Origin: Allacma fusca
Taxonomy: Eukaryota; Arthropoda; Collembola; Symphypleona; Sminthuridae
Length of the DNA stretch: 64,000 bases
Reading direction: 5' to 3'
Assembly: GCA_947179485.1 (NCBI GenBank)
Contig: OX359245.1
Location: 25,841,067-25,905,066 of the forward strand
Under the pieces are notes generated by a model. The model had not been told where the DNA came from. It did no database searches and worked only from the letters and a program-made list of their open reading frames with translations. Made by a program: the position numbers and the translations under genes. Shown piece after piece: positions 1 through 64,000 of this stretch. Position 1 is the first letter of the stretch, and every line of letters starts with the position of its first letter.

Positions 1-3000
1 AACTTAGACAGATTTATGACGAGTAAAACACAAGTAATATTTAATAAATCATTAAAAACACTTTAATACCAAAGTAGGTCCCTTGGGTTTTTCCACTTCT
101 TCTTTGCTCTTTATATCCGCTCCTTCCTGCTTTAATTTTTTAGTAGCAGTCTTGAAAGGCCTTTTCCCCTCCAAACCACTTCTTTTATCTTTTGCAGCGA
201 AAGCAGCGTTAGCAGACATGCTTAATTGCATTTGGTCAATCATCTCCAACCCAGCCTCAATCAATCCTTGCTCCTTTTTCAGCATTGACAGGAATCTGTT
301 TGGGTCCGAGCTAGAAGCCATTTTCTCCATTGTAACTCCAAAAGGCTCTGTATCAAATTCAAAAAACAGAAAGTAACTTCCATTTTACAACTGATACACA
401 TTTAAGAAACGACATTCCTGTACTTAAACTTTATACAAATGAAAACTTTCTAAATAAGTAGCTTACCAATGTACTTCAGCAGTTCATATACGTAAGAATG
501 GGTGCTCATATAAAATATCCTATCGCCTCCATTTACTCCCATTGAAGGATGACGTTCTCGGAGGGGAAGACTTCCACCAGGATTTTTCAGGGGATACTTG
601 GATCCACTTTTCACATGTACAATTACTTTCTCGTTTTCTAGTAACAGCTGAATCAAAAGCCGGCGACAGAAGGACGACATGGAGTGAAGGAACACAGCTT
701 CTATTTGAAAAATTGTATCAAAAAATTCAGTAAAATAAACACTAATTAAATAAAGTTAACAATAGCTGGGTAAGTTTGATTAAATGAATAATAATTGGAA
801 ATAATAAATTAATAATAGTGCATTCCTAACTAAACTTTTCTATAATTATCACCACAATTAGTGTACAATGAGTAACTGCACAACGCATTTTAAAAAAGAA
901 ACCACAGACTTACTGTGAGGAGTAACTTTCTGCTTAACCACAATTTCACATAAGCACTTAGCAATGGTATTCTGATTGTCGGGATGTGACCAACATGCCT
1001 TGGCCAAGAAGTTAATAACTACTGACTCTAGCTCGTAGGTGTGACTCCCGAAGAAATGCGATTTCAAGCTCCCTGGCAATGTGGATAACAAATTGAGAAT
1101 GGGAAGCCAGAAGATAGAACCATTTGTGCCGAACCATGTTTTGAAAATGTTAACAGAACAGAGTTGAGAGTAGAATTTGAGTATCCCGATCAAGGCTGGG
1201 GTTGAGATTATGTCTAGGAAAATAATACAAATTAATTAATCTTATTATTCTGATTTTAATTAGTTATTATCAAACTAATGACCATAGGTTGTAATATAAA
1301 AAATCAGAAATTTACTTCCGCCCTCATTAACTTTATTCTTCTGATCGAAACTCTCGGCTGCGACGGACACATTCATCCATTTATTAGTATAGCAATTCCA
1401 AAACTCAATGATGGTAGCATTCATTCCCTCAAGGAATTGCGAGGCCAGGAGTAAATTCGCACAAGACGGACTTTGAGCAGCATAACCCAAAGTCATAAGG
1501 AGTCCTGGATTCAGACCTTGTATCTCTTGAAGGTTCTTAGCATATACTCGGTCCCAGAGACAGCCTTCTTCATACCACGCGGCCAAGTGCTTCACCATCG
1601 GTTCAGTAACTTCAACCCATTCCTGAACTTGCACAATTCCCATGAGGTACATGAGGTATACAAATAACCACGGGTGACTGTAACATAGGGCACATATTAC
1701 ATGGTCCAAGGTGGACTTCAGCTCACTTTTTACATTCAGTAGTTTGGTCCAGTTAAACAGTTTCCTGAAAGAAAATACAAGCAAGCATTCACTTCCATTA
1801 AATAGCGTGCCAGGTATATAGATTATTATTTCAAACAATTAAATTAAAATGATTTTGAAATATGATTTATTATTGCTCACTAGAATTACACACCTTTAAC
1901 TTAACTTGAAATTTAAAAAACGTTTGCAATAACTTAAATTCAAAAACTTACTCTAGCAGCTGGAAAGTGACAATGTGAGTGAGGTCAGTCTTGCCAGCTC
2001 CGGCTATAGCCCATAGTGTAGCAGCCACTGCTTGAACATACTCAGGTACGACGCCCGGAGAAACCTCGCTAGCAGTCCCTCCGTTTACATTATCAGCGGC
2101 TGAGTCCAACCATTGTGTCAGGATGACTAGATTGTCGTAGCCAAACTGTGGAACGTTCACACACAGCTTGAACACCAGCTCGACGACTGTGTGGAGTTGA
2201 GAGAGGACGCCCATTGCTTGAGGATTGGCGTTTGCTACCATTCCTGTTCATAAAAAATAGTGCTTGCGTCAACGGGAACCAAAAATAAACTAATGATTTT
2301 TGGCTTTACAGTTACTAGGGTTATATGAAAGAACACTTAAATACCATGTGAAAATCCTCTTTGTACAGGACCAAGCAGTGCAGACATTAAAGTTTCACTG
2401 ACGTCCCTACGAAGACAGCCAAACTGGAACAGGACGGAGGACACGTGTGGTAAATATACTTCTTGGGCCTTGATGCTGGCCACTGGAGCCATTAGCATTG
2501 AGTAGCAACTTTCAAGCATGTCCGGGATACCCACTGCAGTTTCCACAATATGCCGATGCAGGACATCATTTCCTATGCTCACTGATATAGCTCGGTCCAT
2601 GATGTACATCCAGTGCGCACTGTTCAAACAGTAAATAATTATTAAATTATTATATATTATTCTTAAATTGCCGTCTATAAACTGTCTTTATAATGGTAAC
2701 ATATACATTTTCTACAACTTGTAAAAAACCATAATAAATAAAATCACTAGTTCATGAAGACTCGGAAATAATACATTGTTTCCATATAGTGTATATAATA
2801 AACCAGTTTACAATAGACTAAAATAAACCATTATTATTCCCAATTATGTATTACGAAGTAACCAACCTGGCTTCCAAACTTCTAACATTCTCTACAGCAG
2901 ACAGTCCTTCCAGAGCAGCTTCACTGAAAGTCGTACAACCTAGGAGTCGAATTTGACTTAGGCCTAGATTATTAGAGTCCTTGGGTTTGAACAGTCTCAG

Positions 3001-6000
3001 AAGAACAGTCTGAGCTACTTCAGGCTGTGTTAGTTGAATGTTGATTGTCGAGAGACCACCACACTGGACAGGGGGGCCCATGGGCAAGGTGTAATTACTT
3101 CGGTCACGGGAAACTTCCACCATCACGGCAGACGGACAGGCTGCTATGGTAAAAAAAATAAAACACATCAACAAAAAATTAAGAATATATACTAATTAAG
3201 ATAATCAGTATAATTACCATGAAAACTGCAATACTGACTTCATAAAAAATGAATGTAATCCTTACTAGATACAGAAGTGGTCATATGCGGGAGGATCTGA
3301 ACTTCTTTGAGTAAGATTGCACAAGGCAAAGAGATAACAAGTTCAAGGAAGGTTTCTTCCGGAAGGAAATGATAACTCCAAACAGGCGTTCTAGCACGTC
3401 GGTGCGGTGGTGTGGCGTGGAGCAGTACCTCTGAAGGGTGAGCTGAAAAATTGGAGGAAGTAATTGTTCCTAATGGTGCTACATTGATAACTCCTTCGGG
3501 AAGCTCAAACTGCTCACTACTCCCGAATTTCTTCTGGCCAAAGATAGCGTTAGTGTCTGTGCGACCGATGTACTGGGTCAAGATGGACACAAAAGTGGGA
3601 CAGCTACTAAAGAACTTTCGCGTACTACTGATCAGCTTGTCACACACAGATTCCACACATTTGAGATCATTGAATTCCCGAAGGTGTTCCTCCTTGCTGA
3701 TCACTTTCAGAACCATCAGGACAAACGTCTCAGAGACGATCAGGGGACAATGAAAGTCATCATAGGGGGATTCTGTAATGATTACAAACAAAAAGTGGTA
3801 AACCAAAATTTCAATGTGTTGTAGTGATGACCACCTCCACCGGATGGAACTTATGAAATAATGAAAGAAAATAACATTAACATGCCAAAGAATTTAACAA
3901 AAATATTACAACCAACTCCGACTTACTGGACAAGAACCGGAAGATGGGTTGAATTGTAGATCCAGGCAAGGAAACACTGCTATTAAGCTTGCAAAACAAG
4001 TGAATCACAGCATCCACGACAGTGGTTGGAGTAGATGTCTCCATGATATTAAAAGCGCTTAGGAGATCCCCACTAACTAATACATGGATCCCATTTGGGT
4101 TCGCCAGCACCGAAAGGATCCTCATCATAGTCTTTTCCATTCTTAAAACTAAAAAATATTTTACATCACTACAGTAAGCATTGATTTTTCATTAAAAATG
4201 TTATTGGAAATCTCAAAATCTTCAAACCTACCAATATCGCCAATAGTTCTCGGTTTCTGTTCTCCAAACTTACTGAGCGCGTCCGTCAAAGTGCTATCGA
4301 ATACTTTTAACCTACTGAGAACAGGCATGTTGTTTAGAAACTCCGTGACTTCTTCATCAGCCTGAGATGAGTCTGACTTATACGGAAGAGTTACACAAGA
4401 AGCTACAAAAGACACAAGCCTGAACATGACTTGCTCGAAATTCAGTGTCTTTCCCTTTTGTTGCTGCTCCGTCCCCGGAGCCAGCGGAGCAGCTGTTGGA
4501 GTGGAAGTTGTGGGAGGTTGTACCGAGGATGTTTTCAGCTCAGTGTTCGACCGAATTGTGATTTTGGTGGGGAAGAAAACAAAAAGATGAAGAGCTTGGG
4601 CTGTGGGTAATTATAATTTTATATTAAATAAAACAATAATGTTATAAACATTAATTCATGACTGAGCCACTAAATACAAGTTCAGCACACGAATGAACTA
4701 CAGAATTATATTAATGTTAAACCATTTCTGAGCTTTTAGTTCTGTATTTACCAAATTGCTCTATAATGTTCACGACAGTGGCAGCATTTTCGTACGACAG
4801 ATCTGGGCAAGTCACTCGGTCTAAAAATTTGTTGAAGGCATCCAGTGGGAAGTCTGTGTTAAGGAAAGGGCCTGAAAGAAAGAGACACAAGACCCGCAGT
4901 AGAATCTCCTTCAAGCAGCTCGTCCAAGGTGTGTCATGACTCAGTTCACGAAGTCTCGTGAGGAAATTATAAAACTGTTGGCAAACTGTAGGACCAGCCT
5001 GGAATTTTGGAAAGATGGAAATTAGGATTGTTACTTAGTTGCTTTTACGCTTACATCCAACATAATTTAATTCTAAACCAATGAAAATGCTATCGCCCTT
5101 CACTTACAGAAACAATGTGAGTTTTCTGTAGGTTCATCCCGGCTCCGGAAATAAAACGGAGAATCATTTCAGGGAAATTCTTATCTTGCATAATATAAAA
5201 CCACTCCCCGGTCTCGCAAGCCGAATTCTTCTGATTTGATACTAACGTTAAGCACTGGAAGGCCAAACCCCATTCTTGCACACCGATCCCTGTGTTTCTA
5301 ATTTTAAAAAATAGTAATAAACTAATTCAGACATTTCCAAAACGTTGACGCACATTTCGCGGAATCATTGCATAATTATTGAGAACTAAAATTGAACCCT
5401 AAGTTTTCAAGTTTTAAAGCAATAACATTCTCCCAATGGCTTACTTGCTAAACGCTGTCATCAAAGCTGATATTGATTCTCGAGATAGGGGCACAGAAGG
5501 CTGAACAGTTTGAGCGTCCTCCAAGCCATTCCCGGGTATTTCCAAATTAATGCTGATCCATAACTGAAGCACCTTTTCAATACTTACGGAACAATTCTGT
5601 CAAAAAAAAACAAAATCAGTGATGCGAGCACACATTCACATTGCTTTTAACAGTAAATCCATATGAAAAGCCAGGAATCCTAACAATTTCGAAATTCATT
5701 TCCTAAAATTTTTAAAAAATTGCCACTGGCATTGGGACGTTAGGCCTATTTAATGGCGTCGCCCAAGTAAATGTTACAAAATACCAATTATCGTATCATA
5801 AGATGTGACGAGATTAATTCCTACAAACCTCCGATGACATCATCTCAAATATATGCTGAAAACATGATGCCAGAAGCTGACATGAATCAATTCCTTGTTG
5901 CGGATTTGTATCCGGAGAAGTTGGAGTTCTAGAAGCAGTCCCCGCCAAATTCTTCACAATTTCAGCTGGGATCTAGAAGAATCAAACGTAAAAAAAAACT

Positions 6001-9000
6001 AACAATGCGAGGCTTATAAATCCCAGAATGTTTGTTTAAAAATCTACAAAAAATGAGTAGGTACATAATAAACACGTTAGCTAAACAAATACATAGATAG
6101 AATATACAGCTGAATAAACTATTGCGTTCACATTCGCGTAATTTAATTCATTTCGTATAAAAAGTGAAATTAAAATTTAGAACAAGGATTAAGCAAGTAA
6201 ATGAAGTTCTGATTTCATAATATTTACCTCAATAGGAGCCTTAAGGGATTGGGTTAAAACCTCAGAATCTACTACAGCCATCATTCGTAAGCGGAGCTCT
6301 GTCGAGCTTTCAACACCATTTTCAAGTCGGGCGTCCAGTGCAGTTGATATGCTGAAAAATTAGTTGATAATTCAATAAAATTTAAGCAAAATTTAATGCA
6401 TTAAATTGATGAATGGTTTTAGAGTAACATAATAACAAAATATTCAATGCAAAAACTTCGTTCAATCGTTAATCTACTGAAACGTGTTGTTACTATAAAT
6501 GGCTACCTAGTTACACAAGGAGACAGCTTTTTCATATGACTTTTCTTGCTACTGCTGCACCTTCTTGTTTGTTGTTCAGGTTGCTGTGCATTAAAAATGA
6601 ATTCACAATGGCTATCTAAAATGTCCTCATAGTCACTTTCGCCACTCTCCAAGCTCACTCCAGGTTCAGACGTGTTGCTCACACAGGCATCGGTCTCATC
6701 AACTACCATGTCCTCTGACCCCTCTACACCTTCCTTGATAGTATCGTCCTCCTCATCCACCATCATTTCATTTTTAACCCCTCCAGAATTAGTCTTCTTC
6801 CCCCTCGGGAACACTCTCTCCCCTTCTAATATATCTTGTATCAAGCACATGATGGAATGGGAAACCCAACTGGAAGACCAGTTTCGCTGCCGTACGTAGT
6901 CACTTCCAACGGCAGTCAAGACTAACCTCACGATCTGGTCTTGGTTGAAGATACCACTTAAATTAATAGCTGGTCGGCATGCCGTTGCAATCCTCGCGAG
7001 AGCCTTACAAACAATTAAGTACACATCGGAATTGCACGTCGAATCCATTCTCAATAACAGAAGTCCCAATCCTTTGGCAACCGTTTGACAAAGCTGAGGA
7101 TTCAAATTCAAATTTATCTCCACATCCGAGCAACACGGCTGCTCGTCTTTGTCTTTTGCACTCAGATAGCCTTTCCTGTATAACATCTCCGTTCGGCGGA
7201 TTTGAAGCAAATCCTTAAAATGTTTGCTACTTTGTAACTTAATGCTTTTACCGATGCTAGCTTGCTTTTGCTTTATAGCTTCTATTTTGTTCCCAAGGGC
7301 ACTCAATTGTGAGCCCAGGCCTCCTTGTATCGCCGCAGGATTATTTGTATTGTAACCTAAAATTCAGAAATATTTCCACCTTATTAAATTGTTGGATTAT
7401 AATTTAGCATTTTAAAACTACAAAACTTGATTCTTAAACAAACAAAAATCCCTGCTGATGTGACTCACCAAGTCCAGCCGCGACACTGTCTAACTCCTCT
7501 AATTTCTGTTTCGTGGCAATAATCTTCTTCTGCAATCTCCTCTTAAACCCCGACACACTCGAGGATGACTTGGGATTCGTAATTCGCCGGTACAGAGCAC
7601 TCTCCCCTTGAATAAAGTCCCAACGTGAACTCAAACACACACTGTCCTTTGTTCCGTCCTTGTCTCTCTTGCTCTTCCCATCCTTGAGATTTTCCGACGA
7701 AGATGCTTCCCCAACCAGTGCACAATTAACTCCATCGAGACATAAGCAGAGGAACATAACCACCCATCCTAGTAAAGTCATGTCAATCTTTGACCTCAAG
7801 AATCCAGACTGCTCTTCTATGGGGACTAGCAGTTCTGCCAGGAGTTCCATTGCGGATTCCAAAACTGACGAGTTCTGTCCACTCAGAAGTGCTTTTTGAC
7901 CCAGATATACCAAAAGAATGAAGACTCTATCTTGAGGAAAGATTCTATTGTTGGAAGAGGAAAACAAACTTTTGAGAGTAGAAGCTAAAAATTTCCCCCA
8001 CCACGGCTGAAACCCACATACTCGAAGCATAAGTGTACACGTTGACAGCTGGCACTGTCCATTTTCTAATACGCAAACGTTCTTGAATAAGTCTTCGCAC
8101 ATTGTTAAGTCCAGATTTTTGTACAATGTATAAACGGGAGATTGTTGCTGGAGACCACTATTTCCACTGTTGCTTGTGAGAATGAAACTAATCCCAAGGA
8201 GCGACTCAATGAGAAATTCAGAAATAATATGAACTTTGTCAGTGCAAATTTCCGATAGGGAGTTGGAAGAACCATTGTTGTGAGAACCACTATTGCTTGA
8301 CTGTTGTTGAACGGCAATAGGGAAAGGGCTTAAGGACTTCTGCAGCCGTTTCATCACGTTCTTAGCCACGTTGAGTTGCTGCTGTAGAGTAATACATTCT
8401 TGATAAGCGAGTAGGATCCCTTGGTCAGAATGGGAGTTCAAACCTAGTTTGTTCCGTTCCTTCCCTTTTGGAAGATAGAAAGAGATGTGGTCAAGGGACG
8501 AGATTTCCGGTTTGAGGAGGGGCTCCAACAGGCGCTTCAATTTCGTGCAGGCAAGTTGGTAACGACAGCCGATATCTTCTACAAGAGAAGACAGCACGGA
8601 GAGATGTCCTTGAATATTGATGGGAGAGAGCACGGTCACTTCTGGGGGGAAGTTGGCCATAGTGGAAGCTCGACCGAGGTCCGTGGGGAGGACCACTGTG
8701 TGACCGTAAAACATTCCTACGGGGATGCGGCATTTGGTGGTACCCATGCCATAGCGGCCGATTGTGGTTATCTAGATATGTGAAGATAAGCAGAAATTAA
8801 ATTCATGCTGGATGATTACAACACAAATTCTTTAATAGAATGCTGCATAAGTATGTTCATTTCAGCTTTTTAACAAAGTTTTGAGGAAGGGCTGGTTCAA
8901 GATCAGTCAAATTATACCAAATATAAAACCAGCATAATAATCTAGGGTTTCAAGGTCAGAAAGAATGCATCAAAGCAACAAAGTTAATTGAAATAACCAA

Positions 9001-12000
9001 CCAAGGTTCTGTAATAACTACACACTACATTTTATATTAACCGTTGAACATTTTTATAACTACCTTTAAGTATCTGCACACAGGAGGCGGCTGGAGGTCG
9101 CAAATAACTAAAGATCGCATGCCAATATCCGATGCAACTATCAGTCTCTGTCCATCCGTCTCCTCCCGGTGAACCCAAATGTCGATTGACAGGGAAACCA
9201 GATCATTGCAAGATGGTATTACCATGTCAGTAAGTAAAACTGGGGCGCCAAAGTCCAGAACAACAAATCTCCTCGCTCCAGAATGCATTCGATCAATCAC
9301 TAGCGCCTGTTGCGGCGGGACGTACATCATTTGTTGCCATGGTGACAGGAGCAACCGAAGTCCATCATCTTTTTGCTCGTTTTCATGCGTCCCTGCAGTC
9401 GCCCCACTCGAAGTACTAGCCGCTTGAGTTGTAGCTGCAACAGGTGCAGCAGTGGCGGTCGTAGCACTAGAAGTTGTGGTTGAAGTGGTGGAAGTGGTAG
9501 TGCTACCATGAGTCGGTGCTTTGGAAATAACTGTAGTCACGTGGGGCTGGTTGGCATGATACGAGAACACAGGATGGCCCGCAGAAGTGTATGCTGTGGG
9601 TTGAATAAATGGACCGTACACTTTTGAAGACCCTGCAGTTGTTGAAGAACTGCCAGGGTTCATAACCATTGTTAGCACTCCGACCTTGTTCCAATTGTCT
9701 GCGGCAACTGGCGAACCGAATTGAAATCCCCCAGCCCCACCAGGGTACGAAGTATACTCTACTTTGTTCCCCATCACGTGAAAATCTGCTAAGAAGTCGG
9801 AGAAGGCTTCGGGCGCGTCCATTTTCAAAGCTTTCTGTAACATCATGATTTGCTCGACCTGAAAGTTATCACGTCAAAAAGTGCTTTTGCAATGAAATCA
9901 GCGTATAAATATTTAACTCACGTAGTAACACCTTGTTGACAGATTTGTTTATAGATTTTCAGGTGGATATTATAATTTTAAAAATTTCAATACAAATTAT
10001 TTTTAAATCAAGTACATCAACTCAAATACTCACTGTAATACATACACTAGACTGAATGAAATCAACAAATTATTCTAAAATACTACAACCAGAAGGTAAT
10101 ACCACATAAACTAATTTGAAGCTGTTATCACTAACCTAATTTAACCATGAGGATTCCTTCAAAAGTACAAGAGACGCACTAAAAACACAGTTAATTATAA
10201 TTACCTTGTCGGGCTCTGACTTCTTACTTCCTTCTCCAGTTGGCATATTAGTAAAGGGTTCAAAAGGCTGAGGGAAGGGAACAGCCGATAACGAAGTTCC
10301 ACCAAGTCCTAAGTCAATTTTCTCAATCCTAGTCCCATCGCTAGCAGCATGACAAGTGAAATGAAGCGGTTCCACTTCCAACAAACCTTGAATCTGTTGC
10401 TTTGGAGACAACAGCCCCACCTTCCCCCACCTCATACTTAGAGGATTGCCAACGAGTAAATCTCGGAAGTCAACATCCTTGAGCCCCCACAAATGAAATG
10501 TACCCGCTCCACTAGTAGTATTCGGATTATCTCCACCGCACATTCCTGCATAAGTGAGTGGGTGGGAGTATGACTTCGTCACGGGGGGTAATTCAACTTC
10601 GAACAGCTCCGGCTCGAAAGGAGTACCGTACAACCCGAACCGGGTTCTCAAAAGGGCGTGCATAGGGTCAGTTCTTTTATAAAGCTCTTGGGAGACCGAG
10701 CGAAGTAGTCTGAGTAAAGTCTCGCCTGTCAAGTATAGATTCTCAGAGCGGACACGGTTCAAGAGGAGGAAGTACCATTGAAGTGAACCAGCTGAGACAC
10801 AGGTGATGGTATTTGGCAACAGATCCAGTATACTGTCCAAGAGTTCTGGTAGGAAACCCGAATGGGCTTCTTTTGGGTGATGATTTTCTACCGCACTGAA
10901 ACAATTGAAGTAAAAATGAAATTTTTTATCATAATTACAAAGTAGTATCAAAAGTCCATGCATATTCCACTAAAACTGTAAAATTCAGATCACAAAATTC
11001 TAATAAGCGTGTAGAGTATAGGTAAATAAGAAAAATTCGACAAGATTTTGTGAAATTGTTCATAGTTTTTGTTAGGGGACTCCAAATGAAGCAACTTGAA
11101 GCGCTTGCAGAACATCCCAAGTACTCCCTCACCTGTAGGGGGTGGGGTTGGAAAGTCTGAAATGAAGTTTCGAGAAGTACGCTAGATCTCAGACATTTAT
11201 GAACCGATTTTGCTAAAAGTTTCATTGGAGACTCTTAAAACGATTTAACCTGGGCTCTTTTTCAGCATTTAAAAAAATAAACATTTTACTTTGTTTCACG
11301 GTAATCAAATTTCACACACACGTGTGTTCTGCACACTGTTGCATCATTTGGAGCCCCCAAATGCAAACCAGTGCACCTTACATTGTTTATAATTCGTAAA
11401 ATAAACTGATGCAAAAGTACTGTATTCACTCTGTATAAACTGATTCAATAAATCACTTACTCAATACAAAGTACAAGAAGTTTGGCACTTTTATGTGAAG
11501 TGGATCTATCGGCATTCAAAATTCCATGCAAGATCAAGGCACTTAATTTGGTTTGAATGGTATTGATAAATCCAAGCTGAGTGCTACTCTGGCCTACTTG
11601 AGGTCCACAGAGATTTACTGCTGCAATCCATACCAGCAGATCAAGAGCGGCGTTTTGAGCGGCATAAGACTTGTCATCCCCTTCAAACACTGCAATTGCT
11701 AACAATTTGGCTACAAATTCGGTTGATGTTAACATTACCCGCCGTTCTTGGCTGAAATTAAAATTACAGAAACAATTAAACCAATAAGCTTTAAAATACG
11801 TTTAATACCGAATTAAACACTAATGCAAATTCTAAGGAATACTTACTCCTCATTAAGAAGTGAGCTAGCTTTATTCTGTCTAATAGTAATAGAAATCTCG
11901 TTGAGCCAATCACAGCCACCGTAGTCCTTTTTCTTGTCCATTTCTGGAATTGAACCATCCATCATTTTATGTATGGGATGTTGCTGTAGAAAAGGATTGT

Positions 12001-15000
12001 TGCCTGGATTCACTCCAAACATCGTCGGGGGGTCATGGAATTTCATTTTCGTAAAAGCAGACGACGAGCTTTTCGATCTAGAACTGCCAGCCGGAGCACA
12101 AGTTTCTGGTTTTTTCTTTCCTTCCGAACTCTTACCAATATTCTTCGCTTTAATGTGCAAATAGAAATTTCTTCCTTTAGTCAACATAATACTTGGACTA
12201 GTCATAACAATATTTCCTCCTTGGCCAGACAAGTCCACATGTGAGCCAAGATCCAATGGCCCGCAGACAATTTCCGCGTTGATACTCTTAAGAAATTCGT
12301 TAGAAGCTGTTTTCAATTTCAAGGTACCAAAATCAATAGCTTTGTCAACCTCAGCTCCTCTTTTGTTAGATTTGGTTGCCTTGTAGAGAGTTACTTCAAT
12401 TGTGGGCAAAGACATGCATCCCATTTGGAGGATAAACTTCAAGTCCATATGTCCTACTAGTGTTGACTTAGGAAGTGTTAGCTCAAAAAGATGTTCCTTC
12501 TTTGAATTCTTATTCCTTTGAAGTCGCCAACTCAAAGTTGAGGTAGACAGTTCGTTCTCATGATGCTGAAGATGTTGGGGATGTTTGCGCTCCTTTTGAG
12601 CTTGAATTATCTTAACCCAGCACGATGGTACATTAGCTGTGAAACACGGCTTTAAATTCTCAAATAGAGTTAGCTGCAGAAGCTGTTTCATAGTAGACAA
12701 ATTCTGAGGTCTAAGGGACACCAATTTGTGTGCCTCACTGTTTGCGTTCGTCTGCTTTGGCAGCATCGGTTTTTCCTCTTCGGTCTGGTTATTCAATGGG
12801 TACAACTCAATAGAGCCTTGGTTTGTGCCACAGCATAAACGCTCTAAACTGGTGCAGTAAGATATGGAAGTGATGGTACTTTCAGACATTATTCGGTATA
12901 ATGGTGTCAATCCATTGAGACTGTAGACCACAACATGGCCTTGTTTGTGGACCGAAGCCAATGAAGGGGTTTCTAGTACATCAGGAGGGATTAGACACAA
13001 ATCTACTATTATCTCTGACAATTCAAGGTTTTTTAGGGTCACAGGCAAAGGGTCAAGCTGAACTGTATTGGACTGTTTGACATTATAGATGATAATTGAT
13101 CCAGGGGGAGAAGTTTCGGATAATTGTAAATTTGAACACTCCGTTACTACAATTACTTGAGAACCGTCCGAGGTTGGGATTAGATGTCGTATATTGTAGC
13201 AGTGCTTCATTTCAGATGGTAACGTCAACCTCTGTATGAGGGATACTGGTGGTTGAGATACTGGAGTGACTTTGATTGTTTTGGTGGATGTTGGTGCTGG
13301 CATTGGTGGTTTCTTAACAGTGGCTTTCTTCTTCACGGGAACGGCCGGGGCTGTGATATTGTCCGATACTATGTCCAGAATTAGGGTACCGGATGAATCC
13401 GACATGTTCATGTCCGAAAAGATACTCACTGAGTCGGACATCATATCTGACTCGGACATGTATGAAACAAATAAGTCCTCATCATCCACTTGCGATTCCT
13501 GCTTGGTTCCGGAACAGTTCCCGGGTATCAGAATTTCTACAGATACATCTTTACATTCTTCGGTCACGGTGTTCGCACCCAAACCGTATACAAAGAAGAA
13601 AGGAGTGGGCTGCTGATCCTTCTTGGTAATAGTTCCGGCGACCAGAACTGATGGTGGTGGTTTTTTAGAATTCGAGACCGAGGGACCTATCACGGCTGTG
13701 CACGTCAAATGTATCTCTGAGTCCAATGGGCATTCTAGAATTAAGAAATTGACACATGTTTAAATTATTAAGCCAATGAAAACAATTAAAAGACTACGAC
13801 TTGAAAACTTGACATTCATTTTTAATTCTGTTGCGATTTACTGATACATTAGCCGAATTAGCTCATTAATTCCTAGTGCAACATTTTAGAAATAAATACA
13901 CTGGTAGAATACAGTCAAATACACCTGTGCTGTTTGGAACATATTTCACTTCTACATATTAATTCGTGTTTCGTAATTTTTCTTTGAATGTACCATGTAA
14001 AGGAGTTAGACCAGAGTTATCCGTTACATCCATGACCCAGGCTTCCTTTGGTTTCATATCAACATCACTATAAATAGATTCCGCTGTAAGAAAATCTTTG
14101 TACGTGACTGGAAACTGTACAGCTTCTTTGGCTTGCTTGGCAATGTCCCATACAACGACTAACCCTTGGGAATAGGCAATAACGGCTGCATTAGAGTAGC
14201 TACTTTTGCCAAGTATAGGAGTGCCGAGAGATTTGCTGATAGTGAAGGCCGGAGCCGTGGCATAAGATAAGTACAGAGGAACATTGTGAGTATGCTCTCC
14301 GCGAACAAAGGGACAGAAAGGAGAGTGGCGCTCGTGTTCGGACCATGGTTCATCCGTCGGCTCCCAGCTGACTAAACATACATTGCAGGTAAAACAAAGA
14401 GCTCGGTCGTCACCGTTGCTCCCAGGGTTGTGGTAGAAACCGGCTTGAGCCATTTTTTCTGGCAGGGCCCACCTATCCATGAAATGATGTTAGATGAATT
14501 AAACGATTCGTAAATTATTAAAATTACAAAATAAAGATGTGCTGCAACAAAACTTGTTACACATGAATACAGCAGATTAGACGCAACGATTTAAAGGAAA
14601 AAAACAATTACTTGTAGTCTGTATGTGGCCAATTGACGAAGGTCTGCAGACGTGAGGACTCACTGAACATTTGGGACTTATCCAGAGGAAGGTCCGTGTC
14701 GACCTTGCCGGGAGGGAGTAACATGTTGAGGCGTTCAAGGATCGATGACGCTATAGATAGCTGTGGAATGTACGCATTCTTCTTCCACAGCTCTGTGACC
14801 ATCGAGTGGAACGTGGACTTTAATACTGAGTGGGGTAGTTCCAACTTTACGGTACTCCACTACAAGCATTAATTAGTAATAACTTGATTTAATTACTACT
14901 AATTTAAATACACAATAACGATACAATCCCCCAAACACTTGTTAAATAGTCTGACTGCCTAAAACTGAAATCAGATTATGTTCCTAATTACAATTAAAGG

Positions 15001-16035
15001 AGTATTACATCTTCGGATTTAAATAAACACGGACCGCATTAACACTTACTTTTTCCTTCTTTACCGAAAGTGTCCCCAGATCTGACTCTTTACTTACAAC
15101 AGCTTTTAGCTGCTTCTCCACTTCCAACGTATCAGACTCATTTGCTACGTCCACAGCTGCTAGTGAGTGACATAAGCTCTCAGCCTACGGAAAATATCGT
15201 AAATATTAAACAAGCTTTATTCCTGAACAAAAATTCCTTGAACAGAAGTGAAAATCTGATTACGTACTTCAGTGACGTTCAGTTCGATTAGCACAGTGTC
15301 GCTGGAGTTGCTAATGGATGTTTGGAGAACAGTGTCCAGAAGCACAATCCCTTTGTACTCACTCCTAATTCCTACTGTGTCCTTATTAACCACAATGATC
15401 TTCTCGGTGCCTACAGTAAAGTCCCAGTCGGCTTCAGAATCTTCATCAGCTATAGAGTCATTAGCTACAATTTACAAATAATTACATAAAACATCCATTA
15501 TCTATTAAAGAGATTATTCTTATCAAGAGGGATATCCCATCTACAGCCATCGTTATTGTCTTAAAATCAATAATGACTAAAATAATCAACAGAACGAGGT
15601 TTAAAAGCACAAAATGATTCCCGCCGCAATTATACCAAAAACTATTAAAATTTCATTCCAATAGCATCCGGATTTAATTAAACAGAAAGCAGAATATATA
15701 TTAATTTCCGTAAACACATCCCTCAAACTCTGAAAACCCAATAAACATTTAGTAATATGATATAATCCACGATTTGTGACAACCTAGCCCACCCCATAAC
15801 CAATACCTAGATACATCCAAAACCCATCAAATATCCAAATCAACTTACAATTATTATAACTCGTATGGTAAATCACATCCCCAAGGGTCGGGTCCAGGAC
15901 AAAAATCTCTCTATCTTCTGTCCCAACAAAGATAACGTTGAGTTTATCATGAAGTAAAATCTTCCGAATAGTTTTCCCTCCTTTGACCATGAAAGGACTC
16001 TCATCGCTCTTCAATTCCTTCACATCTTCCATCAT
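1..16035 (-). CDS. BIRC6: BIRC6/BRUCE (apollon), giant BIR-containing ubiquitin ligase, 3' part missing
   Basis: Inhibitor of apoptosis and hybrid E2/E3 ubiquitin ligase acting on caspases, SMAC and autophagy factors at cytoplasmic membranes (family knowledge). Exons read from splice sites and frame: 16035-15849, 15464-15268, 15184-15050, 14859-14612, 14472-13994, 13734-11847, 11751-11461, 10895-10205, 9858-9064, 8771-7469, 7356-6507, 6351-6228, 5972-5829, 5596-5445, 5297-5108, 4998-4752, 4600-4232, 4148-3927, 3772-3266, 3143-2867, 2619-2345, 2243-1952, 1764-1316, 1213-914, about 700-467, 347-70. Together about 3,700 residues. N-terminal beta-propeller strands surround a BIR domain; then a jelly-roll around 12.4-12.7 kb (FELTLPKSTLVGHMDLKF), GLLEVEPLHFTC at 10.35 kb, the discoidin-like block RMHSGARRFVVLDFG at 9.2 kb, FPQDRVF at 7.9 kb and ATPPHRRAR at 3.4 kb, all in the order of the human protein. 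A stop in frame just upstream makes the ATG at 16035 the likely start. The ubiquitin-like and UBC domains must lie left of position 1. Confidence 0.96.
13994..14472 (-). other. BIR-domain exon of BIRC6
   Basis: This single exon encodes the BIR zinc-binding domain at about residues 256-335 of the predicted protein: WALPEKMAQAGFYH, then DRALCFTC, WEPTDEPWSEHERH and FCPFV. The zinc ligands expected for a BIR (two Cys, one His, one Cys) are all present, so the caspase/SMAC-binding module looks intact. It is followed in the same exon by a propeller strand (VVVWDIAKQ). The exon joins its neighbours in frame: the preceding exon ends in DYK and the following one begins after a split Glu codon. Confidence 0.93.
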
Positions 16036-18190
16036 TTCTCTTGCCACCTCTTCTCCTCACGCATATAATCACTGAATTATATGCAAGTGTCACTTGTCAA
16101 TTTTAAGACGAATTTTCGGCTTCTAATTATGACGTCCGCTAATCACGACGTCCTCCACAAAGAACATCAGTATTACAAAGCATGGTGCTTGTACAGATAT
16201 GTGGCCGAAGCCCGTAATCTAAAAACAACAAAAAACCCAGGAGGGGTAATTACACCGATATCTACTACACACTTGAGGAAGTCCCACCCATCTCATATGC
16301 GGACTCTTGAAGAATAAACCAAAACCAAATAAGTCCCACCAAAGTCCCTTCAAACAAAAACCACCATATAAGTATAATGTCAATCAAAAACCCTTTCCAT
16401 AGTAATTATGTCAATTCAAGGTCAGGATAAAAGCGTGCTTTGGATCCGGCCGGAGATAATACCGTATCCACAAACCAAGGCCCACATTCCTACCACATAT
16501 TTCTCATATGTCACAAAAAAAATGCTTAATATACTTTGACAGCCTAGATTGTCACTGGGATTACAGAGTTGGCCACAGTTGGAGCTATTTAAAATCCAGG
16601 GAGTTCTATGTAATAAGTATATGATTTAAAAATACTTGAACCATAGCTTACCTCAGAATTATTTCCGCCTTTGAGTCTACTAAACACGGATTACGGAGTG
16701 AAAAATGACTGATATTTAGAGTTTGGGAATTAATAGGAATCTACCGGCTGTTCTTAATTACTTCTATTTTTCTATATTACAGAGTCCAAGGTACGGTATT
16801 ATTAGGTTAATAGGAGGATCGGATGGCAGAAGTCATTTTCCAATTTATTTTCGTCGTACGTAATAAATAATTCTTGGGACGACAATATCCCAGTTCCTAT
16901 TTTCCCACTCCCGTAACTCCCTATGTACACTGAGACCAGTGTGGGCTCTGCTATAGGCAAGAGTCGCTTATGTATGTACGTTGGGGTGGCGTATAGAGAC
17001 TGTGAAGCGCAGGGGTTAGGCACGCCGTCCAGTTTCAGGACTGTCTTAACTTAACCCCGGCCCGGCCACTCGTGGATTTAATACTTACTTATTATTTAAC
17101 CACTGTTTTACAACTAGTTCGAAAAAGTGCTATGTATTTAATTAGTTACTGAACCCTGTATTTAAGTACGGTCCTCGTCATGACGCACGGGATTCTGTGC
17201 GGGGGTATTAGGAGTTACTGGTGAGGGGTAACGGAGTTGAAAGAATATTGTAATAAAATAATTATTATTATAAAAGTTAAACGCTTGTTATCGTGTTATC
17301 TTGTAAACATGGAGCTACAGCTCTATAATAATTCTATACAATAGAGTCGTACTGAGTACTATAAGTCCAAATATTTAGCTTTATGTTAATAGAGCAAGCG
17401 TACATCCATAATTGTGCATGCATAATAGGCACGTCCATCCGTCTCATTTCGCCCCTATCCCATCCCTGATTAGCACTAACAATAAGTCCTTCATAGAGTC
17501 ACTAATCACTAATTGTAAGGGACAGAGACACTTGTTGGGTAAATATTAGAGTAACTGTATTGGAATAATTACTTTAGTATTTTTTATGTATTTTTTTTAA
17601 ATTGGGGGGAAGGGGGAACCGCAATCCATGCTACAAAGCAAATATGAGGTGAAATAAAATGATGATCAATTGGAACATTTAATAAAATTGGGCCTGCGGT
17701 GGTTCCTGGGACCTCTAGTAGTTGATGGTTCAATCATGTACAAGAAAATTTAAATTATAATTCAGACGGTAGGCAGCGGAAGCTGTCTGTTGTACTATCT
17801 GTACGTAAATGTCTACTTATTTCCATGGGCTTGGTCCTAATTGAAAGTAGCGTCTTTTTGGGGCGCAGCGAGACGGAAGTTGCTTCTGGTTATCGGCGAC
17901 GTGGTCGTTGCTTCTGTTTGTCTGTGAGCACGCTAACTGCCGAGCGAATAAAATTGGATAATTCAATTTTTTTTAAGACAGATTAGATAAATAATAGGAA
18001 GCCCAGTGCTATCGGAGACTATAGGGTCATCCAATTGACCTCGGAAAATTAAAAGAGGTACTTAAAATATAAACACACGGGAATAAACTACCATTTAACA
18101 TATGTACGATTTCCAAATTTTTAGGGGTGAGTGATACAAGTCCATGTTGTGGAAGTGGACTTCTGTGATGATGTCTGGTTGTCCGTAAAC
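16036..18190. other. Gene-poor stretch upstream of BIRC6
   Basis: Presumed BIRC6 promoter/5' UTR side plus intergenic DNA. No open frame here shows splice-linked coding or family similarity; I saw no clear TATA box or repeat with defined ends. Confidence 0.5.
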
Positions 18191-19299
18191 CAGAGATGCG
18201 CAGCCATGGAAGGCTAGCCTTCCAAGAAGGCTTCCTTGAAGGCGGAAAGGTAACTATCTTAATGTTGCAGAAGGAACGGAAGGATGAAGATTAGGGGTGA
18301 GTATCTCGTTGGTTTTAAAATTCTCGTTTGTCTCGTTCTCGTTTCTGAAAAAAATACGAGAACGAGATATTTTGATAACGAGAGTAGCGAGAGTAAGCAA
18401 CGCACGAGACAAACGAGACAGGGCAAAAACATGGTATTTGTTTTGAAATATATGCAATTTAATTGTAGCCTGCACAAATTCTGGTGAGAGAACATACAAA
18501 TTTATTTAATTTCACTAAATAGAAAAATCCCAAGGCGCGAAATATTTATTTTTAGGTTTGGGCCATAAAATTTGAAAACACGAACGTGAGAAAAATTAAT
18601 GAAGAACTACCGCAATAAATGCTAGCACCAAGAACTGCAAAATGTCTTAATTGGAAAAATGGCATAGCAAAACACCTCATTTTTCAGTTTGATATGGGTT
18701 TAAACAAGATTTAATTGTAAACGATATTCTCGTTAAATAAAGCGAGATGTCTCGTACTGTCTCGTTGATGTATAAAGAACGAGATAAACGAGATTCTCGT
18801 CTCGTTGTCTCGTAATACTCACCCCTAATGAAGATACTTTTTTCTGAAGGCTGAAGGAAGCCTTCACAAAAACTAGCAATGAAGGATTGTGAAGGAAGGG
18901 TTAATAAATATTAGCCCTATAAGGTCGTGAAGGCTTCCATGTATATGTATACGAAATATCTATAACGTGAAAGCATAGCATATGCAACGACGTTTCGCTG
19001 CTAGTGCAATAATACAACCAATTCGTGATCTCACAACTGACAATGTGTGCCCCTCTCTTCACTGCACTGAATCCTGTTGGTGCAAAATGTTTTTAAGCCT
19101 GTTTTAGTTGTAAAATTGAAAGAAGGCTATTTTTAGAAGAAGGCTGAAGGCAAAAATGAGAGTATATATTTTGGAAGGAAGAGTGAAGGAAGACAGATTT
19201 TTTAGAGGGCTTCATTCTAGGACATGTTGAAGGGGAAATTTTTACTGAATTTTCGTCTTCGAAGGCTTGAAGGAAGGCTATTTCTTTTGCGCATCTCTG
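18191..19299. mobile_element. hAT-like non-autonomous element, interrupted by a second element
   Basis: Ends CAGAGATGCGCA and TGCGCATCTCTG form a perfect 12-bp terminal inverted repeat. Both sides are flanked by CCGTAAAC (18183-18190 and 19300-19307), an 8-bp target duplication typical of hAT elements. The interior is dominated by GGAAGGCTT-type oligomers in both orientations (for example 18206-18245 and 19118-19280). The 536-bp element at 18292-18827 is inserted in it; without that insertion and its 8-bp duplication it would be about 565 bp. No transposase frame is visible. Confidence 0.85.
18292..18827. mobile_element. TAGGGGTGAG-family hAT-like MITE, copy 1
   Basis: A 536-bp element beginning TAGGGGTGAGTAT and ending ATACTCACCCCTA, flanked on both sides by ATGAAGAT (18284-18291 and 18828-18835). 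Subterminal regions are made of CTCGTT/AACGAG oligomers in both orientations; the centre is AT-rich and non-coding. Related copies lie at 39777-40307 and 58531-59072. It is nested in the CAGAGATGCGCA element, so it inserted later. Confidence 0.92.
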
Positions 19300-19514
19300 C
19301 CGTAAACACAATAACTTCGAGCCTTTAAAAGCATGCCATTTTTTTAAACAATGACCGAGTAGATAGAAAAAAGGTGTCTATTGCTTTTGGAAGAGATTCG
19401 AGTCATGGATTTGACCCTTGAAAATTAAAAGAGGTCACATATAAACAAAATATGGGATATTACATGTATGTATGTTAGTTTTATGTTTTTCATTCTAGAA
19501 CTGAATTTTTTAAT

Positions 19515-21848
19515 TTATTGATTGTTAAGAGCAGAAATATCTGAAATAGTAATTAGTTGGTAGACAATTGTTATAATTAGTATGCTGCAATTCAAAAAAC
19601 TCTGGCTGCTTTCACTAACATTCTGATCTATCTTTTTATCTAACTTTTGATTCCAACTGCCACTTCTGTTGTTCTGGTTGAGGTTAAAGCCGTTGCAAGC
19701 CTTGTACCCACAAACACATTGAATCCCTTCTGTAATGAGGTCCCCAAAGGGCTCCGGATTTTCCCATTGTGTACTACATTCCACTTGATTCGGCTTGGAA
19801 ATCTCTCCAAGGGATTTATACCGGATCAAGAACACTTCCCCTCCCAGTCTTCCCGTAGTGGCAGTGCAATGGAACCCGAAGATACCCTTTGATTTCCCAC
19901 TGACCTTAGCTCGTTTCGCAAATCGAGCCTCCATGTCGGTACCCGAGTAGAAATTTTGGTCAGTGCACAGTTATTAGTACGTTAAAAATTGACGTCAATT
20001 GGTCCGAGCAACGTCCAGTTGTGACGTCCAGCTGAATACAATATGTCCGCTTTGACAACGACAGCTGAACGTCAGATACTTACGAAAATATTACTTTAAA
20101 ACAGGACGTCTGGTTTACGCCAAATATCGTCGTTTAGGCAATGCAATTTATGGTCGCCATTTCACCTAGGCTAAAATATTGTTTACTGATTAAATTCTAT
20201 CACAAAAAAATAAATAAGTAGTGCATTTCATTTTCCCTCCAGATAATCATTCATAGGTATTTAACCAGTATTCTTCAGTCCTAATTCCTAATTCCAGATC
20301 TCATTTTCTGCCCCCTCCAAACGGAAAAATGAAATCTGAAAATAACAGAAATATTTATTTTGCATTATATATTTATTTGTAACTTAAAACAAGGCACAAC
20401 AATTAATTACCTACTTTTTTAAAAAACTAAATATTATTTTGCAACTAAATATTATTTAAATCACTGTATTTATTCACAACTTATTTTTTATTTGTCCTTG
20501 TGCATGCAACTGGTAACTGATAGAAGTTGATTACTGGTAGGTATATATACGTAATAGTATTGGTAGCACTTTAAATTATTATTATTGCTCAAAGTTGGCA
20601 GCTATTTGAAGCTATAATAATTATTTTTGAGAATAATTAAAAATTACAATTTCATAACTTATTCACCATTAATAACATCACAACAACTACGTCCTTAACT
20701 ACATTCACTTCTTACCTTTGATATACAGTATACAAAAGTATGTACATATTTAAATCTAAAATTGTAATATCTGTAAGTTGCTGCGGAAATGATACACGAC
20801 TTGTATTTTAATTTAGAATAATAATTTAATTTGCTTACCTGAAAAAATTTACAAACGGAACTGCCAAGCGTTGACTGTTAGAACGTTAGAAGTTAGAGCG
20901 AAGTGATAAATGAGACGTCATTTAAAGTTTGAACTTGGAGCTTATATTATAAGCTTGTATTATAAACTTGGATAAACAGCGCTCTCATCCTCAGCCAGTT
21001 TGTAAATACGCATGTGCCGAGTTTACCATGTTTGACCTAAATTTAACGTTATAATAACGACCGGGTTGACGTAAGGTGTGTATAGGCGGGAAGTGCTAGA
21101 ATCTATTGATATTTACGTCAGGCTCACGTAAATATAGCCTTCGGTATAGTTACTGTCGTTATATGCCCGGAATTTTACGTTAACGAAACGTTATGAATGT
21201 TCTATTAATTAACGTTAGAACTTGATTTTCAAAGAACGCTGTTCTTTTCATTGCAAATTATGTTCATATTTGTGATAGTCACATTGACGTTCATGGGACA
21301 TCCCATATATGACCGAAAATTTGAGTTTAGTCAATTTAACGTCAACTAATGTCAATTACCATATCCAGACGTTCATCTAACCAACCATTTCTACTCGGGT
21401 AATAACTGTGGACGTGGACACATTGGGTAAACGAAAGGAAACAATTCTCATAATTTGTAATACTGTTACTGTTGAATCAAAAAGTTTGGATTCCTTTCAC
21501 AAACCTCGCGGGACCAGGTTCGATTTATTAGCACTAAATATGAGACCCAATGCTCCGTTGAGGTAATCTTTTGGAGGGGCTTCGTTGTCCTCATCGTGCA
21601 AACAGGGATAGTCGAGTGTGTCAATTTCTCCGTCTAAATGGAAGCAATTGAAGCACTCGAGGTCTTTTTCTTTTGCTTCAGCTAGAAAGTATAATTATTT
21701 TATTTAAAATATCCATCCTCTCCTAATCTAACGAATTTATTTTCATTTTTTTAAAAAATAAGTCCTCACCAACAATGCCCACATGATGAAGGTATATCCC
21801 GGAAACTGAAAGGAAATAATGTAGCCAGTACCAGCTGAACCGTTTCAT
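19515..21848 (-). CDS. Ly6/uPAR-like secreted, probably GPI-anchored protein
   Basis: Three exons can be joined in frame: 21848-21770, 21681-21505 and about 19909-19515, giving 216 residues. Exon 1 encodes a signal peptide (MKRFSWYWLHYFLSV...). Exon 2 starts the cysteine-rich domain (LECFNCF, DYPCL). Exon 3 ends it with QCVCGYKACNG, the CxC...CN ending characteristic of three-finger Ly6 domains, followed by a hydrophilic linker and a hydrophobic tail (FLNCSILIITIVYQLITI) that looks like a GPI-attachment signal. Related arthropod proteins include quiver/sleepless, which modulate ion channels; that role is not shown here. Intron 2 contains the 1.46-kb element at 19942-21399, ending only about 30 bp from exon 3. 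The exon 3 acceptor is weak (poor pyrimidine tract), so its exact start is uncertain. Confidence 0.68.
19942..21399. mobile_element. TA-flanked 1.46-kb non-autonomous DNA element
   Basis: Terminal inverted repeat CCCGAGTAGAAA / TTTCTACTCGGG, each end abutting a TA dinucleotide (19940-19941, 21400-21401), as produced by Tc1/mariner- or PIF-like insertion. Subterminal parts carry many AACGT/GACGTC-type motifs in both orientations; the middle is AT-rich and has no long open frame, so a transposase is absent. It lies inside the second intron of the Ly6-like gene. Confidence 0.8.
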
Positions 21849-22462
21849 ATTTTTGTAAGCATCTGCATGTGCACTGCAGATGTGAAACAATGTTTCCAAG
21901 CTGAACCTGAAACTTCAGCAACTTATGGTAATGTTAAATAAAAAATGAGGTTTTAAAAAACCAAAACGAAGATGCTTTTACGGTTCTAAAAAGTGAAAAA
22001 CTAGCATTTGGTGCGGGAGGAATTAGAGCAATAATGAACGATACAAAGCATCTCGGGTGCTACCGAATAATGTATCATGTATACGTATGTGTTTATTATA
22101 ATTAATAATATTATTATTTTAAATTTTATTATCACCCGTCAACAACTACTTACTTTACTTTGTTTTTAAAAAATGATGCTGGGAAAAAATTGTTGTGCGC
22201 CAAAATAAAGAGACTAGACTAAGTTGTTTTTGTACTTCGTTTTTATTCGTGTGTCAACACGTCGTGCCAGTTGTTAATGTCACTTTGGTGATAAAACCAT
22301 GGAGGAAATACAGCCAAACAAGGAATCATATTAAATTATACATATGCAATACACTTGCATGTAATTTCAACTTTAGTTGCTTAAAAGCTCAAGCTGTTTG
22401 CTTATATTTATTACCCGGGAGTACCTCTTTGTTTTGAGATAAAATTATAAACGTGGAGTTAA

Positions 22463-24605
22463 TTAACCTTTGAAGGGTTTTCGAAGTTGAGCTATATTTC
22501 GGGATCCAGTTTTTGATTTTGGAAGGGCATCTTCTGGTCGTGGGTTCTGAGTCTTAACTGGTTCACGGGTGTCTCTATTATCCTCAGGAAACTGAATGTC
22601 GTTCCCCAGAACTCTTTGGAGCATTTTGTGAACCACCTGGACCTGAGCTCCTTTTCTAGTGGCTGTGAACATGAGTATGCCATTACAAATTTTTTAAATT
22701 TATTCCAGTTGGGCTTAAAATAAAGGGAAAGAAATGAAATAATTACCAAAATCCTTTCCGGTGAATCCATAAGTGTCCCAGCACCCAATGTCATTTTCCG
22801 GGGACTTTACGCTTTGAGGAAATACCATAATAATGTTATTAGCTTCCGCCACTTGCAAAAATCCACTGTTCACTGTATGATTCATCCCTAGGAAGTCTCT
22901 GTCAAAATTAATCAAAGTTGATTAAACTATCGATTTGTGCATATACAGCGGTAATTGTTTATTGGGGCAATATATTTGTAAGTACCTGCCGGAGAAGCAC
23001 CCGTGAAAGTAAAAATGTAAATAGCACTCCGCCGGTCTAGACCCCCCAAATCCCGGCCTGTCTCTTCCCGGGTTACTTAGTTTGCAAGCTTTCGGAACGT
23101 AAACAAACCCTACATCGTCCATGTCATGACGCTCTGGGATGAAAAATTCCCTCTGGTTAAACGTTTGCAAGGGTTCCAGCCGCTCATTTCCTTCAGTAAA
23201 AACAAATCATTATCCTAATGTTGTACTAATTAAATACAAATTGCTTGTAATACCATATGACATCGGTAAATAGAAAATAAGCTTTACAAAACAAATAAAC
23301 AAATAACAGGACCATACCTGGTCGTTTGATGGATGGTCCCAATAAAAACTGTAATGATTCCAGTGCCCCAGAAAATCCACAATTTCCAATGTAATCCGTA
23401 TTTGCAGAGGCGTCAGTACATTTACCCCCATAAGAATCCGACGGCTGAAAAAATTTAATTTATAAAAGGAATATAATTCACATTAGTCCATCATTCTTAA
23501 GTCTGGGACTCTAAAAAAATATGTATTGGTTCCCAAAAATTACCAGCAACAGTTCAGCATCCATTACCCGGGTCCGGATATTTAGCGAATTTTGTATCAT
23601 GGGCTCATACAATTTCAGGATATTCAAGCTCATTTCTGAAGTATCACAAACCAAAAAAAATACAAATATAAGGAACATCATTGTTCAGAGTGGTTTTAAT
23701 AAATATTGTCAATAAAAAGAGTCTCTTTGAGCTGCTAACGACAGTGTTTTGTCGCTAAATTGTAAAATTATTACCCGGTGTGAACAGAAAGTTACGTAGG
23801 CCTGTGAACACATATAGTTTTTTATTCTGGAGAAACGCCGGATTCCCAATAAGTCTCTGCTCGTAGAATCGTTGGATGTCATTGAGGGCCATGTTTGGGT
23901 CATACAGCTGGCTGGCCGGAGGGTTGTCCAACTTGGTACATGCGTCATCATAGTCCTTCTGGATCCCATTTCCAGGACCGCATCTGTAGTATGCTAATAA
24001 GATTGTGCAAGGGAATTGTTTCAGTTATTTTTTGTTCTTTCTTCAATCAGAGATGTCAGATGGTACTGTGAGTAAGGCTCTGACCAAATACTTTTAAAAT
24101 GGCTTACTATGAGAAAATACAGCAATGCCACTGAATAAACTCGGATAAGAAAATTGCATCTGCTGTGCAAAAGTTCCTCCACTTGAAAATCCTGATAGTG
24201 TAACACTGTTGTCCCGTATTCGCCATGGTTCTATACATAGATTTGTAAGTTAACCAATTTTTGTATGAGCACTCACATAACCTGTGTATATTACAGTGCA
24301 CTCTCCCTACAAGTTCAACCCTAGAACAGAAACATTTAACGCTCTTTTTTAAAAAATTACGCCGTATCTAGTAAACTTGTTCAAAATGCGTCCCTGGAGC
24401 TAATATTTGCTCTAAAAAGATTCTCATAGTGAGATTGCACTGCATATTGTAAATGAATGTGTAATATATAATAATAAAATAAATGTTTGAGTAAAGCTTC
24501 CTAACGATTACCTAATCTAATGTGTTGGCCGTGGATGGAAATAAATAGTAAAATATTTGTGAGAACAAAGCTCAATAACCGGGGCGACGTGATCAAGGCC
24601 ATCAT
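22463..24605 (-). CDS. PHB-depolymerase/LpqC-type esterase-like secreted protein
   Basis: Eight exons join in frame with no leftover bases: 24605-24512, 24230-24108, 23993-23775, 23635-23544, 23444-23318, 23190-22986, 22898-22747, 22662-22463; 403 residues. A signal peptide (MMALITSPRLLSFVL...) is followed by the alpha/beta-hydrolase nucleophile elbow SGFSSGG (Ser47). The C-terminal half repeats the family's second block: GFVYVPKAC, FYFHGCFSGR, ANNIIMVFPQ, GCWDTYGFTG and FATRKGAQV. Characterised members are secreted esterases cleaving polyhydroxybutyrate or feruloyl esters, mainly bacterial and fungal. Here the triad Asp position reads GLRNFL (Asn140) and the His position reads AELLLPSD (Leu174, where relatives have GHAxVTD), so hydrolase activity is doubtful. 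Eight spliced exons rule out recent bacterial contamination. Confidence 0.88.
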
Positions 24606-26292
24606 CCTCTAAAAAATTGGTCACGGTACTCACTCCTACAATATCTCTTGTGTTCTGAATATAGCGTATGATCTTGTGAATTCTACAGCTAAAACCAAGG
24701 TTGAGTCCAAGATCTTGTACTGAGATCCGTTCTACCCTTCAACTGTCAAAATGCTACTGTTACGGTAATTGTGGAATGGCGAGTTTTACAGCAACTTTTA
24801 TACTTTCGCAAGTGACATGCATATTTTGTGTTTTCAATAAGCAGGTTGGGACTTTGTGCTCACAATTATTGCCAATATTTCGAGTGCATGACGGCAACAA
24901 CTTTTGAGAAGAAAAAATTAACTCGTTATGCATGAAGTCATTCAGTGTTAAAAGGAAAGAGTCACACAAATTAGATACTTTTTAGGGTCAGACCGGGCGG
25001 ATGTCGGAAACCGCTTAATTGTTTACTTCAAGACACGGTACACACAGTGGTGTTGTCTGTTTTCAAGTAATTAATTATGAGCAAATATGCCCCTATACTG
25101 CCTTTTCTACAAAACTATCTCTCTGGACTCTGAACGTCCAATTCCAATTTATTTAAAGTGACGTTAACTTCTTTGTCGCAATTCAGAGGACGTCATGAGA
25201 GATATATTTTTTCATTTCCATTCACATACTATTCTTCCAGTACATAGCTGTAACCATTTCCGGGAGAGTCGTACAAAATATCAATACAAATAATTACTTA
25301 AATCCTGGAGACATTACATAGGTTTCTTTAAAGTTAAAAACATTATATTATAATTAATTAAGTAAATCCGTAATAATTATTACAACCTATACTGTAAATT
25401 ATTATGCATCTAAAGGAAGCAGAAAAGAAATCCAGTCTCTTCTCGAATTCATACTCTATGTTGTGACGGACAATAAAAATTTTAGCACATCCGTTTGGGA
25501 GTGGGTGGTTGCCTTGTGGGTCGACATCTTATTGTTGGCTTTGCCAAGGTAAGGTAAATAAATGAGCATGGAAGCTAGAGTTACTGCGCAACAGCGAGTG
25601 GGACATTATGCTAGTAAATGTAATTTGTGAATTTACACTAGTAATTGTATAAGTAGTTTTTACTCCATGTAAATAATTAGGTCAACAGCAAGGGAAACTT
25701 AAATTCTTTACACGTGTCAAGAGTTATGATTAAGTACTTGTCGTATACATATTCTACGGCATTGTAAGCAGCCATCCATTTAAAACTCTACGCCTAAAAC
25801 CTCAGATTTTACGCGTCCCACCCTCAATTAATGTGAGGCCCACGGATCGCTAATCAGGGGTAGGCCATAACGCCAGCGTAAACTTGTGAATTTGATAATA
25901 AATTTTATTGGTAAAATAAAAATAAGTCTTTATTGGTCATTCAAATGGTGGAAACCCGTTGGATGTACCACTGAAGTGTTGGGAAATTATCACGTGAAAC
26001 GTGTGTCGCTTGAAAATTCCAACTATTTTTTACCGGCTACCTGAAAATATACTTGGATAAAGGGATAATTTTTTAAAACGACCTCTTGTTTCGCAAATTG
26101 AGCTTTATTTAGGAAATACCGTGATCAAAGTTAGTTTCTCATACTTTTACCAAGGCTGTTGGAATGTATAACAAAATTGCATTTAGACAGAAGTTTCATA
26201 ACATTTCAGGGCATTTTGGGCAGTGGGGTAACAAAACTGTACGAATTAATAAAAAAACGTATCATTTAACCCAGACACACAACTAAAACATA
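24606..26292. other. Gene-free intergenic stretch
   Basis: Presumed 5' flank of the esterase-like gene. The short open frames here show no splice linkage, repeats or recognisable motif. Confidence 0.45.
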
Positions 26293-26400
26293 CATATCGT
26301 CGGCTAAATTCGAAAAAGTACCATTTTCATTTCATAACCCATGCTTTAAAATGGGTTCGCAAATGAAAATGGTACTTTTTAGAATTTAGCCAACGATATG
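26293..26400. mobile_element. 108-bp palindromic MITE with TA duplications
   Basis: Near-perfect hairpin: the left arm CATATCGTCGGCTAAATTC and right arm GAATTTAGCCAACGATATG continue inward (GTACCATTTTCATTT against AAATGAAAATGGTAC) to a small loop. TA dinucleotides at 26291-26292 and 26401-26402 suggest a Tc1/mariner-type target duplication. It is non-coding; a structured-RNA role cannot be excluded. Confidence 0.65.
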
Positions 26401-26809
26401 TAGCATAAAATTGACAAAATGTTTATATCAAGGATGGGAATCGGAATCGGTATCCGAATCGGAATCAGAATTATATTCGAAAATTTGAGGATTTTAATTC
26501 ATATTGGAATTCCAAATAATTCCCAGAAAGTATTTTAATTCAAAATCGCATTCAAAACAATTTTTGGAATCGGAATTGGTATTCAAATTTTTTTTACTGA
26601 ATTCCGATTAAAATAAAGTATTGTTTTCAATGGTATATTTCATCAAGTGTACATACTTAAATTTTATAATTGTCGCAATTTTTTACTTACAACGTAAATT
26701 TTATCAAAGAGCATTGGCGAACGTTTTCCTTAAAAAAACTTACTGTTTAACTGTTTAAAAGCTTACGTTAAATTATAGTAATTATTATTAAGAAAGCCCA
26801 AAGGTCTCA

Positions 26810-27115
26810 CGTCGCAAGACCCCGGGACGGCCCCCTGTCGCCGCCCTTGCTACTGTATAATGCTTTAATAGTTTATTTTCTTTGTTTAGAAATACTAATT
26901 TGAATGAGTGGGCCGTCTTGGTACTGAATGGCTGGCCGTGACAATTTCGCCGCCGTTGCTACTGTATCCGGCTTTAATAATTCATTTTTTAATTTAAAAA
27001 AAAAACTAATTCTTTCTTCTAATTTGAAAGAGTGGGCCGGCATGGTGGTAAATGGCAGGCCGTGACAATGTCGCCGCCATTGGTACTGTATAATGCTTGA
27101 ATAATTTATTTAAAA
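26810..27115. repeat. Three imperfect tandem copies of a ~110-125 bp unit
   Basis: The core TCGCCGCC..TTGCTACTGTAT followed by GGCTTTAATAATT recurs at about 26838, 26946 and 27070, with GAGTGGGCCG before copies 2 and 3. GC-richer than its surroundings. It lies inside the 2.0-kb element. Confidence 0.7.
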
Positions 27116-27330
27116 TTTGTAAAAAATTCATTTTAATAATTCATGTAGCGCATTTAAATTTAAATCTCAAATCCGCATTACACCAAGACAAAGACGAAGA
27201 CTGTCCACTCTTTGAATTTAGTAGAGAGGATGCTTTTTTATTTTTTGCGCCTTTTTACTAATGCTTTTTTACTTTTTGTTCTTATTTACGAAGATGATTT
27301 TTTATTTTTTGTTTTTTTAACAATATGCTC

Positions 27331-28156
27331 CAAAGGTGTCCAAATGACTCAGCCCATCCTATATCCTTCCTATTTATAAAATTTGAACCGAGCCTACATA
27401 TATGCCTACATTTTAACCGCCGAATAGTTCAGCCTATCCTACAGATACATCCTTCCTATATGGGGAGCACCAAGCCTACATATTTGCCTACATTTCATTG
27501 ACAAATTAGATCAACCAATTTTACACCTTTCCTACATTTTATATGTTTTTCGTTACTGACAGACGATTTAAGGGCATTCCCCTCTAATTAAAAACAATGT
27601 CTCAAGTCAATGGAATCGGAATAAAATAGTTTAGTTACTTTGGCCAAAGTCCCTAAGAGCGGAACAGCGTCGATCTCGCTTTGGATTGTGTCAAAATTTT
27701 ACAACGTTGGTCAAAAGGGATGTCATACTTAAGATTTCAAAAATTAAATTATACCGCAAGAAACATTTCCAAAGTCAGCTGAACAATAAGACAATTATCA
27801 CAACGGAAATCTATAAGCTGACTGACAACATATCTCAGTAAATCGTGTTTGAAATTTGAATTGTGTTCAAACGAAATTATTTATTTCAGTGGTAAACAAT
27901 CTGCAAGTACCAGTCGCGGATTATTCTTTAATTTTCATTTTGCATGCTCCATATACCATTAAATGAAAATGATGTGCTTCAATAGCCTACATATATGCCT
28001 ATAAATCTATGAAGGCTGAGCCTACCTATTTTGCAGGCTAGGTTTTAAGTGTATATTCTTGCACCCTATTTTGCCTACAAGCCTTTTTAATAAAATCCTC
28101 GCACCCTATAAATAGCCTATAAATAGGCCTATATGTAGGATAGGCGGACACCTTTG
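27331..28156. mobile_element. 826-bp hAT-like element nested in the 2.0-kb element
   Basis: Perfect 11-bp terminal inverted repeat CAAAGGTGTCC / GGACACCTTTG flanked by an exact 8-bp duplication ATATGCTC (27323-27330, 28157-28164). The ends are built from CCTACATAT/ATATGTAGG and CCTATCCTA oligomers in both orientations. Non-coding. Its insertion split the CAAGGAYGGG element. Confidence 0.9.
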
Positions 28157-28436
28157 ATATGCTCTTTTATTTTTTGTACTAATTTTTAAATTAGACGCAG
28201 CTTTCCTATTGGCTCGTAGATTTGGCGCGAAAATTCAAATGAACATACTCACTCCATATAATATAAGATTCAAATTGGAATTCATAATGAACGAATACTC
28301 GAGGATATTTAAATCCATATTAGAATTCATATTTTTCAGTATTGCTATACGTATTTTAAATCGGAATTCTTCGCCTTGAATATTTTAATTCGAATTAGAA
28401 TTCATATTTTTCGGATTTCCCGTCCTTGGTTTATAT

Positions 28437-29728
28437 TATTATTATGTTTCGTAAATCGAAACTACCCTGGATGAAAACTGCCATTAAGTGCCGATGTCGC
28501 ATTGAAACGAGAATGCCTCACATCCTACAACATTTGGGACCGCGAGATGCGCAAAATTTCCTGACAATTTCAAAAGTCAAGAAACAATATAGTCACATTT
28601 TTACGTATGAATCTGGATGATCCTCGCCGTACCCTCTGGAAAGATTCGTAACGGTGGTGCGGTTCGATCGATCAACGTCCAGCGGATATGTTCCGTATTA
28701 AATGTGTTACGCCTAAAACAGTGGATTTTATAATAACACTTCATATACAATATAGCGCAACTTCCCCTGGATTACCTTATACTGATTCTGAGATTCTCCT
28801 GTGTGGGAGTTAAACTTGTAATCAATCACATTTTACCAGAAGAAATACAATTCAATCTGTACTTATGCATTCTAGAAAATAATGGGAATGTAAAAGTTAC
28901 ATCCTGTTTAGATATTTAATGTCTTTACGCGCGTTCACCATGTAACATACTGTGGGGTTCTTTTTATTATGAGACCCAGGCCAGAATATGGATTCATTGT
29001 GCAGAATACATATCCAGGAGTATACAGTAATTAGCAACTATTTTATAACGCAAAACAAACAAGGTCTCCTTGCAGTCCCTGACGCCCTACAGTACAGTGG
29101 TTGCAATTTATCAGACCGTCCACATATATGTAATTAAGATGAGTACGGAGATTTTAAAGAATATAAAATAGTACATACATGTATGAAATTAGCAACCTTG
29201 TTTACGTCCGACCTGGAATCTGTGAAACAATCTAGAAACGCTCTTTGCCACATAAGACAAACAAGAGGTAAAGGCTTAATTAGTTGTACGTAGAATCTTG
29301 TATTCTCTCGCTTTAGGGGGTGCAAAAATATCAAAATACTCATAATACTCTTGCTTTGCAGTATCAGATTTAGAGGGATCACAATCGGTAAAAAAAGTTG
29401 TTGCAGTGTTTTTGCTATCCGAACTGTTGCCATATATATAAATGCAGTAAGTACAAGTACCATACCCAGGATCAATCCCTAAAAAATTATGCAAGTGAAG
29501 TTATTTGCTTATACATTTCTCTGCGAATGCTCTCTCATCGTGTCGGAAATGACTATAGTACTCGTTATCAGTAGGACGAAAGAGATGAAAGATACTTAAT
29601 CCCTGAAAAAAAGGAAATAAGCGGTTCGCATTCTCTACACTGTATTTGATTATGACGAGTACTCCAGATTTACAAAGAGTAATACAAAGAGCCAGCAGTT
29701 TTACGTTAAAAATAGCTAATTTGATTTC
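28437..29728. other. No assignable gene
   Basis: Downstream flank of IMMP1L. Two exon-like minus-strand frames near 29276-29480 and 29510-29606 look partly coding, but cannot be joined with a credible intron and have no start (see rejected items). Nothing else seen. Confidence 0.4.
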
Positions 29729-30421
29729 CTACGACGCTTCGACTGCTGCATCCACCTGGTACGCTGCAGAATCAAATTTGAAGTCGATGGACGGGTAAAC
29801 TTTCCCGAGGCATCGACGTCGAATCATCTCCACCGGAACTGGTCCGTACTGTCGGGAATCTTGGGAATTGAATTTATTGTCACCTTCGAGCCATACGAAG
29901 CCGGATGGAATCTGCTTATAAAAAAATGGGTCAGGATTAAACATTCATAGGTGGTTGCAATGGGCAGCTCTATGGTTGTGCGGAGAAATGTACCGTTATT
30001 TGTTGACCCTGGAATTTGAACTGGTCACCAGCAACTCCGACTACCCTCTTGCAAATACACTGACGATCCATGGGACACCGAGCAACTATGATGTCACCCC
30101 GGTCGATTCGACCCAGCCTTGGGGAAATATGTTCAGTAAGGAGGACATCTCGCGTCCATACTGTTGGCTCCATGCTAGGCCCTACACACTAGGACAGAAA
30201 AAAGCGTCCTCTTGGGCCTTGGTTTCCATACATTCCTTCTCTTAATTCTGGTGTAGTTGGTAAATGGTAATTATTAATATGATAAAAATAACGTAATAGC
30301 TCTTTACCACGACGAAACCGCCAATGTATTCTAATGTGATGAAGGCACCAATCCCAAATTTGGTTACATTTAGTGCTGTGCTCACTGTTTTGGAGACTAC
30401 TCTTCTGAAGAAGGTGGCCAT
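29729..30421 (-). CDS. IMMP1L: Mitochondrial inner membrane protease subunit 1 (IMMP1L)
   Basis: Signal-peptidase-I-type Ser/Lys protease that removes sorting signals from proteins of the mitochondrial intermembrane space (family knowledge). Exons 30421-30308, 30188-29994 and 29914-29729 join in frame to 164 residues, matching the ~166 of the human protein. The N-terminal membrane anchor ends in LEYIGGFVV; exon 2 carries the catalytic serine in GPSMEP (Ser43) and lysine in ICKRVVG (Lys85); exon 3 carries VWLEGDN, DSR and YGPVP, the conserved C-terminal boxes. The CVGPSMEP context resembles IMMP1L rather than IMMP2L. No defect seen. Confidence 0.93.
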
Positions 30422-31163
30422 TTTTCCGGAGAGTATTAAAATATTATATACCGCATTGAAATTATAAAATTCTGTGAAATTGAATGGCACAACCACGGAA
30501 AGGCTATAGAGAGTCACTTTGAATTATTACAATTTCATTAATTTTGCTCTCCTCATCAAATCACATTAAATATTTCAAACTATTCCACCAATCAAAATTA
30601 TTAGGATAAATTATTAATGCTTGATTCCTTGATGTGTGGGTAATTTTAGGAGAATATACTTGATTATTTATTACAAAAATAGAGGGGAAAGGGGGACAAT
30701 CGTAATTTATGTATCGTATTGATTTCATTCATTTTCCAGTATTTGCAGTGATTCAGTCATCTCAATTTGCAAGTTGCAATATTACTACCAAAAAGAGGGA
30801 GAATATTCGGGCTTACAAATATTTTTTTGAGCAATATTATAATATTACAATAGGCCTATTTTGGTTTACGAAAAAGTGCATTTACAACATAATTTTCAAA
30901 TTCTAAACATTTTTTGACGTTGGCGGTTGGGTGAGGATCAGAACTTACAACAACCTATGGAGACGGAAAGACCGTGATTATTTTATTCATGGATTCATAT
31001 ACCTGAGAGTTTTTTTTAAAGGACAGTTCTTTGACTATTTTTCTAGACAAATATTTAGTATGTACATGTATATACATTACACTTAATTCTAAGAACAGCT
31101 GTAACAATAATCAGGTTAATTCATATGTATAAATACGTATTTACGGATAGATGTGTGCGATAA

Positions 31164-31631
31164 CTATCCCCTGAATGTCCTATAGCCTCCGCCTGAAGAT
31201 CCGACGAATGGGGAGACCATCAGCCATAAAATTATAATTGCTACTCCAATTAGGAACACACTGCCAAAAACTACAGTGTATCTACTATTCCAGCAACTAT
31301 TCCTTGAAGAGTCTTGGGGTAGGTTAATTTTCCTATGCCAAGGGGTAGTAACCACGGTGTAAGCATTCACTTCAGGTTGGACAAGTACAACTTTCGTGTC
31401 GCTCGTCCCTGCTAACCCCGAAGGAAGTGTTTCGTTGTTCCAACGAATTGGTTCGCTTCTTGGGGGCTAAAAAGGAGAAAATATGATCTGTCAAAAATTG
31501 TAAATGAGATACAGATGGAGGATATGCTAAAGTTACACTATAGAGGCAAAATTAATTATTTAAACGGTAATAATTCTTACCAACACAACAAAGCCGGTAT
31601 CACTCTTACGATAAATGTTTTCTGAAGCCAT
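31164..31631 (-). CDS. Orphan single-pass membrane protein, 117 residues
   Basis: Two exons, 31631-31581 and 31466-31164, join exactly in frame across a 114-bp intron with good splice sites. The protein starts MASENIYRKSDTGFVVL, has a polar, proline-containing N-terminal half with no signal peptide, one strong transmembrane segment (VVFGSVFLIGVAIIILWLMV, about residues 80-100) and a short Gly/Ser-rich tail ending YRTFRG. I do not recognise a family. Topology would be N-in or tail-anchored-like; function unknown. Confidence 0.6.
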
Positions 31632-32865
31632 TTCAAAAATACTTTATTTTTTCAACGACTACTCTTCCTGTATTATGATTACTGCAGAGATGTAACAATA
31701 AGTGCTAACTAAATTTCTTTATGCATATTTACTTACACATAAATTCTTGAGGATAAAATTCACTGAAAATTTGCTCATGGTGCAGACGTAATCACCGTTA
31801 CACATACGACATGGGTTTTTACTTTGTGGTAGGTTGGCGTCGTGATGTCGTGACTCATCTTTGGACGCATTACAACCGTTGTGCAATCGAGAGTTGTGGG
31901 TTATCCAGTAGCTATTAAATGAGGGCGGTATAAAAAATCTTACTCTGTAGGATTTAGGATTGTATTACAAATAGATATACATAATATAATTAATCATCCA
32001 TGTAGGATTCAAAAATTATAGGTATACTTCCTATCTGGGTCTCAAGCATGGTTCTATAACTATAGTAGGTCTTGGCGCTGTTCAAAATCTTTACTAATTT
32101 TAAACTGGTCTTATAATCCAGACTACTACTAGGCGTAGATGTATGTATATATCTTACGCTACAGCTGACAACGAGAGGATAATTGTGACCAATTCAAACA
32201 CACAAATTCAGTACATGATATTAAATTCTATGAAAACGTCTGAAGTTTGTAATAATAATAATGACAATAATTCAGGAAGCATTGTGTATTTCGGCTCTTG
32301 CCTTCTATGCGGTTACCTTATGTGTTTTACACAGTCAGATGTTCAGCTCTCTATCCCACTTTGGCCAGCCAAAAATTTCATGTGGTTTTCCTTCTACATT
32401 CCTTTATTCTGTTTATGACCGTTGTCACTTGCGTGATGTACAGAAAATAGGAAGCTCTTGCCCGATAATCAAGAACATTACAAGTTTAATGAAGAAACTA
32501 CCTTCCAAAAAGGTTGCGGAATGTTTCTACTACCAAATCATAAAATCATAAGAGCATCAATAATAATTATTATTGCAATGCACCTAGGCGGAAACTGCTA
32601 TCTACGACAAAAATAGGACAAGTGGGAAATGTAAGGGGCTCAATTGTTTAAATAATACAGGAAAAGTGGCTAACCAAAACGCTATGTAAAAACGCTTCCG
32701 GATTTGATTACAACGGGTTTCTTGCTTCAAATAGTTGTACATGCAAAATCAAGGAGATTTCCTACTTTATGCAAAACTCGCGACATAATGAGGAAGCCTG
32801 GGAAATAGAAATGTTTCAGTTTCGCTTCTGGACTCTGCAAGGATTCATTTACAAAATTCTCAATA
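31632..32865. other. Intergenic region between divergent genes
   Basis: Divides the minus-strand membrane-protein gene from plus-strand prophenoloxidase 1 and should hold both promoters. No convincing TATA box, exon or repeat was identified. Confidence 0.4.
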
Positions 32866-35800
32866 ATGTCTCGAAGAGGCGCTAATATTGGTAATCGGGT
32901 GCCTGTTACACGGCCAGCCGATGAAAGAAGCATCAGAGCCGAGCCAGGCATGAAAACCAAGCTCCCTACTCAACAGGAGAAGCTTATGTACATGCTAGAG
33001 CGTCTAGACGAACCTCTGTACATGGGACCGAAAGGGGCAAAGCAGAATGTTCTCTTCGAAGTTGAAATGGACATGATGGTAAGTACTGATTAAAAGCGGG
33101 TTGTTTCCCATATTATACGCAGAGCTCTAATGGAATGACACTGCCCTCAGGTCCTTACGTCTGTGGAAAAGATAACTCAAAACATTTTCCACCAAATTTG
33201 GCAAAGTTGATCCTCATAATAAAATCCTTGAAGAATTCAATTTGGGCTGAAATCATATTCTATTATATACTTTATTCGCAGGATTCAAGCCAACAAATGG
33301 CTACTGAAACTGTCACCAAAGAAGTCAAAGCGTATATCACAAAGAAGCAGAGAAACTTGAAGCCGGTAAAAATTTCCAAGCCAAAAAAGATACCGGATTT
33401 ATCATACATACGAGCGATCTGTCCCCGAAAAGGATTCTTCTCTTTTTTCGTTCCAGTTCATCAGCAAGCTTTTCGGGCACTTTATGACATATTTATGGGT
33501 TAGATTTCCATGCCATTTTGAAATATCAGTAGATACATCAGTGTAAGCCATTTCTGAAACCAGCATGATAGGAAAGTACAAATGTTTTACATCGATGCAC
33601 AGGAGCTGACTCAGTCGAAGAGTTCATTAACATTGCTGCGTATTGCCGAGACAACAGTATGATCAACCCTCATCTGTTTCTATACGCATATAGTAAGGCT
33701 CTTCTGGCAAGGAATGACACCAGAGGGTTCAAGTTTCCCGCGTTGTTTGAGGTCCTCCCCGATGCCTTCGTTAACACCGTGGTGATCAAGCAGGCACAGG
33801 AATTAAGTCGTTTGCCTGAAAAATCCCGAGTACGTAGATTATAAATTGAGCATATATTTTTTTATTGCATAAAATATTATACGCATTTTCAAATACACAA
33901 TGTCAAATAATTCCAACTAGAAAGTTATTTCGGCCAACGGACCGGCCATGATGTCTCAAGCGATGGACAACCCTGATAAGGCCATGAACCCCGATGTGAA
34001 TACTGGGTCGGGCGGAAAAGGTCAACCGTTAATAATTGGTCGGGGCTACACTGGTCGAGATTTTAATCCAGAAAACAGAATGTCGTACTTCCGGGAAGAC
34101 ATGGGCGTCAACTCCCATCATCACCACTGGCATTTGGTTTATGATCGAACGTCTTCCCAAAACAGGAGGGGAGAGTTGTTTTACTACATGCATCATAATC
34201 TTATTGCAAGGTCTATTCAAGCAATTTTCTAAAACAAATTGAGTTAATAACTTGAAGAAATACATGGATTTCTATCTATGTAGTAATTATTGCACACATG
34301 TTCTGATATCATTTAAACATTTGTAGGCATCCGTCAAAAATTGTCTTTGGGCCTGACTTAAAATTTGCTGTTTTATGTCAGCAATTTATGTATGCATAAA
34401 TTATTTTACAGATACGATGCAGAACGGTTAAGCAACGGGCTGGCCAGGTTAAAAAAGCTGGACTTAGCTTGCAGACCTGTTTTGGAAGAGGGTTACTTCA
34501 GTAAACTCACTTTAGCAAATTCCAAAATGGCGTATGCCGGTAGACAAGCCAATACCCCAGTCACTGTACGCTCCTTTCATGCTACACATTACTCAAATAC
34601 ATAATGATTTACCAATAAATTCTTTTTATTGACTGGAATTCTTTTACATTTCCCCGAATTTTAGGACGTCTATATTCAGCCTGACCCCGACGCTAATGTT
34701 AAGTTTGTAAACAAAGTTGAAGTGGAAGATATTCGGAAGCACAAGGATAGAATTTTGGAAGCAATTGACACCGGATATTTAATCAAGGTTAGGGAATCCT
34801 TAGACTTTCAAATTAACTTATCAGTCCTTGCTGTCTATATCTAATAATCATATACTGAATTATCATTCATTTGATAGCGGGAGGTGAAGAACGGAAAGGA
34901 ATTGCTTACGAAACTGGAACTTGCTCCAAATCCGGGAGCTCTAGAGGATCCAGGAATTGATTTATTAGGAAATGTGCTGGAGTCTAATCATTTGAGTGTG
35001 AATATGAAATTTTATGGCTCCTTGCATGTTGAGGGACACATCCTCATGGCTAACTTGCATGATCCCGAGGGACATCATAAAGTAACGTTATTGCTCATGT
35101 TTGCTCAATTTAATATTTTACTTTGAAGTAATTATATAAAGTTCAAACTAGTAATAGTATCTTAAAATCTACATATTTTCAAAAGGGAACTATAATGGTA
35201 AAATTTTGCAGGAGTCATTTGGACCCGTTGGAGACTTACCAACTGCCATGCGGGACCCAGCATTTTACAGGTGGCATAAATTCGTTGATGACATATTCGA
35301 CCACTACAAGCAACAGCTTCAACCATACTCAGAAGCACAGGTATGTCTAGCTCTCTTCATTTGTTTTTTTAAAGTAAAATTCCCGTTTACCTAAATCATC
35401 TCGTAGCTCTGTTACTCTGCAATCTCAACAAATCGGTATCTTTGTTTGTGTATATTAACCATTCATATAGCTACGGTGGGACCCTGTCAAAGTTAGAGAC
35501 ATTTCAGTGAGGACCGATGATATGCCCGGTCCAAATGTTCTGATAACTCATTGGATGCAGAGTGACATTGATTTAGGGAGAGGGCTGGATATCAAGAGAA
35601 ATTTGTTACGAGACGGTCCAGTCTGGGCTCGTATGACTCACTTGAATCACAAGGATTTTCAATATAAAATAAACGTAAGAATTTCGTATTAAATAAAATC
35701 GTAATTACATAATTTCTTTGAGCAGAGGTGAAGGAGGTGTTTGGGCTCATCTGCATCTACATACACCAAGCATATTATTAAGTATTCGTTGATTATTAAA

Positions 35801-36775
35801 GGTTTATTTATTAAGGTGGAAAACACAAGTAGTAGCCCGGTGAGAGGCACGTTCCGAATTTTTATGGCTCCAAGGGACAACGAGCATGGCCAGCGGTTGT
35901 ATTACATTCAGCAGAGGCTACTGTTCTTCGAAATGGACAAATTCGCTCGAGAAAGTATTTGATTCTAAAAATTATACATATTGGTTTGAGACAATGCTGA
36001 TTCAATATAAATATGGTTAACGAATCTATAACGAATTGTTGTAGTTCCACCGGGAAGACATGAGATAATCCAAAAATCCGCGGATTCGTCCGTCACAATC
36101 CCATGGGAACAATCTTTCAAGACATTGGAAGATCAAATCAAGGCGACGAAACAAGAAGACAAGAATACAGACACTGTGTGCGGATGCGGGTGGCCACAGC
36201 ACATGCTTTTGCCGAGAGGACTGCCTGAAGGAATGTTCTTCGACTTGTTTGTTATCGTGACCAATGCTGATGAAGACACCCCAAAGAAAGGTGGTGAGAC
36301 AAATTCTCCGGAAGTAAACTCCACTACTAGGGTCACATGCAAGGAGTCCCTTAGTTTCTGCGGAGTTAAAAACGAAGATTATCCCGATACTAAACCAATG
36401 GGGTTCCCTTTTGATCGGAACCCGTTGAATAACAAGGGGGCAAACATGGATTCACCTCCGGATACTTTGAAAGACTATATATTACCTGACTCGAATATGA
36501 AAGTTGTAGAGGTATCCATAAAAAATGAATAGACATTTATTTTGTGGATGCTTTGAGAATCCCGAAAATGATTGTTTGTAAACATAATCTACCAATTATA
36601 TTTGTATGCATAGGTCCAGATTAACCACCAGCCGTTCACAGTGACAAAGAGAGGTAATGGAGCTCCAGACACGATGCCAGTGATGCCGCCACAACTGGCA
36701 ACTTCCAAACGGACACAGAATAAACCTCCAGCGAGAGAAAGTCGCGAATCTCTGGACTACTTCAATGATTACTAA
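32866..36775 (+). CDS. Prophenoloxidase 1 (type-3 copper oxidase)
   Basis: Zymogen of the phenoloxidase that oxidises tyrosine and o-diphenols in haemolymph and cuticle for melanisation. Twelve exons: 32866-33078, 33282-33498, 33603-33829, 33921-34210, 34412-34565, 34665-34787, 34878-35081, 35212-35340, 35471-35674, 35816-35954, 36045-36511, 36614-36775; 842 residues. CuA site [17 protein letters not shown] (about 285-290) with the third ligand in YYMHHN; CuB site in SLHVEGH (458, 462) and FYRWHKF (498). The C-terminal domain has CGCGWPQHM and MGFPFDR, which mark prophenoloxidase rather than haemocyanin. No signal peptide, as usual for the family. The protein is longer than typical (~690) through N- and C-terminal tails, and the N-terminal domain lacks the usual Arg-Phe activation site. 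Paralogue lies 4.3 kb downstream. Confidence 0.94.
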
Positions 36776-37275
36776 ATTTAATAAATATATAGTTGCAGAA
36801 CAACTTCTGTAGAAAAAGCTTCCGAGGAATTTCTTTCAATATGCCCTGATAGAATCATTTTATGCTTAGAGCTTCAATTTTTACCATTTACTGTACTATA
36901 TCATTGTTCGGGTTGGTAGGCTCTACCGGATTTTGTAACACCGTTGCTCCATTTTGATGTACTTATATATTGGCAGGTGGCGTCAAATGTTGTATTTCCG
37001 CCGGTTGTGTAAACAAATGCAAATGATTTTCCAATGAACTGACAATGAAACAGGTACGTGATTTTAATAGCTCACCAGCTGGGAAAAGCCTTCCGGGGAG
37101 TTACTCACAATCAGTGATGATGATAGTTATTATTGTTATTATTGTTATTATTGTTATTATTTAAACTATTAGCGAACTGTTCTTACAAATATTTATAAGC
37201 GGTAGACACGAATAAATTGTGTTGCAAATTGAGATATTGAATTCATTGTACTGAAAATCATCACAATTATACTTA
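36776..37275. other. Downstream flank of prophenoloxidase 1
   Basis: Non-coding; includes a short TTATTG-type microsatellite at about 37126-37160 just before the minisatellite element. Confidence 0.5.
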
Positions 37276-37284
37276 CGTTATCCT

Positions 37285-38415
37285 CGTGTCCGGCCAACTG
37301 CCACAATCACAACTGCCACACTCACAACTGCCATACTCACAACTGCCACCATAATTTTTTGCCACCGATCCAAAATTGCAAGCGGTAACAACTGCCACCC
37401 GGAGAACTGCCACAAGGCAATGCAAACAGTCTATGCTAAGTGATGTAGCAGAAACCAACACTCATGCAATGGCACTTAGCATAGGATTCGCCATGACACT
37501 TAGCATAGCATTTCGCCATGACACTTAGCATAGCATTTCGCCATGACACTTAGCATAGCATTTCGCCATGACACTTAGCATAGCATTTCGCCATGACACT
37601 TAGCATAGCATTTCGCCATGACACTTAGCATAGCATTTCGCCATGACACTTAGCATAGCATTTCGCCATGACACTTAGCATAGCATTTCGCCATGACACT
37701 TAGCATAGCATTTCGCCATGACACTTAGCATAGCATTTCGCCATGACACTTAGCATAGCATTTCGCCATGACACTTAGCATAGCATTTCGCCATGACACT
37801 TAGCATAGCATTTCGCCATGACACTTAGCATAGCATTTCGCCATGACACTTAGCATAGCATTTCGCCATGACACTTAGCATAGCATTTCGCCATGACACT
37901 TAGCATAGCATTTCGCCATGACACTTAGCATAGGATTTTGCCATGACACTTAGCATAGGATTTCGCCATGACACTTAGCATAGGATTTTGCCATGACACG
38001 TACAATTAGCATATGTTTTGTAATGACACTTACAATTAGCATATGTTTTTGCGATGGCACTTATTGTTAGCATAGGCTTTTGCAATCTAACTTAGCATAG
38101 GTTTTTGCAATGGCACTTAGCATATGTTTTGTAATGACACTTAGCATAGGTTTTTGCAATGGCAATTAGCATGGTTATTTTCAACGACCCTTTTCAATTT
38201 CAAATTTTTAAAAAAGTATTTACATGCAAATTAAGTTTGCATAGATGTGGTATAAGCGTAAGTGCTACAAACGTGATGTGGCAGTTGTGCGTGTGGCAAT
38301 GGGTCTAAGTGGCAGTTGGGATTGTGACAGGTTTTGGTGGCAGTTGTGAATGTGGCAGTTCTCCGGGTGGCAGTTGTGATTGTGGCAGTTGTGGGGGTGG
38401 CAGTTGGCCTAGAAC
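37285..38415. mobile_element. 1.13-kb inverted-repeat element enclosing a minisatellite
   Basis: GGCCAACTGCCAC near the left end is mirrored by GTGGCAGTTGGCC near the right end, and each subterminal region is an array of AACTGCCAC/GTGGCAGTT units (37292-37412 and 38270-38406). CGTTATCCT is repeated directly at 37276-37284 and 38416-38424, a likely 9-bp target duplication (8 bp is also possible). The extreme termini differ somewhat. The core is the 25-bp minisatellite. No coding capacity. Confidence 0.75.
37466..38165 (+). repeat. 25-bp minisatellite
   Basis: Roughly twenty near-identical head-to-tail units of 25 bp containing ACTTAGCATAGCATTTCGCC run from about 37466 to 37990; units then decay into variants with TAGCATATGTTTTG spacers up to about 38165. 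The clean block suggests recent expansion; the decayed block is older. It lies wholly inside the inverted-repeat element. Confidence 0.95.
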
Positions 38416-38478
38416 CGTTATCCTTTATGCGATCATTTTAAAAATATGTCAGTTAGTTATTTAAACTACAATCGTTTA

Positions 38479-38983
38479 TAGTGTTTCTGAACGGTACCAA
38501 AACATGAACTCGACCCGACTCGTTTTCCCGAACCGAAAAAAATCCCAATTCTGTTCCCAAAACCGGAACCGGTATTTTCGAGTCCGGGACATTTTTGGCT
38601 TCCCGGAACCGATCCGGAAAATAAAAGCGGTTCCCGAACCGGTTCCGGTTCCTTTCCAAACAGTCATGTTCAGAAAAAAAATGTATATGATTCATTTTTA
38701 TGGAAGCCAAAATTGTATCACATTTTCAAATGATAGTTGACAAATGCTGGCCAAATGCAAGTTTCGCGTTTTCATACAAAACGGCAGCTTTAACAAACCA
38801 TTCCCGAAAACTTTCGGTTTTGATTTTTGTACCCGAAACCGGACCGAAATTTGACGGTTCATAAACCGATGACCCGAAACCGGACCGAAATGTAACGGTT
38901 CTTTAAAACGTTGACCCGAAACCGTACCGGAACCGAAACCGAACCGGAACCTCGGGAATTCCCGATACCGAACAGAAACACTA
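38479..38983. mobile_element. 505-bp hAT-like MITE
   Basis: Ends TAGTGTTTCTG and CAGAAACACTA are perfect inverted repeats; ATCGTTTA flanks both sides exactly (38471-38478, 38984-38991). The interior is filled with GAACCGG/CCGGTTC and CCCGAA oligomers in both orientations. Non-coding, and only 64 bp from the minisatellite element. Confidence 0.9.
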
Positions 38984-38991
38984 ATCGTTTA

Positions 38992-39776
38992 CAACATTAT
39001 TTTAATAATGTATGAAAGGTAATGTCCGTAACAATACCGGTAATGTTACCTATTACCAGTTCCAATAAAAAAAACATCGCTACGCGATAATTTCAGACTT
39101 CGCGTAGGGTGGCGCCACCTACCGCCGTCAAAGTTGGATGAATTTTGAGTTTTTTTTTTCGAAATTTCCGATTTTTTTTCGAGAAAACTATCTGGTCGAT
39201 TTTAATAAAATAAACAATAGCATTACTATTTACATAAGCAATATTCACAAAAAATGTCATTGAAATTGATACAGTAGTTTTGGTGATAACCGTCATTTGA
39301 CTTGAATTTCGTCAAGTATTATTTTCTCAAAAACTATCCGCCTGATTCCAACCAAGTATGAACTCAGGATTAAGGTTGATACAAATAATGTCCATAAACA
39401 ATTTAATTGAAATCGGTTCAATAGTTTTTGAGACATCGTGTGGAAGGACACACTGACGTACAGAGAAGGTTATTTAACTAGAGTTCTGACTCCTCCCGAA
39501 AAACCGTTATTAGTACTAATAAGTAACCCTCGCCACATGCCCACTAGGGATCTTACAATTAATGAAATTTCTTATACCCTTGGACTTTTGAGAAAACCAG
39601 TGCGAGTAGTAAGCTTCATTAGGTCAAAGGTCAATATCGACTACTTCAACACATTACAAAATATAGGCATACCAACAGGCACTCATGCGCCGTCTTTTAC
39701 TGTGATCATTACAATCGTATCTTTGGTGGATTGTCTTTGTGGCCACCTGAAGCTAAAGCATGATTCATAACTGGAT
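38992..39776. other. Unclassified, possibly repeat-derived DNA
   Basis: Contains runs such as CAATAGTTTTTGAGACATCG next to ACACACTGACGTACAG, a composition often seen in interspersed repeat tails, but I could not find element ends. The open frame at 39438-39770 has no recognisable similarity. Confidence 0.3.
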
Positions 39777-40307
39777 TAGGGGTGAGTATCTCGTTGGTTT
39801 TAAAATTCTCCTTTGTCTCGTTCTCGTTTTTGGACAAAATACGAGAACGAGATATTTTGAGAACGAGAGTAGCGAGAGTAAGCAATGAACAAGACAAACG
39901 AGACAGGGCAAAAAAATAGTTTTTTTTGTTGAAATATATTCAATTTAATTGTAACCTGCATAAATTCTGGTAAGAGAACTTAGAAGTTTATCGAATTCAC
40001 TTATCAAATCAACCTCATGACGACAAATATTTATTTTCGGGTTTGGACCACAAAATTTGAAAACATGAAAACCTTGAAAATAGTAAATGAAGGCCTTCAG
40101 TAATAAAACCTAGAACCAGGAGATGCAAAATGTCTCAAATTGCCAAAACAACCCCATTTTTCAGTCTGATATTGGTTTAAACAATATTTAATTGCAAACG
40201 ATATTCTCGGTAAATAAAGCGAGATGTCTCGTACTGTCTCGTTGATGAATGATAACGAACGAGACAAACGAGATTCTCGTCTCGTTATCTCGTTATGCTC
40301 ACCCCTA
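39777..40307. mobile_element. TAGGGGTGAG-family hAT-like MITE, copy 2
   Basis: A 531-bp copy in the same orientation as copy 1, with the same TAGGGGTGAGTATCTCG start and CTCACCCCTA end. Exact 8-bp flanking duplication AACTGGAT (39769-39776, 40308-40315). Internal CTCGTT arrays are conserved; the centre has diverged from copy 1. Confidence 0.92.
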
Positions 40308-40315
40308 AACTGGAT

Positions 40316-41103
40316 CTTGAAAAAGCACTTTAACATATATTTATCAATCACAATGACAAATTGTCATTAGGGCAAGTTTGAAGGCAGTTGACTTGTTGAC
40401 AGTTGTGAGATCTACGATGGTCAACAGTAGTTGTTTACATATGGCAAGTGTAGTAGTGCGCTGGACGAAACTCATCAGATACCTTATATATTTGAGCCCC
40501 ATAATGACTTTATTGTAGAACATGGCAGCATTTATTTTTGTCGACCCAAATTACAAGTAAATGGAAGTTGATTAAAAACTTATGATTGTAAATGCAAGAG
40601 TTGTAAGTAATTATAGCAACGCATCAAAAATAAGGAAACATATTATTAACTCCATGAAAACGTTTATCCAGGAAGTACAGTATTTCCGTGTGTATTGTCT
40701 TCCCTGCTCGCGGTTATTACTTTGCAAAGCAAAATGTTAAATCAGATCCGACACGAGGAAATCGACGACCTTTGTTGGTGCGGTTTCCCACTCACCCAGA
40801 TGTCCCCGGTTCAACATTCTCCTATAATTATTAAAATTGTTTCTTAATTTTATGACACATGGAAACACTTCCGCATTATGTTGAAACTTAAAACACATTA
40901 CATTTATTGAGAATAGTTAATATACTTACATTAATTTAATGCCAAAATGTACTCTATATTTTCCTGGTGCTTTTGCGAGTCTCAATATTAGGCAATGTAG
41001 CAAAGCTTAACCTTTCAGTTGTTCCTGGTTCTTGCCAGAGTTGATAACTTCAGCGTACAATACTAATTGCTAGAGTTCCCATAGAAAAGGAGGCTCTGGA
41101 AGG
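40316..41103. other. Upstream flank of prophenoloxidase 2
   Basis: Should contain the promoter and 5' UTR of the downstream gene. No open frame, repeat or core-promoter motif that I can support. Confidence 0.4.
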
Positions 41104-44100
41104 ATGGTTATCAGCTATTTGGGAGAAGCTTCCGAAAGGGAGAGTCGGCAAAGCCCAAAACCAGGTATGAATTCCAACCTGCAAAAAACAATGATGTACA
41201 TGATGGAGCGCTTGGACGAACCATTGTACGTGGGTCCGAAGGGTGGCCAGCAGAATTATATGTTTGAAGTGGATTCAAAAATGATGGTTAGTATATTTTT
41301 GAAATCCTTTTTGACATATTCTTAAAAAGCATTTACTCCCAGCGATCATGCAAAGCAACATTGTATGTTTTGCAGCTATTATTTATAATGCAAGCCACCT
41401 GGAATTTAAAGGAGCTGGATCAATCGGAAATATTTACAAACATATGCGCATTTTTCAGCTCTTATAAGTTTAAAAAAATAATTTTATATCTTTTGTATTG
41501 GATTTGTCCCGATTAGGACGACATGGAGAAAGCGACTTCCAGCGTAGTCCAACAAGAAGTTACGGCATATGCCAAAAGCAAAGGTCGGACAGTGATATCC
41601 ATAAAAATTCCTATGCCAAAAGTTATGCCAAATCTATCCAGCGTAAGAGCGGCATGTCCACGAAAAGCTGCTTTCTCATTTTTCTATCCACCCCATCAGG
41701 ATGCCATGTACGAACTATTCCAGGTTTTTATGAGTAAGAGTTAGCTGACTTTTTCCCTACTCCATGAGGTTCTCTGTGTTGCTTATTTTGTTAAAGATAT
41801 ATGTACATATGTATTTGTAAAACAAAAGTCTGGCAAAATTATTATTTGGCTTATAACACTGTAACTGGTTTTTACAGAACCTGAGACGGTAGAAGACTTC
41901 ATTGCCACGGTGGCCTACTGTCGTGACAGCGACATGATGAATCCCCGTCTCTTTCTCTACGCTTACTCAAAAGCTTGTCTCACAAGAAAAGATACTCGAG
42001 GCTTCCAATTCCCATCTCTTTACGAAGTCATGCCAGATGTATTTGTGAACACGGTTGTGGTAAGACAGGCTGAGGAATACAGCGGTATGCCCATGGAGGC
42101 AAGGGTAAGTAGACATAAATTGAGGTACTTAAATGCTTGTACTTACTGACGAGGAACTCAAACTTGATGATGATGACGGCTTGATTACTAAAAGTTGATA
42201 TCTTAAATATAGCGTCAAGAGTAATCAATCATTTTCACAATTTAGAAAGTCCTGACTGCCAACGGCCCTTCCATGATGGCCCAAGCAATGGCAAATCCTG
42301 ATGGTGACCTGAACCCGGACGTCGAGTCTCCTGCTCAAGAGAGACAGATTTTCAACAGAAGCTATACTGGCAGGGATTTCAATCCCGAAAACAAATTAGC
42401 CTACTTCCGGGAAGACATGGGTGTCAACTCCCATCACCACCACTGGCATGTGGTCTACGCCCCAAAAGAAAAATTGGACAGGAAGGGAGAGCTCTTTTAC
42501 TACATGCATCACAATCTTGTTGCCAGGTTTGATTTATATAATTACTCATTGAACTCAAGTTATAAGCTAAGATGAGACAATTTGTAATAATTATTTACTA
42601 TTAATGACTCATATGTTCCTTGAACTCGGAATGTTTCGGAATATTCCTCCAGGTACGATGCTGAAAGGCTGAGTAACGGGCTTCCCAGAGTGATTCCATT
42701 GGATATAACGACCAGACCGATAATTGCAGAAGCTTATTTCAGCAAACTCACAGCCGAAAATTCCAAAATGGCATATGCAGGGAGACAAGCCAATACGCCA
42801 GTAGCAGTAAGTCCATATCTAATTTACAGATCGGATTGCTCATAGTAATCATTTTGATTTCAAGTTTTATGCAAACGTGCTCTTAAAATTCTTTAAGGAC
42901 ATCGACATTCCCCCAGATCCGGATGCTGGTATGCCGGACTTGGACCGCGTTAACATTGAAGACATGAGAAAGAGCAAGGACCGGATATTGGAGGCAATTG
43001 ACTCTGGGTTCTTTATCAAGGTTTGTATTTCTGAATATATAAGCCAGGTCTCTTTTCCGTAACCCGCAATGAAAGGAATCTTTTCAAACAAATTGTTGTA
43101 GAGAGAAGAGTTAGAAGACGGAAGACTTAAGTTGACACAGGTGCCGGCGTTTCCAGACGGAACCTCATCAGTGACTGATCCAGGCGTTGATATCTTGGGC
43201 AACCTCATGGAATCCAACGACTTCAGTATCAACCAAAAATTTTATGGAGACTTGCATAATGATGGACATCGTATAATGTCACGCGTGCACGACCCCAGGG
43301 GTCATTTTAAAGTAATCCTACTCTTTCCAATAGAGTTGAATTACAGCTGAATTAAATTTTCTTAAAATCTATGCACATAACTCATCTTATGTTTGGGTAG
43401 CTATAGTTTGCGTGAAGTATTAAATAAATTCTTGCAGGAATCATACGGAGCAGTGGGAGACCTCCCGACCGCCATGCGAGACCCTGCCTTTTACCGATGG
43501 CACAAATTCATCGATGAGATGTTTGAGTACTACAAAAGACAAATGAAACCGTATACAGAAGCTCAGGTACCACTGATCGCTTATTGCCTTCAACAATAAA
43601 ATTTCCTCCATACTATTATCAGTCAAGAGTATGTAACAAGGATTCTTAAGCAACATTTCTCGGAACTTATAGTTAATTTGGGAGCCTATTCAAGTCGAGA
43701 ACATCAGCGTACAGATTAAGGGTAATGCTGCACCTGCTCCAAACATATTAAAAACCTATTGGATGCAGAGTGACATTGATTTAGGACGAGGGTTGGATAT
43801 CAGGAGAAGTTTGTCAAGAGAGGGTGCAATTTGGGCTCGTATTACCCACTTGAACCATGAGGAATTTCAGTATAAAATAAACGTAAGATTTTTATATAGC
43901 AGAGCACAAGTGAAACACAATTGCATCCTTTTTTTATTCCTATACTCAACACAGAGATTAAATCAATTTTCATTTTGTCAAATTTCAAAGGTCGTAAACA
44001 ATTCAACAACTCCGGTAAGAGGCACATTCCGAATTTTTATGGCCCCACGAGACAATGAGCACGGCCAACGATTGTACTACATTCAACAGAGGCTATTATT

Positions 44101-44912
44101 TTTTGAGATGGATAAATTCGTTCATACAGGTATGCAAAACAAGCTATGAGTTATACAGCGACATAAATTTAGAAGGTTTGATAAATATGCCAATTCTTTA
44201 TGGACAGTCCCTCCAGGCCGTCAAGAAGTGGTTAGAGAGTCCACAGAATCTGCCATAACAATCCCTTGGGAACAGTCATTTAAGGACTTGGAGGATCAAT
44301 TACAGGACGGTCCAAAAGAAATTCCTCACATTGCTGTTTGTGGCTGCGGCTGGCCACAACACATGCTCGTGCCCAGGGGGTTGCCACAAGGGATGTTCTT
44401 TGATTTGTTTGTGATGGTGACCAATGCTGAAGAAGATATTCCAGAAGGCTCTGAACCCAACCCCGATGTCAAATGCAAGGAATCGATTAGCTTCTGCGGG
44501 ATTTTGAATAAGAAGTATCCTGATTTGAAGCCAATGGGCTTCCCATTTGATCGGGAACCCTCAAAAATTAAATCTAATCAAGCAGATATGATGGACAAAG
44601 ATCCGCAACATTTGTCGGGATTCATCGGGAACAAACCGAATATGAAAGCTGTTGAAGTAATTACTTTTTAGTTTTTTAATACTAATTATTACTAATAGTA
44701 TTTCCTTTAAAGTGAAAAAAAAAACATCCAAGAATGTAAAAACAATTAAAATGTCTTAGATCAAGATTATCCACGAGACACGCAAGGTCAAATTACGTGG
44801 AAATGGAGCTCCGCCAGAGATGCCAGTTCGTGAACCGGAACTAGCAACTTCCAAAAGAACCAAAAATAGACCAAACAGAAATGGTAGGGAGTCGCCGGAT
44901 TACTTCGATTAG
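41104..44912 (+). CDS. Prophenoloxidase 2 (tandem paralogue)
   Basis: Same enzyme class and the same 12-exon layout and phases as the upstream paralogue: 41104-41286, 41517-41733, 41878-42104, 42246-42526, 42653-42806, 42898-43020, 43102-43311, 43438-43566, 43673-43882, 43991-44129, 44217-44656, 44760-44912; 821 residues. Cu[18 protein letters not shown] and YYMHHN; CuB: DLHNDGH and [16 protein letters not shown] and MGFPFDR are present. No signal peptide and no Arg-Phe in the activation region. The C-terminal tail (RGNGAP, MPV, LATSKRT, DYF) matches that of copy 1, so this extension predates the duplication. The N-terminal start is the first in-frame ATG and could shift if an unseen exon exists. 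Confidence 0.94.
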
Positions 44913-45397
44913 AGCTTTTATTCATCTTTATGCCAAAGCGTTCCCTTTATATTATATAATATATTACGTTATTTCGGATTATAGAGTCACTTCCAATCTT
45001 ATTGACTGTAAAAACTATTGCCTTACGTAAATCATTCCTTCACCATTATAAAATAAAATCTTTGAAACTCAATAGTATTGCCAGTAGCTCTGCAATCAAT
45101 ATTTATTACATCATTGCGATCAGATTTCATAACCAAAAAATGTTTGGCAAGGTAGGTTTAAAAACCAATAAATCTAAAATGTAAGTGGATTTGTGGTGAA
45201 TCCCATCTGTCACTATTTCCATTTTTGCCCCACAAAATATACTATGGATCTACATAGAGCTGAACCGAGCTACAATCATTATAACACGGTTCCCTATAAA
45301 TTTAAATCAAGTGAACAATGTACGTTAATTCCTCTTCCTGTCACTCTCATGTCAAAATATCCAATGGTTCTTGACAAAATCTAGTTCATTTTTACAG
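44913..45397. other. Short intergenic region before the astacin gene
   Basis: Holds the 3' end of prophenoloxidase 2 and the upstream part of the astacin promoter; no gene seen. Confidence 0.5.
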
Positions 45398-45405
45398 TAT
45401 AAAAG
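45398..45405 (+). promoter_or_regulatory. TATA box of the astacin gene
   Basis: TATAAAAG lies about 90 bp upstream of the astacin start codon, with room for transcription to begin near 45425-45430 and a short 5' UTR. This is the clearest core promoter element in the window and fits a strongly, tissue-specifically expressed secreted protease. Confidence 0.65.
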
Positions 45406-45495
45406 GCACGGATGAGCAGGAATTTGTATCAAACTTGTTGATTCATATCTTAATAGTTGCATTTCAGTTTTTGCTACAATAAAAAGAGTAAAGCT

Positions 45496-46545
45496 ATGGG
45501 TTGTTTCGCACTCATTTTGTTATTTCTCACCACCATTTTCGTAGAAGTCTTAGGGGTACCTTTAGATTCGGAGTTAGTAGCGCGGGCTAGCCTTAAGGAA
45601 GGTAAAAAAAGATGTTCTCAGAATCCCAGTGAAGGGGAAGTTCTGCCAGGTCGGAAGGACAACATGGATGAACGAGGGAAGTACCATGGCGGAGATATGG
45701 TCCTCAATCCCGATCAACTCGGCGAACTGAAACAAGGCATTAATGGTGACAACTACAGATGGCCTGGAGGAATCGTCCCTTACGTGATCGATACTAACTT
45801 CTGTAAGCCGAACGCTTTACAAATTAAGGGATGCATTTTGCAGTAAATTATTTTAAAATAATTAATTAATAACTCTTTTCATGTTTGTAACAGCGCCCAG
45901 TGAAAGGACGTCAGTTCTAGCCGGAATCAATTTAATAACCTCAAAAACCTGCATCAAATTCACAAACAGAACCGCAGAAAATAGCTACGTTTTCATTAGG
46001 AGGGGAAACGATGGAACTGGTTGCTACTCAAGTGTCGGGAGACAGGCCAGTCAACCTCAGGTTGTAAACATTCAAGGCAATTACCCCTCTGGCACTTGCG
46101 CCTACCCCGGGATCGTTGCCCACGAACTCATACATGCCTTGGGTTTCTACCATGAACATTCCCGGACCGACAGGGATGATTTTATCACTGTCAGTTGGAG
46201 CAATATTAATGGCGGTAACATTTTTTCTCCTAAGAACAGTTATAATTCCCTTGGGCATGTAAATATATTTTATATGTAAAAATTATGATATTATTTGGTG
46301 TTTCCTTAGGGAGTGCATATAACTTTGACAAGTACCCTGCCTCTTTTGTCAGTCTTTTTGGCGTCAGCTACGACTACGACAGTCTCATGCACTACTCTGC
46401 ATATGCCTTTGCCATTAACCACAATTTGCCCACTTTGATCCCGAAACAGAGCGGTGTTTCCAATTCGCGTCTGGGTCAGCGTTCGAAAGTTTCAACGCTG
46501 GATGCTCAGAAAATCAATACAATGTACAAAGATCTTTGTACATAA
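45496..46545 (+). CDS. Astacin-family zinc metalloprotease, secreted
   Basis: Three exons, 45496-45802, 45894-46214 and 46310-46545, join in frame to 287 residues. A signal peptide (MGCFALILLFLTTIFVEVLG) is followed by a propeptide with YHGGDM, likely the Asp-switch that caps zinc in the zymogen. The catalytic domain shows HELIHALGFYHEHSRTDRD (zinc-binding HExxHxxGxxH, residues 179-189) and the Met-turn SLMHYS. It ends directly after the protease domain, so it has no CUB, EGF or ShK module; this minimal form resembles digestive or hatching-type astacins. An in-frame ATG at 45457 would put a charged segment before the signal peptide, so 45496 is preferred. Confidence 0.94.
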
Positions 46546-47923
46546 ATTAATTAAACTTGTGTACTATTAATTTGTAGGGTGGTTTCTGCTAATTCTTTAG
46601 ACAATATATTTTTAATTATTAATTTATTATTGTAGCCTGCTGACGCTCTAATCATTTTGTAGACTTATCTCTGGCTTGATTTTTTATTACAATAAATTGG
46701 ACTTGGAACTGACATTTCTGCATGTGTGATGTGCCCTGGGCAAGAAATATTCTCATTTGCCATGAAGCCATAATAAATATTTTCCTTCCTGCATATATAA
46801 GAGCATTCCAGGACAAGAGTAAAAAATGGGAGCGTTTAGGAGTACTCTTGCATAGAGAGTGTAGGATAATAATATTAAACAGGAAAATGAATGTATCCTC
46901 AAAAAACATCCGTCCTCAATTCTACATAGAGCCTCATATTGCTTTGCTCTACTTGGGGAAATAATTCAAGTTGCAAGACTATATGTACATATATAATTTC
47001 CCATGAAATTTCCATATTTACGAGCCGAAGGAAAATGACTCCAGCTACAAGTTTTAGATTGAGGTTCCTCAGGTTGGAATCATGCGACAACGTGTAACTC
47101 CGCCTATGAGGAAACATGCAGGAAATAAACATGACGCAAAGACATTTAGGGCTAGTCATAAAAGTGAGGAGGACGTTGGTAAGTTGTAAATAGGGACGGG
47201 AGGGGAGCGGAGTATTGACGGAACATTTCAGGAATTTTTAATGACTCTGAAAAGTTGTCTTTATTCATGTAAATCGTGAGTGACGTACATGTTGTTGCAA
47301 AGGAATAAAAAAGACTTAAATATAACGCTAATGATATACACAATAAGGTTTGAGTTAAATTGCATACATACAATATATATACCAAATATACGTTCATTCA
47401 TGATAGATCATTACTTCCTAGAGACACATCAACCCCTATTACATATACGTTTAGTATATATTTGTAAGTTATTTCACGCTAAAATTAATGAGAGTAATTA
47501 TGAGGTAATGTTATATATTGTGTGAGGCACAAAGATTCCCTTTGTTGTACATAGAGTTTCGCATCGATGAAAGCACAAATAAATGGGATGCCCATTTTGT
47601 AGAAATTGCGCAAAAATGTTAAATTTAAAAAACATGTCAACTAATTTTTTTTTAGTATACATCAAAACATGCATATGTACATAAATATGGTGTGGTGCGT
47701 TTGAACTTGAGTTTTATAGAAGGCAGGCAGTAATTTTTAGGACCTTTGAGTAAAATCACGGTTAAGGACAAAAATTTGAAGTCCGCACAATCAAAATTTT
47801 TGAAATGTGCTTGAAAAGTATTTATGGTAATAGTTCCGAGAGTATAATATTTTGCATCAAAACATGAAGAAGAAATAGAAGATTGAAGATTGTGAGATAA
47901 ATTTTAACCAATTATTATTTTTT
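46546..47923. other. Intergenic region, convergent gene ends
   Basis: Lies between the 3' ends of the plus-strand astacin and the minus-strand arrestin. Only short unsupported open frames; no repeat with defined ends. Confidence 0.5.
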
Positions 47924-50053
47924 TCATTCATCTTCTTTTTCTTCCGCATCCAGATCAATCCCTTTAGTGGACGTGGCCAGTGCTTCACTGTAATTGGGTG
48001 GTACTGTCATAATTTAAAATGAACAATTAAGCCTACACTTTCACGTCAACGTATACTGGACCACACGTATTTGTGACCTGGAAATTTGTCAGCAAGGAAT
48101 TATTTTGTGTACAGAATAGGAAAACTCACAAGTCTCCGTAGATGGGCGTCGAGATGACAATGCAGAGTAATTGGGAGGACACGAGGCCAAAGAGATGTTG
48201 TCCGAGTCTGGGTCATCAAAATTCAATGAGGCCAAGCTTCCCCTGGGGAACACACTAAACCAAGGGTTCTTAGTCAAGCTTCCCACTGGCCCATCATCCC
48301 AAAGTGTTCCCACATCGAAGGGTAAGTATGCTCTTAGTGGCTGGGCACTCCCAATTATATTCACCGTTAACTGAAAGCCAATTTGGGCAAATTTATGTCT
48401 CCATAAATTTACTAAGTGGGAAGTAAACCTACAGGATTAGCATATATTATTTATGTACCTCCATCCCATAGGATACATCCACAGTCATATCCGTCGTATC
48501 GATGATTCCCTCGGGGAACACAAACGAATCGCTCCAACATGGACCTTTTTGATGCGTCGATTTACTTGCGAGTATAGTCTTGTCCAGCAAGAGTTTCTGC
48601 AGAGCAAAACCAGCCTCATGTAATTACGTTCCCACGTAGAAATTAAAATACATTCTAACAATGCTTCTGAAAATGTATTAAAAAAATTATAGGGACTCAC
48701 CTGCTTGTATTTAGTTTCCTGGTAAACCCCAAAAATATTAATCTGCATCTTCGGCACCAGCACCGTGATCTTCCTCACCATGCTCACGGCCATTTCTCTT
48801 ACCACCAAATGAGCTGTATTTGCCTTTTGCCATTTCTCCACTCGGAATTCCACCTCCTCGCCAAAAGCGTACCCCTGCTGATTTAATTTCAGTGCAAACT
48901 TGACCAGTTCCTGGTTTCCCTTTTTCAAGCAGCAAGTGGTTTCTGCAACCTTTTTTAAACCTTGTTCCAGTTTTGCAAAATTCGGGAGATTGACCTTATG
49001 AGGGAATGTTACTAAGCCCGGACTTCCAGAGTATGGTGCTACAGTAACGAAAAGTTTGTTCTCAATCGTAGCAAATCCCCTTTCGCATTTGTGCTCAAAA
49101 TTCCCAACAATCACCTCAAGACTGGAGAGGTCAAAGGAGAAGGGGAATTCATGAAAACCGGGCTCGTAGTAGCAGACAGGATGCTCCCGCGGCTTCATCG
49201 GATTCCAGACCCAGTCCATGATGTCAGACACTATAATTATGTTTAAAAACAAATATTTTTGTATATAATTATTTGCAACCTACTCATGCACATTCATTAC
49301 TTATTGTCCGAGCCTTTTTAAGTTCAACTGGGAAACCTACAAGAGGTACATAAAACGCTGAATATTGACTATGGAGATACTTGCTCAACTTCGGGTTGTA
49401 TTATCTGCATATACCATTGCTGAAGGTCTTTTTATGTTATAGCCTAATACAATCCTTGTCTGACGTTGCCCCAATTAGAAACATGTTTCACATCAACAGT
49501 GTAGCTATAGCTGTTTCTTAACTTATAAAGACGTGAGCTTAAATATTTTTTGTTGAGATTTAAGATCCACTACAGTTCCGTTACCTTTGCTCCCTTCGAG
49601 GATGACACAGCAGTTCTCAAAGGGGAGGTACTTGAATGTATCCCTGATGGCCCAAAAGCGTTTTGAGGATGATGAGGCTTTCTTCCCCTTCTCACCAGAA
49701 TCTCCAGTATTTTTGAGTATTCTCGCGGAATTCGTGGGGGCCAGAGTGACTGCTAAGCCTTGAGATTCCGTACAATAATGTATTAATCCATGGAGTGCAA
49801 ACATAATAATAAGTATTTGAAACAAATTACACACCCTGGGACTAATTTTGACAGAAAGTAAATAAATGTGCACATATAAAGGTAATTGGGACAGACCATA
49901 AATCCCTGTTTTCTTGAAAACATTCATCTGGACCCTCCCCACAAGTTCCGTTTCTCCCGGAGGCACTTCATCCGCGAGGACGCTTATCTCAAAATCCAAA
50001 TTGCCAGGCTTTGGTCCTTCGTAGGTGGTGGTAGCAGAGGTGGCTGAAGCCAT
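47924..50053 (-). CDS. Alpha-arrestin (arrestin domain-containing protein)
   Basis: Six exons, 50053-49897, 49758-49585, 49230-48701, 48596-48459, 48370-48130 and 48003-47924, join in frame to 439 residues. The N-terminal arrestin fold shows FEISVLADEVPPGE and later EPGFHEFPFSFDL; the C-terminal arrestin fold shows KFALKLNQQGYAFGEEVEF and SDSFVFPEG. Two PPxY motifs follow (CPPNYSA and, in the last exon, LPPNYSEA), before an acidic end DAEEKEDE. In this family PPxY motifs recruit Nedd4-type ubiquitin ligases to membrane cargo. Which ARRDC subgroup it belongs to cannot be told by eye. The exon 1/2 junction is the least certain. Confidence 0.85.
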
Positions 50054-52361
50054 TTCAAATCCTCAATCTTCTAAAGTTTACTATTTTCACTCACTAAAAT
50101 CACTACTAACATTTTTAATATTACATGGAGGAACAACACACACACTAACCCCTCAAAGGTATAACTGATCCACTGGTTATTTAATGCCTCTGGGAAATGC
50201 CTATGAAATGAAGTTAATTTCAAATGGAAATTGAATGCGACGAAGAAATGCAGTCGAAGAAAGGTCGAGGACTGGGAGAGAGTAAGACATGTACTTTCTA
50301 CACCGTACCTAAAATGAATGGAGAAAGTTGTGAGGGAAAGAGCTTTCATACAAGGAGGGAAGGAGAATCACGAGTTTACGACTAATCAATACTCCAGCAC
50401 CCAACACACTGCAGGATTTACCCTATATGTATATCCCATAGTCCGATATTTATATGCTGGTCTGGATATACATACGTACACATGTATCCTAGTTGGATCC
50501 AAAAGTGTTTTCTCCTTTCCACAGCATTTTTCTTTCGGCCCATCCTACTTCCCTCCCGTTTGACTCTCTTTTTTTTTCGGAGCAGTCCTGGAGTCCGACT
50601 GTATCATTTATTATAATGAGAATGCATTTTCCTGATGAACGAAACTTTAACACAGTCGGAGCTTGCATGTGTCATTTACTTTCGGGGACGAACTAAGTGC
50701 AAAATTGCATGCTTTCCTCACAGCCGCATTGGAATGTTCAAAGGGTATAGACTTGGCTTTCCTTTATAAAGAATTCAACAGGTCCGTCAGCCTTCCTGTA
50801 ATGTACACCTTTTGTGTTCTCCTTTTTTTTTTCTTCTTAAAGTTAGTCATGCAGAGATTTTGCTCCAGTGTATATACCTAACCAACGTACATGAGTCATC
50901 TACTATAACCTGTATAAGGGGTTCTCTCCTCTGGAGTAAATCAATTCATATCAAACTAGTTTATCTGCGGACAGACTTTTCGTTCTCGCTTTAATTCACG
51001 GTTTTTTTTCCTAAACGCTAACATTTTACAGATAATTACTTTTAATAGTTACGTACGTGTACATACTAGAATATCGAAAACTACTGGTCCACATTCAAGG
51101 ATTTTGCAAAATTAGTACTGTGCATTCCAGCAGTACAACCATTCATGCAAAAAGAAAAATCTTGGTCCTGCACAGTATATCTAGATTTCAATTGATTCTC
51201 AATTTCAAGGAAAGCATCATCACTGACGAAAGTATTGCGTTAAAATTGACATTATATAGAAATACTTTTTTAAGGTCTTCTTATGGAAACTCTAGCAATT
51301 ACCCTTTGGATATATGGCGTCTTGAGCACTAACACAATTTCTGGATTAGATTACTACTGTATAATCAGAGCGTGTAATTTCTGTCCTAGATTTTTATAGA
51401 ACACACTTAAACTTCTTAACTGATTGCGATGGATACTTATATTTTAAAACTTCTCCCTGGAAACATGAACCTGATTTCTTTCTTTCGATCAATTTTTACA
51501 ATACTGTGTTGTTTATAGCACAAGGGTGGATTTACATTGTAGACAGTAGTTCAGAACTACATGTTGTCAAGTCCGTCCAGTAAATTTTATGCGAAATTAA
51601 ATGAAGTAGAGAGTCCTATCACAATACAGTGACATTGCAGAATCAAAGAGTTCCTATGCTATCTGTATGTACAATAATGTATTTATTGGTATTTTTTCAT
51701 GGAAATTTCATCACATATGAGTACGAGACTGAGCAGGGCTCTTAATTTATGTCTCACAATCAGACGTACATATACAACAGTAATCATTGCATTTATTATG
51801 AGGAAAGTACTTCATTGCGTGGAAGGAATTAAAATGCAAATCATGTTGTATTAGTAGATATATTGTGTTTTGGAGAGGGAGAGGGAGAGACAGAGGCTGA
51901 GGTTTAATGAAAAATAGATTTTATTTCAACAAATCCAGTATAAGGAAAGGACTCTATATACTTCCTGTATGTATTTTACAGCTCAATAATTATTTGTGAT
52001 CATGAGTAGATATTTATATGCCATGTCAAATTCTGTACAATGAACCTCACATTTTTATTAGCCCTTCTCAGTATTTTAATCGAGCATGATCTCAATTATG
52101 TATAGTTTAATACGCTTGTATGTAAAATCAGAACTAGGCAGTATGCATGAAATTTAGGTCTTTCTAACGTGCAGCTTGGATCGATATACATACCTACACA
52201 TATAATTGTAGTATAGGGTCCCAAGAAAAGACACTCCCCCCAAGGTCGTTTAAGAATTGGGGTACTGTGATACTATATGTAGAAATCTTAAGAATAGATA
52301 ATAATAAATAAAAAATAAATAATATATAAATGCGGATATTAATACGTATCGAATATATGAT
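50054..52361. other. Gene-free stretch of about 2.3 kb
   Basis: No exon, motif or bounded repeat identified. Several short open frames are present but lack support. It includes the upstream flank of the arrestin gene. Confidence 0.5.
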
Positions 52362-53436
52362 TCAACCAAAAACCATGACGGGCTTGAAATTCGCCTTCCC
52401 TCCGTACCACTCTGGAAGTTGGCTCCGGGGTATTTTTTTCAACATCCTTGGGATCCATTGATTAGCGTTAGTCCCAAAAATCATAAATTTTTCAAATTCC
52501 TGTCCCAACACTGGTTTCAGGATAGTCAGTAGCTTCTCAGCAACAAAATTGACTATAAAGAAAGTTGTTTTACTCTTACATTTCACACGAAATCAAATTG
52601 TTTAATATTCAATTTTTGAACGTTTTCTTAGAAAACTCACCGTTCACAGCGTAAACTTCACTGGCAAACCTTGTCGCGATGGTTATTAACTTTAGCTTTT
52701 TAATGACAAAGCTAACAGCTGGAAATTTACAGACATATAAAATGCAATAACGTATTTTATCTATAAATAGGTGACAATGGCAGACACAATTGTATTTACC
52801 CACCTTGAAGGGAATTCAATTGATGGAAACTATACCCATTGGCATCAATGATCACGACGAACTCTGTCACGGGGTCTTCCGAGGTGGAACGTGTTTTGGT
52901 GCTGTCAAGGAAATTCCAAATGGCCGTGTCAATATGTTTGTCCAAATTTGCCGCAACGTCTTCTCCTTTTTCCAGAGCAGATCGGATATCCCACTTCCCA
53001 AATTCCAGGATCCATACTAAAGGAATTCTTATTTTAAGGTATAGGATTTATTTATTCATTAGTTTAAAATGTATTGAGTAAGAAAGCAGTCCTAAGAACA
53101 CACTTGGACGGTTATCCTCATCAAACCCACTGAGGTAGTATGGGTAGTTCGTTCGGATGTCCGCTGGGGGTTTCCACGAACTCAAGTCGGAGTCGAACAA
53201 ATGCTGGAGAAATTATACAATATCTCAATATAGAAATATTTCAATATTTTCTGTAAAAATTCAATAATAAAATATAATTCTATGAATTTTCTTGAAAGTA
53301 AAGTTAATTTACGTGATTTTACCTGGAGTTCCGCGGGAATTTCTTCCTTTGGGATTTGACAGTTTACTAACAGAGAGAATGTTATTGAAATATACAAAAT
53401 GAGAGTACACTGATGAACAATAATTATTACAGTCAT
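52362..53436 (-). CDS. CRAL-TRIO (Sec14-like) lipid-binding protein with signal peptide
   Basis: Five exons, 53436-53323, 53203-53104, 53016-52804, 52718-52641 and 52552-52362, join in frame to 231 residues. The start is a hydrophobic signal peptide (ILYISITFSLLVNC). The rest is a CRAL-TRIO fold: YYLSGFDEDNRP, WILEFGKWDIR, FVVIIDANGYS, then LLTILKPVLGQEF and LPEWYGG at the C-terminus. Relatives (SEC14-like, alpha-TTP, CRALBP) bind small lipids in the cytosol and usually have a CRAL-TRIO-N helical domain, which is nearly absent here. Export would be unusual. Whether the hydrophobic N-terminus is cleaved or acts as an anchor is not known. Confidence 0.87.
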
Positions 53437-54950
53437 AGTTTTCGTAGATATTTATTTAGGTGGTTGATGTTGAAGCAAATTTACACCGTGTATAGTAAAA
53501 GAACAACTGAAACAAGCGACACTGTCCCTCCGGGATGTACAGAACAGTAATCGCTGAATGTGATTTAATAGAAATAACTAAAGTAATTTCAGGGGAAAAC
53601 GCATCATAAAAATCTATGTGCATACACAATAAAATCTTGTTTGATCGCCATCGACTAACCAAACAAGAATATTAAAGTTCTCTTGTTCTCCTACTCAGGA
53701 TCTATTACATATACATACACGCCTGGGTTGAGATGAACATTATAAGTTACAAGGTTAGTGTCAAGTTCAACTTTCAGCTTTTCTCAGTATAGTATTTAAA
53801 AAATGTCACAAGGTTGTTTCTAACAGTGTAGAAAAATTCATAATTGTGGGTTATGTATTTGTACAATGGAAACTCCTACTGCCGTAGTGTAGTTCCCAAA
53901 TTACTGATTCTCACAAAAAGTCTTGAACTTGCTATGTTTAACTTGTATGGCTTATAAGAGAAATTAATAGGATACAGAGTGAATAGATATAGATAAATAA
54001 GTACGTGCAGGAAATTCCTGGCCAGACACTTGTTTTCAAGGATTACCAGGAAACTTCATCACGTAATGATTGACAGTCAACAGTAAGTATAAGTATATAA
54101 TTATGACTATATACCTGTGTTGAAGTGATTTGTGTTCAAAATAAAAAGATAAAATACCTCCGTTTATATGTTATACATACATGGCAGTGTGTAATAATTA
54201 GCATTTTAAATATTTTCCTGTGAACGAGAGGTTAAACAGGAATGCGAAGATTGTGGAATCTACAGTAGTAACATAATTGTCTGCTATTACGAATTCCGAA
54301 TTAGGACATAAGTGCATAAAATAGTTCAATAAATTATATTGCACAAAGTTATCCCACTGGAAAATTTTGTGCGCAACCCACGTTGTGCCCACAGTTGTTT
54401 CGAAAATTTGGATTGTACACAATTACACAATTGTGAGAAAAAAAATGCAGCTCCGATGAATGATTTTGAGAGGAGGAGTATCCCACAATGGACTCATGCA
54501 ACTTGTGGGCAAACTTGTGTAATAAATTTTTTCGATTGCGCACATTTTTTCAAATGTGATCAATGACATTCTGCAACAATAAATATCCAGTACGTACTAG
54601 TTTCAAATAATAATAATATTTTTTCACAAACCATCCGTGCAGGAGATTGGTTGAAATTAAGTGTCAGGTTGTGTAAAGGAAACCTGCAAACTCGCAAAGA
54701 AAATCAACATCAAATTTACTGAGATTAATTTTAGCCTCAGACATTGTTTGTATGAAAACATCATTTATATGCTTTTGCAAATTCCCTTCACAAAGGCTGT
54801 TTATTTTTAATTTGAAAACACTTACTGGCAAGAAAGCGTCATTTTATTTGCAAACATGATAGCAAAATGTTCAGTTTATTCTAAAATCCATGGACAAACG
54901 TATAGGGAAATTTTGTAAACGTTATCAATTAAATGTTCAGTAAAATTGTG
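53437..54950. other. Gene-free intergenic stretch
   Basis: Between the CRAL-TRIO gene start and the 3' end of the carboxylesterase-like gene. A Cys-rich open frame at 54339-54566 was considered and rejected; nothing else supported. Confidence 0.45.
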
Positions 54951-57900
54951 TCAATGTTTTTTATGTTTATTATCCCTTTTTCGTTGCTTTCTCATAGCAG
55001 CATTAAATGTGGTAGTCCAAAAATCCACTCCGGCTGTGAATGGCTCTGTAACCAATGAGGTATCTTCTCCTATTCGATAGTATTTGATCAGATTATGATT
55101 TTCTACATCGGATGCGGAAACCTGCTCCCATGCCCTTTCGGAACCCCATTGAGCTGTCGGTTTCCTATGTAGCAAACAACAATGTTTATTGCCAAATAAA
55201 TTGATGTGATAAAAAAATCCTCACTTACTTGTCCCTTGCAAAGGAAGCAATTAGAGAGATGATGTGCTTCAAAAGTGTATCAGCTGAAGTCCTCTGGTGA
55301 TAGTCGCTAACCATTTTCAAGGAATTAGATACAATATTCGGAGACCCGTCCATTGCTGCGTCCACTAAGAAAGATACAAATTTGATTGAAAGGCTTCTGC
55401 AAACAATTTTCATAGTAGGGCCCAAGAAAGGCACAAAATTTGACACAACGACATTCTCTTATTTTGGGGGAAAATAAAATTATGGCAAACACGAAATGTG
55501 CAGACCTTGGTTCCTACAAATAAATACTTACAGGTTGTCTCTTACAGCAAGAGTATCTGTATCTTAAATATCCTTAAAAAATGTGAGTTAAAAGACTATC
55601 AATTAAAAAAAGAAAAGTATGTATTTTGAGCAACGATGTTAATATAACACCCCCGTGATATGAAGGCTCACCTTTCCGATGGGTTTCAAACGAGTCAGAT
55701 TGGCTGCTATCGATAAGAAAGGGAAAGACTGGGACGCTCCTTGCCAGTAGGGAAACGGTTTTTCTCATTCCATAGTTGATTATCCGATCCGCCAGAGCCC
55801 TCCTCAGTACGTCCTGGTTATTCTCATCGATGTCTTTCCCATTGAAATAAAAATTGCGCACTTGTTTCGAAATATAATTTACGACAGAGCTGCTAAAGTT
55901 GACGTAGTACGAATTATATTCAAATAAAATCGGGAAAAGCTTCTTCCACTTCAGATTCATTTTACGAAGAACCCTGGGATGAGCGGAGATGTCTGCAGAA
56001 AGTAGAATATTTTTTAATGAGATTTCCAGTGGTACATATAGCCCCACGGTTGATGTCAACAAAACACTTACATGTGACCCTTTTGAAAATATCTTCATTT
56101 TCCGTCACCCCGATCAAGACCGGGACATTATTTTGGATCCCGGACTTATTCTGCAAACTGACGTAGGGGTGCTCTGTAATGAACGCGCCAGGGAAATCTG
56201 GCTCCACAACTGGAGCAAAAGGGGCGAAAGGATGTGGACCTTTTGCCTATTTGTAAGATTAGCATTTGAGTTTGTGAAGTATGGTGTGTTGGAATTGTTG
56301 TGTTAATCAGTAATACAACAAACCAAATATTTTGTTAAGGTACCATTAACTTTTTCATCCCGTCCAAAATTTCCACGGTTGTTTTTCTCAGTAAACAGTC
56401 CAATAATGCTCCGGAATTTTTGTAAGGGCAGTTGACTGCTTTTGCAAGCTTCTTTGCGCTATGTAATGGTGTTTTCGATACACCCCATGGCACAAGTGCG
56501 CTTCCACTGTGAAGGATAGCGCCGTGGAATAGGCCAGTGCTCTTTTTCGATAGCATATGAATATTTGCGGACACAGCCCCTGCTCCATTTCCTATAATAA
56601 CGACATTCTTCGGTGAGCCTCCGAATACCTGGATATTGGTCTGTATCCATTGTAAAGCCATGTTTTGATCCTTGAGGCCGAAGTTGCCAGGGATGACTTT
56701 ATCCCCAGTGCTTAAAAATCCTGTTGGAATAAATAAATAGTTCAAGAATTATTATGATTCATTTTAATTGGGATAGTCCTGATCCAAGGTGGAAGATCTA
56801 CCGAAAGGTCCCACACGGTATTTAATTGTAACGAAAACTACGTCCTCATCCATCATGTAAGAGTCCAAGAAACTGCCCCTGCTACTGAGTGCGAATACAC
56901 CGCCATGTAAATATACCAAGACGGGAAAGTTGGAACCATTTTTAGCGGCTGGACTAGGACTAGTCGATTCAATGTTGGGGTCTGAAGTGTCTGGAGTTGG
57001 ACCAACTGTTTCATCCATGGTTACCTCCGCTGGCGTGTATATATTCAAGGTTAAGCAGTCCTCAATACCTCTTCGTTTGTGGGTGAACCACGTAACGTAT
57101 GCACATTCGGGCCCATCTTCTGTTGCCACCAAAATCCCTTTCCATTTGGTTGCCACAGCTGGAGCCTTCAATCCCGGCAAAAACATATGTTAAAAATACA
57201 TGGAATCTTTGAGCTTAATGTTTTCTAAAAAATATACGAGCTGAATTTTTTCCAAAATGTGTATGATTCACGACACATGCCCTAAATTCCCCATCACAAT
57301 CGAAATTGTTGACCTTCCAAGGGTAGGTCACCCTCAGGGTCATGTGTTGATCTATTAATTCTCACCCGATTTTTGTTTCAAATTTGGTACAGTTTTGTTA
57401 TTAGATACCTGGACATTTTTGTACATTTGTTCAAATGTTGATATGTGTGGCCTCTATAGGTCAAATTATTTAGCAAGGGAATATTGCACCTTTAGTCTGA
57501 GATTTTATGTTAAAAAATTTAACCTCTGGAAGGCACTCATCAAATATCGGGAAATGCAAAAAACTTCCTTGAATTATTTTTTAAACCATGAAGAAAATGG
57601 GGTCAGAATTACGAACACACTAGGTTTTTGGGTGACACATACAAATTCACTCCAAGGTTGACCTAAAGTGGGCAGGTCGAAAATTTTGATTCCATGGGAT
57701 ATTTAGGGGATGTGCCGCCAATCCTGCATTCAAAAATACTGGGTGTATAATATGTTATATAAATATATGTAATAAAAAAGTATGAACTTATTATTTTTCA
57801 CATTTAAATTGGTTTCAGTGGAATCCATTTTATTATAAATAGCAAGCTTTCGAACAACAACTGTGTTCATCTTCGGGCTATATACAACTAACTGCTAAAT

Positions 57901-58265
57901 TACGAAATTTTTGAATATCTTTTACATTCAAAAATTTAAAAAATGAACTTATTTACGAAGCAAAATCAATTTACAATTAAGGTAAGATTATTGGAAAGTA
58001 TTGTGAACATTGTCTATAATTAATTTACAATGGTTATCTTTGTTTAGAGTCTTTATGAAAAATATACACATACTTGAAACCTCCCTGCCTCAGCGTATGG
58101 AACGTTCAAAAAGGCCGAATATGATCGTCCAGCTTGAGACTTTAAAATCTTCCCTTGCAACTGGCCTTGACCAACCTTAACTATCTCGGAGGCATGTTCA
58201 GCTGCTATAATACTTTGGTTGACGGAAATGAACAACAGCAAACTGAGAAATGCGCTAAACCCCAT
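54951..58265 (-). CDS. Catalytically dead carboxylesterase/cholinesterase-like secreted protein
   Basis: Seven exons, 58265-58074, 57165-56802, 56720-56344, 56246-56072, 55992-55672, 55364-55229 and 55164-54951, join in frame to 592 residues. A signal peptide (FSAFLSLLLFISVNQSIIAA) precedes family landmarks: LNVPYAEA, EDCLTLNIYTP, VYLHGGVFAL (oxyanion region), GNFGLKDQNMALQWIQTNI, FGGSPKNVVIIG and GLFHGAILHSGSA. The nucleophile elbow, normally GESAG, reads GNGAG, with Gly231 in place of Ser, and no GxxH motif of the catalytic His is seen. The protein should therefore be inactive, like neuroligin, neurotactin or glutactin, which use this fold for adhesion. No membrane segment follows; the C-terminus is strongly basic (RKQRKRDNKHKKH). 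Confidence 0.9.
57233..57749. mobile_element. Probable TIR element in intron 1 of the carboxylesterase-like gene
   Basis: Imperfect long inverted repeats: GACACATGCCCTAAATTCCC near 57270 is mirrored by GGGATATTTAGGGGATGTGC near 57700, and similarity continues outward to TATAC-type ends and inward to GACCT-rich blocks. A TA target duplication is possible but not clean. The open frame inside shows no similarity to a transposase, so it looks non-autonomous. Confidence 0.5.
57795..57905. mobile_element. Possible Penelope-like retroelement remnant
   Basis: The string AAGCTTTCGAACAACAACTG followed by GTTCATCTTCGGGCT resembles sequence I associate with the ends of Penelope-like elements. It is short and isolated, within the same intron 1, so this is only a suggestion from memory. 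Confidence 0.25.
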
Positions 58266-58530
58266 GATGGTATTTTTTATTCGGATGGACTGCAAAAGAA
58301 TCGACTTGCCATGTCATCTCCACTAATTTCAACAGTGTTTACACATAACAATACCTGCACGAGCTAGGCGTACAATTAAAAGGAAAACATGTGAATATCA
58401 AAACATCATTCATTACTGTTAAAAACATTCCATGTACAAACCATTACTGGATACAAATTCATTCACACTGTCCGCTGTTAATTGTAACTGATCATGTCCT
58501 TGTATTTACATTGTATATATTTATCTATAC

Positions 58531-59072
58531 TAGGGGTGAGCATAAAGAGGCAACGAGACGAGAATCTCGTTTGTCTCGTTCTTTATGCATCAACGAGAGA
58601 GGACGAGACATCTCGTTTTATTAACCGAGAAAATCGTTTGAAATTATGTAATTCTTACTGGAGTAAGTAACAAATTGAAAATTCGACCGTTTTGCTTTAT
58701 CAATTAGATAATTATGAGATTTTTTCAACTCTTGATCCTAATTTTTACTGTTGAACATGTTCACTTATATTTTCAAGAACTTTATTCGCTTTCTTTAATA
58801 GCTCATACCCAAAAATAATCAACTTGCGTTTTGTGATTGTTTCGCGTGGGAAAATTGAATATACTTGCATGTTGTGTCGCCAGATTTTGCAAAAAATTAC
58901 AATTAAGTATTATATAGTTCAATAAAAACCATATTTTTGCCCTGTCTCGTTTGTCTCGGTTTTTGATTACTCTCGCTATTCTCGTTTTCAAAATATCTCG
59001 TTCTCGTATTTTTTTCAAAAACCGAGAACGAGGCAAACGAGAATTTTAAAACCAGCGAGACACTCACCCCTA
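58531..59072. mobile_element. TAGGGGTGAG-family hAT-like MITE, copy 3
   Basis: A 542-bp copy in inverted orientation relative to copies 1 and 2, beginning TAGGGGTGAGCATAAAG and ending CACTCACCCCTA. CTCGTT arrays are retained at both ends. The flanks (CTATAC / CCATAC) show only a decayed duplication, so it is older or rearranged. It lies just upstream of the carboxylesterase-like gene. Confidence 0.88.
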
Positions 59073-60487
59073 CCATACGTTCTTGAAATATTTTACTTCT
59101 AGTATGAGGGGGTGGTAGATGCACGCGAACCACCTTTACCAACCTTAACTTGCTATTACTTTACCAATAAATAAACAGCACTCAAAACAATAGCTATACC
59201 TTGTTTTGAAATGACCATGTGTACAGCTGTGATGCTTTTAAATGCCGCAACCTACTGTAGAGAACTAACTGGAAAGCCAATTATTGCTTGGCTGTAACCC
59301 ACAAATTTATTTCTCATTTACCATTTTAGCATTTGCCTGGTATATGTTTTATGCGCCGTCTTTTATATCGAATTATGCTAGCTTCTTACTATTACCACAC
59401 GTCATACTCAGTAATTCATAAATGTTTCCCCAAACATATTTTGAAATATTTGTTTTTTCTTGGGGAAATCTGTCTGAAGTTTCCCCTGAATGACCCTTGT
59501 TGCGTCTGCACGTTGTAAGACCGAGCTTGAGCTGGACTTTGGATGGTTCCCCAAGCTTACATGTTTTTGACCCACACGGTTTTTTTACGGAGCTGATTTT
59601 GAAAAAACTCCGTGGCACTGGTGGCTACTTTGCTCTTCAGCGTCTTATTCAGGTCGATATAAGACCTCCGTCCCTAGATCGTCTTTACATTCAGTTATAT
59701 TGGTAGTTCCAGAAACATACGTAAGTAGTACGATTAAATATGTATATTTATACACACACTTATATTTACACACAACAACCATTTCAACCATACATCAACC
59801 TTTCATTTCTTATGAGTAGCATACATTTCCATTTCACAAAAGTACACGTTTTTTACACTTCCGTTCAGACTTCAAGCCTATCATTCACTCTTAGTATTAA
59901 AATCAATTATGTTGTTTCGTTTGAACATTTCTACCTCCTAACTCTTGCCTAAGTAAGAGTAAATTCCAAAATCAAACTGTCAATCACATTGGCATGTAGG
60001 ACAACCGGATACTCCATCAGCGTTTCCAGCTGTGGAGAGTGAGGTACATATTTCGCAATGACCATGATCTCGGCAGATCATTGCCTTACCTTGCATTTGT
60101 CAAAGACGGGATGCTTGTAAATAATTCTGAGCTGCAATCATCTTCAGAGATGACAAGAAAAGCTCACAATCAGTTAGCAGTAAGATAAAGTACGGATTCG
60201 GAACTCTCACCATTAACATTAAAACTATGCATATTCCCAACAACAGTAATGGTTCTATTATTAAAATTAATATTTCTAACAATAATTCATTAAGAGCGTT
60301 TAGGCACTCTGTTTTTTTTATTTGTGGTGGCTTGTAAATATTAATTATTAACATAGGTTTTATTTTAAATTATCATTTAAATGAATTTTCCTCGACTTAC
60401 TTTTGGAAAGTTGTATTAATTTTTATTATTATTTTATATTTTCAATAATTTCTAATGTAGAATCCTGAACCTCCCTTCAGTCAACTG
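59073..60487. other. Gene-free intergenic stretch
   Basis: Several open frames of 60-85 codons occur, but none has splice linkage or a recognisable domain. Confidence 0.45.
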
Positions 60488-61242
60488 TCACACTTCCAGG
60501 ACTGACACATCCTTGTGATGGCAACTATCTTGATTTTTAAAATCGTTTGAATAGATGTGAATCAAAGATATTAGGAAAGTGTAGAGAGTGCCAAGCAAAG
60601 TATCAAATAAGAGTAAATCCTCAATGGGTAAATTAGCTGCACACACTGTCATCAAATTTACAACCAAAGATGTGACGGCAAGGGTCATCCAGGTGGTCAA
60701 AGTGGGTGTGCTTGTCTGAAAGCATTGAACAAATATAATTGGATAATATTTTTTAAAACAAACATTTTTATAAAAGGAGATTTCTTGGAGACTCATTACC
60801 TTCTGTACGTTTAGTAGGACCAACTGGGTAATTGTTAGGATTACAAAGACACTTGTTACAGCCAAATTGAGAAAGTATGTAGTGATTGGGAAACCTAATT
60901 AGGGAGTTTTTCAAATGCGATTAACTTTGTACAAAGTTTGTGCAACTCAAGAATATATTTACATATAATGAATATTGAGAAAATACTGTCTATCGCTTCT
61001 TTCTGCTTGCGAATTCCGAGAGTAAAAATACTGAAGATCAAGGACCAGATCAGCAAAATTACTTGGAAAATCTGTCCAAAGGAGTATAATTTTTTAAAAA
61101 AGATTAACAATATTTGCACTTAGTTCTACATAAATCAATACAACAACAACAATCAGTAAGCCAAATCAAAACTCACAGTGAAGATAACTATCGTAACATT
61201 TCTTGTGCCCCTACGGATTTCCTTTTCAACCTCTGTCTCCAT
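60488..61242 (-). CDS. Orphan multi-pass membrane protein, 165 residues
   Basis: Four exons, 61242-61177, 61071-60963, 60894-60800 and 60715-60488, join in frame. The protein begins METEVEKEIRRGTRN and then has four or five hydrophobic segments: IVIFTIFQVILLIWSLIF, an IFSIFIICFPITTYF/LAVTSVFVILTI region, WMTLAVTSLVVNLMTV and LLGTLYTFLISLIHIY. It ends in a polar tail (HHKDVSVLEV). Size and layout recall four-helix membrane proteins of the MARVEL or tetraspan type, but no defining motif is seen, so no family is claimed. Confidence 0.62.
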
Positions 61243-63020
61243 TACACGTTTTTTGTATGAATTTTTTCCCAAAAGTATAGTGGAGTAAAGGATTTCCCTT
61301 AAATTGTGTACATCTCACAAAACACTTAACTTTTTCAGATATAGATAAGGAAAATTTCTAGGAGAATTTCTATGAATATTTTTTTTAAACTATAGTAAAA
61401 GATTCGAACCATTTAAAAATTGGAGACTAAAACTGGTCTTAAAATCCCCAAGACTATTTAGCACTATAAAAGCATTTTTATTATTTAATTCATATTACGG
61501 ACATTGAGCTAACAGCTCGGTACCACTGCACACACATACATAGATAACATATATGTCGTTAACACATTGTTCAAGTATTTATGAAGCTTTAGATGTTTTA
61601 TTTGAATTTCACAAAGATAAATTTGCAAAACAAAAGCTATACAATGTAATATTGTATTATGCAATTAAAATGAAGCAAATATTTGAATAAGTATGTTAAC
61701 ATTGTTCTAACTTATTGTCTCCAATTTCAATTTTGAAATGATCGTTCACAAATGACGTCACTAATTGTAAGTATTTCGATTTTTAGCACCCATCTAACCC
61801 GTTGTCACTTTTCACCAAACAAGACACGTACCCTCGAAAGTGACGTCACGTCAAGACGCCAAACATGTATTTGTGCATTTAATTCCCTCGCTTACTAAAA
61901 AAATTAAAACATTTGAGGGTGCTAAAACGTTCCCGTTTCAAAGCAATTGTAATGTTACAAGTCTACTCACCCTATCACTATGTCACAAAAATCATAATTT
62001 CGTCTAACCACCTACCCACTAGTTCCGTGACGTCATTTGTGAACGCTTTCAAATCTCAAATGCTATTACACTGGCGTAAAAAAATAGTTTGCCGGAAGAC
62101 GCCGTTAGCATGTTTGTACATTAAGATTTATTTGAGCTATATTTCTATTATTCTCTTTTGGTTAACGTGACCCTAATAAACGTGGAAATAATGGTTCGAT
62201 AAAAATATCCGACCTGCAAGCTAGTGACACACATTTGCCTGCAAAGTTAATATTTACAGCGTTACCAGCTGAAATCATTGGGCAACCCCTTAATTGTCAA
62301 ATTCCACTGACTGGTTTATTCCCAGAAATATTGTCATCGTTTCGTCATTTGCAATTAATAATCCCTCTTTCCGGAAACTTTAGACCCATTTTCGTATTTT
62401 ATTTAGCAATAACAGTTTAGCATATCAACACTAGAAATTCATTCTATTATTGGGTAATTCAAAACAATAGCGAGTAAATCCATATTCTAGAAAATATATT
62501 GACGCCGCTCATATATGATTATCTACTATTCAAGTCTGTGGTCAAGAAACCCAGAAATTAAGCTAACAATCTGTCATTCCGGCTGCATACATATTTCCAT
62601 AGGACCTCCTTTATCTTGCTCGGATAATTTAATGATATGGGTTACATCAACGAACCACTTTTTGTTTCTAGGAAACTTAGTTTAATTATGTAATTACAAA
62701 CCATGATGAGATACGCAAGCGTATAATATAAGTTAGCAAAAATTACCGAGTTATTATGTCTTTATGTTACTGAAATTGTATATGGTGGTTATGGCCAATT
62801 TCTACATTAGGCATTATAAATTTGAATTGTGGAAATGACAGGTTATTATAAGTTATGACGAAACATTATCCAGGAACCACTTCATATTCACTTCCATTAT
62901 ATCCACAGAGCTATTTAAAATCATTTGAATTTGCTCATTCCTGAAATATTGTTCAGACGTACTACTAACATTTATTTGCGTGTTGAGGATACTTAGAAAA
63001 TTGACTCCTGAATATAAATC
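61243..63020. other. Intergenic region between divergent genes
   Basis: Contains the inverted-repeat element near 61.7-62.05 kb and the presumed promoters of the orphan membrane protein (minus) and the receptor (plus). No other gene seen. Confidence 0.5.
61729..62055. mobile_element. Probable short TIR element rich in TGACGTCA
   Basis: GTTCACAAATGACGTCAC (61745-61762) is exactly mirrored by GTGACGTCATTTGTGAAC (about 62027-62044), and weaker symmetry extends outward through TTTGAAA. A further GTGACGTCACG occurs between them near 61840. The exact ends and target duplication were not resolved. Non-coding. Confidence 0.6.
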
Positions 63021-64000
63021 ATGATCTCAAAAAAAGATTTTAGAATAACCCATCTTTATTTCTGGATATACTCCAAATTATGTATCCTTCCCATTAAATT
63101 TGACTTGCAATCTGGACAAAGCAAATTGCGGAGGAAGGGGGTCAAAATCTTAATTTGGAAGACTTGGTTTATATTGTATTTTAGTTGGAGCTCTTTTTCG
63201 AATTTACGTTTCTTGCAGGCCTTGCTAATAGGATCCGACAATCTTGTATTACAGTACATCCCTTTCCATAATATCTGCGTGGTCTCAACCTTATACTGCT
63301 ATTTTAGTGTCTATGTCACCTTTTGCTTATGGCCGGAAGAGAGTTTAGTATTATTTAATCAGCATCATCTCCTTTGGTCTGCAGGTATTTAAAGATCTAG
63401 TATTAGAAATTTCTGAGTCGATTTCATTTTCATTTTCCTCTTCCAGTATTAATTATGCTCCAATTAATTTTAGGACAAAGAGCAAGATCCAAGCAGTATT
63501 TGCTGTTGCTCTCATTCCCAAACATGCTCACGACCTGCTGGCTCAGCTACATAGGTCTTTACCTGTATGACCCCAAAGCTATTCAATTCATTTACTCCGT
63601 TATACCGGGACATGTTCAGACAAAAGTGAATTTGTACATTTTGATAGCACTGGAATTCTCCGTCATAATCTTCTGGCTCGGAATGTTTCATTTTACTCTT
63701 TTCGTGAAATTGTCTTTCTTCTTAACCTTCAATGCCCGAATCGACTCTCTGCAACAGTCCATCAGGTAAGGTTCAAAAATTGAAAATACAATTTACACAA
63801 GGCCTCTGTAGTATATATCTACATATATATCTATATATATATATATATATATACCTAAGACAGCTTTTTAATATAATAATGAATATTTCCATGCATTTTT
63901 ATGTTGTGCTAAAAGATCCACATTGCGGGAATCCATTTTGAAGAAATTTGAGGAAGCCTTCAAATGTTGTCGAGAGCTCCAGCTCCTGATTTTACTCTTC
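63021..64000 (+). CDS. Gustatory-type (7tm_7) chemoreceptor, 3' end cut by window
   Basis: Three exons are visible: 63021-63384, 63447-63765 and 63916 onward, running off the right edge in an open frame. The protein is strongly hydrophobic with long membrane segments (LNLYILIALEFSVIIFWLGMF-like in exon 2) and loops such as FNARIDSLQQSIR, followed by RESILKKFEEAFKCCRELQ, a pattern typical of arthropod gustatory receptors, where a FNxRL-like loop precedes the last helices. About 255 residues are seen; the diagnostic TYhxxxxQF C-terminus would lie outside. Family call rests on topology and style, not a signature motif. Confidence 0.6.
63818..63853. repeat. AT-dinucleotide microsatellite in receptor intron 2
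   Basis: A run of TA/ATAT units with a few C interruptions, inside the intron between receptor exons 2 and 3. Confidence 0.85.

Follow-up and report, generated by a model that had tools for sequence, protein, structure and literature searches.

Several transposon-like elements in the 64-kb window (the whole stretch of Allacma fusca DNA analyzed here) have ends packed with one short word, and the word differs from family to family, which raises the question of what such arrays are for. The initial annotation proposed that the oligomers are the binding codes of several distinct transposases. Based on the comparisons below, the arrays are very probably subterminal transposase-binding sites, with one word per hAT transposase lineage, and the MITEs that carry them would ride on the enzyme of a relative.

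The window was scanned for an exact 8-bp direct repeat combined with an 11-bp inverted repeat (at most one mismatch) around an element of 150-4500 bp, with low-complexity repeats excluded. Exactly six elements were returned (Table 1), each where the initial annotation had described exact 8-bp duplications and inverted ends, and the same scan gave no match in any of 10 Markov-resampled control windows. With 7-bp repeats there was a single match, within E5, and with 9-bp repeats none. As E2 and E6 are 86% identical and belong to one family, the six elements represent five families. A third copy of this CTCGTT family, E8, had been overlooked.

Table 1 Elements and associated features in the 64-kb window.
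Feature	Positions (strand)	TIR	Duplication	Word	Description
E1	18191..19299	CAGAGATGCGC	CCGTAAAC	GAAGGC/CCTTCA	hAT-type MITE, split by E2
E2	18292..18827 (+)	TAGGGGTGAGTAT	ATGAAGAT	CTCGTT	CTCGTT-family MITE, nested in E1
E3	26429..28428	CAAGGA(T/C)GGGA	GTTTATAT	GGAAT(C), weak, in arms	hAT-type element, contains another repeat and E4
E3 inner stretch	26758..27322				Part of another high-copy repeat
E4	27331..28156	CAAAGGTGTCC	ATATGCTC	GCCTA/CCTACA/CCTATA	MITE in the inner repeat of E3
E7	37285..38415		8-9 bp	AACTGCCAC	Arrays at each end, separated by a 25-bp minisatellite (37469-37999)
E5	38479..38983	TAGTGTTTCTG	ATCGTTTA	CGGTTC/CCGAA	MITE
E6	39777..40307 (+)		AACTGGAT	CTCGTT	Second CTCGTT-family MITE
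E8	58531..59072 (-)			CTCGTT	Third member of the CTCGTT family, with its ends but no clean duplication in the flanks

Transposons of the hAT superfamily have short TIRs that start with CA or TA, and so do the terminal bases of the window elements. The 8-bp duplication is present for E1, E2/E6, E4 and E5 both in the window and elsewhere in the genome (for E4 elsewhere through an empty site), and for E3 in the window copy. E2, E4, E5 and E6 measure 505-826 bp and E1 without E2 about 560 bp; four open reading frames of at least 90 aa overlap E1-E6, and none of the four has a Pfam match. First-look searches gave 509 candidate copies for the CTCGTT family, 722 for E1, 1185 for E4 and 659 for E5, so that all four of the five families that were searched are multi-copy. 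E1, E2/E6, E4 and E5 are thereby MITEs, being short, non-coding and multi-copy, and the six elements together represent five families of non-autonomous hAT-superfamily transposons in the 393-Mb Allacma fusca genome.

Copies outside the window support this assignment, and the 8-bp duplications recur there. Among 30 CTCGTT loci (E6 and those most similar to it), both ends were present in 26, and 22 of these 26 had an exact 8-bp duplication. The duplications with at most one mismatch (n=25) follow the consensus nTnnnnAn, with T at position 2 in 23 and A at position 7 in 22. This is the target rule of Hermes (PMC10512250, in excerpt), and target preference separates the Ac and Buster groups (PMC3942097, in excerpt). 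The Ac/Hermes-type preference was seen in the CTCGTT family only. Of the E1 candidates 40 were scored, and all four copies read elsewhere carry a private 8-bp duplication of their own. For E5, all 40 scored places are full length and 96-100% identical, with an exact duplication in each of the six read. E4 has two further full copies at 100% identity (to rounding). Both nested insertions, in addition, show the predicted empty site: E1 copies are uninterrupted at the position of E2 in four of four read, and three of three copies read of the repeat that received E4 have a single ATATGCTC. Neither of the outcomes that the initial annotation named as refuting, single-copy families or deviating empty sites, was thus seen in the four families searched and the two nested insertions. 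The 39 best non-self matches of the E3 inner repeat all start at query position 330/331 and end at 882-894.

The seventh element differs. E7 (288 first-look candidates) had been described as hAT-like with a 9-bp duplication. With the left tip fixed, the duplication is 9 bp in four of five copies and 8 bp in one, the tips do not mirror each other (CGTGTCC vs GTTCTAG), and E7 does not combine an 8-bp duplication with matching TIR tips. E7 is not a canonical hAT. That it shows the same word-array architecture nevertheless counts against our main reading.

Word density was compared between each element and 300 dinucleotide shuffles, for which p=0.0033 is the floor. The best 6-mer reached this floor in E1, E2, E4, E5 and E6; in the arms of E3 it was not significant (p=0.19; 5-mers p=0.007). 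The description of the subterminal DNA as almost entirely one oligomer is accordingly too strong for E3, while dense words were confirmed in the other five elements. With end zones of 150-260 bp, picked per element by the analyst, the middle of the elements holds 0-1 word copies and the end zones the rest; the right end of E3 has only two. In a split-half comparison of 27 CTCGTT copies, divergence was 1.9% in the words, 2.7% in the TIR, 7.3% in other subterminal bases and 8.8% in the interior, and the words were less diverged than the other subterminal bases in 50 of 50 splits. This supports conservation of the CTCGTT-family words at the level of the terminal repeats, and the history of the source element could be a partial cause of the excess.

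A transposase-bearing partner was found for the GGAAGGCTT family, that is, for E1, by its shared word and end. At this locus, L055, a Dimer_Tnp_hAT domain (E 6.6e-16) is followed by GAAGGC arrays and then by the TIR of E1, and 55 of 60 terminal bases equal those of E1. With the L055 exon and its tail as the query, five other loci match unbroken, starting inside the Dimer domain at query 393-404 and ending at 910-923, and 22 places match 731/735-923 only (88-89% identity), six of these being E1 copies. A Dimer_Tnp_hAT partner with the same ends was found for E1 only. The partner search covered 106 transposase loci, read out of 150 listed from 860 candidates; besides L055 it gave relatives of two other ends, and no convincing partner for CTCGTT (E2/E6) or GAACCGG (E5) among these 106 loci (by words) or 22 known ends. 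The left end of E5 scored 10.0 against CGGAT-word lineages, above the null maximum of 4.5, and its right end 2.5, below it. The left end of E4 matches three lineages about equally. Left TIRs were found in the stretch read for L077 and L101, and not for L055, L082 and L119.

Three candidate links were rejected. In the first, an origin of E5 from the CGGTTCGG lineage (L084/L101), the word is similar and the TIR different, with a left-end score of 6.5 and a right-end score below 0 or unlisted. L065, considered as a longer relative of E4, contains a piece of E4 that lacks its TIR and adjoins another word array. The GAAGGC array at L125 is a truncated E1 copy next to another hAT gene, and was dropped before words were counted by lineage.

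Beyond the window families, 57 hAT transposase lineages were sampled for an array (p<=0.01) within 700 bp downstream of the transposase. Up to 30 have one and 27 have none at this threshold and distance; the 30 include L109, whose CAGGTAC array lies past the end of that element. Arrays at the same threshold occur in 20 of 120 flanks of MITE copies and in none of 73 window intervals. As MITE flanks hold such elements, they are unsuitable as a control, and a transposase may for the same reason be followed by the array of a neighbour, as seen at L109 and L125. Two elements read end to end, L077 and L101, have their own words at both ends, and other lineages have theirs at the 3' end. L077 spans 3331 bp with ATTTGGAT on each side; its outer 520 bp contain CGGATA 28 times, the remaining 2811 bp once. 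Comparable copies were available for 16 lineages, and in 11 of these the homology stops, in the analyst's reading, at a TIR-like end. The top word is common to 14 of 15 locus pairs at a domain identity of at least 75% and to 48 of 852 pairs below 60%, and sharing falls with domain identity (14/15, 10/36, 12/114, 6/157 and 30/581 pairs). Among related lineages, several words are variant forms of each other, and the bulk of the copies in an array have shifted together. "Unrelated", as the initial annotation put it, is thus too strong.

Could the arrays have arisen without selection for binding? Neutral, microsatellite-like slippage that happened to take place in MITE ends would fit the partly tandem array of E5 (41-bp and 17-bp repeats), and the way in which the words of an array have mostly shifted together is reminiscent of repeat homogenisation. 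We regard this as very unlikely, however, because the words lie near the ends as irregularly spaced direct and inverted copies, because in the 27 CTCGTT copies their divergence is little more than a quarter of that of the remaining subterminal bases, and because in L077 and in L101 the two ends share one word. The coexistence of direct and inverted copies could alternatively point to a fold-back structure in place of a sequence code, which is extremely improbable: in L077, E2 and E4 direct and inverted copies intermingle within a single end, and structure alone would not maintain one word across scattered copies.

Two other explanations grant the words a role or an origin apart from a dedicated enzyme. 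A host factor, acting through protein sites or promoter or silencing signals, could likewise retain words at element ends, and there are host proteins of hAT origin that have diverse words (PMC8097297, in excerpt), but a single factor would leave both the lineage-specific words and their link to domain identity unexplained; we give this little credence. It is similarly improbable that one or a few transposases move all families, with the words as incidental family markers. TIR tips are alike between families and the left end of E4 is close to three lineages, but L055 bears E1's own end and word, and T2 and A7 do not occur together in any of the five E1 duplications read, in contrast to the nTnnnnAn of the CTCGTT family.

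Transposase genes carry family-like words at their own ends, and the words are therefore most likely addresses by which the enzymes find their elements. The proposal of distinct transposase codes gains from the E1 partner and from the own words of other lineages, and falls short for CTCGTT and GAACCGG, which have no convincing partner. In the transposase-binding reading, the BED zinc fingers of a single lineage would have their binding sites in the array of a family word, which runs in both orientations over the outermost ~150-260 bp at either end. Several bound copies would bring both ends into a transposase assembly, and the short TIR would then be cut and joined to the target, giving the 8-bp duplication. 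The MITEs would have retained the ends of a relative with a transposase gene, whose enzyme would mobilize them in trans. Lineages may have drifted to different words, with most copies of an array shifting together, leading to many recognition codes in one genome.

A first hint of how words and proteins may be matched comes from five related sequences. In L077, two exons joined together show a match to the BED finger of ZBED1, 2ct5 (E 4e-4); Pfam reported no BED finger in the L119 piece. The GGATAGG-rich lineages L077 and L119 (7-8 copies per right end) have GY at two helix positions (GNMGYH, SNIGYH). L082, L105 and L084, which are without GGATAGG at the end read, have RN, NN and KN (TNMRNH, TNLNNH, ANMKNH); L082 and L105 have GGATCGG and L084 GGTTCGG. 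GGATCGG also occurs in L077 and L119 (2-4 per end). The association of helix residues and words is a lead for now. Perhaps tens of hAT lineages split by a joint switch of the BED recognition helix and most word copies, and the systems may now exist side by side with little cross-talk; we hold this extension only tentatively, and it may well be wrong.

That hAT elements carry subterminal motifs specific to a family is already established; the new part is their scale in one genome. In the excerpted literature, Hermes has 17 and 14 occurrences of the BED site AAG(T/C) in its two ends, and resembles the present elements in its many short sites toward both TIRs in both orientations, its end asymmetry and its 8-bp target (PMC10368747); a BED zinc finger like that of Hermes is predicted for the present lineages. 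Site number is no higher here, whereas the putative words are longer (6-10 bp) and vary by lineage within one genome. Herves (CG/AATTCAT), Ac, Tag1 and Tol2 have an element-specific subterminal word bound by their own transposase, as is proposed for the present families, but were studied element by element (PMC3143072, in excerpt). The non-autonomous Buster1 elements have their own subterminal tandem repeats, TGGGTCGCG, and such repeats have been used to distinguish hAT elements; Buster1 is a single family of the Buster group, in contrast to the CTCGTT family with its nTnnnnAn target (PMC4298943, in excerpt). Work on the CGGBP and hAT-19 DNA-binding domains shows that BED/Hermes domains of hAT type recognize a variety of words, with the motifs of four of four hAT proteins matching subterminal regions of their elements, but these are mostly domesticated host proteins studied by protein-binding microarray (PMC8097297, in excerpt).

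Among the literature matches listed (Repbase lay outside the search), no paper stood out as concerning these families or hAT elements of Allacma fusca. Word-rich hAT ends exist in plants and other animals, and we therefore make no claim that such families are unknown. To our knowledge, few proteins have been characterized for how their BED fingers read DNA. A genome with tens of transposase lineages, many of them word-labelled at their ends, would provide natural protein-word pairs from sequence alone, and such lineages could yield orthogonal transposases for laboratory use. In the Allacma fusca system, how a transposon family alters its recognition code yet retains its own ends becomes a question that can be asked.

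An exact 8-bp direct repeat flanking an 11-bp inverted repeat, sought over the entire window, which lies at C1:25841067-25905066 of a 393-Mb assembly, was found at the six hAT-type elements proposed in the initial annotation (E1 to E6) and nowhere else, and at no site in 10 resampled windows. With 7-bp direct repeats the one match lay inside E5, and with 9-bp repeats the window gave none. E2 and E6 are 86% identical and form a single family (word CTCGTT), of which E8 is a third copy. An isolated TTAGGGGTGAGTGATAC at 18121-18137, about 55 bp left of E1, resembles the tip of this family, and the right tip of E2 is its only inverted partner listed. Two other stretches are bounded by inverted repeats: 1462 bp at 19940-21401 (18-bp repeats, TACCCGAGTAGAAATTTT), where ACGTC/AACGTTA words seen by eye were not above shuffles and an 8-bp duplication was looked for and not found, and 303 bp containing TGACGTCA at 61743-62045 (22-bp repeats), where no duplication longer than 2 bp was found. 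A Pfam scan of 10 window ORFs matched the domains tabulated below, the remaining six being without a match.

Features of the window and matches to the L055 transposase query (unprefixed positions count within the window)
Feature	Position	Strand	Remark
E1	18191-19299		8-bp repeat and TIR scan; contains E2
E2	18292-18827		8-bp repeat and TIR scan; nested in E1
E3	26429-28428		8-bp repeat and TIR scan; contains E4
E4	27331-28156		8-bp repeat and TIR scan; nested in E3
E5	38479-38983		8-bp repeat and TIR scan
E6	39777-40307		8-bp repeat and TIR scan
E8	58531-59072	minus	third CTCGTT-family copy; clean duplication absent
E7 minisatellite	37469-37999		25-bp unit, 21 copies, 98% alike
BIR (Pfam)	13959-14489		single exon
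Hemocyanin_N (Pfam)	41865-42149		single exon
Astacin (Pfam)	45866-46279		single exon
COesterase (Pfam)	56764-57189		single exon
Unbroken L055-query matches	C10:43467665, C9:4052329, C12:46631772, C12:10583141, C1:53824325

That four of the five hAT-type families are multi-copy is borne out by first-look candidates in the genome, which are not confirmed counts (509 for the CTCGTT family, 722 for E1, 1185 for E4, 659 for E5 and 288 for E7; 40 scored per family). E5 is young, as all 40 places scored of its 659 are full length and 96-100% identical; among the places scored, E4 has two further copies at 100% identity to rounding. Both ends are present in 26 of 30 CTCGTT loci read, and the duplications of these 26 are exact over 8 bp in 22, with one mismatch in three and three mismatches in one (consensus nTnnnnAn, 25 loci). 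Each of 4/4 E1 copies read (of 40 listed) likewise has an exact 8-bp duplication of its own, and exact 8-bp duplications flank 6/6 E5 copies read. The empty sites expected of both nested insertions were recovered: the E2 site is uninterrupted in all four E1 copies read, the window copy having E2 and a second ATGAAGAT there, and the high-copy repeat within E3 that hosts E4 (query 330-894) carries a single ATATGCTC in 3/3 copies read. Six places of equal score contain E4 bases 355-821; in the one read, locus L065, GTACCTG words adjoin the E4 fragment, which is thus apparently a passenger of another element. At locus L090, where an E4 copy is listed, the E4 tip CAAAGGTGTC starts immediately where a different hAT element ends.

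Dense arrays of a family-specific word, claimed for all six elements, are confirmed for E1, E2, E4, E5 and E6, and found in E8, with the best 6-mer at the floor of a test against 300 dinucleotide shuffles (p=0.0033), but not for the E3 arms at 6-mers (p=0.19; 0.007 for 5-mers). None of 73 non-element 700-bp intervals of the window has an array at p<=0.01. Words occur in both orientations, left and right ends not being mirror images, and element middles hold 0-1 when the end zone is set, element by element, at 150-260 bp. Conservation was measured on 27 CTCGTT copies (E2, E8 and the 25 loci left of the 30 after five incomplete ones were excluded) by defining word columns from the consensus of one half and measuring divergence in the other. 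Words diverge by 1.9%, the TIR by 2.7%, other subterminal DNA by 7.3% and the interior by 8.8%, and words diverged less than other subterminal DNA in 50/50 splits. A three-copy test accords with this: E2 and E6 agree in 84/85 columns where E8 carries a word, 185/207 other subterminal columns and 182/232 interior columns.

In E7, the seventh element, AACTGCCAC arrays lie on either side of a 25-bp minisatellite, a part that varies in span among the E7 copies matched at other places. When duplications are read from a fixed left tip, the 9-bp length ascribed to E7 holds for four of five copies, the window copy among them, and the fifth has 8 bp; two duplications are readable as 10 bp, and the right tip of the window copy is one base shorter. 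The tips CGTGTCC and GTTCTAG do not match. E7 is not a canonical hAT element, and word arrays at ends are thus not exclusive to hAT.

A PF05699 (Dimer_Tnp_hAT) profile search yielded 860 candidates, of which 150 were scored, and 106 loci (sets of 30, 60 and 16) were read with at least 700 bp downstream. The predicted transposase partner with shared ends was found for E1: locus L055 ends in GAAGGC arrays and then CGCATCTCTG, with 55 of 60 terminal bases equal to E1. The L055 query (923-base exon plus tail, Dimer domain at 376-600) matches 44 other stretches in the genome. Five loci match in one piece from 393-404, within the Dimer domain, to 910-923; C1:826555 is unbroken from 426 to 919, and other loci match in pieces. 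A further 22 stretches match only at 731/735-923 (88-89% identity), six being listed E1 copies. Exon, array and TIR are therefore parts of a single repeated element, whose end E1 carries. The E3 right end resembles L095, a locus with words of the GGAATC type (18.5, against a null maximum of 7.5); for the E3 left end the scores are 9.0 (L082) and 7.5 (L095), the null maximum again being 7.5. The E4 left end resembles L038, L106 and L112 about equally (14.0, 13.5 and 13.0, against a null maximum of 9.5). With L112 the right end of E4 scores 9.5, equal to the null maximum, and CCTACA and ATAGGC words are present in L106 and L112. Among the 106 loci no convincing partner emerged for E2/E6 (E2 left 6.5 with L088, null maximum 5.5; right 2.0, 4.5) or E5 (left 10.0 with L119, null maximum 4.5; right 2.5, 4.5).

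Both ends were found for L077, a 3331-bp element with ATTTGGAT on either side, TIR TAAGGTTCTCAAC and 28 copies of CGGATA in its outer 520 bp, against a single one in the stretch between. L101, of a related lineage, is a 1.85-kb element with CCAGGATC on either side, a 356-aa transposase remnant and 14 copies of CGGTTC, all of them at the ends. Of 16 lineages in which two copies could be compared, 11 show homology that stops, by our reading, at a TIR-like end. The 106 loci fall into 57 lineages when grouped at 75% domain identity, 30 of which have an array at p<=0.01 in at least one member (43/105 loci, L125 excluded), an upper figure because the array of L109, at least, belongs to a neighbour and MITE-copy flanks, rich in such elements, give arrays in 20/120. 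An end is known at 21 loci (those of L035, L037, L095, L106 and L112 were set by eye), and at 16 of these (15 lineages) windows of equal size fitted on both sides of it; the top word was more frequent inside in 14, equal in one and lower in one (Wilcoxon p=0.0005).

This kind of system is already known, since binding of multiple subterminal motifs by hAT transposases is established: Hermes has AAG(T/C) sites at both ends, 17 at one and 14 at the other (PMC10368747), Herves and others are described (PMC3143072), as is Kat1 (PMC4763223), a Buster family has tandem subterminal repeats TGGGTCGCG (PMC4298943), and hAT-derived proteins have diverse words (PMC8097297). Among the papers listed by literature searches, none stood out that counts lineage-specific words in one genome and links them to transposase lineage. 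Two joined exons of L077 match the ZBED1 BED finger (2ct5, E 4e-4), and BED helix pieces of five lineages differ at positions that track the word, an association that, coming from five related sequences, proves nothing. L077 and L119, which share 65% domain identity, have retained the word as well as the residues GY. Confidence in the words as subterminal transposase-binding sites, and the odds of a novel reading with helix and word switching together, are slightly lowered because GGATCGG is present also in GGATAGG lineages.

Word sharing falls with domain identity between loci: the top word is shared by 14/15 pairs at >=0.75, 10/36 at 0.6-0.75, 12/114 at 0.5-0.6, 6/157 at 0.4-0.5 and 30/581 below 0.4. 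The TIR tip TAAGGTTCTCA is common to L082 and the L077 lineage at 51-54% domain identity. GGATAGG occurs 7-8 times per right end in L077, L054, L078 and L119 and 0 times in L082, L105, L084 and L101, GGATCGG eight times in L082, and GGTTCGG 6-9 times in L084 and L101; across related lineages, words are thus graded.
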